Origin: an uncultured Verrucomicrobiae bacterium
GTDB lineage: Bacteria > Verrucomicrobiota > Verrucomicrobiia > Limisphaerales > AAA164-E04
Direction of reading: 5' to 3'
DNA length: 64,000 bases
Assembly: GCA_951813855.1 (NCBI GenBank)
Contig: OX638380.1
Coordinates: 1,380,876-1,444,875 of the forward strand
Shown: positions 1 through 64,000 of the stretch, piece after piece
How the letters are laid out: every line of letters starts with the position of its first letter
How positions within the stretch are numbered: position 1 is the stretch's first letter
Position numbers and translations under genes: made by a program
The notes under the pieces: model-generated
Seen by the model: the letters and a program-made list of their open reading frames with translations, nothing else
What the model was told of the DNA's origin: nothing
The model's database searches: none

Positions 1-370
1 CGATCTTACGAATTCCGAAGGAACGAACGTCTTTTGAACCATAACCACCAACTGTTCCTTTTTTTCTCGCCGACGTTACCCGACCGGTGCTCCGGCCGAT
101 CGAATTCGAACGGTTCGCTTCGAAATATCGCTTCGGTATCCGTTGTCGGCAACAATTTACCATTCCGTCCCGCCTCCCGGCGTTACGCCTAGCCCAAAGC
201 TGCCAATCGACTCCGGAGAATGACCCATTCCCAGAAGGCCGCCGGGGTTCGTAGCAACGGCCGGCTCAAACCTTCACCGTCAGCGAATTTTCCGGCCTTC
301 ATTGCGATCCGCAACTATCGAGATATTTGACAAAACCGCTCGATTTCGACATTAATCACCGAAATCGATA
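1..370. other. Leading intergenic region, nothing recognised
   Basis: I see no coding region, RNA gene or clear hairpin terminator here. It precedes the first gene on the plus strand and presumably holds its promoter, but no convincing -35/-10 pair stands out. Confidence 0.4.
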
Positions 371-2089
371 ATGACAAGAAACCTTCCTTTCGGCTGTCTG
401 ACCGCCCTGCTGCTCCTGATTTCAAATGCGCTGGCGGTGGATTTCGCCAAAGACGTCAAACCAATTTTGGAAAGCGCTTGCCTCAGTTGCCACGGCCCGG
501 AAAAGCCGAAAGGAGGATTGAGCATCCACAATCGGGGAGCGGCCATCGTCGGGGGCGACAGCGGCACTTCGATCGTGCCGGGCAAACCGGAAGATAGCCT
601 GCTCTACACCCTGACCATTCTTCCCCCGGACGACGACGACATCATGCCCCCCAAGGGCGATCCGCTGACTCACGAGCAAACCGAGACGTTACGGCAATGG
701 ATCCTGGACGGAGCCGAATGGCCGATCGAAATCGTACTGGAACCGACCCGGCGAGTGGAATTCGTCCGCGACGTGCAACCGATCCTCGAACTGCATTGCG
801 TCAGTTGCCACCGGGCGGATTACGACAAGGGAGGATTGAATCTCCAACGTCGCGAAACCGCCGTAACCGGCGGCGAATCCGGCCGCGGGATCTTGCCGGG
901 GAAATCGAGCGCCTCCTTGCTCTACACCGCCACTATTCTGCCGGACGATCACGACGATCTCATGCCGCCGGTCGCCAAAGGAGGCCCCCTGGATAAATCC
1001 GTCACCGATTTGCTGCGGCACTGGATCGATCAAGGCGCCCAATGGCCCGAGGATCTTGTCCTGCAACCCCGGAAAGAGGGCGAAGCGGATACCGGAGTCG
1101 ACCTGGAGCTGTTAGCCCGTATCCATGCGAAAATCGTCGCCAACTCCCGGGAGAAAACCGAAGCGGACATGAAACGGTACACTGAAGCGATTCCCGGAAC
1201 CAAGGTGCAGTTCGAAATGCTCCCGATTCCCTCGGGCACTTTCTTGATCGGCAGTCCGGCCGGCGAAGCCAACCGGAAAGCCGACGAAGGTCCCCAGACC
1301 GAAATTCAGCTCTCTCCCTTTTGGATGGGGAAATGCGAAGTCACCTGGAACGAATACGAGCTGTTCATGTACCCGGAGGAAATGCAACGCATCCACGCCG
1401 TTTCCCAAACGGAAGTCACCGATCTGTTGGCCGATGCCGTCACCAAGCCGACCAAACCTTACGTCGAGATGAGTTTCGGCATGGGCAAAAACGGCTATCC
1501 CGCCATCAGCATGACCCAACACGCGGCCAACAAATACTGCGAATGGTTGAGTGCGGCCACCGGCCATTTTTACCGTCTACCCACCGAGGCCGAATGGGAA
1601 TACGCCTGCCGGGCGGGGACCGACACCGCCTGGTCGTTCGGCGATCAGGCCGAGCTGCTCGACAAATACGCCTGGCACGGAGACAACAGCGATTTCAAAT
1701 ACCAGAAAGTCGGGCGCAAAAAACCCAACCCTTGGGGACTTCACGACATGCACGGCAACGTCGCCGAGTGGACCCTCGATCAGTATCAATCCGAAACCTA
1801 TCGCCAATTATCACAACTGAAGACGATGCTTGATCCCTGGATTCCTTCGACCACTCCCTACCCTCACAGCGTTCGCGGAGGTTCATGGGAAGATTTTCCG
1901 GAGTCGTTGCGCAGCGCGGCTCGCCGCGGATCTACCGAAGACTGGAAGCGGCAGGATCCTCAGTTGCCCAAAAGCATCTGGTACCACACCGACGCCCAGT
2001 TTCTCGGGTTCCGGGTCGTTCGCCCTCTCGAAATCGTTTCGCCGGAAAATCTCGCCAAGTTCTGGACAAACGGAGTCGAATCCGATTAA
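371..2089 (+). CDS. Secreted di-heme PSCyt1 protein with C-terminal SUMF1-like domain
   Basis: The protein is 572 residues long. Residues 1-22 form a signal peptide. Two copies of a planctomycete-type cytochrome domain follow, with heme-binding CxxCH motifs at C37-C40-H41 and C143-C146-H147; each copy ends in a W(I)xxGAxWP motif. Residues about 281-560 form a formylglycine-generating-enzyme-like (SUMF1, C-type lectin fold) domain with the usual SGTF, RLPTEAEWEYACRAG, NVAEW and VRGGSW blocks. The positions of the two catalytic cysteines of true FGE read RSAAR and GFRVV, so sulfatase-activating activity is unlikely and a binding role is more plausible. It probably acts outside the cytoplasm. 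The next gene follows 95 bases downstream in the same direction, so they may be cotranscribed. Confidence 0.85.
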   Translation: MTRNLPFGCLTALLLLISNALAVDFAKDVKPILESACLSCHGPEKPKGGLSIHNRGAAIVGGDSGTSIVPGKPEDSLLYTLTILPPDDDDIMPPKGDPLTHEQTETLRQWILDGAEWPIEIVLEPTRRVEFVRDVQPILELHCVSCHRADYDKGGLNLQRRETAVTGGESGRGILPGKSSASLLYTATILPDDHDDLMPPVAKGGPLDKSVTDLLRHWIDQGAQWPEDLVLQPRKEGEADTGVDLELLARIHAKIVANSREKTEADMKRYTEAIPGTKVQFEMLPIPSGTFLIGSPAGEANRKADEGPQTEIQLSPFWMGKCEVTWNEYELFMYPEEMQRIHAVSQTEVTDLLADAVTKPTKPYVEMSFGMGKNGYPAISMTQHAANKYCEWLSAATGHFYRLPTEAEWEYACRAGTDTAWSFGDQAELLDKYAWHGDNSDFKYQKVGRKKPNPWGLHDMHGNVAEWTLDQYQSETYRQLSQLKTMLDPWIPSTTPYPHSVRGGSWEDFPESLRSAARRGSTEDWKRQDPQLPKSIWYHTDAQFLGFRVVRPLEIVSPENLAKFWTNGVESD

Positions 2090-2184
2090 TCTCTTCCCGA
2101 ACCACGGACCGAGTCCCCTGGGACAGTTATCGACCGGGATACCGAATCCATCAACCCGAACTATTTCGCAAAAGCATCCGATCC

Positions 2185-3537
2185 ATGAATCGACCTAACG
2201 ACTCCTCGAAGCCCCGGTGCGAAGCGTCGGTTTCCCGCCGGAATTTTTTGAAAACCACCTCGACCGCGGCAGTCGGCGGAAGCGTGCTCGGCGCCCTTCC
2301 TGCCGGAGGCGTTTTCGCCGCGGCCGCGGACGACGAATTGAAAGTCGCCTTGGTCGGTTGCGGCGGACGCGGCAGCAGCGCCGCCGGCCAAGCGCTCTCC
2401 ACTTACTCCCAAGGCCCGGTCAAGCTGGTGGCCATGGCGGACGCCTTCGAAGACCGATTAAGCGGCAGCTTCCGAAACCTGAAGCAGCGTCATCCCGATC
2501 GGGTCTCGGTTGACGAAGACACCATGTTCGTCGGGTTCGACGCCTACAAGAAAGCCATCGCCTTGTCCGATGTCGTCATCCTGGCCACTCCACCCGGATT
2601 TCGCCCCATGCATTTCGAAGAAGCGGTCATGCAGGGCAAACACGTGTTCATGGAAAAACCGGTGGCGACCGACGCCCCGGGAGTCCGGCAAGTGCTCGCC
2701 GCCGCGAAAATAGCCAAAGACAAAAACCTCAAAGTCGGAGTCGGGCTGCAACGGCATCACAACGCCGGCTATCAGGAAACGATCAAGCGCCTTCAGGACG
2801 GGGCCATCGGCGATATCATCACCACCCGGGCCTATTGGAACGGCAACACCCCTTGGGTGCGGCGGCGGGCGGATCTCGAAAAACGCTACGGACGCAAGCT
2901 TACGGAAATGGAATATCAGATGCGCAACTGGTACTATTTCAACTGGATCTGCGGCGACCACATCACCGAACAGCACATCCACAACCTGGACGTGATCAAC
3001 TGGCTCATGGGCGACTATCCGGTCAAAGCCAACGGCATGGGCGGCGCCGAAGTCAGGGTAGGTATCGATTACGGTGAAATCTTCGATCACCATTGCGTCG
3101 AATTCACCTACGCCAACGGTGCCAAAATGTTCAGCCAGTGCCGCCATCAACTCGGATGCTGGAACAGCGTTTCCGAGCACGCTCACGGCAGCAACGGAGC
3201 CGCGCAGATCAATCGCCAGGCCATCACCGGCCCCAACGCTTGGCGCTTCGACGGCAAAGCCAAAAATGCCTATCAGCAGGAACACGACGTGCTCTTCCAC
3301 GCCATTCGCCACAACGAACCGCACAACGAAGCCGAATACGGAGCCAAGAGTTCGATGACCGCGATTCTCGGCCGGACGGCTACCTATTCCGGCAAGGAAA
3401 TCGAGTGGGACAAGCTCTTGGCCTCCGAAGTTTCCTTGTTGCCCGAGATCCTCGCTTGGGACGCTCCCATGAAGTCCATGCCCGGGGAAGACGGGTTGTA
3501 CCCGCATCCGGTGCCCGGACAACCGCTGATGGTCTGA
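2185..3537 (+). CDS. Tat-exported Gfo/Idh/MocA family oxidoreductase
   Basis: The protein has 450 residues when started at the ATG at 2185. The reading frame is open further upstream, but this start gives a proper twin-arginine leader (SRRNFLK near residue 18, then a hydrophobic stretch ending in an Ala-rich cleavage region). A Rossmann nucleotide-binding segment follows (VALVGCGGRGSSAAGQAL), then the conserved EKPVATD motif of Gfo/Idh/MocA proteins and a C-terminal substrate domain with GDHITEQHIHNLDVINWLMG. This branch of Tat-exported dehydrogenases is abundant in Verrucomicrobiota and Planctomycetota, where members are thought to act on sugars or inositols in the periplasm with a tightly held NAD(P). 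The exact substrate cannot be told. A strong terminator follows. Confidence 0.9.
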   Translation: MNRPNDSSKPRCEASVSRRNFLKTTSTAAVGGSVLGALPAGGVFAAAADDELKVALVGCGGRGSSAAGQALSTYSQGPVKLVAMADAFEDRLSGSFRNLKQRHPDRVSVDEDTMFVGFDAYKKAIALSDVVILATPPGFRPMHFEEAVMQGKHVFMEKPVATDAPGVRQVLAAAKIAKDKNLKVGVGLQRHHNAGYQETIKRLQDGAIGDIITTRAYWNGNTPWVRRRADLEKRYGRKLTEMEYQMRNWYYFNWICGDHITEQHIHNLDVINWLMGDYPVKANGMGGAEVRVGIDYGEIFDHHCVEFTYANGAKMFSQCRHQLGCWNSVSEHAHGSNGAAQINRQAITGPNAWRFDGKAKNAYQQEHDVLFHAIRHNEPHNEAEYGAKSSMTAILGRTATYSGKEIEWDKLLASEVSLLPEILAWDAPMKSMPGEDGLYPHPVPGQPLMV

Positions 3538-3566
3538 GTCGACCGTCGAGGAGTTCACCCATCGCC

Positions 3567-3600
3567 GCCCTTCCGGGTTCGCTCCGGAAGGGCTTTTTTT
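3567..3600 (+). terminator. Rho-independent terminator
   Basis: A perfect 10-bp stem (GCCCTTCCGG at 3567-3576, CCGGAAGGGC at 3584-3593) with a 7-base loop is followed by seven T residues. It lies 30 bases after the oxidoreductase stop codon and ends that transcription unit. Confidence 0.9.
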
Positions 3601-3802
3601 AATGCCGCCGCTCGAAACTATCGAGATCGCAAGCCGGTCTTGATCACGGCGCTCGAAAGGAAAAAACGATGTCTCTTACCGTCTTCCGAAACCGTTCCTT
3701 CCGACTCGATCGGCTCCCCCGTTCCGAAGCGTAAACCGCCGCCGCTCGACTAGCCCAAAGTGCCGTCTCCTTGGCCGATTCGAACCGGCTGCCCCACCGT
3801 GC

Positions 3803-5254
3803 TTACGGGCGCCAAGGCCGCTGTCCCTCGGATTTGGCCTCCAGGAATTTAGCGTCGACCTCACGATACCAGGCGTGGAGTTTTTTTTGCATCGAACGAA
3901 CGATTTCCGGACGCTCGGCGGCTAAATCGTGCCGTTCTCCGATATCCATTTGAAGATGGTATAAATGCAGGCCTCCGTCTTCGAACCGCTCGACCAACTT
4001 ATAATCACCCGAGCGTACGGCTCCGCCGGGAAAACCTCCCTGATTGCTGTAATGAGGATAATGCCAAAACAGGTCCTCCCTTTCGATCGGCCCCTCCCCG
4101 GTCAGCAGCGGAACCAGACTAACGCCGTCCCGATGTTGTTCCGGCTTCGGCGACAGATCGGCTATTTCCAGCATGGTCGGATAGAAATCGGTGCTGATGA
4201 CCGGTACGTCGCACACGCCGTTCGCCAGAGCCTTGCCGGGCCACTTGACGATAAACGGTTCGCGGATCCCTCCTTCGTAAAGCCATCCCTTGCCGCCTCG
4301 CAACGGCAGATTCGAAGTCGGCGAACCCTCCGAAGTGGAAAGTCCCCCGTTATCCGAAGTGAACATCACCACCGTATTGCCGTCCAATTCCAAGTCGCGC
4401 AGAGCCTGCAACACCCGCCCCACCCCACGATCCAGCATTTCCATCATGGCCGCATAGGTCGGATGACGCTGGCGAATCCGGACTCGCCGGGGCCGATCGG
4501 TAGGCCAGACCTGTTCTTCGAAGCCGAATTCCGCCGCTTCGCTTCCCTGACTCAGCGAAGCCTTGTTCCGATATTTTGCCACCAACTCCCGAGGCGCATG
4601 CAGCGGGGTATGTACCGTGTAAAAGGAGATGAAGAGGAAAAAAGGCTGGTCGCGATATTCGCGAAGCGTCGCCACCGCGTCCTCGACCAATCTGGAGGTC
4701 AGATACTCCCCTTCAGGACCGTCTTCCAACCGGGGATTTCGATAGGGAGAAAAATAACCGCCCGGAGGCGATCCTCGGTTATGCCCTCCGAAATTGAGGT
4801 GAAATCCCTGATTTTCAGGCCAATACTCGGCGGAGGGACCGAGATGCCACTTGCCGAAAAATGCCGTGCGGTAACCGGCTTGAGCGAGGGCTTCGGCGAC
4901 GGTGGTTTCGGCCAAGGGCATCGAACTGCGCAGCGGCGCCGGAGAAAACCGGCCGGAACGGCGGCCGGAAAACCAATTGGTGGCATCCACCCGCGAAGGA
5001 TATTTTCCGGTCATGATACTGTACCTGGTGGGAGAACAGACCGGATTAGCCGCATATCCGTTGGTAAACCTCACGCCCTCTCGCGCCAAGCGATCGATAT
5101 GGGGAGTTTCGTAAAAGGTATCGGGATTGTTGGCGCCGATGTCCATATACCCGAGATCGTCGACCAGAAAGAAAACGAAATTGGGCCGGGTTTCCGCCCG
5201 GGTAAAGCTCGTCCCGACTCCCGCCAACAGCAAGAATACCGCAAGAAATCTCAT
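3803..5254 (-). CDS. Secreted sulfatase (arylsulfatase A family)
   Basis: The start at 5254 places a signal peptide (residues 1-20) at the N terminus of a 483-residue protein; an upstream ATG at 5287 would put eleven extra residues before it. The alkaline-phosphatase-fold sulfatase domain begins with RPNFVFFLVDDLGY, giving the metal-binding Asp32-Asp33. The activation signature CSPTR puts the formylglycine cysteine at C73, followed by the TGKYPSR block. The FFGKWHLG and FTSDNGG motifs of the family are present. It should release sulfate from an organic sulfate ester, perhaps an algal or mucin polysaccharide. Activation needs a formylglycine-generating enzyme, and the SUMF1-like protein at 371-2089 lacks the needed cysteines, so that enzyme must lie elsewhere. 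Confidence 0.9.
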   Translation of the reverse strand: MRFLAVFLLLAGVGTSFTRAETRPNFVFFLVDDLGYMDIGANNPDTFYETPHIDRLAREGVRFTNGYAANPVCSPTRYSIMTGKYPSRVDATNWFSGRRSGRFSPAPLRSSMPLAETTVAEALAQAGYRTAFFGKWHLGPSAEYWPENQGFHLNFGGHNRGSPPGGYFSPYRNPRLEDGPEGEYLTSRLVEDAVATLREYRDQPFFLFISFYTVHTPLHAPRELVAKYRNKASLSQGSEAAEFGFEEQVWPTDRPRRVRIRQRHPTYAAMMEMLDRGVGRVLQALRDLELDGNTVVMFTSDNGGLSTSEGSPTSNLPLRGGKGWLYEGGIREPFIVKWPGKALANGVCDVPVISTDFYPTMLEIADLSPKPEQHRDGVSLVPLLTGEGPIEREDLFWHYPHYSNQGGFPGGAVRSGDYKLVERFEDGGLHLYHLQMDIGERHDLAAERPEIVRSMQKKLHAWYREVDAKFLEAKSEGQRPWRP

Positions 5255-5652
5255 TGGTTTGTTACCGGCTAAATTGAATGAGCGCACCGTCGCTGTTCCC
5301 GACTCTCAAGTAAACCTCGCTCGGCTTCGGGCAACCGCCGATAATTCGCCCGTTCCGAGTTCGCTCGGGCTCCTCTGCCGAACCCGGCTTGTTCCGATCG
5401 GAAATCGATTCGGAAGGATACCAAAGCCGGCGGATTCAAGCACCGGAAAATCCGGACGCTTTCGCTCCACGGCTTTTCCCGGCCTGCCGGGCGCCAGCCA
5501 AATCGTGATCCGAACCCCGGAATTTTTGACCGATACCAACCCCAACCTACGTCCGGCCGACAGCTGACGGCAACCGGGCCGCCCGATCGTCTTCGAGCGG
5601 GACTCTTGCCCCTCCCGGTTAATTCAGGCAACTTCGCCTTTCGACCCACGGC
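5255..5652. other. Divergent intergenic region
   Basis: About 400 bases separate the sulfatase start from the ABC ATPase start, which point away from each other. No coding sequence with recognisable features and no hairpin terminator was found. It must hold two divergent promoters, but none can be called with confidence. Confidence 0.35.
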
Positions 5653-6504
5653 ATGAATTCCCCCAAAAATCGGACTGCCCCCGCCGGTTCGGCAACGTCG
5701 ACGAACCCGGTCCCGATCAGCCTGCGCCTCGAAGGCTTGGAGATTCGCCGCGGTCGTGACTCGATCCTCAAGGGCATCGATTGGACGGTTCGTTCCGGTG
5801 AGCATTGGGTCATGTTGGGCGCCAACGGTTCCGGGAAAACGTCTCTGCTGCGAGCCTTGACCGGTTATTTCATGCCCTCGGCCGGCGAGATCTACGTGTT
5901 CGATCAACGCTACGGTTACACCGACTGGCGGGAGGTTCGGTTGCATGTCGGGATCGTCAGTTCGGCGGTGCAACAGCTGATGAACGACGCCGAGCCGGCG
6001 CTCTATACGGTACTCAGCGGCAAGTACGCCGCGATCGATTATCGTCAACGCCCCAAGCCCGCAGAAAAAACCCAGGCGCAAGCCTTGCTCGAACAAATGG
6101 AATGTGGTCAGCTGGCCGCTCGCCCCTGGGGAGTTCTGTCTCAAGGCGAACGGCAACGCGTCCTGATCGCACGCGCCCTGATGTCTTCGCCGGTCGTCCT
6201 GATTCTGGACGAACCCTGTGCCGGACTCGATCCCGGAGCGCGCGAACTTTTTTTGCGGTTTCTCGAGCGGCTGGGAACCCGCAAGGCGGCGCCGACCCTC
6301 GTGTTGGTGACGCACCATGTCGAGGAAATCATGCCGGTGTTTTCGCACGTGCTCCTGCTGCACGAAGGCCGGGTGCTGGCCGCCGGCCCCCATCGCCAGG
6401 TCATGTCCTCCCGGAATCTGTCGGCCCTCTTTTCGAGCCGGGCGCAATTACGCTATCGCCACCGGCGCTACTCCCTGACCATCAAGGCGCCTCCGGCCGC
6501 TTGA
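5653..6504 (+). CDS. ABC transporter ATP-binding protein
   Basis: The 283-residue protein has a Walker A motif GANGSGKT at 56-63, the ABC signature LSQGE at 162-166, a Walker B VVLILDEP near 181-188 and the switch histidine at about 221 (VTHH). It is a single nucleotide-binding domain. No permease or substrate-binding protein gene lies beside it, so the transported substrate is unknown. The general look is that of the ModF/YlmA-like group of stand-alone ATPases, but this is only a judgement from the sequence. Its 3' end overlaps the 3' end of the convergent gene by 23 bases. Confidence 0.85.
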   Translation: MNSPKNRTAPAGSATSTNPVPISLRLEGLEIRRGRDSILKGIDWTVRSGEHWVMLGANGSGKTSLLRALTGYFMPSAGEIYVFDQRYGYTDWREVRLHVGIVSSAVQQLMNDAEPALYTVLSGKYAAIDYRQRPKPAEKTQAQALLEQMECGQLAARPWGVLSQGERQRVLIARALMSSPVVLILDEPCAGLDPGARELFLRFLERLGTRKAAPTLVLVTHHVEEIMPVFSHVLLLHEGRVLAAGPHRQVMSSRNLSALFSSRAQLRYRHRRYSLTIKAPPAA

Positions 6505-7855
6505 CCTCGTCCGGTTCGCTCACGTCGAGGCAGATCAGACGGTTTTCGCTGCGGAGATATAACTTGCCGTCCGAGAGCGCCGGAGCCGCCCAGCACGGGT
6601 AGTTCAGCTCGGGAAGTTGGAACCGGGCCAACTCGTTCGGCCGGCGGGCATCGATCCGAAACAGGCCCAGCAAGCCCCCTTCGCCCAAGACGAACAGTTT
6701 GCCGTCGGCCGCGATCGCCGACCCCCGGCCGAAGACTTTCGGCGGATCGAAAGTCCGCCGCCACGATTCGTCGCGGTCCCAAAGCAGTTCTCCGGAAATC
6801 AAATCGACACAACGAAACCGGGCGTCCGACTGATCCCGGCCGCTGAAGGCGTAGAGTTTTCCGTCATGGAGAATCGGCGTCGACCAATGGATTTGCAACA
6901 CGCGGTTTCGCCAAAGTTCCGTAACCGAACGCCCGTCCTCGCCCACCTGCAACAGCACCGAACCGATCCCGTAATAAGCCGAGGAAAGCAGAATCTTATC
7001 GTCCTGAACGATCGGATTCATGGCGTTGACCGATTCGTCCGCCGTCGAACGAAACCAAAAGCTGAAATTGATCCGGCCGGTTTTCGGCTCGAGCGATACC
7101 AAGCCCTGGCGCATGAAACAGAGCAAGTGAAGCCGATCGTGAATCTGGGCCAGAACCGGGGAAGCATAACTGGCTTGCTGGGCGTACTCCCGCCAACGCA
7201 CCGGCGGTTCACCCCGCCAGCCGAGCTTGGGCAATCCCTCCCAATTATCCCGGCCGACCGCCTCCCACAAGGTCTTTCCCGTTTCCGGATCGAAAGCCAC
7301 CACGCCGGCGTTCGGTTGACCTCCGACCATGACGATCAATCGCCCCGCCGCCAAAACCGGAGTGCTCCCCACGCCGAAAAAGGCCGGCGGGATCCTGAAA
7401 TCGGCGGCGGTGTCGCGCATCCAGAGTTTCCGGCCGGTCCGGCGCTCCAGGCAGAGCAATTTGCCTTCGGCTCCGAAAGTGTAGCACCGGTCTTCGGTCA
7501 GCAATGGGGAGGAACGAGGGCCGTTGTTATAACCGAAAGGATCGATAAACCGGCTCGGATACCCCTGGCGCCACAGCGATTTTCCGTCGCGGGCGTCGAA
7601 GGCTTCGACGATCTCCTGATTGCCCAACCGATGATGGAGCACCAACTGAGCGTCACGGATCGAGGGCGCGCTATAGCCCGTGCCGACCGCTCGCTCCCAA
7701 ATCCGGGACGGGCCGGCTTCGGGCCACCGCTCGATCAGTCCGGTCTCGGAACTCTTGCCGTCGCCCGTCGGGCCGAGAAACCGGGGCCAGTCTGCCCCGG
7801 GCGACTCGAAGCAAGCGACCCCGCAAACGCCGAGAAAAATCAGCAATCGTCTCAT
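6482..7855 (-). CDS. Secreted PQQ-like beta-propeller protein
   Basis: Starting at 7855 gives 457 residues with a short signal sequence (RRLLIFLGVCGVACFESPGA), followed by the DWPRFLGPTGDGKSSETGL block common to secreted PQQ-like (BamB/PQQ_2) repeat proteins of Verrucomicrobiota and Planctomycetota. Repeats such as VVAFDPETGKTLWEAVG and SLEPKTGRINFSFWF match propeller blades. These proteins are annotated as outer-membrane assembly factor BamB-like, but most have no tested function, and PQQ binding is not shown. An ATG three codons further upstream (7864) is an alternative start. Confidence 0.8.
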   Translation of the reverse strand: MRRLLIFLGVCGVACFESPGADWPRFLGPTGDGKSSETGLIERWPEAGPSRIWERAVGTGYSAPSIRDAQLVLHHRLGNQEIVEAFDARDGKSLWRQGYPSRFIDPFGYNNGPRSSPLLTEDRCYTFGAEGKLLCLERRTGRKLWMRDTAADFRIPPAFFGVGSTPVLAAGRLIVMVGGQPNAGVVAFDPETGKTLWEAVGRDNWEGLPKLGWRGEPPVRWREYAQQASYASPVLAQIHDRLHLLCFMRQGLVSLEPKTGRINFSFWFRSTADESVNAMNPIVQDDKILLSSAYYGIGSVLLQVGEDGRSVTELWRNRVLQIHWSTPILHDGKLYAFSGRDQSDARFRCVDLISGELLWDRDESWRRTFDPPKVFGRGSAIAADGKLFVLGEGGLLGLFRIDARRPNELARFQLPELNYPCWAAPALSDGKLYLRSENRLICLDVSEPDEVKRPEAP

Positions 7856-8055
7856 GGCAATCAAGCGATCGAACCGGGCGACCCCGACGGCTCCCTCCTG
7901 ACCTCGAACCGCTCCCGGAACGAGGCGAAAAGCTTTACTCTGATTTCCTGCACTATAGAGTACCTTGGGCCGGAAAGCCGTTAAGAAAACTTGTCAATCA
8001 CTCCCGTTTGGTTTCTGATTGCCCCCCAAGCCTGCACATGAATCAAGAGAAATCA

Positions 8056-10923
8056 ATGTATACGAGATTCATCCGGCTCAGATTGCCCTACGTCATCGCG
8101 GCGGTTTTCTTCGTAATCTACCTGATTACCCTGAATCGATGGATTACGGGGGACAGCCTGAACGTCATCTCCCGGGTTACCGGCTGGGACTGGTCCCCGC
8201 AAGTCAGCGATCCTCTGATCTATCTGATCACGCTGCCCGTCAGTTGGCTGCCGGTTTCGATCCAACCGATCACTCTCAACCTGCTCAGCGCCTTACTGGG
8301 AGCCTTGACGCTCGGGCAGTTAGCCCGTTCGGTCACGCTCCTCCCCCATGATCGTACGCGGGAACAACGGCAACGGGAACGAGGCGATCATTCCCTGTTG
8401 AATCTGAACACCGCTTGGCTGCCGCCCCTCTTCGCTTGCCTGATCTGCGGCTTCCAACTCTCGTTCTGGGAAAAGGCGACCGCGTTGAACAGCGTCATGC
8501 TCCCGCTCTTTCTGTTTTCCTGCATCATCCGGTGCCTGTTGGAATTCCGCATCAAGCACGAACACCGGTGGCTCTATCTCATGGCGCTGCTTTACGGCGT
8601 GGCGATCCCTAACGACTGGGCGTTCCTCAGTTATTTTCCGCTGACGGTCTGCGCCCTGATCTGGATGAAAGGCTTTTCGTTCTTCAGGATCGGTTTCTTG
8701 CTGCGCCTGGCCGGTCTGGGGGCCGTCGGACTGACGCTGTATTTGCTGCTTCCCTTGATCGTCCTCTTTAAGGACTACGATACCGGCGGAGGTTTCTGGG
8801 CGTTGCTCAAACTCCAATGGGGGATCCAAAAAAACGCCCTGTTAGCCATTCCGAAAACCACAGTGTTGTTGCTGTCGCTGGTCACCATTCTGCCGGTTTT
8901 CATCATGGGCATCCGGTTTCCCTCCGGCATCGGCGATGTCAGCACGATCGGCCAACTGTTTACGGATTTCATGTTCCGGGCCATGCATCTCATCTTTCTG
9001 ACCGTCTGCGTGCTGGTCGCCTTCGACATGCCGTTCAGTCCCCGCAGCGTCGCGCAAATGCTGTCGTTGCCGACCGATTTCGTGACCTTCTACTACTTGA
9101 GTTGCCTCGCCATCGGTTATTACTCGGGCTACGCCCTGTTGGTGTTCCGTGATTTGCCGCACCGCTTCCGCAAAGCCAAAACCAACACCCGCGTCCTGAA
9201 CATCGCGGTGGTATCGCTGCTTTGGCTGGGAGCGACCATCGCGCCGGTTTATCTGCTGGTTCGCAATCTGCCGTTGATCCAGACCAGCAACTCGAATCGA
9301 TTTTCCCAGTTCGGAGAATTACTGACCGAAAATCTGCCCCGGGAAAATGCGATTTTACTGGCCGACGACGTCTTCACCATCCAGTTGGTCCATTCGCAGT
9401 TGGCTCGGGAAAACGATCCGCCGGACCATGTTCTCGTCAATACCCGGGCGCTCGACAACCCGCTGTACGAAAAGAACGTCCGACAAGCGATCCAGCAATC
9501 TTTCGCGGAAGTTTTCCCCGAAGGCCTCGATCCCAAACCGCTGGATTTGCTGACCCTGTTCCCCATCTTGATCGCCGTCGCCGAGCGCGATCACCCCGTC
9601 TACTATCTCCGGGACAGTTACGGCCTGTATTTCGAATCGTTTTACCCGGAGCAACAAGGACTCGTCGCCGAATTGAAACTCTACGGTCCGGAAGCGGTCG
9701 CGCCCCCGCCACCCTCGGACGAGGCCAGAGCGCAAAACCGGACTTTCTGGGACGGCGTGCAGCAGCGGCTGCCGGAAATGAGCCTGATACCGGACCCGCG
9801 CGACCGGGGCGGGAGAAGTTTGCGAACCTGGTGCTCCCGGGAACTGAACGCCTGGGGGGTCACGCTCCAAATCGCCGGCCACCTGGACGAAGCCCAAAGC
9901 GCCTTCGAACGCTGCCTGACCTGGAATCCGGACAATCTCTCCGCCCAGGTCAACCTGAGGCAAAACCAGGCGTTGCGCCAAACCGAAAACCGGGGAACCG
10001 TCGAGTTTTCGACCCAAGAACAGTTGACCGTTCAAAAGCTCTACCGAAACAACTTCGATCAACTGCGGATGTTCGACGGCCCGGTCGACGCCCTGGCCTT
10101 TCACTTGACGATCGGCGAAGGACATTCCAAAGGGCTCGTGCCCAACCACCGTCAGTCGGCCCTGCACTACCGCCGGGCCCGGGAACTGGACCCCGCCAGC
10201 GTCCCGACTCAACTGAAGCTGATCTACTCGCTGTTCCGGAAACCGTTTCCCCAAGCTTGCCTGCGGGAGATCGAGGCGATCCATGCCGCCGACACCCAGT
10301 TGCCCCCGGAACAAGCCGTATCGTTAGTGGCCGTGGAGGCTTGGTCCCATTTGTATCTCGGCGAGAAGGCGCAGGCGGCCGGGCATCCGGAATTGCGCGA
10401 CGCCTCGCGGCAACGAGCCGTCCACATCCTCGAAGCGGCTCTGAACGACGACCCCGAAAACGAAAGCCTGTTGGAGAACCTCGGCAAGTTGTTTCTGAGC
10501 ATCGACCAAAACGAGCAAGCAATGGCCATCTTCGACCGCCATCTCAAGCTCGCCCCGGACAATTCCAACCTGCTGCAGAATCTGGCGGTCGCCAATATCG
10601 AAATCCAGAACTACCCCGGCGCCATCGCCTATTCGGACCGGTTGCTGGCCATCGAACCGAACCATGCCGGAGCCCGCATCAATCGAGCGATTGCGCATTA
10701 CAAGAACGGCGACCGGGAACAGGCGAAACGGGATTACGAAGCCGCCGAAAAAATCGCTCCCGATTACCATCTCATCCACTACGGCTTGGGTAAAATCGCC
10801 CATGCCGACGGCGACTTGACCACCGCCAAATCCCGCTACGAAGCCTATCTGGAACGGGCGCCCCAGGGCACCGGGGAGTACGAGGAAATCAGCGACGCTC
10901 TCAAGTCGCTCGACGCGCCGTAG
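8056..10923 (+). CDS. DUF2723-type polytopic membrane protein with TPR C-terminal half
   Basis: The start at 8056 is preferred because AAGAGA lies just upstream; an ATG at 8038 is also in frame. The protein is about 955 residues long. The N-terminal part has about ten hydrophobic segments and the WITGDSL...S(D)PL(I)Y motif pattern of DUF2723 / protein O-mannosyltransferase-like proteins (GT-C fold). From roughly residue 600 to the end it is soluble and made of tetratricopeptide repeats (for example NESLLENLGKLFLSIDQNEQ and later units). Known family members are thought to transfer a lipid-linked sugar at the outer face of the inner membrane. The GT4 glycosyltransferase gene starts 11 bases downstream, consistent with a shared glycosylation role. 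Confidence 0.8.
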   Translation: MYTRFIRLRLPYVIAAVFFVIYLITLNRWITGDSLNVISRVTGWDWSPQVSDPLIYLITLPVSWLPVSIQPITLNLLSALLGALTLGQLARSVTLLPHDRTREQRQRERGDHSLLNLNTAWLPPLFACLICGFQLSFWEKATALNSVMLPLFLFSCIIRCLLEFRIKHEHRWLYLMALLYGVAIPNDWAFLSYFPLTVCALIWMKGFSFFRIGFLLRLAGLGAVGLTLYLLLPLIVLFKDYDTGGGFWALLKLQWGIQKNALLAIPKTTVLLLSLVTILPVFIMGIRFPSGIGDVSTIGQLFTDFMFRAMHLIFLTVCVLVAFDMPFSPRSVAQMLSLPTDFVTFYYLSCLAIGYYSGYALLVFRDLPHRFRKAKTNTRVLNIAVVSLLWLGATIAPVYLLVRNLPLIQTSNSNRFSQFGELLTENLPRENAILLADDVFTIQLVHSQLARENDPPDHVLVNTRALDNPLYEKNVRQAIQQSFAEVFPEGLDPKPLDLLTLFPILIAVAERDHPVYYLRDSYGLYFESFYPEQQGLVAELKLYGPEAVAPPPPSDEARAQNRTFWDGVQQRLPEMSLIPDPRDRGGRSLRTWCSRELNAWGVTLQIAGHLDEAQSAFERCLTWNPDNLSAQVNLRQNQALRQTENRGTVEFSTQEQLTVQKLYRNNFDQLRMFDGPVDALAFHLTIGEGHSKGLVPNHRQSALHYRRARELDPASVPTQLKLIYSLFRKPFPQACLREIEAIHAADTQLPPEQAVSLVAVEAWSHLYLGEKAQAAGHPELRDASRQRAVHILEAALNDDPENESLLENLGKLFLSIDQNEQAMAIFDRHLKLAPDNSNLLQNLAVANIEIQNYPGAIAYSDRLLAIEPNHAGARINRAIAHYKNGDREQAKRDYEAAEKIAPDYHLIHYGLGKIAHADGDLTTAKSRYEAYLERAPQGTGEYEEISDALKSLDAP

Positions 10924-10934
10924 TCGTTGGCCGC

Positions 10935-12119
10935 ATGCAGGTCAGCCACGTCATTACCCGCCTCATCGTCGGCGGAGCTCAGGAGAACACGGTCGCTACC
11001 GTTCTAGGGCTTCATCGGCACCCCGATTTCCGGGTGGATTTAATCAGCGGCGCTACCGCCGAAGCGGAAGCGCAGGGCACGTTGAAAACGGCCTTGGCCC
11101 GGGAGCCCGGCTTGCTGACCGTCGTTCCGGAATTGGTGCGCCCCCTGTCGCCGCTCCGGGATCTGAGCGCTTTTTTCAAATTGCGGAAACGCTTCCGGGA
11201 GCGGCGGCCGGACATCGTTCACACCCACAGCGGCAAAGCCGGCATCCTCGGCCGGTTGGCCGCCCGGGCGGCCGGAGTGCCATACATCATTCATACGATC
11301 CACGGACCTTCCTTCGGCCCCTTCCAGGGAAAGGCGGCCAACCTGCTCTTCCGCACGGCCGAAAAAATCGCCGGGGCCGTCACTACGCATTTTATCGGAG
11401 TCGCCCACGCCATGTGCGAACAATACCTTCAAGCCGGCATCGGCCGCGCCGGGCAGCACTCGGTCATCCGCAGCGGCTTCGAACTCGCTCCTTTTCTGCA
11501 AGCCGCCGACGACCCGGCGCTCCGCCGGCGATTAGGCCTCGAGCCCGGAGATTTCGTGATCGGCACAGTGGCGCGGTTGGTACCGCTCAAAGGGCACGAA
11601 GAATTGCTCGAGGCCGCTCCGGAGATCTTGACGCAACAACCCCGCGCGAAATTCCTGTTGGTCGGCGACGGACCGTTGCGGCCGCGATTCGAGCGACTGG
11701 CCCGGGAGCGTGGCATCGCCGAGCGCATCGTCTATACCGGCCTGGTGCCTCCGGAACGGGTGCCCGAACTGATCGGAGTCATGGACGTCCTGGTCCATCT
11801 GTCGCGGCGCGAAGGTCTCCCTCGGGCCCTCCCCCAAGCGCTGGCGGCCGGCAAACCGGTCGTCGCGGCCGACGCCGACGGCGCGAAAGAAGTGTGCCTC
11901 GACGGCCGAACCGGCTTCCTGATCCCACCCGGCGACCGCCGGCAAGTCGTCGAAAAAATTTGCCGCTTGGCCCGGAATCCCGAGTTGCGGACGGAACTCG
12001 GCCGGCAGGGCCGGGATTTGGTCCGGAAAGCTTTTACCACCGAAGCCATGGTCGCCGAAATCATCGATCTCTATCGCCGGTTGCCGACCGGTCCGGAGCC
12101 GGCCGCTCCCGCCGCCTGA
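10935..12119 (+). CDS. GT4-family glycosyltransferase
   Basis: A 394-residue GT-B protein. The N-terminal domain has the TRLIVGGAQENT loop and the PDIVHTHSGKAGILGRLAA motif; the C-terminal Rossmann domain has GTVARLVPLKGHEELLEA and LLVGDGPLRP. In the nucleotide-sugar site the usual EX7E motif reads EGLPRALPQ, so the second glutamate is a glutamine. It should transfer a sugar from a nucleotide donor to a glycan or lipid acceptor in the cytoplasm. It is 11 bases after the membrane-protein gene and 46 bases before the phosphate acetyltransferase gene, all on the plus strand. Confidence 0.88.
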   Translation: MQVSHVITRLIVGGAQENTVATVLGLHRHPDFRVDLISGATAEAEAQGTLKTALAREPGLLTVVPELVRPLSPLRDLSAFFKLRKRFRERRPDIVHTHSGKAGILGRLAARAAGVPYIIHTIHGPSFGPFQGKAANLLFRTAEKIAGAVTTHFIGVAHAMCEQYLQAGIGRAGQHSVIRSGFELAPFLQAADDPALRRRLGLEPGDFVIGTVARLVPLKGHEELLEAAPEILTQQPRAKFLLVGDGPLRPRFERLARERGIAERIVYTGLVPPERVPELIGVMDVLVHLSRREGLPRALPQALAAGKPVVAADADGAKEVCLDGRTGFLIPPGDRRQVVEKICRLARNPELRTELGRQGRDLVRKAFTTEAMVAEIIDLYRRLPTGPEPAAPAA

Positions 12120-12165
12120 AAGTTCCCGTTGCGTTTTACCGCCGCCGAGCCTACCTCCTATTCTA

Positions 12166-13230
12166 ATGCGCTTTATCGGAAGCATTATCGAAAAATTGCA
12201 ACGCCATCCCAAGCGCATCGTCTTTCCGGAAGGAGAAGAATCCCGCATCCTGCAAGCGGCCCGCCAATATCAACTGCTGCAACTCGGGGCGCCGATCCTG
12301 CTGGGCGACCGTTCGCGCATCAAGACCATCGCCGCCGAACTGGGGATCTCGCTGCAAGGCATCCGGGTCATCAATCCCGAAAACAGCCCGGATCTGGAGG
12401 AGTTCTGCGTACGCTTCGCGCATCTCCGCCGGCTGGAAGGGACGCCCATGGAAAAAGTCCGCGAAGTCATCACCCACCCCAACTACTTCGGAGCCATGAT
12501 GGTCGCCATGCACCAAGCCGAAGGCATCGTCTCCGGGACGAGCGTAATCTCGGGATCGGTGCTGCGCCCGTTTTTCCGCGTCATCCAACTGGCGCCCCGG
12601 AAAAAAACCGCGTCCAGCTGCCTGATCCTGGAACTGGAGGACACCCGGTTCGGAGAAAATGGGGTCCTGTTCATGGGCGACTGCGGCGTCATCCCTACCC
12701 CGACGATCGAACAATTAGCCGATATCGCGGTTTCCACGGCGCATCTCGCCCATCACCTCAACGGCAGCCGTCCCAAGGTAGCGCTCCTCTCCTACTCCAC
12801 CAAAGGCAGCGCGGAAGACAAGAACGTAGCCCCCATCCGGGCGGCGAAGATCCTGGCCCAAATCCAAGCGAAGGAACTCGGGTTGGCCGCGGATTTCGAC
12901 GGCGAGATGCAAGTGGACACCGCGATCATTCCGGAAGTGGCCGCCATCAAATTGCCGGACAGTCCGGTGGCCGGCCAAGCCAATGTCCTGATTTTCCCCG
13001 ACCTGAATTCGGGCAACATCGCCAGCAAGATGGTCCGCTACGCCGCCCGCGCCAACGCCTACGGACAGATCCTCCTCGGCCTGGACCGGCCGGCCGCCGA
13101 CGTCTCCCGCGGCTCCAACGCCCACGACGTGCTGGGCGTCGCGACCGTCGTGGGCATGCAGTCGATCGAATACGAGAAACTCTTTCCCGGCGCCGGCACC
13201 CGGTTGCCGGGAGAAAAGGTCCCGGGCTGA
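12166..13230 (+). CDS. pta: Phosphate acetyltransferase (catalytic PTA domain only)
   Basis: The 354-residue protein is a single PTA/PTB domain: IVFPEGEESRILQAA at the start, ALLSYSTKGS, EMQVDTAII, and SPVAGQANVLIFPDLNSGNI near the active site. It interconverts acetyl-CoA plus phosphate with acetyl phosphate. It lacks the N-terminal BioD-like and DRTGG regulatory domains of long enterobacterial Pta; those domains are encoded by the next gene, 19 bases downstream. No acetate kinase gene is seen in the window. Confidence 0.92.
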   Translation: MRFIGSIIEKLQRHPKRIVFPEGEESRILQAARQYQLLQLGAPILLGDRSRIKTIAAELGISLQGIRVINPENSPDLEEFCVRFAHLRRLEGTPMEKVREVITHPNYFGAMMVAMHQAEGIVSGTSVISGSVLRPFFRVIQLAPRKKTASSCLILELEDTRFGENGVLFMGDCGVIPTPTIEQLADIAVSTAHLAHHLNGSRPKVALLSYSTKGSAEDKNVAPIRAAKILAQIQAKELGLAADFDGEMQVDTAIIPEVAAIKLPDSPVAGQANVLIFPDLNSGNIASKMVRYAARANAYGQILLGLDRPAADVSRGSNAHDVLGVATVVGMQSIEYEKLFPGAGTRLPGEKVPG

Positions 13231-13249
13231 AACCGATGACGGCTCCGCG

Positions 13250-14359
13250 ATGAAGAATTTGAAAAATTCGACGACGCCCAGGATATTCATCGCCGCCACC
13301 CGGCAGAACGACGGGAAGACTACCGCTTCGTTGGGACTGTTGGCCGCGTTCCGGAAGGCCAATCTGCGAGTCGGCTACATCAAGCCGATCGGGCAGCGGT
13401 TCGTCGAAGTCCACCAGATGAAAGTCGACGAGGATACGGTCCTGATGGACCGGATTTACGGCCTTAATTGCCCGCTCAACGAAATGAGTCCGATCGCCGT
13501 CGGCCGGGATTTCACCCGCAGCTATCTTCAACACGCTCGGCGCAATTCGCTGGCCGAACGGGTGCAGCGAGCGTTCGATCGGGTCGCCTGGGAAAAGGAT
13601 CTGGTCGTCTGCGAAGGGTCCGGCCACGCGGGCGTGGGTTCGGTGGTGGATCTTTCCAACGCCCAGGTCGCCAAACTGGTCGGGGCCAAAGTGGTCATCA
13701 TCACCCGCGGAGGCATCGGCAAGCCGATCGACGAAATCGCCCTGAATCAAGCCCTCTTCGAAAAGGAACAGGTGGAAATCATCGGCGTCATCCTCAACAA
13801 GGTCATTCCGGAAAAAGTCGACGAGATCCGGGAACCGGCGAGCAAGGGACTCAGCCGCAGGGGTTTGAAATTGCTGGGAGTCGTTCCGCACGCCAACCTG
13901 CTCTCCTACCCGACCATGGATCTGATCCGGGAAGAACTCGACGCCGAAGCGATCAACGGCACGCAGCATATTCACCGGACGGTAGAGAAGGTGGTGGTCG
14001 GCGCCATGAGCGCGCACCACGCCGGACGATACCTGAGCCGCGGAGCCATGCTGATCGTGCCGGGCGACCGGGACGATCTGATCGAAGCGCTGTTGGACGA
14101 CTCACGCCGCGACCTGTGCTCCACGCTAGCGGGCATCGTACTTACCGACGGCATCCGCCCGGCCGAACAGCTGTTCTGCAGGATGGACCAGTTGTCCTGT
14201 CCCGTGGTCCTAGCCGAAGACGACTGTTACCGGGTCACGACCAAGGTGCGCGACGTCATCGTGAAAACCCGCCCGGACGACTCGGCCAAAATTTCCCTCA
14301 TCCGGGATCTGATCAACACCCACGTCGACGTGTCGCAAATCCTGCAGGCTATCACTTGA
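13250..14359 (+). CDS. BioD-like P-loop / DRTGG protein, stand-alone N-terminal half of long Pta
   Basis: The 369-residue protein begins with a BioD-like P-loop (IFIAATRQNDGKTTASLGLL) followed by a dethiobiotin-synthetase-like fold (VVCEGSGHAGVGSVVDLSNAQVAKLVGAKVVIITRGGIG). From about residue 210 to the end is a DRTGG domain (VGAMSAHHAGRYLSRGAMLIVPGDRDDLIEAL). This is the architecture of the N-terminal two thirds of enterobacterial Pta, which there has a regulatory rather than catalytic role. The direct adjacency to the catalytic pta gene suggests that the two proteins form a split Pta. The alternative, a dethiobiotin synthase, is unlikely given the DRTGG domain and the lack of bio neighbours. 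Confidence 0.82.
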   Translation: MKNLKNSTTPRIFIAATRQNDGKTTASLGLLAAFRKANLRVGYIKPIGQRFVEVHQMKVDEDTVLMDRIYGLNCPLNEMSPIAVGRDFTRSYLQHARRNSLAERVQRAFDRVAWEKDLVVCEGSGHAGVGSVVDLSNAQVAKLVGAKVVIITRGGIGKPIDEIALNQALFEKEQVEIIGVILNKVIPEKVDEIREPASKGLSRRGLKLLGVVPHANLLSYPTMDLIREELDAEAINGTQHIHRTVEKVVVGAMSAHHAGRYLSRGAMLIVPGDRDDLIEALLDDSRRDLCSTLAGIVLTDGIRPAEQLFCRMDQLSCPVVLAEDDCYRVTTKVRDVIVKTRPDDSAKISLIRDLINTHVDVSQILQAIT

Positions 14360-14382
14360 ATTGACAACCGCTTCCGGGACTC

Positions 14383-15480
14383 ATGCTGAAATACAATCCC
14401 GCGCTCGAAACCCTGCCCGTTTATCAACCCGGCCGGCCGATCGAAGCCATCGCCCGAGAATACGGCTTCGCGCCCGAGGAAATCGTCAAACTGGCGTCCA
14501 ACGAAAATCCGCTGGGACCTTCTCCCCTCGCCCTGGAAGCCCTGCGCGACACGGCCGCCCGAGCCCATCGCTATCCCGACGGCAACGGCAGAAAACTGAA
14601 GGAACGATTAGCCCAGGAATTGAACCTGTCGCCAGCCAACCTCATTTTAGGCAACGGCTCCAACGATCTGATCGAACTCGTGGGGCACGCCGTGCTCCGG
14701 CCCGGCGCCAGCGCGGTCGTTTCCCAATACGGGTTCGCAATTTTCACGATTGTCGTCAAATTGTTCGAAGCCGAAGTCATTGCCGCGCCAGCCACCAATT
14801 TCGGCAGCGATCCCGAGGCGATCGTCCCCGCCGTGAAGCCCTCGACCACCGCGTTATTCGTCGCCGAACCCAACAATCCCACCGGAACGCGAGCGGGCGC
14901 GCCAGCCGTCGAAGACTTGATCGACCGGGTGCCCGCCCGCGTCTTGACGGTCATCGACGAAGCTTACCTGGAATATCTGGACGAACCGCAAGACCTGGTG
15001 CCGCACCTCCGCCGAAACAACCGCCCCAACCTGTTGCTCTTGCGCACCTTCTCCAAGATCCACGGACTGGCAGGCTTGCGGCTGGGTTACGGCATCGGGC
15101 CCGAATCCCTGATCGGCCAGCTGGAAAAGATACGTCAACCCTTCAACGCCAACCTGATGGCCCAAGCCGCAGCCCTGGCGGCTCTCGAGGACCCCGATCA
15201 CGTAGCGAAATCGCGCCGGCACAACCGGATCGAAAGGCAACGGTTCGAACAGGAATGCCGCGAGCGGAATTGGACCTATGTACCTTCGCACGCCAACTTC
15301 GTGCTGCTGCGCACCGGCGACGGACAGGCCGCTTTCCAGACCTTGCTCCGGCACGGCATTATCGTCCGGCCGATGAGCGGTTACGGCTTGCCGGAATGGG
15401 TGCGGATCAGCATCGGCCTGGCCGACGAAAACCGCCGTTGCCTGCAAGCCTTGGAGCGATGGTTCGAGGCGCGGCCCTAG
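14383..15480 (+). CDS. hisC: Histidinol-phosphate aminotransferase
   Basis: A 365-residue fold-type I PLP enzyme. The SNENPLGPSPLALEAL opening, the YPDGNG block, EPNNPTGT, and the PLP lysine in TFSKIHGLAGLRLGYG (K225) are all typical of HisC. It transaminates histidinol phosphate with 2-oxoglutarate/glutamate in histidine biosynthesis. The gene is 23 bases after the BioD/DRTGG gene. No other his genes are nearby, and some HisC paralogues act on aromatic amino acids, so the exact specificity is not certain. It ends with TAG. Confidence 0.88.
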   Translation: MLKYNPALETLPVYQPGRPIEAIAREYGFAPEEIVKLASNENPLGPSPLALEALRDTAARAHRYPDGNGRKLKERLAQELNLSPANLILGNGSNDLIELVGHAVLRPGASAVVSQYGFAIFTIVVKLFEAEVIAAPATNFGSDPEAIVPAVKPSTTALFVAEPNNPTGTRAGAPAVEDLIDRVPARVLTVIDEAYLEYLDEPQDLVPHLRRNNRPNLLLLRTFSKIHGLAGLRLGYGIGPESLIGQLEKIRQPFNANLMAQAAALAALEDPDHVAKSRRHNRIERQRFEQECRERNWTYVPSHANFVLLRTGDGQAAFQTLLRHGIIVRPMSGYGLPEWVRISIGLADENRRCLQALERWFEARP

Positions 15481-15499
15481 CCTCGCCCAGCCGCATCCG

Positions 15500-16852
15500 T
15501 CAGCCGGCCGGTTGGGATTCGTCCCGGGGCACCGCCGAGGTCCGGCGAGTCAGATGCAATTTTTGCACCTTCAAACCGTCGAGTTCGAGCACCGTCATCC
15601 GATAGTCGTCGAAATCGACTTGATCGCCCACCTTGGGGAACCCGCCCAGTTTCAGGGTCAACCAACCGCTGACCGTGCTGGTGCCTTCCTGCGCCATCGG
15701 ACTGCCGACGATTTCGCTCAAATCGCGAAGCGAAGTGTTGCCTCGCAGTTCCCAGCGATTCGTATCGAGTTTCTTGACCTGCGGATCTTCCTGGTCGAAT
15801 TCGTCCTGAATCTGCCCGACGATCACTTCCAGGACATTTTCGAGGGTTACCATCCCCACGATCTCGCCGTACTCGTCCACGACCAACCCGAAATGGGTTT
15901 TCCGCTTGAGGAACTGTTCCAGCACCCGTTCCAGACGGCTGGTTTCGGAAACGAAGATCAACTCCTTCATGACCTCCTTGAGCCGGGATTTCGGAACGGT
16001 CTCCGGGTCCAACCGGCACAAGTCCCGAAAATGGACCAACCCGACCGCCTGATCCAAATCCCCGTCCTCGCAGAGCGGATACCGCGAGTATTCCTCTTCG
16101 AAGGCCTTCTCGAGGTTCTCCCGCAACGAACGGGAAAAATCCAAAAAGACGATCGCGGTGCGGGGTTGCATGACTTCGCGCACCAACCGTTGCCGCAACA
16201 CCATGGCGTTGAGCAGGCTCTGGCGGTCGTACTCGACTTGGTTGCGATCCAGATGAGCCAGGGAAAGGATCAGGCGCAAGGCCTCTTCCGAATCCCGCCC
16301 GGCCTTCTCGTCGGGAGAATCGATCCCGAATTGTTTCAACAACAACGTGGAGATGGCGTAGAGCCAACGATACACCGGCACGAGCAAGCGCCGCATCACC
16401 CCGAGCGGGCGAAACACCCATTGCGACGTCCGCAAGGGAAACCGGATGGCGATCATCCGGGGCAGCAGTTCGCCCGGGATCAAATAAACGATAACGACGA
16501 TGACGAAGCCGAAAACGAAGGCGACGCTTTTCTGCAGATACTCTCCCTCGACGCCCGCCGCCTTCAGGACCGGAACCAGATACTCCAATGCGAGCGGAGC
16601 GCCGATCCAGCCCAGGGCCAAACTCGTCAGCACGATGCCGAGTTGACAGGCGCCCAAAGAAGCGTCGAATTTGGCGAGCACCCGTTTGACTCGTTGGACT
16701 CGCTCGGGGTCGTCGGCGTCGCGGAAGCTGAGTTGCGTGCCCCGCAAGCGGGACAGTCCATAGGACGCGGCTACGAAGAGCGCATTCAGCAACACCAAGG
16801 TCCACCCAAAAGCGATCCAAGCTATCAGCACGAACACGTCGTAGCCGTTCAT
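15500..16852 (-). CDS. CNNM/CBS (CorC/HlyC-like) membrane protein
   Basis: About 450 residues. An N-terminal CNNM (DUF21) domain has several hydrophobic segments including WIAFGWTLVLLNALFVAASYG and the SLGACQLGIVLTSLALGWIGAP block. A CBS pair follows (QPRTAIVFLDFSRS; FVSETSRLERVLEQFLKRKTHFGLVVDEYGEIVGMVTLENVLE) and a C-terminal CorC/HlyC domain (VSGWLTLKLGGFPKVGDQVDFDDYRMTVLELDG). Such proteins are magnesium or cobalt efflux factors; the hemolysin name is historical. The ATG at 16852 is preferred over an in-frame GTG two codons upstream. Its end is 20 bases from the end of convergent hisC. Confidence 0.88.
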   Translation of the reverse strand: MNGYDVFVLIAWIAFGWTLVLLNALFVAASYGLSRLRGTQLSFRDADDPERVQRVKRVLAKFDASLGACQLGIVLTSLALGWIGAPLALEYLVPVLKAAGVEGEYLQKSVAFVFGFVIVVIVYLIPGELLPRMIAIRFPLRTSQWVFRPLGVMRRLLVPVYRWLYAISTLLLKQFGIDSPDEKAGRDSEEALRLILSLAHLDRNQVEYDRQSLLNAMVLRQRLVREVMQPRTAIVFLDFSRSLRENLEKAFEEEYSRYPLCEDGDLDQAVGLVHFRDLCRLDPETVPKSRLKEVMKELIFVSETSRLERVLEQFLKRKTHFGLVVDEYGEIVGMVTLENVLEVIVGQIQDEFDQEDPQVKKLDTNRWELRGNTSLRDLSEIVGSPMAQEGTSTVSGWLTLKLGGFPKVGDQVDFDDYRMTVLELDGLKVQKLHLTRRTSAVPRDESQPAG

Positions 16853-16979
16853 GGCCACGAGACGGCGGTCCCGGGTGCCGCCGGGAACGAACCGAACGTT
16901 CCTCGAATCCGGCAGGACTCCGAACCGGAAAACGCTCCGCGCCGGCCCGGAGAATTCAGCGGTGAGGAAGCGGTTCTAT

Positions 16980-17192
16980 TCAAAGCAGGGTCGTATCGTC
17001 GTCACGGCCGATTTTGCCGACCACTTTCTTGATGGTTTCCAATTGGGCGGTCAACTCATACAGGGTTTCGAACACTTTCTTTTCCGCCTCCTGATCGCCC
17101 AGGGAAGGAACTACCGGCGTAATCTGCATCAAATTCCGAGCGATCTCGGCGCAGACTCGCTTGACGGTCTCTATGGCCTCCTCTCGCTCCAT
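16980..17192 (-). CDS. Small hypothetical protein
   Basis: About 70 residues if started at the ATG at 17192, which leaves 23 bases after the SufT stop codon. A start at 17270 would overlap SufT by 55 bases and is less likely. The product is charged and helical (REEAIETVKRVCAEIARNL; EKKVFETLYELTAQLETIKK), with no recognised domain. It is just downstream of sufT on the same strand, so it may be cotranscribed and linked to Fe-S assembly, but this is only inferred from position. Confidence 0.5.
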   Translation of the reverse strand: MEREEAIETVKRVCAEIARNLMQITPVVPSLGDQEAEKKVFETLYELTAQLETIKKVVGKIGRDDDTTLL

Positions 17193-17215
17193 GCGAATCG
17201 AACGCGCGTCATCCC

Positions 17216-17761
17216 CTACTCCATACTCAAGGCTTTGCGTCCCTGCTCGGTGATCATCGACTGATGCCACGGCGGATCCCAGACCAATTCCACCACAGCG
17301 TCGTCCACCTGATCGATCGTCAGCAACTTCTGACGGGCGTCGTTGGCGATCACCTCGCCCATGCCGCAGCCCGGGGCGGTCAACGTCATTTTGACGAAGA
17401 CCTTGTATTTGCCCGTAGGCAACCGACGCTTTCCCATGTCATAGACGAGCCCCAAATCGACGATGTTGACCGGGATTTCCGGATCGAAGCATTGTTTGAG
17501 AGCCCCCCAAACGGCCTCGTCTTCCAGCGCGGCGGCGCCGCCGCTTCCGGCGGCATGATCCAGGACCGGTTCCCGGCCCAACGCATCGGCGTCCTTGCCC
17601 TCGATACGATAGAGCGCTCCGCCGGCGTGAACGGTAAAAGTTCCGCCCAGTTCCTGGGAAATAAAGACCTCCGCACCCTCGGAAAGGGTATGCGGCACCC
17701 CGGCGGGAATGGCGATGGCTTCGACTTCCCGAGTCAGCTTGACGACGGCCGTTACGCTCAT
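17216..17761 (-). CDS. sufT: Fe-S cluster assembly protein SufT (MIP18/DUF59 family)
   Basis: The 181-residue form started at 17761 (MSVTAVVKLTREVEAIAIP) has the usual length of long SufT proteins; the frame stays open upstream to 17884 without family-like sequence. The C-terminal MIP18 (DUF59) domain shows VWGALKQCFDPEIPVNIVDLGLVYD, the conserved cysteine block MTLTAPGCGMGEVI and the ending VVELVWDPPWHQSMIT. It assists maturation of Fe-S proteins. No other suf genes are in the window. The stop is TAG. Confidence 0.85.
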   Translation of the reverse strand: MSVTAVVKLTREVEAIAIPAGVPHTLSEGAEVFISQELGGTFTVHAGGALYRIEGKDADALGREPVLDHAAGSGGAAALEDEAVWGALKQCFDPEIPVNIVDLGLVYDMGKRRLPTGKYKVFVKMTLTAPGCGMGEVIANDARQKLLTIDQVDDAVVELVWDPPWHQSMITEQGRKALSME

Positions 17762-17996
17762 TTCGGCATTGATACTATCGCCCTTCGTTTTTTTCGCCAA
17801 CCTTTTGACGCAAGTTTCCCGCTCCCGGCCGGAAACGACCTCCGGTTGCCGCTCGAAAGAAATTGCGAAGTCGGCTTGCAGCACAGCTCGGTTTTAGGGC
17901 ACGATGGCGTCCTAAAGAACCGCTTGGCGAAACGAGCCGGTCGAACCGACTCAGCTGAATCCTGATGAACCTCACGGTAACCTCCAACCGGCGCAG

Positions 17997-20057
17997 TTGT
18001 CCGTGAACGAGATCCTGGTCATCGGCCACCGCAATCCGGATACCGATTCGATCTGTTCGGCCATCGGTTATGCGGAATTCAAGAAGTTGACGGGAGTTAA
18101 ACGGGTGTTCGCCGCCCGCTGCGGCGATATCAACGACCGCATCGATTTCGTGCTCCGCCGGTTCGGCGCCTCTCCGCCCCGTTTCATTGCCGACGTTTCT
18201 CCCAAGGTACGGGACGTGATGCAGCGCCAAATCTCGAGCATCAGCCCCGACGCCAGTTCCGGCGAGGCATTGTCGATGATGGAAGCCGGCAATATCCGGG
18301 TCTTGCCGATCGTGGACGAAGATCGTTTCTGCCATGGGTTGATCTCCGTGTTCAAAATGGCGAAATACCTCATGTCCGCAGGGCATCGCGATTTCCGTTC
18401 CCGAAGAGTACTGGCCAGCATCCGGTCGCTGAAGCGCACCTTAAACGCCAAAATGCATTTCGGAGTCGCGATCGACGACGAAGAGGATCTGATTCTCATG
18501 GTCGGCGCCATGAGTCGGGACTCGTTAGCGCAGCGGCTTCCCAATTATCCGGCCGACAAACTGGTGGTCGTGGTCGGCGACCGGGGCGATATCCAACATC
18601 TGGCGATCACTAATCGCGTCCGGGCCATCATCATCACCGGAGATTTGGAAGTCGACCCGTCGATCGTCGACCTGGCCGAACGCCACGAGGTTTCCCTGCT
18701 GGTCTCGCCCCACGACTCGGCCACCACGTTATTGCTTTGCCGCACCGCGATCTGCGTCGAACACATCAAGCACGAACACTTTCTCAGCTTTCGGGAAGAC
18801 GAACCGGTGTCATCGATCCGGGACGTCGCCGTCGCCTCGCAATTTCAGGCGTTCACCGTGCTGGACGCTCACAAGCGGGTAGTCGGCGTACTCTCCAAAA
18901 CCGACTTGCTCAAACAAGTAGACCGAAAGCTGATCTTGGTGGATCATAACGAACTCACCCAAGCCGTCAAAGGAGCCGAGCAAGCCGAAATCATCGAAAT
19001 CATCGATCACCATCGGATCGGAACTTTTTCTTCGCCGCAACCGATTCTGTTTATCAATCGCCCGGTCGGATCCACCTGTACGATCGTCGCCGACCAATAC
19101 TTTACCTATCAGGTGCCCCTGTCCAAGTCGATCGCCGGCCTGCTGATGGCCGGACTGGTATCGGACACGCTCAACCTGACGTCGCCCACGACCACCGAAC
19201 TGGACGTTCAAATCCTTTCCCGGCTCGCCGATATCTCGGGCGTCAATCCGACGACCTTCACCGAACAGCTGTTCAGCACCGGTTCGGTGTTGACCGGCAG
19301 TCCGGCAACCAAGGCCGTCACCACCGACTGCAAGGAATATACGGAAACCGGCAAAAGATTCAGCCTCGCCCAAATCGAAGAAATCGGCTTCAAACATTTC
19401 TGGGAACGCGAGAAAAAACTGCGCCAGGCCTTGAAAGATTACCGCCGCCGAAACAACCTCTTCTTTTCCGGCCTGCTGGTCACCGACGTCGTTCGGCAAA
19501 CCTCGCTTCTGCAACTTTCCGGCACCCGGGAATTCCTGTCCCGGATTCACTACCCCATGGTAGCGGAAAGGATTTACGAGTTGTCCGGGGTCGTTTCCCG
19601 GAAGAAACAACTCTTGCCCTATCTGACTCATTGCCTGAAGCAACTGACGAACGGGACCGATTCGTTATTGGCCGGCCGGAGCCCCGAAGAAATCGTCGCC
19701 GCCAATCAGGAAATCCTTCGTCCGGAAAACGGCGAATACACGATGCTGCTTTCGTTCGTCGAAGACCGCGACGTACACGCGATCCTGCAACGAAGCCGAT
19801 CGCTCGTTACGGCCCTGGAAAACGATTGCGGGCGGAAAAACGCCCAACTCGCCGGGTTGGTCATCAACGAAACCGACGGAGATCAATGCATCCTGATCGG
19901 CGCCGGCGACCGGACCCTGCTGGAACGAATCCAACTGCCAAAATTGGAGGATCACGTCTTCAATCTGCAACCCGACTCCCATTCCCAAGCCGCCGTCCGG
20001 TCATTGTTCCTGAATCTCTCGCGGCCGAGTTCGGAAACACCAGCCGCGAATGCCTAG
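17997..20057 (+). CDS. ppaC: CBS/DRTGG manganese-dependent inorganic pyrophosphatase with a second DHHA2-like domain
   Basis: A 686-residue family II pyrophosphatase starting from TTG at 17997 (a GTG two codons later is possible). The DHH metal site is split as usual: GHRNPDTDS (H11, D15, D17), then IIDHHRIG (D337, H338, H339). Between them lie CBS1 (about 62-125), DRTGG (135-250) and CBS2 (250-300), a nucleotide-sensing insertion known to regulate such enzymes. The DHHA2 domain ends in the substrate-binding GVVSRKKQ (R535-Q538). About 130 residues follow that look like a second, degenerate DHHA2 domain without the RKK motif. Usual CBS-pyrophosphatases are near 430-550 residues. It hydrolyses pyrophosphate to phosphate in the cytoplasm. 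Confidence 0.88.
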   Translation: MSVNEILVIGHRNPDTDSICSAIGYAEFKKLTGVKRVFAARCGDINDRIDFVLRRFGASPPRFIADVSPKVRDVMQRQISSISPDASSGEALSMMEAGNIRVLPIVDEDRFCHGLISVFKMAKYLMSAGHRDFRSRRVLASIRSLKRTLNAKMHFGVAIDDEEDLILMVGAMSRDSLAQRLPNYPADKLVVVVGDRGDIQHLAITNRVRAIIITGDLEVDPSIVDLAERHEVSLLVSPHDSATTLLLCRTAICVEHIKHEHFLSFREDEPVSSIRDVAVASQFQAFTVLDAHKRVVGVLSKTDLLKQVDRKLILVDHNELTQAVKGAEQAEIIEIIDHHRIGTFSSPQPILFINRPVGSTCTIVADQYFTYQVPLSKSIAGLLMAGLVSDTLNLTSPTTTELDVQILSRLADISGVNPTTFTEQLFSTGSVLTGSPATKAVTTDCKEYTETGKRFSLAQIEEIGFKHFWEREKKLRQALKDYRRRNNLFFSGLLVTDVVRQTSLLQLSGTREFLSRIHYPMVAERIYELSGVVSRKKQLLPYLTHCLKQLTNGTDSLLAGRSPEEIVAANQEILRPENGEYTMLLSFVEDRDVHAILQRSRSLVTALENDCGRKNAQLAGLVINETDGDQCILIGAGDRTLLERIQLPKLEDHVFNLQPDSHSQAAVRSLFLNLSRPSSETPAANA

Positions 20058-20132
20058 TCGTCGAACCAACGAACCGATTTTCTTTCCCTGCGGGAGACGA
20101 ACTTCGAACCGGTCCGAAAAACCGACGAACCC

Positions 20133-20627
20133 ATGAAAACCCTCTTGCTGCTGCGCCACGCCAAATCGAGTTGGTCCCAACCGCAACTCGAAGATCGCGA
20201 CCGGCCCCTTAATACCCGGGGAGAACGAAGCGCTCGCGTCATGGCGCAACGCCTGGCCGAGAACGGCCCCAGACCGGACGCCGCCGTTACCAGCCCAGCC
20301 AAACGGGCGCGGCAAACTCTCGCCTACTTCCTCGAACAACTGGCTTTACCCAAATCCCAAACCTTCGTCGAAGAATCCCTCTACGGAGCCACGGCGGAAG
20401 CTTGGCTGGGACTCATCCGCCGGCTGAACGACGACTGGCATACCGTGCTCATGGTCGGCCACAATCCGACCATCACGAATCTGGCCCATCGAATCGGGCG
20501 GAAAGATATCGCCAACGTACCCACCTGCGGCATCCTGGAGTGTCAAAGCGACTCTTGGGACGATTGGCGCCCGGAACCGGAATGCCGGATCGTCAACTTC
20601 GATTACCCGAAACGCGTCGTCGAATAA
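20133..20627 (+). CDS. SixA-like histidine phosphatase
   Basis: The 164-residue protein has the catalytic RHAKSSW motif with phospho-accepting H9, then DRPLNTRGERSA, TSPAKRARQT and MVGHNPTI with the second active-site histidine. This is the histidine phosphatase branch-1 fold in the SixA subgroup, which removes phosphate from phosphohistidine of phosphorelay or PTS proteins. The true substrate is unknown. The gene lies 75 bases after the pyrophosphatase gene in the same direction. Confidence 0.85.
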   Translation: MKTLLLLRHAKSSWSQPQLEDRDRPLNTRGERSARVMAQRLAENGPRPDAAVTSPAKRARQTLAYFLEQLALPKSQTFVEESLYGATAEAWLGLIRRLNDDWHTVLMVGHNPTITNLAHRIGRKDIANVPTCGILECQSDSWDDWRPEPECRIVNFDYPKRVVE

Positions 20628-20701
20628 CCGGCCGATTGCCTTGGAAACTGCCGTCAGTTGCGCTAGCCTGCCGAAGGGAAACCGCCCCGCGAAACCGTCA
20701 C

Positions 20702-22204
20702 ATGATCGCCGCCTTGCGTTTCAATCTTTTCAAACTGTGTTGCCTGGCCGCCTCGGCGGTTATGGCCGGTCCGGCCATCGCCGCTCCCGAAAAACCGAAC
20801 GTCGTGTTTATCTTGGCCGACGACCTCGGCTACGCGGAACTCGGCGCCTACGGCCAAGCGAAAATCCGCACGCCGAGAATCGACCGCTTGGCCGCCGAAG
20901 GCATGCGCTTCACCCGCAACTACTCGGGCAACGCCGTCTGCGCCCCGTCCCGGTGCGTCCTGATGACCGGCAAGCATCCCGGAAAAGCCTTTATCCGCAA
21001 CAACCAATCCGTTCCGCCCGAAGGTCAGCACCCGATCCCGGATCAAGAAATCACGATCGCCGAATTGCTGCACGAACAGGGTTACGCGACCGGGGCGTTC
21101 GGCAAATGGGGTCTAGGATTTCCGGACTCCGAAGGCGATCCGCTCCACCAAGGATTCGACCGGTTTTACGGTTACAACTGCCAGCGTCACGCCCATAGCT
21201 ACTATCCGCCCTATCTGTGGAGCGACCGCGAACGCCAAGAGTTGAACAACCGTCCCGCGGTTCCCGGCCACGCCAACCTTCCCGAAGGAGCCGATCCCGA
21301 GGATCCGTCCAGTTACGCCACGTTCAAGGGACAGGATTACGCCCCTGACCGCATCAACGCCCAAGCCCTGCAATTCATCCGCCAAAATCAAAAGCGTCCG
21401 TTCTTCCTCTATTACCCGACGGTCATTCCCCACTTGGCCCTTCACGTGCCGGACGAAGACCTGAAGCCCTACACGGACCAAAAGTGGAACGATCCTCCGT
21501 TCACTCGAGCCGGGGGCGGCTACACGCCTCACTACACCCCGCGAGCGGCTTACGCCGCCATGATCACCCGGCTGGACACCTACGTCGGCCGGATCCTGGA
21601 TTTGCTCGAAGAGTTGGACATCGCCGATAATACCATCGTCGTTTTCACTTCCGACAACGGCGCTTCCCATCTGAAAGCCGAAGTGGATTACGATTTTTTC
21701 GCTAGCGTCGCCTCCTTGCGCGGACTCAAAGGCTCGCTTTACGAAGGCGGAATCCGGGTTCCTTTGATCGCCCGCTGGCCAGGAAAGATTCCCGCCGGAA
21801 GCCTGTCCGATTACCTCACGGGATTCGAAGACTGGATGCCTACCCTGTTGGACTTGATCGGCGCTCCGCCCGCCCGGGACGCAGAAATCGACGGGATCAG
21901 CATCGCTCCGACGCTCTTGGGAAAAACCCAGGAACCCCGGCCGTTCCTGTATCGGGAGTTCAAGGGATACGGCGGCCAACAAGCGGTCTGGTCCGGCCCG
22001 TGGAAAGGGATTCGCAAGAATATTATGCGCCGGAATAATCCCGACCCGTTAGCTATCGAACTCTACCACTTGGAACGGGATATTTCTGAAGCGACCGACG
22101 TGGCCGCCCGCCATCCCGGCGTGGTCCGACGGATGGCCGCGTTGATGAAGCAAGAACACGTTCCGTCTTCCCTCTTCCCCCTGCCGCCCCTGGACCGGAA
22201 TTAG
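20702..22204 (+). CDS. Secreted sulfatase
   Basis: Starting at the ATG at 20702 gives 500 residues with a signal peptide (about 1-28). The sulfatase domain starts KPNVVFILADDLGY (D40-D41), and the activation motif CAPSR gives the formylglycine cysteine C80, followed by the TGKHPGK block. GAFGKWGLG and FTSDNGA are present. A C-terminal ELYHLERDISEATDVA segment is typical of arylsulfatase A-like sulfatases in this phylum. It differs clearly from the sulfatase at 3803-5254 and is not a recent duplicate. Confidence 0.9.
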   Translation: MIAALRFNLFKLCCLAASAVMAGPAIAAPEKPNVVFILADDLGYAELGAYGQAKIRTPRIDRLAAEGMRFTRNYSGNAVCAPSRCVLMTGKHPGKAFIRNNQSVPPEGQHPIPDQEITIAELLHEQGYATGAFGKWGLGFPDSEGDPLHQGFDRFYGYNCQRHAHSYYPPYLWSDRERQELNNRPAVPGHANLPEGADPEDPSSYATFKGQDYAPDRINAQALQFIRQNQKRPFFLYYPTVIPHLALHVPDEDLKPYTDQKWNDPPFTRAGGGYTPHYTPRAAYAAMITRLDTYVGRILDLLEELDIADNTIVVFTSDNGASHLKAEVDYDFFASVASLRGLKGSLYEGGIRVPLIARWPGKIPAGSLSDYLTGFEDWMPTLLDLIGAPPARDAEIDGISIAPTLLGKTQEPRPFLYREFKGYGGQQAVWSGPWKGIRKNIMRRNNPDPLAIELYHLERDISEATDVAARHPGVVRRMAALMKQEHVPSSLFPLPPLDRN

Positions 22205-22246
22205 ACCTGCCCGCCCGGAGAAGCGCGCGATGCGTTGATTCCAGGT

Positions 22247-24542
22247 TCAGAAATCGCGGCTCGCCAATTCCAAGGACGACTGAGCCAATAACCGGCGAGC
22301 TTCCTTCAACAGGAAATCGATGTCTTCGAACGGTTCGTAACTGATTTCTTGCCAGCGAACGCGGCCTTCGCCGTCGATCAAAAAGGTGCCGTGAAGCGGT
22401 ACGTTTTCGAAATCGTCGAAGGCGCGGTATTCCTTGAACACGTCCAGCGAACCGTTGGACAGGACGGGAAAGTCCAAAGCCCCCAGTAATTCGCTTTCGG
22501 TCAACGCCCGGTTCAATTCCTCCAGGGTTTCGGTGCTGACGGCCACCAGGGAAACGCCTTGCTCAGCGAATTCGGCAACCCGAGGATGGACCAAGTTGAT
22601 TTGCTCGACGCAATGAGCGCAACCGTAACCCAAATAGAAAATCAGCACTAACGGTTTGCCCCGGTAGTCGGACAACCGCCGATACTTGCCTTGGGCGTCG
22701 GACAGGCGAAAATCGGGAGCCTTGCCCGGACTCCAGCGAAACGTGCCGAGTCCCTCCAAATCGGGCCGAACGCCTACGTCCTCCGGCGTCCGGTAAGGCC
22801 GTTTCCAATCCGTCTCGAATCCTAATTCCGGGGCCAAGGCGGTGAGCCGCTCGAATACCGGCATGTCCAGATCCAGATGCCCGGAACGCTCCTGCAGTTC
22901 CTTCATGGCCTGAATCGCCTCGTCCCGCCGGCCGGCGGCCTGAAGAATTTCCACCGCTGCCGCCAACACGTAAACTCGATTGGTTTCCCGGCTTTGGGTT
23001 CGTTGAATCAATTCGACCGCCTGGTCCACTTCTCCCATGGCCAGTTGCAGTCGGGCCTTGCGAACCGCGGAAATCCCGCGAGTTTGATCCAGCAGTTTTT
23101 TGGCCGCCTTGAACCGTCGTTCCTCGAGGGCGACATAAAGATCCAATTCCGCGATAGCGGCCCTGACACGGTCAATGGCGCCGCTATGCTTAAGCATCGC
23201 CTGAGCCATGATCCCGGCGATTTCGTCGTTCGATTTCCGGTCCTTTCTGCCCTGCTCTTCCGCCTCGTTCGCCGCCTGGATCCGTTCCCGGCGCTTGGTT
23301 CGCAGCAGTTCCTTCAGCGGCCGTTTGGCCGCCGCGACGCCCTTCAGATCTCCTCGTTGCCAAGCCGTCAAACCCAAGACCGTCTGCCGGCGGATTCGAT
23401 CGGCCTCGCTGTCGAGCGCTTCGAGATAAACCGAGTTCAGCGACGCTTCGAGATCCTCCCATAATTCGTAGCGAATCAACGTTTCCAGCAGCCGCTGGCG
23501 GCCGTGATAAGCGCTGGAACCCCGCTTGCCAGTATCGTTGTATCGGGGATGACGGGGCAACTCGATCATGTTCTTCGCTTGATCGACGGCGTCGTGAACC
23601 CGCCCGATATAATTGAGATTGCGAATCAACCATTCGTTGTTGTGGGCGTAATTGAAAATCTGATCCGGCAACAGGCGCGTGCACATCATATGGGTATGAT
23701 CGACCCGAGCCGACGCTTCTTGTTGCCACGCGGCATCGGCATAACGGTGCAACCGGGAAAAAATATGTCCCGGCATATGCCACATATGGGCGATGCCCGG
23801 AGCGGATTGCCCGCACAGGGCGGCGGAAGCGAGCGCACGCTCGGCCTTTTCGTAATCCCAAAGATGGATGCGATAATGATGCACCGGATGCTGAGGGTTG
23901 ACTTCCAGGATTTGCTGTATGAGCGAACTGACCGCCTGGTGGGATCCGATCGGATGAGAGCCACGATTTTCGTAAATCGTCACGACCAAAAAGGCCTTGG
24001 CCTCCAAGTCATCGGGATACTCGTAAACCAAGGCCTCCAAATCCCGGATCAATCGGCGGCTCCGGCTTTTCCGATCCCCCTCCTTCTTCGAGATAAAATC
24101 TTTCCAGGCTTTCGATCCACTGACGCTCCCGGGGCGTGGCGGCTTCCTTGCGGTCGACGGCTTCCTGAACGAAACCCTTGGCACGATCCCGGTTCTTGAC
24201 GTTGGCCATCGCCATGCCCCAATAGGTCATAGCGCAGGACGGGTCGAGCGCGGCGGCATGCCGAAAGGAACGCTCCGCTTCCAAGTACCAAAAGCCGTGC
24301 AACTGACCGATGCCCTGGTCGAAGAATTCCTGCACTTCGCGCGATTCGGTGCTCACGGGAAAATGAACGTTCCCGGTATTGCCCATGAACTGAGCCGCCT
24401 GACGAGGGCCTTCGTTGAACGCTTCGCCGTGAGCCGAATGACCGGCTAGCACTTCAACTTTGGTTTCCTCGGCGTCTTCTTGGGCCAAGACGACGACTCC
24501 GGCAAGGGTGACTGAAACAAAAAAGGATAAAATCGACTTCAT
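22247..24542 (-). pseudogene. TPR protein with C-terminal redoxin domain, interrupted by a +1 frameshift
   Basis: Two overlapping frames encode one protein. The N-terminal part (from about 24542) has a signal peptide, the HFPVSTESREVQEFFDQGI block and the first TPR (SFRHAAALDPSCAMTYWGMA). The frame must shift around 24076-24080, a run of five G on the coding strand, to continue into IRDLEALVYEYPDDLEAKAF, further TPRs and a C-terminal thioredoxin-like (AhpC/TSA) domain with GYGCAHC as its cysteine motif. Removing one G restores a single frame of about 760 residues. Homology is continuous across the shift, so this is either a sequencing error or a very recent mutation. The start could also be at 24566. 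Convergent with the sulfatase gene. Confidence 0.75.
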
Positions 24543-24603
24543 CAAGTTGGCGTTGTCCATTCCCATGGTAAGCAGAAAGACGTTAGACTGGCAAGCGAGG
24601 GCA

Positions 24604-24613
24604 AGGCTTATCG
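24604..24613. repeat. 10-bp target duplication, left side of nest 1
   Basis: AGGCTTATCG directly precedes the left end of the ISAs1-like element and recurs exactly at 33765-33774 after its right end, 9.2 kb away. Confidence 0.92.
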
Positions 24614-24850
24614 CAGGACTTTTTCATGCTAATAATTTTTGATCGACGATCGTTTTTTTCAGTGTCGAGCGGAGTATTTCGATTCGTCGGAAAAACTGTT
24701 TTTCCGAATTATGCTTCGAGTTAGGCGGCGATTGCCGATTGAGACGAGTTTCAGCCGGACAGGAGACTAAACCGGTGCGAGTATCGGTCAAACGATCAAT
24801 TCGCCGACCGAATCAGCAAGGAGGAAGCGTCGATAATCAGGAAGGTCGGG

Positions 24851-25367
24851 TCAGTTTTTTTTCGGACGTTTTTTCGGACGTTTAAACGGGGTGGTTTTCG
24901 TGACGGCTCGCAACCCTTGGTTCCGATTCGTCTGAAAATCGTCAGTAGCTTCGGCCATATTAGAGTATCCCGACTGGAGAATGATCGCCAAGGCCAGGTT
25001 GTTGAAGAGGGCATTGTTCGTCGGCCCATGGCGAGTTCGCCTGAGACAATCATCTTCGCCGAAAATCCCGTCGCGACGGCGGTGATTGCCGTTTTCTACC
25101 GTCCAATGTCCCCGATTGAGTGACAGCAATCGTTGAGCGTCGGCAGCCTCCGGAGGCAACGAAGTGACGCCGTAAGCATATTCCACGGTCTCGGGCCCAC
25201 CGTTCCAATGATGGCGGTGTCGAAGGATCCGAAAGACTTGGAGGACATGCGGTAATTTGACGGCTCCGGGAAGGGGTTCATAGGTTTGAATGCTCCGTTG
25301 GTCGATGCGGCCATGTCCTTTCTCCGGGTTTTCGGTGAACCGGTCCTGGGCCACTCGATCCCAATCC
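24851..25367 (-). pseudogene. ISAs1-like transposase, C-terminal piece (copy 1)
   Basis: This encodes the C-terminal part, from SLDWDRVAQDRF onward, including the GHWTVENGNHRRRDGIFGED block that holds the catalytic glutamate, and ending in the basic tail PFKRPKKRPKKN. Upstream of about 25373 the frame runs into the inserted IS, so it has no proper start. Confidence 0.9.
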
Positions 25368-25372
25368 AGGCT

Positions 25373-27768
25373 CAGACTTCCTGACACGATCGAATCCGAA
25401 AAACGGGTTTTAGCCCTCAAAAGCCAGTAAATACGCCCTTGGGGAGAAATGAGCGATTGATTATTCTGCCATTATGCGTTATAATAAGATCTGTGCGCAA
25501 AAACGGGTATCTGGGTTCGCTTCCTCAAGATTTTCATCCACAAAATCCGACCGTGATCAATGGCAATATTGCCATGTCATCGCAAGACGGCGTGACTTGT
25601 TATTTTGCCGATTTGGAACCGATATTCGTGCATCCCGACGATGATCAGATCTCACGGCGTGCGATCATGGGGATGCTTCATGTGGTGAATCAAATTCCTC
25701 AGAAACGACTGGCCGAGGTGTTTGGAGTTCATCGCAACACGATATCATCTTCTGCGATTCAGTACCGGGACGGCGGATTTAGTTCTTTCTATAAAAAAAG
25801 TTTGGTCGAAGCCGTACGGTTCTGACCCCGAAGGTCATCAAACGAGGAAGTCAATTGTTAGCCGAGGGAATGAGTCAACGTGGTGCCGCCAAGGTTTTGG
25901 GAATCAATTGGGTCACCTTTCATTTGGGTTGCAAAGCGGGGGTGATTGACGTGCCGTTAAAATCCGCTGCTTCGACCGAAACACTCGAAACCGAGGAAAA
26001 GCCACTCAAGGCTACGGAACGTTCCGAACGGAATAGCAAAGATTTACAGACCTCAATGGGGCGTGCGGCTCATGACGTCATCGGACGACAATTGGCCGCT
26101 GGGGGAATGCTGGAAGAGGTCAAACCCCATTTCGATCAGGCCCATAAAGCCGTGGAAAACGGCGGAGTGCTAACCACCTTGCCATGTTTACTTCAAGAAG
26201 GATTGCTCAGTGGAGTCAATGAAAATTTGAAACTCTCGAACGGTTATTACGGGGTGACATCGATCTTGAATTTTCTCGCCTTTCTGAGTTTGGCCCGGGT
26301 GCGGAATCCCGAAGCCCTCCGCTATGAAGCGCCGGGGGAATGGGGTATTATTTTAGGTTTGGATCGATGCCCTGAGGTCAAAACCTTGCGAAGGAAGCTT
26401 CGTTATCTGTCCGAAAACCAACCGGCCGTTAAAACCTGGCAAACCAACCTGTTCCAGCGCTGGATAAAACAAACCCCAGACGCCGCCGCGACCCTGTTGG
26501 TTGACGGACATTCGAAAGTCTACACCGGTCGTAAAGGCCATCTCCCCAAGCACGATGTCTCGCGAGCCAAGCTTTGTCTTCCCGCTACGGTGGGTTACTG
26601 GCTCAACGCCTTGGGGGGCAGCCCTTTGATGTGCCTGCGTCAAGCTCTCGACCCTCAAATGGCAGCGATGATCGAACAAGAGATCGTCCCGGAATTGAAG
26701 CGGAACGGGAAGTTGGGCAATCCAGCTCCTGACTGGCTTCAGAATCAGCCGCTGGCTCCCTCGATTACTTTGATCTTCGATCGCGAAGGCTGGTCTCCCC
26801 AATTATTTGAGCAACTGGCCAAGGTCGGCATCGCCGTGATTACTTGGACCAAAAATCGGCGCAGCGAAGATTGGCCATCAAACACTTTCCAAGAAATGGA
26901 AGCGCCGATTTATGGCCCAGCGGAAACCCTCTCGAGAAAAGTGTGGTTGGCCGAACAAAGCCTCCAACTTTCCCCGAGACTGAAGGTCCGGGAAATTAGA
27001 AAGCTTACGGCAGATGGCCGGCAATTATCTTTGGTGACTACTCATCCGACTTTGTCGCTGTCCAAGGTCGCTGGCGCGATGTTGTCACGATGGTCTCAAG
27101 AGAACTTCTTCAAGTCTATGCGACAAGAATTCAATTTGGATTCCCTGACCACTCAGAGGCTCGAAGAAATCGATCCCGAGACTCAAGTCGTCAATCCTCC
27201 AGTTCGCCAACTCAAAAAGGAAGTTAAGCAAACACAACATCAGTTAGGTCAACTCAGAAATCGACTTGCTGAACCTGCCCTATCAAGTAAGGCGCAGCAT
27301 TAATCTCAAACGCAATTAGCTCAAACCGAAACCGAATTGCAACAACTCAAAGCCCAGCTTAAAGACCTGCCAACGCACATCAAAGCGGGACAGTTATCAG
27401 AACCACTTCAAACCTTGCCATCCGACGACCGATTGATCTATGAAACGGTACGGATGATCGCCTATCGAACTGAGGTGAGAATGATGAACCCAATTATCAT
27501 GGCTCAAGGGAAAAAGCGTAATGCCAGAAAACTGCTTCAGGCTTTATACCAAGCCCAAGCCAACATTATCCCTGAGCAGCGAAACAAGGCATTGCGGGTT
27601 CAAGTTCTTGGGCTCGGCTGTCATGGTCTCGACCAAGCACTTACCGGATTATTCTCCGAGTTGAATGCCTCTGCCACGACTTATCCCGGCACGAATCTTC
27701 AAATGATTTACGAGCTTGCCGGTTGATATTTATGCACAAAACAAATTTAGCGCATGTCAGGAAGTCTG
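25373..27768 (+). mobile_element. Unclassified insertion sequence with 14-bp perfect inverted repeats
   Basis: 2396 bp. Both ends read inward as CAGACTTCCTGACA. The 5-bp target duplication AGGCT lies at 25368-25372 and 27769-27773, and the flanks rejoin to the ISAs1 transposase sequence seen intact in copy 3. The single transposase gene is broken. Confidence 0.9.
25439..27726 (+). pseudogene. Transposase of the unclassified IS (frameshift plus ochre stop)
   Basis: The N-terminal part has an HTH-like segment (QKRLAEVFGVHRNTISS). A seven-A run at 25793-25799 is one base short of joining the next frame, where TVLTPKVIKRGSQLLAEGMS continues the protein. The central part shows DDE-like candidates: LLVDGHSK, IFDREGW and RWSQENFFKSMR. 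A TAA at 27301-27303 breaks the same frame, which then resumes with a coiled coil (SQTQLAQTETELQQLKAQL) and ends at 27726. I do not recognise a named IS family. Two independent lesions make this a dead copy. Confidence 0.8.
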
Positions 27769-27773
27769 AGGCT

Positions 27774-27878
27774 GGTCAAAAATTGAGAGAGTTCGGGGTT
27801 GTTCTCCTTAACCGTGAAGAGAAAATGGGCTCCGTTAACCAACACGATGGCATCGGCCATGACTCGGTTAGTATGGAG
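27774..27878 (-). pseudogene. ISAs1-like transposase, middle piece (copy 1)
   Basis: About 100 bases encode NRVMADAIVLVNGAHFLFTV and nearby residues, isolated between the two nested insertions. The sequence matches the corresponding part of copy 3. Confidence 0.9.
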
Positions 27879-28065
27879 CAGCAATTCCCACTGAAGTCAG
27901 GCCAAATAGTAATTGTGAAAAAATTATTTGTAAATATGTTAAATACGGTCGAAAAGCGGATTTTCAAGCCTGATTTCAGATGAAATTTCGTTTTTTCCCT
28001 TGACCAGGTGATTTATTTTGCGTTTCGCCCGACCGACGAACGAGCTCAGAACGCACCACTCCTAG

Positions 28066-28091
28066 CTCGATCTAAATCGAGTTTTTTTTTT
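28066..28091 (+). terminator. Hairpin with T run inside the IS4-like element
   Basis: CTCGAT (28066-28071), a four-base loop, ATCGAG (28076-28081) and ten T residues. It would stop transcription running rightward on the plus strand into the antisense of the IS1380 transposase. Confidence 0.65.
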
Positions 28092-28379
28092 GAGGTCGCC
28101 GACTAGCGATCTCGGTCAGAATATCGCCGACTAGCCCGCAAATCTCACCAGCCCCTAAAGCATAAAAATTTAATGGCTTGGTGTCGTCGGATCTACTCTT
28201 TTTACTGCTTAGAACTTGTTAGCTGATAATTGTTGAGATCAAACGGGGGTTTTTATACCTAATTTTGTCGAAATCCAGTCTTGTTTACCGGTTTCGACCT
28301 AGCGATCCAAAAAGTGGAACACACCTCTCCCGTTTTCGATGCCGGGCGACTAGAATCGAAGAGGTTTCGTTTCGTTTAT

Positions 28380-29810
28380 TTAGGACAAAGCGCGCTGTCG
28401 TTCTCTGAACGCAACCTTGAGATTTTTGACTATCGTGCAGAAAAGTTTTTGGCGCGGATATATTGATGAAATCGTCATCCAATATTTGCGAACACTTACT
28501 TTGACGACCCCGGCGATTTTGAATAATTGAGTTCGAATGGTGCCACTAGTAGCGGTTTCCAAGGGGGTGCCTGTCAATCCATATTTCTTGATGATCCGCA
28601 TCAAGATACTAGCGAACACCGAAAAATACAGGCGCAACTGGTTTGACCGCAGGTATGCCGTCGACGTGCGATCGGCAAATAAATCCAGTTGCATTTCTTT
28701 GATGCGATTTTCCATGTCGCCTCGGGCGCAATATACCTCCTCGTACAATTCTTGCGGCGAATATTCCTGGGGATTCAGATTGGTCACCACGAAGCGAGGA
28801 TTGGGCCCTTCGGGCAACCATTCCGCCTTCCCGATTACCTGTCGGCTACCGCTCCATGATCGGAGAGTGCGATAGGTGAAGCGCCGGAAGACTCGAGCCC
28901 TTTCACCGGTGGCTTGGGAGTCTTTTTTCGCTTGAGCCAGCTGAGATTCAATCTGAGCCAACAAGCGTTTGTTTTTCGCCAAGCCGAAGACATATTTGAG
29001 TTGATTCGCTTCACACCAAGACATGATTTCATCCGTGGAAAACGCCCCGTCGCCCCGCACGATGATCGTGGTCTTCGGCCAACGCTTCCGGATCTGATCC
29101 ACGATCCGTTCCAATTCTTCCACCACCCCGTCGGCCGCCGAAAGATGCGACGGGCGCAACCGGCAACACAGCACGTCTTGACCGCAGGTGATGTAAAGCG
29201 GCAAATAACAATGAGCCTGATAATGGCCGTGATAATGCTTGCCCTCTTGATTGCCGTGCAGCAGATCGTCGGTCGTGTCCAAATCCAGGATGATGGTTTC
29301 GGGAGCCTGCTCGAATTGTTCCAAAAACAGAGCGACGATCAAGGCATCGATTCGTGCGGTATCCGCCACGATTTTCTTGTAGCGGTCCTTGCCTTCAGAC
29401 TCGGAATCACCCAATTCCATGCGATTGAGAGTGCTGGATCCCGCTAAGGGATTGCCTCGGTCTCGTTCGCGAGACCGGTCGGCACCGGTGATGTCTAACA
29501 GATTGAGTGCCAGAGCCAGGGCGCTGTCTTTACGCAAATCGTTGTGATCGTTCACGTCCTCGTAACCCAAGGCGATCCCGAAAACCCGTTGCGCGATCAG
29601 GGTTTCTGTGGAATGTTCCGTTCGAATCGAATCCCGATGATCGACAAAACACTGGGCCAGGCGGTGGGTGATCCGGAACATATCATTGGCCTCCCGAAGT
29701 AACAGGGTTCCACTGTCGGAGGTCATGATGCCGCCCTTGAAATTTGCCACCACCTCACGATTCCCGAGGTGCCCCAGTTTCATCTGATAGCCCCGTTGAG
29801 CTGTTTTCAT
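28380..29810 (-). CDS. IS1380-family transposase
   Basis: About 476 residues when started at the ATG at 29810, which has GGGAG five bases upstream; the frame is open to 29894. The opening LGNREVVANFKGGIMTSDSGTLLLREAN is diagnostic of IS1380-type transposases. Catalytic candidates are LDLDTTDD and the IVRGDGAFSTDEIMSWCE block, with YCARGDMENRIKEMQLDLFADRTS near the C terminus carrying the glutamate. It appears full length and intact. Confidence 0.88.
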   Translation of the reverse strand: MKTAQRGYQMKLGHLGNREVVANFKGGIMTSDSGTLLLREANDMFRITHRLAQCFVDHRDSIRTEHSTETLIAQRVFGIALGYEDVNDHNDLRKDSALALALNLLDITGADRSRERDRGNPLAGSSTLNRMELGDSESEGKDRYKKIVADTARIDALIVALFLEQFEQAPETIILDLDTTDDLLHGNQEGKHYHGHYQAHCYLPLYITCGQDVLCCRLRPSHLSAADGVVEELERIVDQIRKRWPKTTIIVRGDGAFSTDEIMSWCEANQLKYVFGLAKNKRLLAQIESQLAQAKKDSQATGERARVFRRFTYRTLRSWSGSRQVIGKAEWLPEGPNPRFVVTNLNPQEYSPQELYEEVYCARGDMENRIKEMQLDLFADRTSTAYLRSNQLRLYFSVFASILMRIIKKYGLTGTPLETATSGTIRTQLFKIAGVVKVSVRKYWMTISSIYPRQKLFCTIVKNLKVAFRERQRALS

Positions 29811-30602
29811 CTGCGCTCCCATGCCACGCTTTTCTCTGATTGCCTTCCAAGTTGAACTCGGTGGCCGATCACGAACCAATTTGGCTCTTGGCACCGTGCC
29901 GAGTTCTGTCGAATCCCGTCTTTCCCAAGCGGGGAAAAGCCGCCACGCACCCCCAAATCAACCGAGGCCAAAGTAATGATATGAAACAAATATCCCAGGA
30001 TGGATATAGTATTGGTCTTGTTGGTGAGTTTTGTCACTGGGTCGCTGGCAACTCAACTCCATTGAGAAAAGCTGGGGGCCGTTTGTAGCAATATAAACCG
30101 AATCCCTGAATTGTCATTCCAGTTGATGGTACGCTCACGACACTAGAGACACCGGAAATACAAATATGTTACAAAAAAAATCATTTTTTTCGTAAGCGGT
30201 AAATTGGGACAGGAACCAGTGAGCACGGAGCCAGGAATAAGCCGAGGCCCGGGAGTGATGAGGGCCGAGATAAACCGAAATGTTAACAGCCTTAAAAAGC
30301 AACCAGTTCAAAGTCGGAAAACATGGGTTTGAAAGCCAAAAAACCTTGATTGGCAAGAATCAGGTCACTATCGAATCCAATCGTTGCAGATCGCCGTCGA
30401 AAATGAGATACCTGAATCGCGATTATTCTGACTTTTATTTCAAAAATCTCAGAAATGCGACTCAACCAAACAAAAAAGAACAAAATTCACTAATGACAGT
30501 GTGTTTTTTGCCGTCATTTTAATTTTGGGGTCGTTAGCCAGTAATAATCAGCATTTTGGGTGATCAATGACGCCATACGCAATATCTGGTGAGATATGCG
30601 GG

Positions 30603-32033
30603 CTAGGTGGGGGCGGCAGGTTTAGGCACGAAGTCGAGCATCCCATACACGAGTAACTGGTAGAGATGGTTCCAATCCGTGAGACAATGCATGCGAAGAT
30701 GGCATCTGATTTCAATCCAGACTTCCTGGAGCGATCCGATCATCTGAGGCGCCCGTTTAAAGAGAGTACAAGCGATCAGTTCCATTTGATCTACCAGCAC
30801 CGCCAGCATCATCAAAAACAGAAAAACCGTGGCGAGATGTTCTTTTCCGTGGCCATAATTGTGCTCCAACTGGTACCCGCGATTTTTCAAACTATTAAAC
30901 GTATCCTCGATTTGCCACCGGCTGCGACCGGCCCGCGCTATTTTTTGAACGTTGGAGTCATTGATTTCCCAATCCGTGACCCAAGAAAAAATCGCCGGCT
31001 TTTCACCCGGAGCTTCGATTTCGCACCATAAAAAATTAATTTTAAGATCAGGATTTTCTTGGTTCAGCGGCTGTTGATTCACCCAGATGTACGTATACTT
31101 GACGCCAGCTTGGTCCCAACATACGAACCGGTGGGATTCACCGGTCTCATCCGCTTTCACAAATAGCTCGAATAAATGTTCGTGATTGCTTGGTCTGGCG
31201 ACGATGATAAAGGACATTCGATACCGTTTCAGGAGCTTGATAAACGGGGCGTTGGAATGAAGCCCATCGGCCAAGACGACGATCTTCAGGCGGGGATGTT
31301 CCCGATGAAGCCTGGTGACCAGCCGCCGGATGGCTCGGCTCTCGCAATCGTTGATGAGCCATTGATTGGTGTTTTCCCATCGGTAACGGTCAATATACCG
31401 GCATGGAAAGTCGGTGAGTTCCTCGTCCTTCGGGCCCACCTCCGGGTCGGCTTCCGAACCGATTAATTGCTTGCTGATCGGCTCTGGCGCTAGCGGAATA
31501 ACCTCCGACTGGTCCGGATGAACCACGGCGACTCCCACGGCTTGATGGTAATAGGTGATCGCACCGTTTTCGTGTTGTTTTTGACCGCAGTGTTCACAGT
31601 GAAGATGGTTGGAAGAGAAAACCCCGGTGCCGTCTATCGACACGAGATAATGCTTGTCTTCCCACCAATATCGCTTCAACACTCCGTTTCGTTGTAACAT
31701 CCGAAACAGTTCCAGGAACGCGGATCGAAGATGAATGGGATTGATCCGATCCAGGAATTTGCGTAATCCCGAATCAGAAGGCACTCGTTTGATACGATAC
31801 AGTCGGCGCAAGTTAGCCCGGGTTCTTCGGCTCATACCCTTTCGTTTCCGACTTCGAGTGGCTTCGTCAAAGCCCAGTAACGAGGAAAATTTCTGCTGCA
31901 ACGCCACAAACGCGCTCATCAAATGGTCGGTGACCTCGTACCTGCTTTTGCGGCAGGGGCGTGGAACGAGGCGAAAACACCCCCAAATCCTCCCGAGGAT
32001 ATTGGGTTTGAGTAATTTTTTGCGGAATTTCAC
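30603..32033 (-). CDS. IS4-like DDE transposase
   Basis: About 476 residues from the GTG at 32033 (VKFRKKLLKPNILGRIWG); the frame stays open to 32174 but the extra residues do not look like family sequence. DDE candidates are SIDGTGVFSS, VVLADGLHSN and the RWQIEDTFNSLKNRGY block with its glutamate. A CEHCGQKQ zinc-ribbon-like motif sits after the first aspartate. It reads intact and probably moved the element 27879-32443. Confidence 0.85.
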   Translation of the reverse strand: MKFRKKLLKPNILGRIWGCFRLVPRPCRKSRYEVTDHLMSAFVALQQKFSSLLGFDEATRSRKRKGMSRRTRANLRRLYRIKRVPSDSGLRKFLDRINPIHLRSAFLELFRMLQRNGVLKRYWWEDKHYLVSIDGTGVFSSNHLHCEHCGQKQHENGAITYYHQAVGVAVVHPDQSEVIPLAPEPISKQLIGSEADPEVGPKDEELTDFPCRYIDRYRWENTNQWLINDCESRAIRRLVTRLHREHPRLKIVVLADGLHSNAPFIKLLKRYRMSFIIVARPSNHEHLFELFVKADETGESHRFVCWDQAGVKYTYIWVNQQPLNQENPDLKINFLWCEIEAPGEKPAIFSWVTDWEINDSNVQKIARAGRSRWQIEDTFNSLKNRGYQLEHNYGHGKEHLATVFLFLMMLAVLVDQMELIACTLFKRAPQMIGSLQEVWIEIRCHLRMHCLTDWNHLYQLLVYGMLDFVPKPAAPT

Positions 32034-32452
32034 CAAGGAAAACCTTTCGTTGATTGGTTGTGAGGATCGGCTTGTTCCACGACGGATCAGGCCGGTCGGC
32101 ACGTCGAACGGAATCAAAACATGGGACTGACGCTGAGATCCCGGCAGATCGCAGACTCCTGAGTTCGAGAACAACTCGAGATCCTCTCGGAGGGCTTTTC
32201 TGGCCGGAAAATACGTCGGGAGAACAGGTTAAGACGAATTATGGCACCAGATCCAGGGCCAAAAAGCGTCAAATCACGTTTTGGTCAGGAAAAGATACGA
32301 AAAAACAGCGATTACAACGAAACCACCATTAATGTAGCATAGTTTTGGAAGAAATGCTGAAAATATTTGAAAAAAGCAGCGCGAAAACCAGATCGAGAAA
32401 ACCCTTGTTTTTACTGGATTTTCTTCTTCAGTGGGAATTGCTGAGTATGGAG

Positions 32453-33739
32453 CGCATCGATCGTAATGATGGCTCCTCGGATATCGACATCCTCCAAGAG
32501 AGCCGCCATCGCCGCCTGTTCGCCGCCTTGGTCTCGGCAACTGCGAACGGCGATGGGCACCGCATCTTGATGGCGCACGAGGATGACGGTCTCGAAATGG
32601 TCTTTGCTGTTGCGATTAGCTCCGTTGATCCGCTTGCCGTCAGCAGCCAAGGCTTCCAGGGGTTGTCGAGTCAATTGGGCCGTTACCCAGCGGTGAGTTA
32701 CCGTTTGCAACGCTTCCGGATCCGTCTCGGTCATGACCCGGTGAATCGTCGCGAGAGACGGGGCTACGTAACGGTCCTTGGCGTTGCGCCACGCCCCGAG
32801 AGTCTGTAATTGGTTTTGCGTAATTTTTTGGGCGTAACGCGAAGTCGCCAAGGGGCCGACCTTGCCGGCCAATCGAGCTAAGATGCAGATAGCGAGCACC
32901 ATTTCCAGCCGATGTTTGCGTCCTTGGGCTCGGCGAAAATCAGCCATTTCCGCGAGCAGTTGCACCAATGATTTCAACTGTTTCGGGGACGTTTCTACCC
33001 GTTGCACCTGGGGGCCCCAAGACGGATCGTCCTTACGGTCCCTTAATCGGGAACCGGCTTGGGGACGCAAGGGATAAAGGTACATTTCCTTCTTTATATT
33101 GTGCCGGGCGGTATAGCGTCCGTTGCTGCGAGCGTAGCCTTGCGATTGCCCTGCCGCCCGCCAATTCCCCGCGCGATAGATCGTGCCCGCGAAGTGTCGG
33201 GGATCGACGAAAGTTTCGGCCAATTCCAACGGATGACCCCAGGTCCGTTGCCAATCGGCACTCAGCCGGCGCAGCATTTTGGCCATGACGCAACTCCCCA
33301 GATTGCGCACTTCGCCCCGCTCGGTAAGCAGGAGGAATCGGGTATTGTTGGCAATCAAATGAAGCCGACGAAACTGCTCTCGTTTTTTCCATCCGAGCCA
33401 CTTGTCTCGCGGGCGACACTGGAACACTCCGCTTTGCCAGCCGGCTAACGCCAACCACCGGCCTCGGTACTCGGCAACATAACGCAGCCCGCGTCCGGCA
33501 AAGCCTTTGAAACCCAAGCGATGGTTCTGATCCATCAGCGAATCCCAACGTCTTCGCTCACTGCTCTTCACCAATCGAACAGTCACCAGCTTGAGGTTGA
33601 TTTTGGCGTCCATGAGGAACCAATAACGACCGGAGAATGAAAAAGCCAGCTTTATTTTCCCATTTTGAAGACGCTGAAGTTTCGGCTCTCTGGTGAAGGG
33701 AAAAAGCGAATATGGCTCGAAATCGGTGACACGGGCCAC
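32453..33739 (-). pseudogene. DUF4338-ISAs1 transposase, N-terminal piece (copy 1)
   Basis: From a GTG at 33739 the frame encodes the complete DUF4338 (DruA-like) module (GRGLRYVAEYRGRWLALAGW ... ETFVDPRHFAGTIYRAGNW) and the first part of the ISAs1 catalytic domain, with DGKRING and TIDALHT carrying the two catalytic aspartates. It breaks where the nested element begins; the last residues before the stop at 32411 come from that element. Confidence 0.9.
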
Positions 33740-33764
33740 TAGCGATTAGCGTGAAAAAAACCTG

Positions 33765-33774
33765 AGGCTTATCG
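33765..33774. repeat. 10-bp target duplication, right side of nest 1
   Basis: AGGCTTATCG, identical to 24604-24613. Confidence 0.92.
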
Positions 33775-34439
33775 AAAAACGTTGGGCACGATCACTAAAC
33801 AGAAATCAGGCCGTATCTACGCTAAAGGTTCAACGGTTTCTTCGCTCTCGACGAACAGGCGCCGAACTTTCCAAGTCGCAAAAGCCGGGACGGGAACGGT
33901 GATCGAATCGCGAAAAGGATGAGTGTTTTCAAGAATTAACAAATGCCGGCTTGAATTCCTCCAAAATATGAATTGGAATGCACGGCATGCAAGGTGGCAT
34001 CCCATGAACCGCGTGGAGCAGAACCGGGAGGCCTGTCAAAGTTCAGACCTTACCCAGGCTCGCAACGGGGCATCGGAACAGGATAATCGACGCCTTCTTC
34101 TGCAAACGTTGACTAATGACGGCCAAGTCGGTTCCACCGTGAAATCTGCCTCTGACAGCCTCGTCGTCAAGTTGCCAACCGGGGACCGGAACCTGCGGGA
34201 GCCAAACCAATCCGGTCATGATTTCGGGCGTTCCCGGCACCCCGCACATCAGTTGGAACGAGAGATTCAGGGTTTGCGGCACCAACTCCGAGACACGCCT
34301 CCTGAATTAGCGATGAACCAGTGGGGAACGGTGACTCGTCGGATCGGTCCTCGGACCAGGGCCGGACGTTTTCCCGGCTCCACTACGGAAAACTACGCCA
34401 AGTGGAGAAGATTGGAATGGTTTTATCGGAATCACCTTC
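33775..34439. other. Degenerate region between the two IS nests
   Basis: Before the nest inserted, this DNA was joined directly to the sequence at 24603. On the minus strand a short open stretch ending at 33817 encodes SITVPVPAFATWKVRRLFVE and could be the C-terminal tail of a lost host gene. Another minus-strand stretch at 34043-34285 also looks like decayed coding sequence. No intact gene is visible. Confidence 0.4.
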
Positions 34440-34861
34440 GAATCCGAGCACGAAAACCCAGAAGAATCACAATGAGGCCGAATAGGAGCCAATCGGCGGA
34501 AATACCCCGGGCAATAGGAACTGGCCTGGCTCAGCCGGAAATCGTTCAATCAGACGGTGCCGGTTGGAAAGCAGGAGAAAAAATCAAGTGTCTGATGGCG
34601 TGGGACGATGACCGAGCGGTTTTACCCCCAACCCTACCGTATCACCGAGCTGTTAAGGTCCCCGCAATGATCACTCCCTCTATTAAAGGAATGATGATCA
34701 GCGATCACGCTCCGGAATACCAGCATCACAAATGTAGCTCAGTCTTACGACACCTATGGATGAACCGTCGAAATCGATTGGTCACCAATTACGTTATGAG
34801 CGCCAACATACGAATTCGTAATCGCACTTTTCGGAAATTGGCTGGCGAAAATGACGAATAA
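34440..34861 (+). pseudogene. Decayed IS66-like transposase relic
   Basis: The plus-strand frame ending at 34861 contains GLAQPEIVQSDGAGWKAGEK, then LM, fifteen residues, HRAVKV, and ITPSIKGMMISD. The IS66 transposase at 42565-44171 shows ELAQAEIIHTDDTGWKVGG, LM, fifteen residues, HRAVEV, and IDPSFQGIVVVD with the same spacing, so I read this as a strongly diverged relic of such a transposase. The N-terminal half of the same open frame does not align. No inverted repeats were found. Confidence 0.45.
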
Positions 34862-34883
34862 TGGGAACATTCCGGGAGAACAT

Positions 34884-35987
34884 ATGAAAGGAATCATAAC
34901 TGCATTCACCATGTCGTTGATCATGGGATGGAACGGATTTTTCGTTTCAAGCGGGGCTCAAGATTTAGACGATTTTAAGAAATTCGTGACCCAAGACATT
35001 AAACCCGTGAAGATACGTTTTCTAAAATATTACCCTCGATATCGAGAATACCTGGTGTCTTTTTACGATGTTCATTATCAATCGAACGCTTACATCGTGA
35101 AACACACTAATTTCACCCAAACCAATGACTTCGACTGGCCCGACTTCGACTGGCCCATACTAACTAATTATACAGTAAGTGTAAACTGGAACAACATTTA
35201 CTATACGTATAACAAGGCTGCTTGGTTTCAGGATAGCAGCTTGAAAGACGAGGATGTGTATTACCATGAAATAAGAGAAAAACTAATGAACAGCGAGACC
35301 ATGAATGAGCACGATAAGATTATATATGATTTGCACGAGGTTTTGAATCTTGGGGTAACGTATGCCCCGCTCTGGGAGTTTACGATCGATGGTGAAACTA
35401 TTAGTTCAACCAACTCTTTTCCCTCGGACAAAAGGCCAACAGCATCTGAAAGACGATTTTCTGTAATCGGAGATATCCTCGTTAATGTGAACGATACGGT
35501 AGTCGGTCTGGATTTGTGGGGAGTGCGCCTTTGGTTAGACGAAGAGGTAGATTCTGGTGATTATCATTGGCTAAAGGAATATCATTATGACGATACTTTT
35601 TCATCAGAGCCGAGTATGCCAAGTATCATCGATTACAAGGGAGTAAGGAATAATACAACCATTCAATTGCATCGGTTCATAATCGATCACTTCGAATATA
35701 GTCGTTATCTGCCTGAAACGAATTTTTTACCTGTTAATGTGTTGGGCGAAACGAACATTAACACCTATTACCGGATGACCGACGATGGCTGGATTTATAC
35801 TAATGAAGTTGGTCATTTAATGGTTAAAGTGAACAATGGGGAAGATCGTCGTCTGATGACAGGACTTGATAGATTTATGATGAAATTTATAAAGATCATA
35901 CCGATACTGATATTAATTTTGCTTAGCTCGTTTGTTTTTTGGTTCATTCGAACGAAAGCCGGTCCAAGATCTACAAAAACGAATTAA
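34884..35987 (+). CDS. Orphan secreted or membrane-anchored protein, AT-rich
   Basis: Started at the ATG at 34884 (GGGAG five bases upstream) it has 367 residues. Residues 1-25 look like a signal peptide, and near the C terminus IIPILILILLSSFVFWFI is a membrane anchor followed by a basic tail, so most of the protein should face outward. It is rich in Tyr, Asp, Asn and Trp and has no domain I recognise. A perfect 15-base tandem duplication (35127-35141 and 35142-35156) gives DFDWPDFDWP. Base composition is clearly more AT-rich than the housekeeping genes, which suggests acquisition from elsewhere. It lies alone between the two IS nests. Confidence 0.7.
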   Translation: MKGIITAFTMSLIMGWNGFFVSSGAQDLDDFKKFVTQDIKPVKIRFLKYYPRYREYLVSFYDVHYQSNAYIVKHTNFTQTNDFDWPDFDWPILTNYTVSVNWNNIYYTYNKAAWFQDSSLKDEDVYYHEIREKLMNSETMNEHDKIIYDLHEVLNLGVTYAPLWEFTIDGETISSTNSFPSDKRPTASERRFSVIGDILVNVNDTVVGLDLWGVRLWLDEEVDSGDYHWLKEYHYDDTFSSEPSMPSIIDYKGVRNNTTIQLHRFIIDHFEYSRYLPETNFLPVNVLGETNINTYYRMTDDGWIYTNEVGHLMVKVNNGEDRRLMTGLDRFMMKFIKIIPILILILLSSFVFWFIRTKAGPRSTKTN

Positions 35988-36017
35988 AGTCCGTTTTCGG
36001 TCGTTACCTAAAGCATT

Positions 36018-36025
36018 CAATAATA
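36018..36025. repeat. 8-bp target duplication, left side of nest 2
   Basis: CAATAATA precedes the left IS66 end; CGATAATA follows the right end at 44252-44259. Seven of eight bases match. Confidence 0.8.
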
Positions 36026-36340
36026 GTAATTGATTAGCGGGTTTGAACACCATTTCGAACTGAACGATCTGACGAAAAGAGCGCATTCCCATTATCAAGG
36101 ATTTCATGTCTCGCTTCTTTCAAAAGATGAGTGATCTCATTCCATCCGACGTCCCTGGTTGATCGTCTGGCGGCTTGAGATCAAATATCCTCGACCATCA
36201 ACGTTTGCTTTCGAGCGGCATTCGATTGCCGTTCCAGCAAAATTACGGAGATAATCTCAAGCCCCGTGATTTCGGAAAACCAGTGCTGCAAGCACGAGAA
36301 GACTTTAGCCGGTATCAACCGAGGGTGATCGAACCGAGAA

Positions 36341-36410
36341 CTAGAGCGCTGACGCCAACGTCTCCAAAACCAACTCCTTTTTCAGTCGAGAGGTAGCCGT
36401 GACGCTAGTG
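36341..36410 (-). pseudogene. IS66 element 2 transposase, C-terminal piece
   Basis: The minus strand encodes TSVTATSRLKKELVLETLASAL and a TAG stop (36341-36343). This completes the sequence broken off at ...SRAAITS near 42573; the frame joins across the 8-bp duplication CGCTAGTG (36403-36410 and 42565-42572). Confidence 0.85.
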
Positions 36411-36618
36411 CTACCGAGTAGACATATAATTAGTGTCTGGTCCAAAAGGGACGATTTTTCAATAAATCCTGCATTTCAAGCGGTTTTTTTTGTAACATTT
36501 TGTTCGATTTATTTGTCTAACATTCGAGTCGGAACTTTGATTTTTACCTGAAAAATGGACTTTCAGCGTCCTTGAGACCAATTGTCAGCATCTTTGAGAC
36601 TAATCTTCGATTCCTAAC

Positions 36619-37826
36619 ATGAGAATCTTCAGAACCACTCAACCCGCATTTCAACCCGTACCCTTCGAGGAAATTAAGTTCGACCCCACGCAACGTGATG
36701 GCGTCGTTCGAATCTTGATTGGGCTACAGAGTGTTTATGGTAACGAATCATTATGGCTCCAGATACTGCAGCTGCTGGAAAATCATTTTCAACAGTTCGG
36801 CGACCAAGGATTCGGTCGTCCGGGCATGAGTGCCTGGACGATTCTAGTTCTAGCTCTCATCAAACACAGTTTAAGATGCAATTACGATCTTTTGCTAACC
36901 CTCGCTAATTATCATAAGCAGTTGCGATTTGTCTTAGGCCATGGTGATTTCGAACCGGGGGGAGAATATAAACGAACCACCGTGATTCAAAACGTCAATC
37001 TCTTGACTCCCGAATTGATTGAGGAAATCAACTTGCTGATCGTCAAGCATGGTCAGCAGGTTGCGGGGCATCAAGAAGGAGACCAACTCAAAACGCGTTG
37101 CGATTCGTTCGTGGTGGAAACGGATGTCCATTATCCCACCGATCTCAATTTGCTCTATGATTGCATTCGAACTCTGATTCGTGAATGCAAAAAACGGAAC
37201 CTGAAGGGGTGGAGGCAAAGTCACCATTGGCTGAAGAAGATTCGGAAATTGTTTTTTTCCGTTCGCACCGCTCAGCTGGCGAACCGCCGTCTCGACCAGG
37301 TCCAGGCTTATCTGAAGGCCTGCGACCACATCCTGGAGCGAGCCAGTGCGTCGTGGGATCGGCAGAGGGAGAAAAAGAAGATCAAGGCGAAAAAACACCA
37401 GCAAATCCAAGGTTTTTTGAAATGCGGTCGTCTCTTGTCGCGTCAAGCGGATCGGCGAATTCTACAAGGAGAAACCATTCCGGCGGACGAAAAGATCTAT
37501 TCCGTATTCGAACCTCATACGCGGTGGATCCAGAAAGGAAAGGCAGGCAAACCGGTAGAACTCGGGGTGCCCGTTTGCATCGTGGAAGATCAACACCAAT
37601 TTGTTTTGACTTATCGGGTCATGTGGCAAGAAGAGGATGTGCACGTGGCCATCCCGATCCTCGAGGAGACCAAAAAACTATTTCCAGACTTGTTCAGTTG
37701 CAGTTTCGACAAAGGGTTTCATAATCCACCTAATCAGGAGAAACTCCGGGAGATGGTTCCAGAAGTAACCTTGCCTAAAAAAGGGAAACTTACCAAAAAG
37801 GAGCAAGAACGCGAGACTACCGAGGC
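36619..37826 (+). pseudogene. ISNCY-type transposase, 5' piece
   Basis: The first 402 codons of a transposase: the DNA-binding N-terminal part (GRPGMSAWTILVLALIKHSL), a helical linker, and part of the catalytic domain (FEPHTRWIQKGKAGKPVELG, CSFDKGFHNPPNQEKL). The frame runs into the IS66 end and stops at 37830. Joined with 39736-39955 it gives a 475-residue protein without further lesions. Confidence 0.85.
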
Positions 37827-39727
37827 GTAACTGCCTACGTATTGGATGCCTTTTTTGACAAGAATGACCCATTAGTTCGTGAGTGCCGGTTCAACCCTGG
37901 CAAAGTTAGGCGGCCTGCAACTTAACGGCCAGTTCTTTTGCGGAAAGTGCCAGAGTTTCGACGATTTCCCACCCTCGTTTTTTGGCAGTGCTGATGACGC
38001 TGTACAGAGCGACGAAATCTCGAGCGCCTGCTTCGGTGCGAAAGCATCCGAAGATTTTCATGCAGAGTTTCATCATTCTCAAGTCGCGTTCGGCCAAATT
38101 GTTGGTAAAAGGGATGTTCCAATCCCTCACAAACCGAAGGAAATCCTCTTTTTTACCCTGGAGCCGTAACGCCAGATTATGGCCGGGACGTCGTTTCTTC
38201 CTGCCGCGCTTACGAGAAGATACGAGTGGATTCTCCTCATGATAGGTTATCGCCAGCGCCAACAATTCACTAAATCGGCGATCGATTTTTTCCCAGATCT
38301 CATCCGAAACGAAGGGCGAACCTCGATTGCCGGCTTGAGCGGCGCGATATTTTGCTCGCCGAACGTATCGTTCCAGCAGCAGCAGGAACCGATGCATTTT
38401 TTGAGCCCAAATCTCGCCTTGTTCCATGACCGCCTGCAATTCCCGCAATAGATGAGCATTGCAGTACCCATGAATGAGATCCGTTAATTTCGCATAGGAA
38501 GGCATGCAGTCATGAACCACTCGTCCCTGGAGAGACTCAAACATGGCGCCGCGGGTGGGCGAAATGCGATAGCACGTCAGGGTCAGAGTGCTCATGACGT
38601 GCAGCCACCAAAGGCGACCGCCGATGCGAAAACCAGTCTCGTCCAGATGCTTGGTCTCGGTTCCTTGCGCCACCTGTCGTTCCAATTTCTGGAGCACTTG
38701 AGCGATTAGTTTCGCCGCCCGTTGACACATCTTCTTGACCGTGGCTGAGGAGAGATCGACCTTCAAAAGCACGCGCATAATGTCCACGACTCGCCGCTCG
38801 GGCAGGAATTGAGCGACCCGCAGATAGATCACTTTCGCGGTCAAAATCGGGCCGAACTGGATCGGCCCGTCAACTCCCTTGGGAAAGGCGGCTTTGACCC
38901 GCTTGCCGCATTTCGGACAGGAGCAACTGTGAGCTCGATATTCCGTGTACTCCAGTTGGCGATTCGCCTCATTCTCGTCCAGAACTTGTCGCTTCTCGCA
39001 AGTCGAATCCCATTCGGTATCTGAATCGAGAGTTTCCCCGCAATGCGGGCAGACCTCCGGGTACCGATCCTCGTGATGATCCGGATGCGAACATTGTTCC
39101 ATGGTCCGGCCTTGATGTCCGGGTTGGCCACCTAACGGTTTCTTTTCGCACTGGCGTTTAGGTTGGCCGTTGACGGTGGCGTTTTTCTTTTTCAACCCAT
39201 CCGAAGAAGGCGGCTTGCTGCTGTTGCTACTGTCCTTGGCGGCTTGTTGCTTTAACTCCGTGATGGTTTCCGTTAATTCGCCAACCAAGGCGAGCTGCTC
39301 CTCTAATTGTTCCTGGAGCTGTTTCTCCCCGGAAGCGGCACCGTCGGACCGTTCGGCGGTTGCTGATTCGGAAGGGAACGTCGAAACGCCGTCTGGAATA
39401 GTTGCCGCGGCGTTACCATTCTCCCAGCGGACTTTTTCCTCCTTCAATTCGGTGATCTGATCCTTCTGCCGCTGGACCAAAAGTTCCAATTCTCGAATTC
39501 GGTGAAGAAGTTCCTGAATTCGCTGCCGCAACTCCTTGATTTTTGATTTCAGCAGCGGAAACTGCTGGAATAAGAATAGAAAGAGATTGATCCCCCGAGC
39601 TGGTTTCGTTTGAGGATCGCTGGAAGTCGATTCTGTTTGATTTGCAGAAACGCTCGCCATGACCCATAATAGCACGCTTCGAGCGTTTCCGCAAGGAAAA
39701 TTGAATATCGGATACGTAGGCAGTTAC
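37827..39727 (-). mobile_element. IS66-family element 1, innermost layer of nest 2
   Basis: 1901 bp. The ends read inward GTAACTGCCTACGTAT as inverted repeats. The 8-bp target duplication ACCGAGGC is at 37819-37826 and 39728-39735. It carries one gene only (tnpC), with no tnpA or tnpB, as in the ISBst12 subgroup. Confidence 0.93.
37906..39660 (-). CDS. IS66-family transposase (TnpC)
   Basis: 584 residues from the ATG at 39660 (39675 is possible). The N-terminal coiled coil (KSKIKELRQRIQELLHRIRE) is followed by SSNSSKPPSSDG, the zinc-binding region (CPHCGETL; CSCPKCGK), and the IS66 catalytic core (KHLDETGFRIGG; VVHDCMPSYAKL; NIPFTNNLAERDLRMMKLCMKI). It appears intact and is the youngest insertion in this nest. 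Confidence 0.92.
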   Translation of the reverse strand: MASVSANQTESTSSDPQTKPARGINLFLFLFQQFPLLKSKIKELRQRIQELLHRIRELELLVQRQKDQITELKEEKVRWENGNAAATIPDGVSTFPSESATAERSDGAASGEKQLQEQLEEQLALVGELTETITELKQQAAKDSSNSSKPPSSDGLKKKNATVNGQPKRQCEKKPLGGQPGHQGRTMEQCSHPDHHEDRYPEVCPHCGETLDSDTEWDSTCEKRQVLDENEANRQLEYTEYRAHSCSCPKCGKRVKAAFPKGVDGPIQFGPILTAKVIYLRVAQFLPERRVVDIMRVLLKVDLSSATVKKMCQRAAKLIAQVLQKLERQVAQGTETKHLDETGFRIGGRLWWLHVMSTLTLTCYRISPTRGAMFESLQGRVVHDCMPSYAKLTDLIHGYCNAHLLRELQAVMEQGEIWAQKMHRFLLLLERYVRRAKYRAAQAGNRGSPFVSDEIWEKIDRRFSELLALAITYHEENPLVSSRKRGRKKRRPGHNLALRLQGKKEDFLRFVRDWNIPFTNNLAERDLRMMKLCMKIFGCFRTEAGARDFVALYSVISTAKKRGWEIVETLALSAKELAVKLQAA

Positions 39728-39735
39728 ACCGAGGC

Positions 39736-39955
39736 TTTCAAAATCGCCCGGAAGCAACATCCCGCTGTCGAATCAGCCATCAACCATTTGGAACACCGAG
39801 GCCTCAATCGAGTCTACTCCTACGGCTCAGACGGATTCAAACGCACCGTAGCTCTAGCCGTTCTCTGTGCCAATTGTTGTCGCCTTGGCAGCCTCGTTCG
39901 AAACAAGGAGCTGCAGCGTCTCTCCAAGCCATTGGTTCGTCCGAAAGCGGCTTAA
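39736..39955 (+). pseudogene. ISNCY-type transposase, 3' piece
   Basis: Encodes FKIARKQHPAVESAINHLEH, then RVYSYGSDGFKRTVALAVL, the conserved C-terminal end of ISNCY-type transposases. It continues the frame of 36619-37826 exactly once the IS66 element and one duplication copy are removed. Confidence 0.9.
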
Positions 39956-40138
39956 CTAAATCGCCAAATCAATGTCAAGAATGGGAGGGGTGCGTCTTGA
40001 ATTCTGTAAAAGATCAAAAAAAATACAATTTAAGATAAATATGTCGATTTAACCACTTATTTCGATCTAATTTGAAATTATTTTTTTTAGTTTTTAAAGA
40101 AATCAACTATGAATTTTGACTTTTGGACTTGACACTAA

Positions 40139-42505
40139 TTACATGGCAATGGCTTTTTTGCCTGCCTCAAAACCTGCCTTATACGCTGCTTCGTATACCT
40201 CGGCACACTTGGAGCCGTAGCCGTAGCGATGTCCCAAACTCGCTCCCGAAAGCTTCGTATAGCCATACCACATGATTTGATTTCCGGGTTCGGTGTCATG
40301 CTTGCGACCGCGGTAGCCTCCCAGCTCGGCTACCAACCGAACCGCGTTGCCCAACTCATTCGGCAATTTCATCTTGAGTGCCAAGGCGTAGTGCTTTAAA
40401 AAACTCAGTTCCTCATCGCTGAACATTAATTTCGGATCGCAATCAGGCACTTGGCGACCCAAGAGCGTCATCACCATGATACGCCAAGCGATCACGGCAT
40501 TGATCGCGATGGCACGTTGTAATCTGCTGGCGGTACGGAACATCAAGTATTCGGCTTTGCATCCCGATTTGAGGACTCGAAAAAAATCCTCGATCCGCCA
40601 ACGTTGATGATAAAACCTCACCATTTCGGCGGCTTTTTCGGCATCTTTGACGTCCACGCTAGTCAATAAATACCACTGGATGGGTTTTTCCTCTTCGGGC
40701 GGGTCGGTTTCCTCGACATGAACGGCGGAGAGCCGGACCGGTTCGGCCTGGGGACAAGTTTTCGTCGCGGGCAGCGTCACATGACAGAACCGCAAAGCGC
40801 AGCGCGCCACTCGCTTCTTCCGCGTTGGTCGAGCTGCCTTGCGGCTGGATTTCGGGCGTTCCGTCAGACCGTCGACTTCCAGGCTCAAATGATCCACGGG
40901 CCGTTGACGTTTGATGGTGGCGAATAGTTTCGCTTCTTCAGGCTTTAGTTTTCGGTCGTGTCGGGCTCGCACCAGTAGTTCCGTTCGAGGGCGTTGACGC
41001 TGAGCGTGAAATAATTCGAACAGGTCCGCTTCGCGATCGCACACCGAGATGACCTGCGTTCGGCGAGTCAGTTGACTCGCCGCGTCGGTGCAATCTTTCC
41101 AGCCAGCCAACCAACGTTGTGAGGCCAAGCGTTCTGTTTTGGCGGCGACTTCAGGTGCCGGATCAAATCCCAAGCGCAACAGCCCCAAAGGCAGACCTTG
41201 ATCGGTGACCGCCAAAGTAGCGTGAAGATGCAGGCCGAAGGCCTTGGCCTGGGTTTGATTCTGCCCGATAACGCTCAAGTCTTCGCACCCGGGGCGAGTG
41301 GTGAAATTGAAATCGGTGCCGTCTTGAATCGCCAGCACCGTCTTTTGACCGCGCATGCGTCGGAGGCTGCGTTCCCGATGTGGCGCCAAGATGTTGGTCA
41401 CCGTGACCTCCGAGGTCTCCGGTTGCTCAATCAAACGATAATAGCCGCAGATCGCCGCTTCATCGCTCTGGTCGTTGGCATTGATGGCTCGCCCCGGATA
41501 CTCCGCCAGCAGCGAAGCACTTTTGATCAGTCGGGCTGTCAAGCGCTGATCCCCCAACCTGGCTTCTCCAAACTCAGTCGCGGCCCATTCTTCTGAATTC
41601 AGTCCCGCTCCGATCGGCAGCGTGACCGCCAGCTCAACCCAGGGAACTCCCAGACGCCGGCGCCAATCGCGCCGCAAGGGTTTCACGAATATCCGCTTGA
41701 TCGTTTTTTGGCGAAGGTTTTTTCGATCCTGCCGTCCTCGCCCGGCCGTTTTCCCGACCCAGATGAAATTGGCGGCCTTGAGACAGGTTCCTTGGTAACC
41801 CTCGTCCAGATAGGTTTCCACCAGCCAAGGTTCTTGATTGTAGCAGGCTTGAAATTCCTCGGGCAGCCGGCGCAACAGAGTTCCTAGCAGGTGACTCGCC
41901 AGATTCCGGCAGCGGACCCTGGAGCGGATCAAGAATCGATTCAGGCAAACCATTCGATCAAGCTGAGCCTTTCGCACCGACTCCGACCAGGCTATCCAGT
42001 GATCCCGCGCCCGAACTTTCAAGGCCGCGGCGGCAAAGCCGGCGGCCCCCAAATAGCCATGCTCCGAATGGAACAGATAGCGCAGTTGCTGACCGGCGAA
42101 AGTCGCGATCCCCTGGGGATGCTCTCGAGCGATCAGGGTGTTCCAAATGGCTCGATCCTCCGAAGTTTCAACCCAGATAATATTGAGATTCCGAACGGCC
42201 TTCAACTTGTCCGGAACCGCTTCGGGTTCCGGAATCGGCTAAGCTAACACGCGCGGCCCCGAGGACTTCACCGACGGCTGAGCGTCCGGCAATCGGATCT
42301 CCGGGTGGTTCGACGCCAACGTTCTCAGCACCTTCAAACAACCGGCGACCTGAAGCCGGCCACCTCGATTTCTAAAATCGAAAGTTTCGCAAACCCGGCG
42401 TCCGAAAGCATTCCGGCTCGTGAAAGTTTCAGCCGCTAAGAGGCCAATGATCCTTGATTGCGCCTCGGCGGTTTTCAAAACCAGATTGATGTTCCCTCGT
42501 TTCAC
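40139..42505 (-). pseudogene. DUF4338-IS4 (Tn5-like) fusion transposase with in-frame amber codon
   Basis: One frame runs from a GTG at 42505 to 40139 (789 codons) with a single TAG at 42239-42241 (codon 89). Codons 1-88 hold the N-terminal part of DUF4338 (FGRRVCETFDFRNRGGRLQV). After the TAG follow the rest of DUF4338 (GQQLRYLFHSEHGYLGAAGF ... VETYLDEGYQGTCLKAANFI) and a Tn5/IS4 transposase with QDGTDFNF, CDREADLFELF and YHQRWRIEDFFRVLKSGCKA, the YREK-type catalytic block. Without readthrough only a shortened protein from an internal TTG at 42205 could be made. Its last codon is now a TAA formed at the junction with the ISNCY end. Confidence 0.85.
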
Positions 42506-42564
42506 ACCCCGAAATTACTCGAAGTGAATCCCATTGTCCAGATCTTTTTTTATCTACACGGTAG

Positions 42565-42572
42565 CGCTAGTG
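42565..42572. repeat. Target duplication of the DUF4338-IS4 element, right copy
   Basis: CGCTAGTG, repeated exactly at 36403-36410. Confidence 0.85.
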
Positions 42573-44171
42573 ATGGCCGCCCGACTCTGAGCCCCTCGCT
42601 GATTTTTCGAGCACTGGGAAACCTTCCGAGCCTTGACGCCCGGTCGCAGAGCCCGTTCGGCTCGATTGTTGGTCGGTTCAAGCTTCGGATTGTCCCGAAA
42701 TCGAAGCAACTGGCCCTTTTGATTCTGTTTCCACAAGCTATTCAGCATCTTTTGATTATCCGGATCACTCAAGGATCGTGGTCTCAGATGATGATCAAGC
42801 TTTTGTTTCAAGGCGATCCCTTCCGTCCGAAATTCCTCCGCGGTCCAATGGCCTGCGAAATTCAAATCCCTCGCTTCCATGGCTTGCCGAAAGAGATCTT
42901 TCGTATAATTGGCGAACCACTTCCCTTTTCCAGATTTACGGTCGGCCAAACCGGTCAAATTTCGTTGCCGGTGAGCCAGGCATCTCTGCTGGGGCACGGA
43001 ATCAAAGCTCTGAGGTTGGTAACTCGAAAAGCCGTCAACGACCACGATTCCCTGAAACGAAGGATCGATCACTTGGGCCACCTCGACCGCACGGTGATGC
43101 CGTTCAATTTGATAATAAACCACATTCTCGTTGCAAAACGTCATCAAAAAATGGTCGCTTCCCCCGACTTTCCATCCGGTATCGTCCGTGTGAATGATCT
43201 CCGCTTGAGCCAGCTCCGCCTTGATTTTCTGAGCCAGTTCGCCAATTTTCCCTTGCTCCGCCGCCTTCAGAGCCTTCTGGGTGATCGCGCTTTGGGTCAC
43301 GGGGATCTGGAAAAAATCGTTGATCACCTTCTCCACCTGGCGCCATGACATTCCCGAATCGTAATGCAAGGCCAACGCCTATGCATCGATTCGGGGGCCA
43401 ATTCGATGAGCCGTCGCTCCAAACTGATCCTTCGCTAATTCAGGATGCGTGCCCCGGACCTGGTGTCCGCATCCCGTGCACTTCCCAACCTCAATCGAAA
43501 AGTATTTGATCACTCGGCCAATGAGTCGAGGCAGATCAATCGTCGTCGCGGTTTCCGAGGCCTGTCGTTCCAGTTTCGCCCCGCACTTTGGACAGGCCTC
43601 GGAATCCAGTGAAGCCTGAAACTCTTGGATTTCATCCGGTTCTCGGGGCTCCGGCGGCGGTTTATGGCGAAACTTTCCTTGCCCCGGTTTGCGACCGGGT
43701 TTGGGGGGGGGGTTCTTTGCGGTTGCCCTTGGAAAAAGGGGTGGCCGAACGATGGTTTTCTCTCTCGGATGCTTCCAGTTGTTGCCGCAAATCCTGATTT
43801 TCCCGTTCCAACTGGGCGGCGATCTCGGAATCTGCCGAGGGCGATGTGGGATCAGTTTGGCAACCACAGGAGCCGTTTTGTTGTCGCAAATCTCGGATCA
43901 ATTGCCGCAATTTCCGATTTTCGATTCGTAATTTCTGATTCTGTTGCTGCAATTTCCGATTTTCGTTTTGCAATGGAACGACGGGATCGGAAGAGGAAGT
44001 CTTTTCGGAAGAACCGGCTTGACCCTCACTTACCACCGGCCGCTGACGAAGGCAATGATTTTCCGCTCCCAGCGTCTCCACGCGCTGCATCGCAAGGTCA
44101 AGAGCCTTAATCAATTCCGTTGGATGCGCTTCATGCAGTCGATGAGGATCAATCCCCGGCATGCCGCTCAT
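42565..44171 (-). pseudogene. IS66 element 2 transposase, main piece (frameshift and amber stop)
   Basis: The N-terminal coiled coil (LQNENRKLQQQNQKLRIENR) is in one frame up to a run of ten C (coding strand, 43703-43712); nine would keep the frame into PPPKPGRKPGQGKFRHKPPP and the zinc-binding CPKCGAKL. A TAG at 43379-43381 then interrupts before ALALHYDSGMSWRQVEKVIN. The catalytic core follows (IIHTDDTGWKVGG; IVVVDGFSSY; NNRAERALRPGVK). The gene is cut at 42572 by the IS4-type element. Confidence 0.88.
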
Positions 44172-44251
44172 TATAGCCTCATTTGAAAAAAAGTCAAGTC
44201 GAACCCCGAAATTTCTTGAAAAAACCCCATTTTAACCCGCTAATCAATTAC

Positions 44252-44259
44252 CGATAATA
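44252..44259. repeat. 8-bp target duplication, right side of nest 2
   Basis: CGATAATA; pairs with CAATAATA at 36018-36025 with one mismatch. Confidence 0.8.
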
Positions 44260-45492
44260 GTTTGATCGGTGTTGTTCTTTTTTCAGAATGCCTTGTTGTA
44301 GCGTAAAGTTGCCGCAACTCACGCCGAAGCTTAACATCCCGTAACACATCCCGTAACAGCAACAATTTGTAACTGTTCAGGTACCGGTGTCGTATTTCAA
44401 ATTTTATTGGGCCAAATGTCCCGGATTATTTTTGACTGCAACAGGATGAGGATTCGGTTGGTAAGGCGATGGTCGATAACCGGTCTGAAGCGCCGACGAT
44501 AGGTCAAGGTTTCAATCGGATGACACGGGATGGTTCGTCATGAGTTTAGCGACGCAATGATCTCCGGAGTCATCGGCATCGAACGCATAGAAGATGTGTT
44601 GGAGTTTCCAGACTCGCAGCCATTCCGGGAGTCGAGTGGTGACTCCTGCAGTCGAGAGGAAGACGGTATTGGGGCGGCGGCCCGGCGGTGGTGGAACCGC
44701 GCGGGTCGCAATACGCTTGGTGATTTCAATTCTCTACGTCGACGTTGCCGACATGGCAACGCCAGCCCAAGGACATTAACGCTACTTGAAAACAAACTAC
44801 TTGGAAAAAAAGTTCCTTGATTGATACCCTCAAAGACCGGAGGCGCACCAGATATTGGCCAAATACGGTATTAGAAAGCGTGGGACAAAACGACCAATTT
44901 TCTCCAAATAATCTGGGAAATAACAATCCCGAACGAACGGAATCTCCTTTGTCTTGATTCCTTAGATCTTGATCGGAGAAGCTTTCACGGTGAAAGGCAC
45001 TCGACGGGTGGGCGAGCGGGCTAATGCTCTGGGTCCGGCTTGGATAATCCTCCGGCGACTCCTGTTACCCTGGCAGGACATGCCGTTACCTGGCTAAAAC
45101 GGTTACCGAGCCGGGTGCCGGACGGTCTCACGCTGAAAAACGTTCGGCAACCACGGAGTTCGAATCACTCGGCATGACGAATACCAAGGCGCATCGCAAT
45201 TAACTCGGGATTCACGACCTGATGACCAATGATTTTTTTTCTGCCGCCTCTACCATTTTGATCAACGATTAAATGTTGCGTCTCCGAGCTCGGTTTGAAT
45301 CCCAACCATCGGAAAGGCCGTAGTTTCGGCCAAGGGCTTCTTCAGTCCCTGAACGGCACAACCCCTAATCGTTCTGGAAGAGCGAATCCGACCTTCGCCA
45401 GCTCCGCGCCGAGCGGTACCGTCTGGTCTGCTTCGTCACGAACGCGGTCGCGGCCCGCTTGTCCGGGTAGGATCGCGGGATAACCGGAAACT
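44260..45492. other. Gene-poor region right of nest 2
   Basis: About 1.2 kb without a recognisable gene. Short open frames exist (for example 44530-44820, plus strand) but lack domain-like sequence. A short direct repeat (CATCCCGTAACA near 44335-44355) and a small palindrome GTTGCCGACATGGCAAC near 44747 are visible. It looks like decayed coding or former IS sequence rather than a promoter region. Confidence 0.4.
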
Positions 45493-48030
45493 TCAGTGGT
45501 TGAACAGGAATTCCTTGGTATTGATCAAGGCCCAAATGATGTCCTCGTAAGCCATGCGAACCGGATCGGGCAGTTCTTCGTCCGGTTTGTCGCCCGCATC
45601 GACCGGAGCGGATTCGAGTTTCCGATCCAAATAGGCCAACGCCAACTCCAATTCCTCGACGCTAGGGTAACGGCTCAAAGCCAACAGATAGATTTCGCTG
45701 ATCTTTTCTTCGGGCGACCGGGAGGCGTCCTGAGCCAACGCCGCCGCCCTGCCGGTATCGGCCGCCAGCTTCTTCTGCAAATCCCCGGAATTAATCAGAT
45801 GCAGGCTTTGAGCCAAGCTGGCCTCTTGGGAACGCTCGCATTCGCAGGAACTGGACGAATCCGGCCGGCCGAAAACCGTCAAAAAGTAATTGCCGCTGTT
45901 GAAACTGTTGTCCGGCAACTCCACGGCTCGGGTATCCGGCGGCAAACCGGCGAATGTCATTTCGGCTCCTATCAACTCATAAATCGAGTCATAGAGAATT
46001 TCGGCCATGAGCCGCTTGGGATAGTACCGGGAAAAATGCTGTTTATCGACGCCGTTATACTGATTGGGAATCGAACTCAACTGATAGGTGCGCGACTGGC
46101 AGATGAGCCGAACCAACCCCTTGAGATCGTAACCCGAATCGACGAAATGCCGGGACAAGGCGGCTAGCAAATCGGGATGGGTCGGCGGATTGGTCGCTCT
46201 CATGTCGTCCTCCGGATCGACGATGCCCCGGCCGAAAAAATGCTTCCAGTAACGGTTCACCAGCGATCGGGCGAAAAAGGGATTGTTGGAGTCCGTCATC
46301 CACCGCGCCAATTCCATCCGCGGGTCGGTGAGCCGATCGATCGCCTTCGGTTCGACGCCCAACCCCGCCGGACGTACGAACTGTCCGGTCTTGAGATTCT
46401 TGGTTTGAGCCAAGCCCGGCTGATGATAGACGATCTCCTCGCTCGGCCCCGATCCCTTGGTCCGCCCCAGCCGGGAAAAAAAAGCGGCGAACCGGTAATA
46501 ATCCTGCTGACTCCAGACTTCGAACGGATGATGATGGCATTGGGCGCATTGCAGGCGGACTCCCAAAAACAACTGGGCCGTATCCTCGACTTGCTCGTTG
46601 AGGTTTCTGACCCTCCGGTACCAGGCCACCGGCGGATTGTCCCGCATGTCCCCGGAAGCCGTCAGCAAGGAAGCGACGAACCGGTCGTAGGGCAGATTGT
46701 TCCGCAAGCTTTCCCGAATCCAATCGTGAAACAGGTAGGTGCCGCGTTTTTCGTTGTTATTGTTACGGCGGTTCCTCAGCAAGGCGCTCCACTTGTTGGC
46801 GAACAAGGCGCTATAGCCGGGATCTTCCAACAACGTATCGATCCAACGATCGCGTTTATCGGGGGACCGGTCGCGGAGGAACTCAATCGTCTCTTGCGGC
46901 GTCGGTAAGCGGCCGGCAACATCCAAAGCCGTTCTTCTCAAAAAAGTCGCGTCGTCGGCAGAGCCCGAAGGAGGCACGCCCACCGCTTGCAATTTGGCGA
47001 AAATAAAATCATCGATGAAATTGCCGGGCGGCGGCAATTGCTCGACGGGAGTGCCGAGGGGAACAGTCGCTCGAAACACCGCTACCTGAGATTGATACCG
47101 AACCATCACGCCGACCTCGCCGACCTGCTCGCGAAGCTTGACTAATCCCAGTTCGGTCACTTCAGCCATGCTCTCGACATTGGGTTCGTAGAGGGCCCCG
47201 CGCGTAACGTCTCGAAGACTGCCGTCGGTATAACGAGCCACGACCGACAGTTGCTGACTGTCGCCTGGCCGCATGACGCGGCGGTCGGGATAAACGCTAA
47301 TGGCTTCCACCGTCGGATCGCCGGGTTCGCCGTAAGGCATTCCTTGCCGAATCCAACGGTAAATCGTGTCGTAATCGACGGAACCCTTCTCCAACCGCTT
47401 GCCGCCTCCGTGCGGCAACTCGCCGGTGGCCTTGCGCAACAGCAGACTATGTTCCGGAGCGGCAGGAAAAATCCGCCGGCCCCGCGATTCGTAAACCAGA
47501 TATTCGTAGTCCTCCGTCGGTTCGAATCCCAACAGCGACAGGCGGAATCCGTTCTGCCCCCCGGACTTGCCGTGACAGCCGCCGCCGTTGCATCCGGTCT
47601 TGGTAAAGATCGGCACTACCTGGTTAGCGAAATTGATCGCCTGTTCCCGGCCGGTATCTTCGACCGTAATGTTGATCCGAGCCTCTAATCCGTCGGACGA
47701 TTCCACGCTCAACTCGGTCGAACCGTCGGCCAGCGGTTCCATCCAACCGGTCGCATCCACCGCCACGACCCCGGCCGGTTCGCTTCGAAAGACTACCTGA
47801 CGGGTATAGTCGCCGATCTTGCCGTCGGCGAACGCGGCGGTGACCAGCAACTGGCGCCGGTCACTGGAACCGATCAAACGAAAGTCCGACCGCTCTTCCC
47901 CGAATTCCAGTCCGCTGACCTTCACGTCCAACGATTCGGGAACCGAAGCGATCAGAACGCCGGTGGCCATGCCGAACAGGATCGACAAAAACCGGCGGCA
48001 CGGAAACAAGCGAAACAGGCAACGATTCAT
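45493..48030 (-). CDS. Secreted DUF1549/DUF1553 protein with Ig-like domains
   Basis: 845 residues. A signal peptide is followed by a bacterial Ig-like segment (VVFRSEPAGVVAVDATG), a cytochrome-like region with CNGGGCHGKSGG, a second Ig-like segment (SVYPDRRVMRPGDSQQLSVVARYTDG), then DUF1549 (LRRTALDVAGRLPTPQETIEFL ... CAQCHHHPFEVW) and DUF1553 (RMELARWMTDSNNPFFARSL, VNRYWKHFFGRGIVDPEDD). This architecture is characteristic of Planctomycetota and Verrucomicrobiota and is nearly always paired with a DUF1501 gene, as here (21 bases upstream). Its function is unknown; an extracellular role with carbohydrate metabolism has been suggested from context. Confidence 0.9.
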   Translation of the reverse strand: MNRCLFRLFPCRRFLSILFGMATGVLIASVPESLDVKVSGLEFGEERSDFRLIGSSDRRQLLVTAAFADGKIGDYTRQVVFRSEPAGVVAVDATGWMEPLADGSTELSVESSDGLEARINITVEDTGREQAINFANQVVPIFTKTGCNGGGCHGKSGGQNGFRLSLLGFEPTEDYEYLVYESRGRRIFPAAPEHSLLLRKATGELPHGGGKRLEKGSVDYDTIYRWIRQGMPYGEPGDPTVEAISVYPDRRVMRPGDSQQLSVVARYTDGSLRDVTRGALYEPNVESMAEVTELGLVKLREQVGEVGVMVRYQSQVAVFRATVPLGTPVEQLPPPGNFIDDFIFAKLQAVGVPPSGSADDATFLRRTALDVAGRLPTPQETIEFLRDRSPDKRDRWIDTLLEDPGYSALFANKWSALLRNRRNNNNEKRGTYLFHDWIRESLRNNLPYDRFVASLLTASGDMRDNPPVAWYRRVRNLNEQVEDTAQLFLGVRLQCAQCHHHPFEVWSQQDYYRFAAFFSRLGRTKGSGPSEEIVYHQPGLAQTKNLKTGQFVRPAGLGVEPKAIDRLTDPRMELARWMTDSNNPFFARSLVNRYWKHFFGRGIVDPEDDMRATNPPTHPDLLAALSRHFVDSGYDLKGLVRLICQSRTYQLSSIPNQYNGVDKQHFSRYYPKRLMAEILYDSIYELIGAEMTFAGLPPDTRAVELPDNSFNSGNYFLTVFGRPDSSSSCECERSQEASLAQSLHLINSGDLQKKLAADTGRAAALAQDASRSPEEKISEIYLLALSRYPSVEELELALAYLDRKLESAPVDAGDKPDEELPDPVRMAYEDIIWALINTKEFLFNH

Positions 48031-48051
48031 TGCGGTTGCGGAATTCGAAAC

Positions 48052-49386
48052 TCAGATCAATTCGGGAATGGTCTGCCACCCGTCGGTCAGGTAATGGGGA
48101 CGACCGCTCAGATCGTCGATCGTGTCTCGGTTCACGTCCAACCCCACGTTATGGTACAGGGTAGCGAGGATTTCTTGAAAATGAACCGGCCGTTCGTCCG
48201 CCTCGCCGCCCAAGCGGTCGGTCGAACCGATCGCCTGCCCCGTCCTCATCCCTCCGCCGGAAAGCAAAGCGCAGGAAACCCGCGGCCAATGATCCCGCCC
48301 CGCCTTGGCGTTAATCGAAGGCGTGCGGCCGAATTCACCCCAGACGACCACCGATACGTCCCGGTCCAACCCCCGCCGGTACAAGTCGGTCACCAACGCG
48401 TGAACTCCCTGATCGAGCATCGGCATATCTTCCCGGCAGAGCCGGAAATTGCTCCCGTGATAATCCCAAAAACCGAACGCTACCGTCACGCAACGAACGC
48501 CGGCCTCGACCAAGCGGCGAGCCACCAGGAACTGCTCCAGAATCCGGGGCGCGGCGTCGCCGCGAATCGCCGGGTCCCCCTTGCCGTACAACTCCTGAGT
48601 GCGTTCGTCTTCCCGTTGATAATCCAGCGCTTCCACCAGCCGGCCGGAAGCCAGTATGCCCATGGCCTGCTCGTTGAACACATCGAGCCCTTCCATCAGC
48701 CCCCGGTGATCCACGTCGCGTCGAAACCGGTCGAATTGAGCCAACAAGCCTTTCCGGTCCCGTAACCGATCCAAGGTAATCCCGTTCAAGGTCATGTCGG
48801 CTTGACCATCGCCTTCCGGACGAAACGAACGATGCCCGACGCCCAGAAAACCGGGAGAAGCCGCGTTGTAGGGCCGATGCTTCATTTTGGGTTCCAATCC
48901 GACAAACGGAGGCACCCCGGGTTGCGAGGTGCCTTGCAAACGGGAAACCACGGCGCCGAAAGTGGGCCAGCCGCCCGGAGGCGCCGGCTGATTGAGCAGC
49001 CGGCCGGTGAAGCATTGATGATTGCTATGATGGTCGACGGCGCCTACGACCGAACGAATCGGCACCAGCTTGTCCATGATGGAAGCCGTCTTGGGCAACA
49101 ACTCGCAGATCTCGATCCCCGGCACGTTCGTCTTGATGGGCCGGAATTCGCCGCGAATCTCCGAAGGGGCGTCGGTTTTGATCTCGAACATATCCTGATG
49201 GGGCGGCCCACCAGGCAAATAGATCATGATAATCGATTTCTGCGAGCTGCCGGTCCCCTTGGCCTGTTCAGCCCGAAGCAGCTCGGGCAACGCCAGACCC
49301 CCGAATCCCAAGGCGCCGATGCGCAGGAAATTACGCCGGGAAACGCCGTCGCAAAAGGTATTAACCGTTCCGGGAATAGTGATCAC
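48052..49386 (-). CDS. Tat-exported DUF1501 protein, first paralogue
   Basis: 444 residues with a twin-arginine leader (SRRNFLRIGALGFGGLALPE) and the DUF1501 core: [59 protein letters not shown] and [20 protein letters not shown]. The fold belongs to the alkaline-phosphatase/sulfatase-like superfamily, and the function is not established. It is 21 bases upstream of its DUF1553 partner, so cotranscription is very likely. Confidence 0.9.
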   Translation of the reverse strand: MITIPGTVNTFCDGVSRRNFLRIGALGFGGLALPELLRAEQAKGTGSSQKSIIMIYLPGGPPHQDMFEIKTDAPSEIRGEFRPIKTNVPGIEICELLPKTASIMDKLVPIRSVVGAVDHHSNHQCFTGRLLNQPAPPGGWPTFGAVVSRLQGTSQPGVPPFVGLEPKMKHRPYNAASPGFLGVGHRSFRPEGDGQADMTLNGITLDRLRDRKGLLAQFDRFRRDVDHRGLMEGLDVFNEQAMGILASGRLVEALDYQREDERTQELYGKGDPAIRGDAAPRILEQFLVARRLVEAGVRCVTVAFGFWDYHGSNFRLCREDMPMLDQGVHALVTDLYRRGLDRDVSVVVWGEFGRTPSINAKAGRDHWPRVSCALLSGGGMRTGQAIGSTDRLGGEADERPVHFQEILATLYHNVGLDVNRDTIDDLSGRPHYLTDGWQTIPELI

Positions 49387-49635
49387 GAAAATTGCCTTTC
49401 CGATTCAATTGCCTTCAACCAATCGTTCCTCCGCATCGACCGGGCGCGCCCGCGTTCTCGAAACGCTTCCGACCGGCCAAAAAAACCTTCTTCCATCAGG
49501 TACGACAACGCCGCAGGCGATTCGTCACAAAAGAATCCGATAATCTTCCTCTTTCTTCCGCTCGAGCGCCGCCCGCCGCAGGCACCCCTTCCGATCGGAT
49601 CGACCACGCTCCGGAGCCCGAGACCCCGGTTCCCG

Positions 49636-50979
49636 TCAGACCAATTCCGGCAAGGGACGGCATCCCGCCTCGACCAAAAACTGCGGTCTGCCGGACAAAT
49701 CCGGCACGGTAGCCTTGTCGATATCGATGCCCAAATTGTGATACAAAGTGGCGAACACCTCGCCGAACTTCACGGGGCGGTCATACGCTTCGCCACCCAA
49801 GCGGTCGGTGGATCCGATCGCCTGCCCGGTGTTCATCCCGCCGCAAGCCAACAAGGCGCAGGAAACCCGCGGCCAATGGTCGCGGCCGGCGTCCTTGTTG
49901 ATGGTCGGCGTTCGTCCAAATTCTCCCCAGACCACGACGGACACGTCCTGGTCCATGCCGCGCCGATGCAAATCGTTGACCAAAGCCGTCACCCCCTGAT
50001 CAAGCAACGGCATGTCTTCCCGTCCCCGCTTGAAGTTCTGCCCGTGCCAATCCCAACGGCTGAAGGCCAGCGTCACGCAACGGGATCCCGCCTCCACCAA
50101 CCGGCGGGCGATCAGAAAATGCTCGAGGTTCTTGGGGCCGCCGTCGGCTCGGTTGCGAGGGTCGCCCTTGCCGTATTCCTCCCGGATGCGGGGATCTTCC
50201 CGGCTCACGTCCAAGGCTTCGGCCAACCGGGAGGAAGTCAAGATGCCGAAGGCCTGTTGATTGAACACGTCCAAGCCCTCCATGGCTCCGCTGGTGTCAA
50301 CGGCCCGCCTCAAGGCGTCGAAACTCTGCAGCAAACCCTGCCGGTCGTCCAGCCGGTCCAGCGTAATCCCGTTGAGAACCATATCATCCTTGCCGAAGCC
50401 GTTGGGCTGAAAAGGCGCATGCGCCGGACCGAGAAAACCGGGTTTCCCGGGATTGGCCCAACGCATCTCGCCCATTTTCGGAGCCAAGCCGACGAAAGGC
50501 GGCATCTCCCTGGTCACGGGCGGATAGAGTTTGGACAACACGGCTCCCAAGGAAGGCCAACCGCCAGTCGGTGGTTTCGGACGGCGCAGCGACCGTCCGG
50601 TCATGCATTGATAGGCGTCGTGGTCCGGGTCGGCGCCGACGATCGATCGAATCACCGCCAGCTTGTCCATCATCTGGGCCATTTTGGGAAACAACTCGCA
50701 GATCTGAACGCCCGGCACCTTGGTGGAGATGGGCTTGAATTCGCCCCGGACTTCCGCCGGCGCTTCCGTCTTCAGATCAAACATGTCCTGGTGGGGCGGA
50801 CCGCCAGGAAGAAAGATCATGATGACGGCCTTGTGGGAACGGCCCGTTCCCGACTGGTCGTCGGCGCGAAGCAGTTCCGGCAAGGTCAAGCCCCCCAGTC
50901 CGAGCCCGCCGATTTTCAGAAAATTTCTGCGAGAAACGCCATCGCAAAACTGTGCCGAAGATCCGTTTATAGTTAGCAT
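49636..50979 (-). CDS. Tat-exported DUF1501 protein, second paralogue
   Basis: 447 residues, closely related to the neighbour at 48052-49386 throughout: the leader reads [20 protein letters not shown] and the core motifs [19 protein letters not shown] and [20 protein letters not shown] are the same. The genes are separated by 249 bases without a recognisable gene. The pair arose by tandem duplication, and only one DUF1553 partner is present. Confidence 0.9.
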
Positions 50980-51090
50980 GGTCGCCTTGCTTCGAAATCG
51001 CGGGACTCGAGCCGCATGGTGCCTCGGCTCAATCGAAGCGATTCATTCCTTCTAGTGTCCTACCGATATTCCGCCTAAAGAAAACTTTTG

Positions 51091-52500
51091 TCAACCGACT
51101 TTCGCAAGAGATTTTCGAGCCATTCCCCACCCCGTGGCCGCCAAGACGATCGCCATGACCGGAGTCAGCAAATTAAAGAAGCACCAAGGCAGATAATGCA
51201 GCGTGGCCACGCCCAGGCTCGCGCTCATAGTGGCGCCGCAACTGTTCCAGGCCACCAAGGGCGACGTCAGGGTTCCGGCGTCCTCCACCGTGCGTGAGAG
51301 ATTTTTCAACTGCAATCCCTTCCGCTCGTATTCTTCGCGATACATGCGGCCGACGGTCACGACGGTCACGTACTGGTCGGCCGTCACGACGTTCATGCCG
51401 AGGCAAGTCCCCACGGTAGCGGCGACCAGCGCGGTGACGGAGCGGGCGTAATGGAGAATCGCGCCGACGATGACCTTGAGAAATCCGCATCGCTCCATGA
51501 CTCCCCCGTAACCGAGGGCGCAAATGATCAGCAACACGGTGGACATCATGGATTCCAGACCGCCCCGCTTCAGCAGCCTGTCGAGATTGGCATTTCCCGA
51601 TTCCATCTGGTATCCGGAATGGGCCACGTTCAAGATCTGATCCAACGAACTCTCCTGAATCCAGAGGGCCGCCCCCGCTCCCAGCAACGCCGCGACAAAG
51701 AGCGCCGGCAAGGCGGCGAGTTTCATAAACACCAGCAGCACGATCAACAAGGGAAACGACAGCAGCCAGGGACTCAACCGGAAATTATCCGACAACGACG
51801 AAAGCAATGTGGGAATATCGGCTCCTCCCTCAGCGGGTTGCGTGCCGACCGATTGCCAGCCGAGCAGGGCGAAAAGAACGAGCGATATCGTGATGGCGGG
51901 AACCGTGGTGTAGAGCATATGCCGGATATGCTCGAAGAGTTCCGAACCGGTCGCGGCCGCCGCCAAATTGGTCGTGTCCGAAAGCGGCGACATCTTGTCT
52001 CCGAAATACGATCCTGAAATCACGGCTCCCGCGGTCACCGAAAGACTGATTTCCAGACCTTGCGCTACTCCGATCAGAGCCACGCCTATGGTCGCCGCCG
52101 TCACCCAAGAGCTTCCCGTCGACAACGACACCACGCAACAGATCAAACAAGCCGCGAGATAAAAGTAACTCGGATGCAATACCTGCAATCCGTAATAAAT
52201 CAGGGTCGGCACGATACCGCCCGCGATCCAGGTGCCGATCATCACGCCGACCACGCACAAAATCAGCATCGATTTCATGCCGATGGCGATTCCGTGCAAC
52301 AGCCCCTCCTCGAGTTCCTGCCAGGAATAACCCGCGCACAACCCGGTCAGAACCGCGACGCCTGTCGCCAAGATCAACGGTATCGGCGCGGTCCAATCTT
52401 CCCAAAACTGCATCGCGCCCACCAACAAGGCGATCAGCGCGATCACGGGGATCAGCGATTGAAACAAATTCGGCGACGGCGATGATGGTTGATCGGTCAT
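51091..52500 (-). CDS. nhaC: Na+/H+ antiporter NhaC family protein
   Basis: Started at the ATG at 52500 it has 469 residues with about eleven hydrophobic segments. The NhaC-typical blocks VVSLSTGSSWVTAATIGVAL and GAVISGSYFGDKMSPLSDTT and the C-terminal SPLVAWNSCGATMSASLG are present. It should exchange sodium for protons across the inner membrane, as would suit a marine or saline lifestyle. The frame is open to 52533, but the later start precedes MTDQPSSPSPNLFQSLIPVI more naturally. It lies 109 bases after the peptidase gene on the same strand. Confidence 0.9.
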   Translation of the reverse strand: MTDQPSSPSPNLFQSLIPVIALIALLVGAMQFWEDWTAPIPLILATGVAVLTGLCAGYSWQELEEGLLHGIAIGMKSMLILCVVGVMIGTWIAGGIVPTLIYYGLQVLHPSYFYLAACLICCVVSLSTGSSWVTAATIGVALIGVAQGLEISLSVTAGAVISGSYFGDKMSPLSDTTNLAAAATGSELFEHIRHMLYTTVPAITISLVLFALLGWQSVGTQPAEGGADIPTLLSSLSDNFRLSPWLLSFPLLIVLLVFMKLAALPALFVAALLGAGAALWIQESSLDQILNVAHSGYQMESGNANLDRLLKRGGLESMMSTVLLIICALGYGGVMERCGFLKVIVGAILHYARSVTALVAATVGTCLGMNVVTADQYVTVVTVGRMYREEYERKGLQLKNLSRTVEDAGTLTSPLVAWNSCGATMSASLGVATLHYLPWCFFNLLTPVMAIVLAATGWGMARKSLAKVG

Positions 52501-52609
52501 GATATTTTCCGCCCGGTTCGCAGGGTCCATCACGCAGCCGCCGGGCGGCTCGCACGGTCAAATCCGTCCTCCGGATCGCCCGCCACGGTTTTCGAACGGC
52601 CGTCGAAGC

Positions 52610-54295
52610 CTATTTCAAACTCTGCAAGCGAATCGCTTCGAACTCGTTTCCGGGATGCCATCGCGGCCAGGTTTCGTCGTGAACGACCCGATACATGACA
52701 TCGGCCAACAAACGCAAATCTTCGACCGCGCCGGCCAGGTTCCAGTCCTCTTTGATTTCGTCAGAAACCTTATGGTAGTCGTTGTTGGTGTACTCCTGCC
52801 GCTTTTGGGCGCCGAATCCTTCCGGCAGTCCGACATATTCCACGCCCGAATCGAGAAACAGCGCCGGGACTCCCTTTTTGGCGAACTGAAAATGATCCGA
52901 GCGGTAATAGAATCCCTTTTCGGGTTCCGGGTCCCCTTTGACCACCCGTTCGTGCACCTCGGCCATTTCCTCCACCAAGGCGTCCATGGTGGAAGCGCCG
53001 TAACCGATCACGACGAGGTCGCGAGTCGGGCCCCACTGATTCAACCCGTCCAAATTGATATTGGCCAAGGTACGGTTCATCGGGAGGGAAGGATTTTCGC
53101 AATAATACTTGGCGCCCAGGAGTCCCTGTTCCTCAGCGGCGGCGGCTAGGAAAACGAGCGATCTCGAAGGCGGGGGACGCAGGCCGGCGAAACTTTTCGC
53201 TAAAGCCAACATACCCGAGACGCCGGTAGCATTGTCCAATGCGCCGTTGTAAATCTGATCGCCGTCCAATTCGGGATTGATGCCCAAATGATCCCAATGA
53301 GCCGTGACGACGACGCATTCACCGGGTTGCTGAGAGCCTTCGATTTTGGCGATCACGTTGCGGGAAGTGATTTCGCGGAATTGACTCTTCATCCGAAAGG
53401 TAACGCTGGCCTGCAAGGGGATAGGAACGAACTCGGGTTGCAACGCCCGCTGTTTGAGTTCGTCGAAGTCGAAACCTAATTCGCGGAACAACGAGCGCGC
53501 CCGCCCGTTGCTGAACCAGGCGGCCACCGGCAACTCGGGTTCGCTCCCGCGGGATTTGAGAGTGAAATTTTCTCCACCCCAACTGTTGACCACAACGAAA
53601 TACGGATATCCGGCCGGTCCGGTTTCGTGAACGATGATGGCGGAGGCGGCCCCTTTCCGAGCCGCTATTTCCAGCTTATAGGTCCAGCGGCCGTAATAAG
53701 TCATTTCCTTTCCCTTGAAGAATTCGGGATCGAGCCGGGAAGGATCCTCCGGATCGGGAATCTGGGGATCGTTCACCAACATCACCAGCGTCCGGCCCGA
53801 CAAATCCGAGTCCTTAAAATCGTCCCAGCCGTATTCGGAAGCTTCGACTCCGTAACCGACGAAAATCAATGGACTATCGACTACGGCCGATTCGGGTTGG
53901 GCTATTCCGGTCCACGCCACGTAATCCTGAGGCCAAGTCAAAGGTCTTTTCTGTCCGTTCAGGGTCAACTCGGCCTGGCTAACGGATTTAATGCCGACCA
54001 GAGGAACTTCTTGAGTCCATCCGCCGTCGGGAGCTCCGGGTTTCAAGCCGTAGTCCCGAAACTCCTGCACCAAGTAATCGACGGTTAATTGTTCTCCGGC
54101 GCCTCCGGGGCCGCGGCCTTCGAACCGATCCGAGGAAAGAACCCGGACATGTTCCAACAGTCCCTCGGCCGAGATGCTGTCGGTCGCCGACCGCAGCTCG
54201 GTGATCGACGATTGCCGAGTCGGAGAATTACCGGAACCACACCCCGCCAATAACATTAGCAATCCGGCATTGATGACGATCGCACGAAAACTCAT
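52610..54295 (-). CDS. Lipoprotein M28-family metallopeptidase with PA domain
   Basis: 561 residues from the ATG at 54295, which gives a lipoprotein signal (LLMLLAGC, lipid-anchored Cys19). A PA-domain-like region lies at about 130-270, inserted before the zinc-peptidase core. Metal ligands of the M28 fold are seen in VVVTAHWDHLGINPELDGDQ, YNGALDNATGVSGMLAL and AAAAEEQGLLGAKYYCENPS, followed by the C-terminal FYYRSDHFQFAKKGVPALFL with the last histidine. It should be an aminopeptidase or carboxypeptidase anchored in an outer or inner membrane facing the periplasm. Confidence 0.9.
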   Translation of the reverse strand: MSFRAIVINAGLLMLLAGCGSGNSPTRQSSITELRSATDSISAEGLLEHVRVLSSDRFEGRGPGGAGEQLTVDYLVQEFRDYGLKPGAPDGGWTQEVPLVGIKSVSQAELTLNGQKRPLTWPQDYVAWTGIAQPESAVVDSPLIFVGYGVEASEYGWDDFKDSDLSGRTLVMLVNDPQIPDPEDPSRLDPEFFKGKEMTYYGRWTYKLEIAARKGAASAIIVHETGPAGYPYFVVVNSWGGENFTLKSRGSEPELPVAAWFSNGRARSLFRELGFDFDELKQRALQPEFVPIPLQASVTFRMKSQFREITSRNVIAKIEGSQQPGECVVVTAHWDHLGINPELDGDQIYNGALDNATGVSGMLALAKSFAGLRPPPSRSLVFLAAAAEEQGLLGAKYYCENPSLPMNRTLANINLDGLNQWGPTRDLVVIGYGASTMDALVEEMAEVHERVVKGDPEPEKGFYYRSDHFQFAKKGVPALFLDSGVEYVGLPEGFGAQKRQEYTNNDYHKVSDEIKEDWNLAGAVEDLRLLADVMYRVVHDETWPRWHPGNEFEAIRLQSLK

Positions 54296-54576
54296 GCCCC
54301 GGACTCTAGCGAAATCATCAGCCAACCGCAGCATTTTTCAACCAAAACGCCCCCGAAGCCCCGGCCTCTCTCTCAAACAGCCATCCGATAGGTGGCAGAC
54401 GATTCCGATCGTCGACCGGCCCCGTAGCTAACGCACTCCTACGGTCGCTCGACCTGTTGAAGTTCGTCCAGTCGACAACGAAACCGCAACCACGTCTGAA
54501 GACGACCGACGAATCGAACCCGATTCCGGGGAAAACTAACGAAAACCGGACCGAATTCGACGAGAAAAAACGGTTG

Positions 54577-55383
54577 TTATTCTTTAGCTGGAATTTCGTT
54601 CACCAGTTCGGCCTGAGCCAAATCCCACAACTCGCGTAATTCGTCGTGGCCACTGGGATCCTCTTCGACAAGGATTTTGTTCAATGCCGCGATCAGATTA
54701 ACCACAATTGCAGACAGGGCGGCAGTAGCTTTTCTCTGTTCTCTCCAATCGACGTTCAAATCTGATTCGACCACGAAACGCAACGAGGCCAAACTGGGGT
54801 TCAACCCCTTCACCAGAGGCATCAGTACCTCATATCGTCCAATTCGAAGGGAAAGATCAATAACGCTGGAGCTCAACGAGCTCATTCGCGTTTCCGACCT
54901 ATTGTCCAGCGAGTCCATTCGTTTGTCCAACGAATCCATTCGCGTTTCCAGTTTGTTTTCCGTCGCGACGATTTGCCCGTTCAACTTGGTATCCAAGGCA
55001 TCGATCTTCCCGGTCAATTTATCTTCCGAAGCCTTGATTTGCACAACCACCTTTTCTTCCAAGGCATCGAACTTTCCGGTCAAATCGGCATCCTGCTCGG
55101 AAATCTTTTCTTCCAAGGCGACGATTTGCCCGGTCAACTTGGTATCCAAGGCATCGATCTTCCCGGTCAACTTGGTATCCTGCAAAACCATCTCCGCTTC
55201 CAGCGAATCCACCCGGGAGTCTAAACGTTCGATGTCTTCCTTCAGGTCCTCCTGCCCTCCCTTCAGGTCTTCCAGTCCAACCGCCAATTGATCCAATTTG
55301 TGCAAATTCGACCACATGAGGATAACGAATCCGCCAAACAGGCTGGCGACCGTGAGCAGCGAAGCTAGATTCCCTACCTTCAA
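54577..55383 (-). CDS. Membrane-anchored coiled-coil repeat protein
   Basis: 268 residues if begun at the TTG at 55383. The frame runs on upstream (PKKPWWQSFE precedes) to a TAA but offers no ATG or GTG, so the true start is unclear. A single N-terminal membrane segment (LASLLTVASLFGGFVILMW) is followed by a long coiled coil built from near-repeats of KLTGKIDALDTKLTGQIVAL type, spanning about residues 40-165, and a C-terminal helical domain (SLASLRFVVESDLNVDWREQ). The repeats are also near-identical in DNA (54976-55010 and 55136-55170). It resembles Bdr-type repeat proteins only in style; no function can be given. It lies 159 bases from ISAs1 copy 2. Confidence 0.65.
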   Translation of the reverse strand: MKVGNLASLLTVASLFGGFVILMWSNLHKLDQLAVGLEDLKGGQEDLKEDIERLDSRVDSLEAEMVLQDTKLTGKIDALDTKLTGQIVALEEKISEQDADLTGKFDALEEKVVVQIKASEDKLTGKIDALDTKLNGQIVATENKLETRMDSLDKRMDSLDNRSETRMSSLSSSVIDLSLRIGRYEVLMPLVKGLNPSLASLRFVVESDLNVDWREQRKATAALSAIVVNLIAALNKILVEEDPSGHDELRELWDLAQAELVNEIPAKE

Positions 55384-55542
55384 CTCGAAACTCTGCCACC
55401 ACGGTTTTTTTGGGGTCTTCCCGTCGACCTCCTGTCTCTCTTTTATTTCTTAATCCTTTCTTTAAGAATTACCGTTATCTGTCTCTACTCCGCTAAGTCT
55501 AGCCTAAAGCCTCGCTCATTGGAAACTCTCTCGCCCATTCCG

Positions 55543-59283
<3,741 letters not shown>

Positions 59284-59312
59284 TGATCGTCGGCAACCCT
59301 ACCCCCTGAGCC

Positions 59313-59723
59313 ATGGCCCAGACGCTGCGATTCGAGATCGTGACGCCGGAAAAGGTGATCTTTTCGGAAAACGTCGAAATCGTGTCCCTCCCCGGCACCG
59401 AGGGAGAGTTGGGGATCTATCCGGGACACGCCCCGCTCATGATTCAGATCGACGCCGGAGAAGTGACGGTCATGCATCGAGGCGAAAACCGTTACCTGGC
59501 CGTCGGGGCCGGATTCGTGGAAATCACCAACCGGAAAGTTTCCGTGCTCACCGACATGGCTCAGGACGCGGACCAGATCGACGAACAGAAAGTCGAAGAA
59601 GCGCGCCAAAACGCCGAACGCCGCTTAGCGGAAAAACTTTCCCCCGAGGAACAGACCGCCGCACAGCTCGCCCTGACCCACTCTCTGGCTCAACTCAAAG
59701 TCAAACGCCGGCGCCGACGATAG
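59313..59723 (+). CDS. atpC: F1F0 ATP synthase subunit epsilon
   Basis: 136 residues. The N-terminal beta-sandwich shows LRFEIVTPEKVIFSENVEIV and LPGTEGELGIYPGHAPLM, followed by the two-helix C terminus ending in a basic tail. It links rotation to the F1 head and inhibits hydrolysis. It begins 29 bases after atpD and is surely cotranscribed. Confidence 0.95.
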   Translation: MAQTLRFEIVTPEKVIFSENVEIVSLPGTEGELGIYPGHAPLMIQIDAGEVTVMHRGENRYLAVGAGFVEITNRKVSVLTDMAQDADQIDEQKVEEARQNAERRLAEKLSPEEQTAAQLALTHSLAQLKVKRRRRR

Positions 59724-60002
59724 GATCGTCCCCGGCATAATTGGCCCCGGCAACTCCCCGACCTTGCTCACGACCCGACTGGCGAAATTGAAATTCGGGC
59801 CGCAGCGTCGCAAGTTGCCGCGCCGGCCGTCTCGGAACAACCTCCCTCTCGTCGGCGTTTACCGGTCAGCCCCGCTCGCCGCGCCGGTCTCTCGTCTGAC
59901 GGAAGAACAATGCCCCGGCCGCTTCGGCCGGCAATGCCGAATCGTACTCTGAAGCAACCGCAACCCGACGCCTTTGAACGAACCGCGGCCGGACCGACGA
60001 AC

Positions 60003-60875
60003 ATGGAAACCTCTGATTCAAATCTGTCGAACAAACAGATAATGGATATCTCGATTGTGGGGAGCGACCACATCGGAACGGTGGCGAAAGCGACCAAATT
60101 CCTCTTCGACTCCGGCGCCAATATCGAGGCTCTGGAAGAACAGGTTCTCAAGGGACGCTTCCGCATGAACATCCAAGCGTCCTGGGAATCGAACGACTGG
60201 GATTATGGGGCCGTCAAGGCGGGATTGGCGCGTCTGGCGGAAGAATTGAAGATGACCATCCGCTACAAGTATCGCCCCGTCGGCGAACCGCAACGATTCG
60301 TCATCTTCGGCTCCCGGGAAAAACACCTGTTGCCGGGCATCATGCAGGCGGTCGAAGAGCACACGATTCAAGCCATCCCTTCATTGGTGATTTCCAACCA
60401 CCAGCACCTGCAACCCCTCGCCGAACAATACCGGCTCCCCTTCCGCTACCTCGACTGGTCCAATCGCCAGAAAGCCGAAAATCAAGCCCTGGAAATCATG
60501 GAAGATTATAACGTGGATTTTCTGGTATTGGCACGCTTCATGAAAATCCTTTCCCCGCAATTGGTCTGGCACTACAAGAACAAGATCATTAATATCCATC
60601 CCTCGCTGCTGCCCAGTTTTCCCGGTCAGAACGCCTACCGCCAGGCTTGGGAACACGGCGTCAAAGTCATCGGCGTAACCGCCCATTTCGTCAACATGCA
60701 CTTGGACGAAGGCCCGATCATCACTCAAAGCAGTTTCGAGGTGAGCCCGAATATGACGCTCAAGGACATTATCGGCAAAGGCCAATTCTTGGAAACCAGC
60801 GTTCTGATCAAGGCGATTCAACTCTACTTGAACTGCCAGCTCGACGTTTACTGGGGCCGGGTGCATTCGATCTGA
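60003..60875 (+). CDS. purU: Formyltetrahydrofolate deformylase
   Basis: 290 residues from the ATG at 60003, the usual length of PurU. An N-terminal ACT domain (ISIVGSDHIGTVAKATKFLF) is followed by a formyltransferase domain with the catalytic Asn-His-Asp set: IINIHPSLLPSFPG and HLDEGPII. It hydrolyses 10-formyl-tetrahydrofolate to formate and tetrahydrofolate, balancing one-carbon pools. The frame stays open upstream to 59910, but that stretch does not resemble PurU. The 279-base gap to atpC suggests its own promoter. Confidence 0.93.
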   Translation: METSDSNLSNKQIMDISIVGSDHIGTVAKATKFLFDSGANIEALEEQVLKGRFRMNIQASWESNDWDYGAVKAGLARLAEELKMTIRYKYRPVGEPQRFVIFGSREKHLLPGIMQAVEEHTIQAIPSLVISNHQHLQPLAEQYRLPFRYLDWSNRQKAENQALEIMEDYNVDFLVLARFMKILSPQLVWHYKNKIINIHPSLLPSFPGQNAYRQAWEHGVKVIGVTAHFVNMHLDEGPIITQSSFEVSPNMTLKDIIGKGQFLETSVLIKAIQLYLNCQLDVYWGRVHSI

Positions 60876-61200
60876 TCCGCACTCGCCCGGGTTCGCAGTT
60901 GCGATTCGGGCCCGGCCGAACCGCCAAGGTTCGAATCGTTACCCGGTCGCCCGGCCGTTCGGAATATTGCCGGCGAGCTCGTGAACTCGAGCGTCCCGGC
61001 CCTTGGGACGACACGTGGCGCCGCCGCGGTTCCGGTTCGACGGTGAAACGGTCAAGGGCCCAGACAACAGCGGGCACCCCCGGACGGACGGCTTCGAAAT
61101 CGATAGCATGCCAAGCTGCCGATTCCTTCCCGGTATCGATGCTCTTAATCCGGTTTCCGGCGGCCCCGGGAACCGGGGACAAATTCGCGCAAACACAACT
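60876..61200. other. Intergenic region between purU and ISAs1 copy 3
   Basis: 325 bases without a recognisable gene, GC-rich. No clear rho-independent terminator with a T run was found after purU. Confidence 0.4.
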
Positions 61201-61210
61201 AAGCCGGCGC
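61201..61210. repeat. 10-bp target duplication, left of ISAs1 copy 3
   Basis: AAGCCGGCGC, repeated exactly at 63387-63396. Confidence 0.93.
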
Positions 61211-63386
61211 CAGGACTTTTTCATGCTAATAATTTTTGATCGACGATCGTTTTTTTAAGTGTCGAGCGGAGTATTTCGATTCGTCGGAAAAACTGTTTTT
61301 CCGAATTATGCTTCGAGTTAGGCGGCGATTGCCGATTGAGACGAGTTTCAGCCGGACAGGAGACTGAACCGGTGCGAGTATCGGTCAAACGATCAATTCG
61401 CCGACCGAATCAGCAAGGAGGAAGCGTCGATAATCAGGAAGGTCGGGTCAGTTTTTTTTCGGACGTTTTTTCGGACGTTTAAACGGGGTGGTTTTCGTAA
61501 CGGCTCGCAACCCTTGGTTCCGATTCGTCTGAAAATCGTCAGTAGCTTCGGCCATATTAGAGTATCCCGACTGGAGAATGATCGCCAAGGCCAGGTTGTT
61601 GAAGAGGGCATTGTTCGTCGGCCCATGGCGAGTTCGCATGAGACAATCATCTTCGCCGAAAATCCCGTCGCGACGGCGATGATTGCCGTTTTCTACCGTC
61701 CAATGTCCCCGATTGAGTGACAACAATCGTTGAGCGTCGGCAGCTTCCGGAGGCAACGAAGTGACGCCGTAAGCATATTCCACGGTCTCGAGCCCACCGT
61801 TCCAATGATGGCGGTGTCGAAGGATCCGAAAGACTTGGAGGACATGCGGTAATTTGACGGCTCCGGGAAGGGGTTCATAGGTTTGAATGCTCCGTTGATC
61901 GATGCGGCCATGTCCTTTCTCCGGGTTTTCGGTGAACCGGTCCTGGGCCACTCGATCCCAATCCAGGCTGGTCAAAAATTGAGAGAGTTCGGGGTTGTTC
62001 TCCTTAACCGTGAAGAGAAAATGGGCTCCGTTAACCAACACGATGGCATCGGCCATGACTCGGTTAGTATGGAGCGCATCGATCGTAATGATGGCTCCCC
62101 GGATATCGACATCCTCCAAGAGAGCCGCCATCGCCGCCTGTTCGCCGCCTTGGTCTCGGCAACTGCGAACGGCGAGGGGCACCGCATCTTGATGGCGCAC
62201 GAGGATGACGGTCTCGAAATGGTCTTTGCTGTTGCGATTAGCTCCGTTGATCCGCTTCCCGTCGGCAGCCAAGGCTTCCAAGGGTTGTCGAGTCAATTGG
62301 GCCGTTACCCAGCGGTGAGTTACCGTTTGCAACGCTTCCGGATCCGTCTCGGTCATGACCCGGTGAATCGTCGCGAGAGACGGGGCCACGCAACGGCCCT
62401 TGGCGTTGCGCCACGCCCCGAGAGTCTGCAATTGGTTTGGCGTCATTTTTTGGGCGTAACGCGAAGTCGCCAAGGGGCCGACCTTGCCGGCCAATCGAGC
62501 TAAGATGCAGATAGCGAGGACCATTTCCAGCCGATGTTTGCGTCCTTGTGCCCGGCGAAAATCAGCCGTTTCCGCTAGCAGTTGCACCAATGATTTCAAC
62601 TGTTTCGGAGACGTTTCTACCCGCTGCACCTGGGGGCCCCAAGACGGATCGTCCTGACGCTTCCTTAATCGGGAACCGGCTTGGGGCCGCAAGGGATAAA
62701 CGTACCTTTCCTTCTTGATATTGTGCCGGGCGGTATAGCGTCCGTTGCTGCGAGCGTAGCCTTGCGATTGCCCTACCGCCCGCCAATTCCCCGCGCGATA
62801 GATCGTGCCCGCGAAGTGTCGGGGATCGACGAAAGTTTCGGCCAATTCCAGCGGATGACCCCAGGTCCGTTGCCAATCGGCACTCAGCCGGCGCAGCATT
62901 TTGGCCATGACGCAGCTCCCCAGATTGCGCACTTCGCCCCGCTCGGTAAGCAGGAGGAATCGGGTATTGTTGGCAATCAAATGAAGCCGACGAAACTGCT
63001 CTCGTTTTTTCCATCCGAGCCACTTGTCTCGCGGGCGACACTTGAACACTCCACTTTGCCAGCCGGCTAACGCCAACCACCGGCCTCGGTACTCGGCAAC
63101 ATAACGCAGCCCGCGTCCGGCAAAGCCTTTGAAACCCAAATAATGGTTCTGATCCATCAGCGAATCCCAGCGTCTTCGCTCACTGCTCTTCACCAATCGA
63201 ACGGTCACCCGCTTGAGGTTGAATTTGGCGTCCCTGAGGAACCAATAACGACCGGAGAATGAAAAAGCCAGCTTTATTTTCCCATTTCGAAGGCGCTAAA
63301 GTTTCGGCTCTCTGGTGAAGGGAAAAAGCGAATATGTCCCGAAATCGGTGACACAGGCCTCTAGCGATTAGCGTGAAAAAACCCTG
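61211..63386 (-). mobile_element. ISAs1-like element with DUF4338 module, copy 3
   Basis: 2176 bp with inverted repeats CAGGACTTTTTCATGCTAAT and CAGGGTTTTTTCACGCTAAT (17 of 20 identical, both read inward) and a perfect 10-bp target duplication. It is the reference copy for rebuilding copy 1. Confidence 0.95.
61448..63208 (-). CDS. DUF4338-ISAs1 fusion transposase (copy 3)
   Basis: 586 residues from a GTG at 63208. Compared with copies 1 and 2 it lacks about 35 N-terminal residues because a TAG stands where copy 1 has CAG, in the KL(Q)RLRNGK segment. The DUF4338 module is complete (FAGRGLRYVAEYRGRWLALA; ETFVDPRHFAGTIYRAGNW), as is the catalytic domain with ALAADGKRING, TIDALHTNRVMADA and GHWTVENGNHRRRDGIFGED. 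Whether it is active depends on whether the short N terminus is needed. Confidence 0.88.
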   Translation of the reverse strand: MTVRLVKSSERRRWDSLMDQNHYLGFKGFAGRGLRYVAEYRGRWLALAGWQSGVFKCRPRDKWLGWKKREQFRRLHLIANNTRFLLLTERGEVRNLGSCVMAKMLRRLSADWQRTWGHPLELAETFVDPRHFAGTIYRAGNWRAVGQSQGYARSNGRYTARHNIKKERYVYPLRPQAGSRLRKRQDDPSWGPQVQRVETSPKQLKSLVQLLAETADFRRAQGRKHRLEMVLAICILARLAGKVGPLATSRYAQKMTPNQLQTLGAWRNAKGRCVAPSLATIHRVMTETDPEALQTVTHRWVTAQLTRQPLEALAADGKRINGANRNSKDHFETVILVRHQDAVPLAVRSCRDQGGEQAAMAALLEDVDIRGAIITIDALHTNRVMADAIVLVNGAHFLFTVKENNPELSQFLTSLDWDRVAQDRFTENPEKGHGRIDQRSIQTYEPLPGAVKLPHVLQVFRILRHRHHWNGGLETVEYAYGVTSLPPEAADAQRLLSLNRGHWTVENGNHRRRDGIFGEDDCLMRTRHGPTNNALFNNLALAIILQSGYSNMAEATDDFQTNRNQGLRAVTKTTPFKRPKKRPKKN

Positions 63387-63396
63387 AAGCCGGCGC
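63387..63396. repeat. 10-bp target duplication, right of ISAs1 copy 3
   Basis: AAGCCGGCGC, identical to 61201-61210. Confidence 0.93.
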
Positions 63397-63405
63397 CGGT
63401 ATTAC

Positions 63406-63434
63406 TTGACGCCCTGGGCAAAATAAGATAGACT
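63406..63434 (+). promoter_or_regulatory. Candidate sigma-70 promoter
   Basis: TTGACG (63406-63411), a 17-base spacer and TAGACT (63429-63434). It lies just outside the IS and upstream of the membrane-protein gene at the right edge. The -10 matches the consensus at four of six positions. Confidence 0.4.
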
Positions 63435-63465
63435 CGGCAGCAATGCCCCCCGAGCGAGCCCATCA

Positions 63466-63512
63466 CGGCGTGCGCTCCGGTGCGAGTGCCGCGCCACCTG
63501 AAGCGCACGCCG
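63466..63512 (+). promoter_or_regulatory. Long hairpin upstream of the KwaA-like gene
   Basis: CGGCGTGCGCT (63466-63476) pairs perfectly with AGCGCACGCCG (63502-63512); the 25-base loop can form further pairs (GGTG with CACC). AAAGGAG follows directly, without a T run. It could be a regulatory leader structure in the RNA from the promoter above. Confidence 0.5.
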
Positions 63513-63606
63513 GAAAGGAGAGCTGTCCCGAATTCCATTTCCGGGGACTGACCCCCAATTCAACCGTCTTTCGCCAAAAGGACCCCAATCTGATGGAACC
63601 ATCGTT

Positions 63607-64000
63607 ATAAACAAAATCACTCAAATCCTCCTGACAGCCACCGCCTTCGCGCCGATTCTCCTGGTTTGTGCCACGATGTTGGCTCTCACCCCAGGGGCAT
63701 TCTGGGCCGCCACCAGTTTTGCCGTTGTTTGCGTTTTGCTGGTTCTGGCGTGTCTCTTGTTGCTCCGGGTCGTCAAAACCGACTCCCCGTCGAGGGAATT
63801 TCGCCCCGAATCCGTCAAACCGGTCGACAAGGAGGTATTGACGCCTCTGGTGATCTATCTCCTGCCGTACCTCACCCAACAGTCTATGCTTTCAATTTTC
63901 GGTCCTAGTTTGTTTACGTGGGGTTTGCTCCTGTTCGTCATCTGCGTATTCCCCGCCGTCAGTTACAACTTCACGTTCAATCCGTTACTCACCATCCTCG
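63607..64000 (+). CDS. Partial four-helix membrane protein, KwaA-like
   Basis: The frame runs off the window at 64000. At least 131 residues: INKITQILLTATAFAPILLV, a second hydrophobic segment (AVVCVLLVLACLLLL), a linker with VDKEVLTPLVIYLLPYL, a fourth hydrophobic segment and a NPLLTIL ending. This pattern of two hairpins with an EVL...YLLPY block and NPLL motif resembles KwaA, the membrane subunit of the Kiwa anti-phage system, as I remember it. No ATG, GTG or TTG fits the expected N terminus; ATA at 63607 stands where MNKI would be expected. A frame-compatible CTG at 63523 sits only two bases after AAAGGAG. The gene may be damaged or use an unusual start. Confidence 0.45.
   Translation, partial: MNKITQILLTATAFAPILLVCATMLALTPGAFWAATSFAVVCVLLVLACLLLLRVVKTDSPSREFRPESVKPVDKEVLTPLVIYLLPYLTQQSMLSIFGPSLFTWGLLLFVICVFPAVSYNFTFNPLLTIL

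What the first reader, a model, noticed from the sequence alone, without database searches (positions are those of the whole stretch)
24604..33774. One ISAs1 copy split by two independent insertions; pieces sum exactly to 2176 bp
AGGCTTATCG flanks the 9.2-kb unit. Pieces 24614-25372, 27774-27878 and 32453-33764 total 759+105+1312 = 2176 bp, the same as copy 3. Each interruption has its own inverted repeats (14 bp and 18 bp) and duplication (AGGCT, AGTATGGAG). Elements that look scattered are one insertion site.
Basis: seen in the sequence. Interest (0 to 1): 0.6.

Follow-up and report, generated by a model that had tools for sequence, protein, structure and literature searches.

The report
Split transposon with Mom-like domain
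A jumping gene in a bacterial chromosome has been broken into three exact pieces by three later jumping genes (one nested inside another), and its own enzyme carries an extra domain related to the DNA-modifying Mom protein of phage Mu, which turns out to recur in several unrelated families of bacterial transposons.

Summary
The three pieces join into 2176 bp that align to copy 3 without a gap (55 mismatches) and give one open frame of 639 codons. The outer duplication is 10 bp; two interruptions have their own terminal repeats and duplications (5 and 9 bp). The sum 2176+2401+2102+2472 = 9151 bp matches exactly. The unit is also only the left part of about 21 kb that separates two genes which are neighbours in two same-genus genomes.
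Nested insertion sequences are ordinary. What is not ordinary is the transposase: an N-terminal DruA (PF14236) domain sits in front of an ISAs1 transposase. AlphaFold models of two such domains have phage Mu Mom as best PDB match, 11 of 15 match Pfam Mom weakly, and the serine whose loss inactivates Mom is invariant. The same domain is fused to ISAs1, IS4/Tn5-like and IS701 transposases and is a separate gene inside IS66 elements. I found no description of this in the papers held. Base modification by the domain is a hypothesis, untested.

The parts
24604..24613 (.). left target duplication AGGCTTATCG of the ISAs1-type element
   Evidence: identical to 33765-33774; other copies have 9-10 bp duplications
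24614..25372 (-). ISAs1-type element, piece 1 (3' part of transposase gene; includes one copy of AGGCT)
   Evidence: aligns to 61211-61969 without gap
25373..27768 (+). insertion A: 2396-bp element with Transposase_29 (PF21804) gene broken by a frameshift and an in-frame stop
   Evidence: 14-bp exact terminal repeats; Pfam; 2397-bp copies elsewhere, one with duplication AATAT
27769..27773 (.). second copy of 5-bp duplication AGGCT (first at 25368-25372)
   Evidence: sequence
27774..27878 (-). ISAs1-type element, piece 2
27870..27878 (.). 9-bp duplication AGTATGGAG of insertion B (second copy 32444-32452)
   Evidence: sequence; 9-bp duplications at three other copies
27879..28134 (-). insertion B: IS4-like element, 3' part
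   Evidence: 18-bp exact terminal repeat; continuous 2092-bp copies elsewhere
28131..28134 (.). 4-bp duplication CTAG of insertion C (second copy 30603-30606)
   Evidence: comparison with uninterrupted IS4-like copies L075-L077
28135..30602 (-). insertion C, nested in B: IS1380 element, transposase 28380-29894
   Evidence: NF033539 358 bits, cut-off 180; near-identical copies elsewhere; ends
30607..32443 (-). insertion B: IS4-like element, main part; transposase 30603-32174, whose stop codon lies in the CTAG duplication and is kept
32453..33764 (-). ISAs1-type element, piece 3 (5' part of transposase gene)
33071..33607 (-). DruA (PF14236) domain of the ISAs1-type transposase, Mom-like
   Evidence: Pfam 74 bits, cut-off 27; model of the same domain of copy 2 best matches Mom 8bv8
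32684..32962 (-). DDE_Tnp_1_assoc domain of the same transposase
33765..33774 (.). right target duplication AGGCTTATCG
55543..57719 (+). copy 2 of the element, intact 635-aa DruA-ISAs1 transposase 55575-57482; no flanking duplication
   Evidence: NF033564 138 bits, cut-off 70; Pfam
61211..63386 (-). copy 3 of the element, transposase 61448-63208
40139..42205 (-). a different DruA fusion: DruA + IS4/Tn5-type transposase
   Evidence: Pfam; NF033590 307 bits, cut-off 160

Best explanation
A 2176-bp ISAs1-family element inserted just upstream of a redoxin/TPR gene, duplicating 10 bp. Two other elements later inserted into it: a Transposase_29 element (5-bp duplication) and an IS4-like element (9-bp). 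An IS1380 element (CTAG duplication) then inserted into the IS4-like one. The ISAs1 transposase gene is thereby cut into three, though its frame was otherwise open. Its protein is an N-terminal DruA domain, which is a Mom-related GNAT fold, followed by an ISAs1 DDE transposase. Most likely function (inferred, not shown): the domain chemically modifies DNA bases, as Mom does to phage Mu DNA, on the element or its transposition intermediate, protecting it from host nucleases or marking it (about 0.35-0.4 on its own). Shown: anatomy, homology, conserved residues, recurrence in four transposon families. Inferred: catalysis, substrate, benefit. The confidence given is for the anatomy plus the Mom relationship, not for catalysis.
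For: Gapless join and open frame. Exact length sum 9151 bp. Uninterrupted IS4-like copies show the IS1380 insertion point. DruA at 64-74 bits, cut-off 27. AlphaFold models of the ISAs1-type (pLDDT 86) and IS701-type (pLDDT 91) domains both have Mom 8bv8 as first PDB match, E 7.8e-8 and 1.3e-7. Pfam Mom is the only other family hit by more than one of the domains, 11 of 15, best 8.7e-7. hhalign to Mu Mom E 0.0019. The S-to-A change of the inactive Mom in 8bv8 falls on a serine that pairs with one invariant in all 15 domains. Fusions to ISAs1, IS4, IS701 and a gene inside IS66.
Against: Mom similarity is below Pfam's cut-off; hhalign probability is only 14%; other GNATs follow closely in the first fold search (1.0e-7), TM-scores are about 0.6, and the two models share their alignment. 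IS4-type domains have Pro and Leu where Mom has Tyr49 and Tyr149. No activity data. No fully empty allele of the exact insertion point was found.
Confidence: 0.82

Rival explanations
1. The DruA domain is a catalytically dead GNAT-fold module that only binds DNA or helps assemble the transposase on its ends.
For: It sits at the N-terminus, where many transposases have DNA-binding domains; some members lack Mom's Tyr49 and Tyr149 equivalents.
Against: His, Arg, Ser, Glu, Gly and Lys positions are invariant over 15 domains at about 30% identity, including the residue needed by Mom; in IS66 it is a separate gene, and IS4-type members keep their own Tnp_DNA_bind domain.
Confidence: 0.3
2. The domain acetylates a protein (transposase or host factor) like an ordinary GNAT, regulating transposition.
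For: GNAT fold; many protein or small-molecule acetyltransferases among the fold matches.
Against: Mom is first in both fold searches and the only other Pfam family hit repeatedly; no general acetyltransferase family is hit.
Confidence: 0.15
3. The apparent nesting is an assembly artefact from collapsed repeats.
For: The genome is full of near-identical copies of these elements.
Against: All four junction pairs have exact duplications of the length seen at other copies, and the split copy has its own 55 differences from copy 3; a mis-join would not restore all of these.
Confidence: 0.03
4. The DruA domain is a Druantia defence component captured by transposons and still acts in defence.
For: Name and family of DruA.
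Against: Neither of the two transposases scanned matches any PADLOC defence model; the domain moves within transposon ends, and no Druantia partner genes were noticed in the loci read.
Confidence: 0.07

Closest known systems
ISAs1 family insertion sequences (NF033564)
   Same: DDE_Tnp_1_assoc + DDE transposase, intact copies 138 and 157 bits against a cut-off of 70; 9-10 bp duplications; ends beginning CAGG
   Different: about 2.2 kb long, with an extra N-terminal DruA domain of about 200 aa
Phage Mu Mom (PF25680; PDB 8bv8)
   Same: GNAT fold, best structural match; shared His, Arg, Ser, Asp, Gly and Ala-x-Asn positions
   Different: sequence match below the Pfam cut-off; fused to a transposase; no Com-like regulator seen
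Druantia DruA (PF14236, formerly DUF4338)
   Same: same Pfam family, well above cut-off
   Different: here part of transposons; no Druantia partners noticed in the loci read
Insertion sequences with passenger genes (general knowledge)
   Same: a non-transposase gene or domain resident in an IS
   Different: here the same domain recurs in four IS families, fused to the transposase in three

Membership tests
ISAs1 family | transposase passes NF033564 | tested here: met
   copies 2 and 3: 137.8 and 156.8 bits, cut-off 70; the split pieces alone 66.6 and 63.4
ISAs1 family | 8-10 bp target duplication | tested here: met
   9-10 bp at most intact copies
ISAs1 family | imperfect terminal inverted repeats | tested here: met
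   CAGGACTTTTTCATGCTAAT against CAGGGTTTTTTCACGCTAAT
ISAs1 family | usual length about 1.2-1.5 kb, transposase only (typical rather than defining; from general knowledge) | tested here: not met
   about 2.2 kb with extra DruA domain
DruA (PF14236) | score over gathering cut-off | tested here: met
   54-167 bits in full-length proteins scanned, cut-off 27
Druantia defence system | DruE and other Dru partners encoded alongside | not tested
   no partner was noticed in the loci read, but no systematic search was made; two transposases have no PADLOC match
Mom (PF25680) | score over gathering cut-off | tested here: not met
   best individual score seen 26.1 bits, cut-off 27.1
Mom (PF25680) | fold of 8bv8 | tested here: met
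   first match of two models, TM about 0.6
Mom (PF25680) | serine needed for activity (S124 in 8bv8) | tested here: met
   invariant serine in all 15 domains pairs with it
Mom (PF25680) | modifies adenine in DNA | not testable with these tools
   needs biochemistry
IS1380 family (insertion C) | transposase passes NF033539; short (4-bp) duplication | tested here: met
   358 bits, cut-off 180; CTAG
IS4 family (insertion B) | transposase passes an IS4 NCBIfam model | tested here: not met
   NF033591 31.5 bits, cut-off 152; PF01609 met at 34.7 bits, cut-off 23; hence 'IS4-like'

The most novel reading that the evidence does not exclude
Several unrelated bacterial transposon families (ISAs1, IS4/Tn5-like, IS701, IS66) have repeatedly recruited a Mom-type DNA base-modification enzyme, as phage Mu, itself a transposon, did, so that the transposition machinery modifies its own DNA to escape host restriction; the defence protein DruA would belong to the same enzyme group.
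Probability: 0.35. Interest if true: 0.85.

Novelty: new variant of a known kind. Interest (0 to 1): 0.58.

Why it matters
The nesting itself is routine, but it gives a partly resolved order of insertions. The transposase points to a transposon-borne relative of Mom. If it modifies DNA, transposons would share a counter-restriction strategy with phage Mu, and the unknown role of DruA in the Druantia defence system would become testable through Mom's known chemistry.

Tried and rejected
Empty site in relatives: DNA of the right flank has no match in 39 relatives; only the gene neighbourhood could be used. Single-protein scan of genome contigs with copy 3 found nothing; alignment A2 was not conserved enough for a scan; a stand-alone DruA protein found at least 204 relatives. 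PADLOC: no match. PDB sequence search with the DruA profile or an IS701 fusion: nothing useful. Plasmid searches with the domain alone: only Candidatus Thiodictyon. Literature: no held paper found that links DruA/DUF4338 to transposases or Mom; one calls DUF4338 GNAT-like (PMC10853773); two likely relevant papers by Iyer and colleagues are not held. A DNA fold of the left end shows nothing.

Full report
Observation. The join reads as one open frame of 639 codons. The element occurs in about 36 full or nearly full copies and several fragments in this 4.89-Mb chromosome. Of the copies read, most have a 9- or 10-bp duplication directly outside the same two ends.

A third insertion. The 4565-bp interruption 27879-32443 is not one element. 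Uninterrupted IS4-like copies elsewhere are 2092 bp, with the same 18-bp ends and 9-bp duplications, and read ...GCCGACTAGGTGGGGG... where the window has CTAG, 2468 bp, CTAG. The 2468 bp (28135-30602) carry an IS1380 transposase (358 bits, cut-off 180). The CTAG target contains the stop codon of the IS4-like transposase, and the duplication keeps it, so that protein stays whole (reading). Bookkeeping: 2176 + (2396+5) + (2093+9) + (2468+4) = 9151 = length of 24614-33764.

Order. ISAs1 first, since both A and B lie in it; then A and B in unknown order; IS1380 after B. Identity fits: the three full IS1380 copies elsewhere are 99-100% alike, full IS4-like copies 95-98%, the split ISAs1 copy 97.5% to copy 3. 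The transposase of insertion A is broken by a frameshift and an in-frame stop.

Surroundings. The gene left of the site (redoxin with TPR-like part, 22247-24566, minus strand) lies about 110 bp downstream of the PSCyt2/PSD1 gene in two same-genus genomes (L105, L106). In the window that PSCyt2/PSD1 gene is 45493-48030. An exactly empty allele was not found.

The transposase. Intact copies have DruA (PF14236), DDE_Tnp_1_assoc and DDE_Tnp_1 and pass the ISAs1 model NF033564. The genome has 64 DruA matches; none of the 10 same-family genomes has any, which suggests recent arrival and a burst. The matches include other architectures: DruA with an IS4/Tn5-type transposase (window 40139-42205, L045, L060). 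In other genomes of the phylum there are DruA-ISAs1 (L118, L119, L121, L122, L123, L143), DruA-IS4 (L116) and DruA-IS701 (L114, NF033540 299 bits, cut-off 150). A plasmid of Candidatus Thiodictyon syntrophicum, a gammaproteobacterium, has a DruA-ISAs1 fusion annotated only as ISAs1 transposase.

DruA as a separate gene in IS66. A 291-aa stand-alone DruA (L115) has at least 204 relatives over many phyla, many on short contigs. In most of those read, an IS66 transposase gene follows it: Desulfoferrobacter suflitae, Gemmatimonadota, Planctomycetia, Chloroflexi, and L141 of the window's own order. In Desulfoferrobacter the DruA gene lies inside a repeated unit: three copies are identical over the 1001 bases read at its 5' side, which hold two small genes like IS66 TnpA and TnpB by inspection, and two copies are identical through the 3' side until both diverge at the same base, about L212:5208. 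So DruA travels inside the element.

Relation to Mom. AlphaFold models of the copy-2 domain (pLDDT 86) and of the IS701-type domain (pLDDT 91) both have the crystal structure of phage Mu Mom (8bv8, inactive mutant S124A) as first PDB match, E 7.8e-8 and 1.3e-7, TM about 0.6. In the first search other GNATs follow closely; in the second the gap is over tenfold. The two models were made from the same 15 sequences and are not fully independent. Of 15 domains, 11 also match Pfam Mom at E up to 1, best 8.7e-7, below the cut-off; no other family is hit by more than one. hhalign gives E 0.0019 but probability 14%. The 8bv8 chain shows that S124A is Ser114 of the annotated 231-aa Mom. hhalign and MAFFT both pair it with the serine that is invariant in all 15 domains. 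Also paired in MAFFT: Mom His48, Arg101, Asp139, Gly146, Tyr149, Ala151, Gly157; the Tyr49 and Tyr149 equivalents are missing in IS4-type members of this genome. That Mom modifies adenine is from the literature (PMC7824862).

Mechanism. Most likely, in my judgement, the domain modifies DNA bases of the element, by analogy with Mom; this is inferred. Rivals are a dead DNA-binding GNAT module and a protein acetyltransferase.

Novelty. Nested insertion sequences are ordinary. Transposases with a DruA domain exist unremarked in annotation. I found no held paper linking DruA to transposases or Mom, and a 2026 Druantia paper states that the components other than DruE have no recognised domain (PMC13316683); but the library is partial and two likely papers are not held. 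I rate it a new variant of a known kind.

Noticed in passing
window 24604-45492: About 21 kb, mostly insertion sequences, lie between two genes that are neighbours (about 110 bp apart) in two same-genus genomes.
   Followed up: partly
window 22247-24566 (-): The redoxin/TPR gene next to the insertion is split into two overlapping frames, while relatives have one open frame of 777-923 codons: a frameshift or a sequencing indel.
   Followed up: partly
window 40139-42205 (-): A second kind of DruA fusion, with an IS4/Tn5-type transposase, 7 kb from the split element.
   Followed up: yes
L212:1722-5208, L214, L210: DruA gene resident in an IS66 element of Desulfoferrobacter suflitae, between the TnpB-like gene and TnpC.
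   Followed up: yes
window 25373-27768: The Transposase_29 gene of insertion A is broken by a frameshift and an in-frame TAA.
   Followed up: partly
window 55543-57719; L016, L029, L032, L034, L038: Several copies of the ISAs1-type element lack an exact flanking duplication, as expected after recombination between copies (L016 differs by one base only); copy 2 lies directly beside the atpD-like gene.
   Followed up: no
L011, L014-L021, L027-L029: A subgroup of copies is 11-12 bp shorter, near the C-terminal KRPK repeat of the transposase, and several have the same length and score: a recent burst.
   Followed up: no
L148, L154, L155: In genome G023, stand-alone DruA genes precede transposase-like frames other than IS66 (one weak UPF0236 match), so more transposon families may be involved.
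   Followed up: partly
L144:1288-3357 (-): A 689-aa protein in G012 matches DruA in two parts; no transposase domain was looked for.
   Followed up: no

Follow-up and report, generated by a model that had tools for sequence, protein, structure and literature searches.

DruA-bearing transposases in the window

The stretch of DNA analysed here (the window) covers 64,000 nt of an uncultured Verrucomicrobiae bacterium (GCA_951813855.1, contig OX638380.1, positions 1,380,876-1,444,875). A preliminary description had assigned the N-terminal part of four of its transposases to DUF4338, the DruA family (PF14236). The assignment holds for all four proteins, which scored 64.2, 74.3, 76.0 and 83.9 bits against the curated Pfam cut-off of 27 bits, and for both kinds of N-terminal module, that of the ISAs1-type and that of the IS4-type proteins. 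The gene layout had to be revised, as three of the four genes actually lie on the minus strand.

Two ISAs1-type elements were found to be complete by element-end analysis. The first occupies 55543-57719 on the plus strand and has CAGG... ends, at which no target duplication was found. Its transposase gene, defined by frame and Pfam match, runs from 55575 to 57482 (plus strand, GTG start, 635 aa) and contains a DruA domain at 55719-56249 (G000:C1:1436594-1437124, where G000 is this genome; 65.7 bits in the genome-wide profile search). The second occupies 61211-63386 on the minus strand and has the 10-bp duplication GCGCCGGCTT; its frame (61448-63295, minus strand, 615 aa from stop to stop, followed by the stop codon, GTG start at 63208) includes a DruA domain at 62681-63211 (minus strand) and scored 156.6 bits against the ISAs1 family model NF033564 (cut-off 70). 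The transposase described at 32453-33739 is indeed of the ISAs1 type, but its gene (32411-33739) covers just the left-hand part of an element that nested insertions have split: this part lies at 32444-33764 (minus strand), further pieces lie at 27769-27883 and 24614-25372, and the right end is at 24614. The sequence CGATAAGCCT flanks this third element on both sides (33765-33774 and 24604-24613), and the DruA domain of the truncated copy was located by profile search at 33089-33607 (minus strand; G000:C1:1413964-1414482).

The IS4/Tn5-type element spans 36411-42564 on the minus strand, with nested insertions close to its right end and the 8-bp duplication CACTAGCG at 42565-42572 and 36403-36410. 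The frame given for it earlier (40139-42505) does encode a Tn5/IS4-type transposase with a DruA domain, but it is interrupted by an in-frame TAG at 42239-42241, which separates the upstream part from a frame of 699 aa (40142-42238, minus strand); the DruA domain (41693-42187, minus strand) lies downstream of this TAG. The catalytic part (40244-41446, minus strand) scored 307.1 bits against NF033590 (cut-off 160) and comprises Tnp_DNA_bind, DDE_Tnp_1 and Dimer_Tnp_Tn5, whereas the ISAs1-type copies have DDE_Tnp_1_assoc, to which DDE_Tnp_1 is added in the two non-truncated ones. ISAs1 and IS4 are thus different IS families, but to call them unrelated was too strong, as both match PF01609.

Within the whole genome PF14236 gave 64 matches, 62 of them above the cut-off. 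The domain was present in 41 of the 42 ISAs1 matches above cut-off and in all 12 of the IS4 matches above cut-off, and the elements that hold the DruA-bearing copies of both types have terminal repeats and are flanked by target duplications. Complete ISAs1 elements measured 2165-2178 bp, with one long transposase frame each, and six ISAs1 copies, among them L018:5491-7323 with its 611-aa protein, were identical. ISAs1 elements generate duplications of 8-10 bp; around three quarters of the cluster rows (25/34, with two rows of locus L026 measured as a joined pair) showed one of at least 9 bp. There are signs of purifying selection: in three lineages the DruA module has pN/pS ratios of 0.38, 0.40 and 0.22, and the catalytic parts have ratios of 0.25, 0.29 and 0.32.

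The preliminary description had also named target choice among the possible roles of the module. A target preference common to the DruA-carrying elements is not supported by their duplications: the IS4-type copies were inserted in NNCTAGNN, whereas in the 20 ISAs1 duplications that measure 10 bp each base occurred at most 9 times at any position and CTAG appeared once (five 9-bp duplications, left out of this tally, contained no CTAG).

Relation of the module to Mom of phage Mu

The N-terminal module, with its predicted GNAT fold, is a homologue of Mom of phage Mu, a relation that had been missed when the domain itself was correctly identified as DruA. Mom is an enzyme that modifies adenine in DNA by adding an acyl-type group and thereby shields Mu; it is represented here by PF25680 and by PDB entry 8bv8 ('methylcarbamoylase mom'). 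Models were predicted for an IS4 module (41594-42238, pLDDT 88.2) and an ISAs1 module (62591-63238, pLDDT 86.3). Both adopt a GNAT fold, and Mom 8bv8 was the top PDB match of each, in Foldseek (E 4.3e-7 for the IS4 and 2.9e-8 for the ISAs1 module) as well as in VIA (Z 15.3 with the next match at 13.5, and Z 15.7 with the next at 13.2, respectively); the rows that follow Mom are almost all named acetyltransferases. The expectation that the two modules share a fold is therefore borne out in so far as predicted fold and best match coincide, an agreement that runs via the PDB match and between models that share one set of relatives.

At the sequence level the modules are 14-17% identical to Mom. 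An hhalign comparison of DruA with nine Mom proteins scored 56.7 over 164 columns, as compared to a maximum of 31.7 among 60 column-shuffled decoys. Besides DruA itself, just two families were listed over the module, Pfam Mom and the PHROG family 'Mom-like DNA modification protein', the best value being 1.7e-6 in locus L074, which stems from another genome and reached 28.3 bits with PF25680. The window proteins scored 13.4-19.5 bits with this profile, below its cut-off of 27.1. Hits to the Mom family are weak and not universal among DruA representatives: at E<=0.1 Pfam Mom was listed for 4/10 representatives from this genome and 5/10 from others, and PHROG Mom for 5/6.

Eight columns are both conserved and identical in DruA and Mom (Mu H48, Y49, S114, G146, Y149, A151, N153 and G158). 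In 10,000 permutations the mean was 0.65 and the maximum 5, although permutation without re-alignment favours the observed matches and the shuffled hhalign decoys are the fairer control. Mu S114 corresponds to the serine of the inactive mutant in 8bv8, and the S124A mutant named in the title of that entry (the alanine mutant is inactive) is the single basis used here for functional residues of Mom. The DruA module has both the Mom fold and this serine, which is kept in 234/236 aligned DruA rows; the histidine (H48) is kept in all 231 rows with a residue at that column. Many of these rows are related copies and 47/238 have no called partner; rows with a DruA score below 100 and copies from the own cluster shorter than 280 aa were left out. 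The tyrosines are less constant. The IS4 lineage of the window lacks both, with Pro at Y49 (9/9) and Leu at Y149 (10/10), and the amplified ISAs1 lineage has Arg at Y49 in 24/30 rows; given these replacements, the copies concerned may be altered or inactive.

Partners of DruA across DDE families

Recurrent joining of DUF4338 to different DDE enzymes, as first proposed for the two kinds in the window, was confirmed and extends further. Next to ISAs1 and the IS4 subgroup of the window, fusions were found with a second IS4 subgroup (one locus) and with IS701 (PF13546, one locus), while in IS66 elements (PF03050), an Alicyclobacillus element among them, DruA is a separate gene that adjoins the transposase gene. 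The survey covered 218 loci, often with short flanks and including repeated copies from one genome; 13 of them had no match to the DruA model built for this analysis and 64 had no called partner. The share of IS66 among these loci is inflated, because L094-L173 represent the best 80 of at least 582 confirmed loci as ranked against a first sequence of the IS66-linked kind. Nine neighbours of DruA loci were scanned, of which four had transposase domains, three had no family and two had other functions (a dCTP deaminase-like protein and a tagaturonate epimerase).

Outside this genome, with at most about five matches listed per genome, all ten of the near-full-length ISAs1 matches listed had frames too short to hold DruA. 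Among the matches listed, ISAs1 elements of this kind exist in the same phylum, which indicates that DruA is dispensable for transposition as such. A control E. coli genome contained an ISAs1 match and, in the profile search, no PF14236 match. In a quick FastTree analysis the DruA sequences grouped by transposase type, as in a group of 17 IS4 rows with a support of 0.976; the deep nodes are too weak to fix the direction or the number of recruitments, and the Druantia rows carry 104-135 gapped columns.

Proposed function and known relatives

The module sits inside complete mobile elements and conserves key residues of Mom. The best explanation, which we consider about as likely as not, is that it acts as a Mom-like DNA-modifying acyltransferase on DNA near the transposase. 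The transposase, whether fused (ISAs1, IS4, IS701) or encoded by the neighbouring gene (IS66), would bring the acyltransferase to the DNA of the element, where bases within the element or at its ends would be marked around the time of transposition. Such marking may protect the intermediate and the newly made copy against host nucleases, in the way Mom protects Mu, or may regulate further transposition. Several points are inferred here: that the module is catalytic, that DNA would be its substrate and adenine its target, that it would act in cis and that the element would benefit. A wider reading, in which DNA-marking transposases occur in at least four DDE families, each with a Mom-type acyltransferase that would modify bases of the element while it transposes, and Druantia DruA is a later branch of this transposon enzyme, is offered more tentatively.

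Alternatively, the GNAT fold may have been kept without enzymatic activity, the module serving to bind DNA or to stabilise the dimer of the transposase or its complex with the ends. The replacement of both Mom-shared tyrosines in the IS4 lineage of the window fits this, and so does the scarcity of the usual GNAT loop ([QR]xxGx[GA]), present close to the conserved Ser in 7/236 DruA rows, although it is likewise lacking in 7/9 Mom proteins (present in 2/9). Considering that His and Ser are practically invariant across ISAs1, IS4, IS701 and IS66, beyond the apparent need of a scaffold, we regard a non-enzymatic role as rather unlikely. Still less probable is a protein acetyltransferase that regulates transposition by acting on the transposase itself or on a host protein: the fold and the PDB rows after Mom, almost all named acetyltransferases of proteins or small molecules, would allow it, but Mom is ahead of the next match by 1.8 and 2.5 Z units, eight conserved residues are common to Mom and the module, and the identified partners are transposases. 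A single fusion with DruA in a shared DDE ancestor, followed by inheritance in place of repeated recruitment, is the least probable of these readings, since the shared PF01609 match of ISAs1 and IS4 and the grouping of the tree by transposase type have to be set against the other DDE families of IS66 and IS701, the separate gene in IS66, the ISAs1 elements of the phylum that have no room for DruA, and the E. coli control with its ISAs1 match and no PF14236 match.

The relation of the module to Mom is new here. Searches of the open PMC literature found no report on DruA together with a transposase, none on Druantia, acetyltransferase and Mom together, and only jumbo-phage work for Mom, GNAT, transposase and DNA modification. 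DruA relatives were found neither in viral contigs (two window proteins as queries) nor in phage records (L074 module as query), and a sequence search found no solved DruA structure. If the proposal of a DNA-modifying module is true, it ties insertion sequences to DNA modification by phages and to the Druantia system, which is still undeciphered; transposases with their own base-modifying enzyme would represent a new way of self-protection or marking of an element. The Mom link also offers a hypothesis that can be tested on the DUF4338 proteins of defence loci.

Single DruA-transposase fusions are already present in databases, as names without comment: on plasmids of 'Candidatus Thiodictyon syntrophicum', as publicly annotated, one DruA match lies in a protein named 'ISAs1 family transposase' and another in a 'DUF4338 domain-containing protein'. 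The elements described here resemble known ISAs1, IS4, IS701 and IS66 insertion sequences in catalytic parts that score above the NCBIfam cut-offs and, for ISAs1, IS4 and IS66, in terminal repeats and duplications; they differ in having a DruA module or gene aboard. A DUF4338 domain, termed GNAT, has been described in fusion with DndF [PMC10853773]; the domain is the same but the partner is a phosphorothioate-linked defence protein, and the passages of that paper on the fusion mention neither Mom nor a transposase fusion [PMC10853773].

DruA of Druantia type I (PADLOC PDLC00002) belongs to the same Pfam family and has the RD..GW motif in 9/9 proteins, yet these nine are longer, stand-alone proteins in which the His, Ala and Asn of Mom have no counterparts. 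The Druantia-type rows matched the PADLOC model with E-values of 1e-112 to 1e-211, whereas the IS modules match it weakly or not at all (one of six lineage representatives from this genome, copies of the window lineages, was listed at E<=0.01, with 7e-4). By profile alignment (hhalign 74.0) Druantia DruA and the IS module are homologous, but Druantia DruA forms a distant branch, with a weak direct score against Mom (22.2, decoy maximum 18.9). The earlier suggestion of a possible origin of the defence protein from such a module may hold. Mom of Mu and DruA of the insertion sequences, finally, have in common the fold, a collinear alignment and the His-Tyr, Ser and Gly..Tyr.Ala.Asn positions, but Mom is a free phage protein, whereas DruA is joined to transposases, has the extra RD..GW motif and has a putative activity.

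Transposase partners of the DruA module

All four window transposases, three of ISAs1-type (32453-33739, 55617-57482 and 61448-63208) and one of Tn5/IS4-type (40139-42505), exceeded the curated Pfam cut-off for PF14236 (DruA) at the N-terminus, confirming the preliminary description, in which both kinds of transposase start with a DUF4338/DruA module. A whole-genome search of the source genome (4.89 Mb, one contig) yielded 64 PF14236 matches, 62 of which were above the cut-off. The catalytic parts were identified via Pfam and NCBIfam on 10 representatives, and the 64 reading frames were grouped into a main ISAs1 lineage (34), a second ISAs1 lineage (8), an IS4/Tn5-type group (11), an IS4 pair, a single representative of a third ISAs1 lineage (L055) and 8 short fragments. 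DruA was found directly upstream on the same strand in 41 of the 42 ISAs1 matches over the cut-off in this genome, and the same held for all 12 above-cut-off IS4_3 matches.

DruA is not a constituent of every ISAs1. All 10 near-full-length ISAs1 from the same phylum but outside the source genome, among the matches listed, had frames that cannot accommodate DruA together with the catalytic part (382-471 aa), and in the E. coli control an ISAs1 match was present and a PF14236 match absent.

PF14236 was recovered in 41 of 387 genomes of the source phylum, and in 27 of 297, 17 of 398 and 37 of 299 genomes of the phyla to which an Acidobacteriaceae, a Burkholderiaceae and an Alicyclobacillus record, respectively, belong. 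The claim that the module is fused to different DDE families also held, as the partners included ISAs1, two subgroups of IS4 (the second at L223; NF033592, 155.5 bits) and IS701 (L066; NF033540, 299.3 bits), with IS66 assigned by adjacency. Within a set of 218 loci that was classified with purpose-built models and is biased towards IS66, fusions involved ISAs1 (24), IS4/Tn5-type (9), IS701 (1) and IS66 TnpB (1), and at 104 further loci IS66 genes lay on the same strand at most 700 bases from DruA. At two loci the sole neighbours were matches to the ISAs1 or IS4 models, 64 (L223 included) had no called partner and 13 had no match to the purpose-built DruA model. Nine neighbours of loci without a called partner were scanned; four have transposase domains, two have other functions and three belong to no family. 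Fusion proteins are already present in database annotation: one from Candidatus Thiodictyon, with a DruA match, is named 'ISAs1 family transposase'.

Separately, a single frame at L158:3602-4954 comprises DruA fused with IS66 TnpB, and PF14236 was seen inside frames of 1077-1858 aa on five contigs (G282:C127, G692:C34, G727:C50, G1299:C25 and G1157:C1), on the first four of these as two separated pieces.

Mobility, targets and split frames

Most full copies of the main ISAs1 element measure 2165-2178 bp and have ends reading CAGG..., and 25 of the 34 rows show duplications of 9 bp or more; six copies, counting the reference, are identical over their full length. In the second ISAs1 lineage, five of the 8 rows carry a 9-bp duplication. 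For the IS4-type element, with an 8-bp duplication, both ends were located in 9 of 13 rows; the two sides agreed in eight of these and differed at 2 bases in the ninth. CTAG was central in all nine; the 64-kb window contains 43 CTAG sites. Given these ends and duplications, DruA is located within elements that move, and the ISAs1 and IS4 families have no common target preference. A shared role of the module in target choice, one of the functions proposed earlier, was therefore not supported. In Alicyclobacillus sp. ALC3 (L294-L301), a 2495-bp IS66-type element encoding DruA (290 aa) and TnpC (513 aa) is present in 8 copies, 7 of which are flanked on both sides by a 7-bp direct repeat; a purpose-built TnpB model gave no match in the 8 copies.

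Near the right end of the window's IS4-type element (36411-42564), ISNCY and IS66 transposases are nested. The L011 copy has the ISNCY part in common with it, is devoid of the IS66 part and carries a separate duplication, GGCTAGGA; IS4 plus ISNCY may thus have moved as one unit.

The catalytic domain was spread over two frames in 13 DruA-ISAs1 elements, chosen for being split (L071, L076, L078, L079, L081, L083, L085, L086, L087, L089, L090, L201 and L287). At the frame junction, all 13 have a homopolymer run of 5 bases or more (2.6 expected), and in 8 this run was longer than that of every background window. These runs suggest programmed frameshifting or slippage; the direction of the shift was not constant, and assembly errors possibly lie behind some of the splits. 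Four near-identical 1927-bp DruA-ISAs1 copies of Desulfoferrobacter suflitae (L302-L305) show 10-bp duplications. Their frames overlap in -1, the sequence A AAA AAG stands immediately before the stop, and a hairpin is predicted downstream (-12 kcal/mol).

Relationship to Mom and putative activity

Besides DruA, the sole family listed over the module (Pfam, PHROGs) was that of the Mom-like DNA modification proteins, although the matches were weak and some proteins had none. The structure models, both built on 73-row alignments of the same relatives, showed a GNAT fold for the Tn5-type (pLDDT 88.2, pTM 0.84) and the ISAs1-type module (pLDDT 86.3, pTM 0.80). Their top PDB match was the Mu Mom crystal structure (Foldseek E 4.3e-7 and 2.9e-8, respectively), and in VIA, Mom aligned with Z 15.3 (171 residues, 3.7 A; next row 13.5) and Z 15.7 (169 residues, 3.7 A; next row 13.2). 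The DruA profile scored 56.7 over 164 columns against nine phage Mom proteins (hhalign), as compared to a maximum of 31.7 for 60 column-shuffled Mom profiles, and 8 columns were both conserved and identical between the families. The residue changed in the 'inactive mutant S124A' (title of PDB 8bv8) corresponds by sequence comparison to S114 of the GenBank Mom protein, which aligned to the invariant Ser of DruA. In 238 aligned rows, 47 of them without a called partner and many of them near copies, this Ser was retained in 234 of 236 and the His in all 231 having a residue there. We consider homology of the module to Mom nearly certain. In the literature, DUF4338 is termed a GNAT domain (PMC10853773), Mom a GNAT acylating N6 of adenine (PMC7824862) and certain Synechococcus phage proteins DruA-like in structure (PMC12774648); in the open-access literature we found no text linking DUF4338 to Mom or treating DUF4338-transposase fusion.

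The most likely reading, to which we give about even chances, is that the module would be a DNA-modifying acyltransferase working close to the transposase. A non-catalytic scaffold ranks second and is rather unlikely. The two tyrosines shared with Mom are replaced by P and L in the window's IS4 lineage. In the amplified ISAs1 lineage, R takes the place of the first in most copies; copies with such replacements may be altered or inactive. The pN/pS of DruA versus the catalytic part was 0.38 versus 0.25 in the main ISAs1 lineage (18 distinct proteins), 0.40 versus 0.29 in IS4 (7 copies) and, on the basis of 3 copies with few changes, 0.22 versus 0.32 in the second ISAs1 lineage. Between ISAs1 lineages the identity of DruA exceeds that of the catalytic part (49% versus 34%, 50% versus 26%), whereas between two IS4 lineages it is slightly lower (58% versus 62%). 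A protein acetyltransferase, ranked third, seems improbable.

Comparison with Druantia DruA

Nine full-length Druantia-type DruA proteins (L209, L239 and L262 confirmed by PADLOC) share homology with the IS module, with an hhalign score of 74.0, whereas their score against Mom (22.2) was barely higher than that of decoys (18.9). All nine have the RD..GW motif and the second Tyr, and six retain the Mom-type Ser; the His, Ala and Asn are not retained. These scores and residues place the IS module between Mom and Druantia DruA. Of the proposal that the module is a possible origin of the defence protein, the homology was upheld; the intermediate position fits a putative descent of the defence protein from the mobile enzyme.
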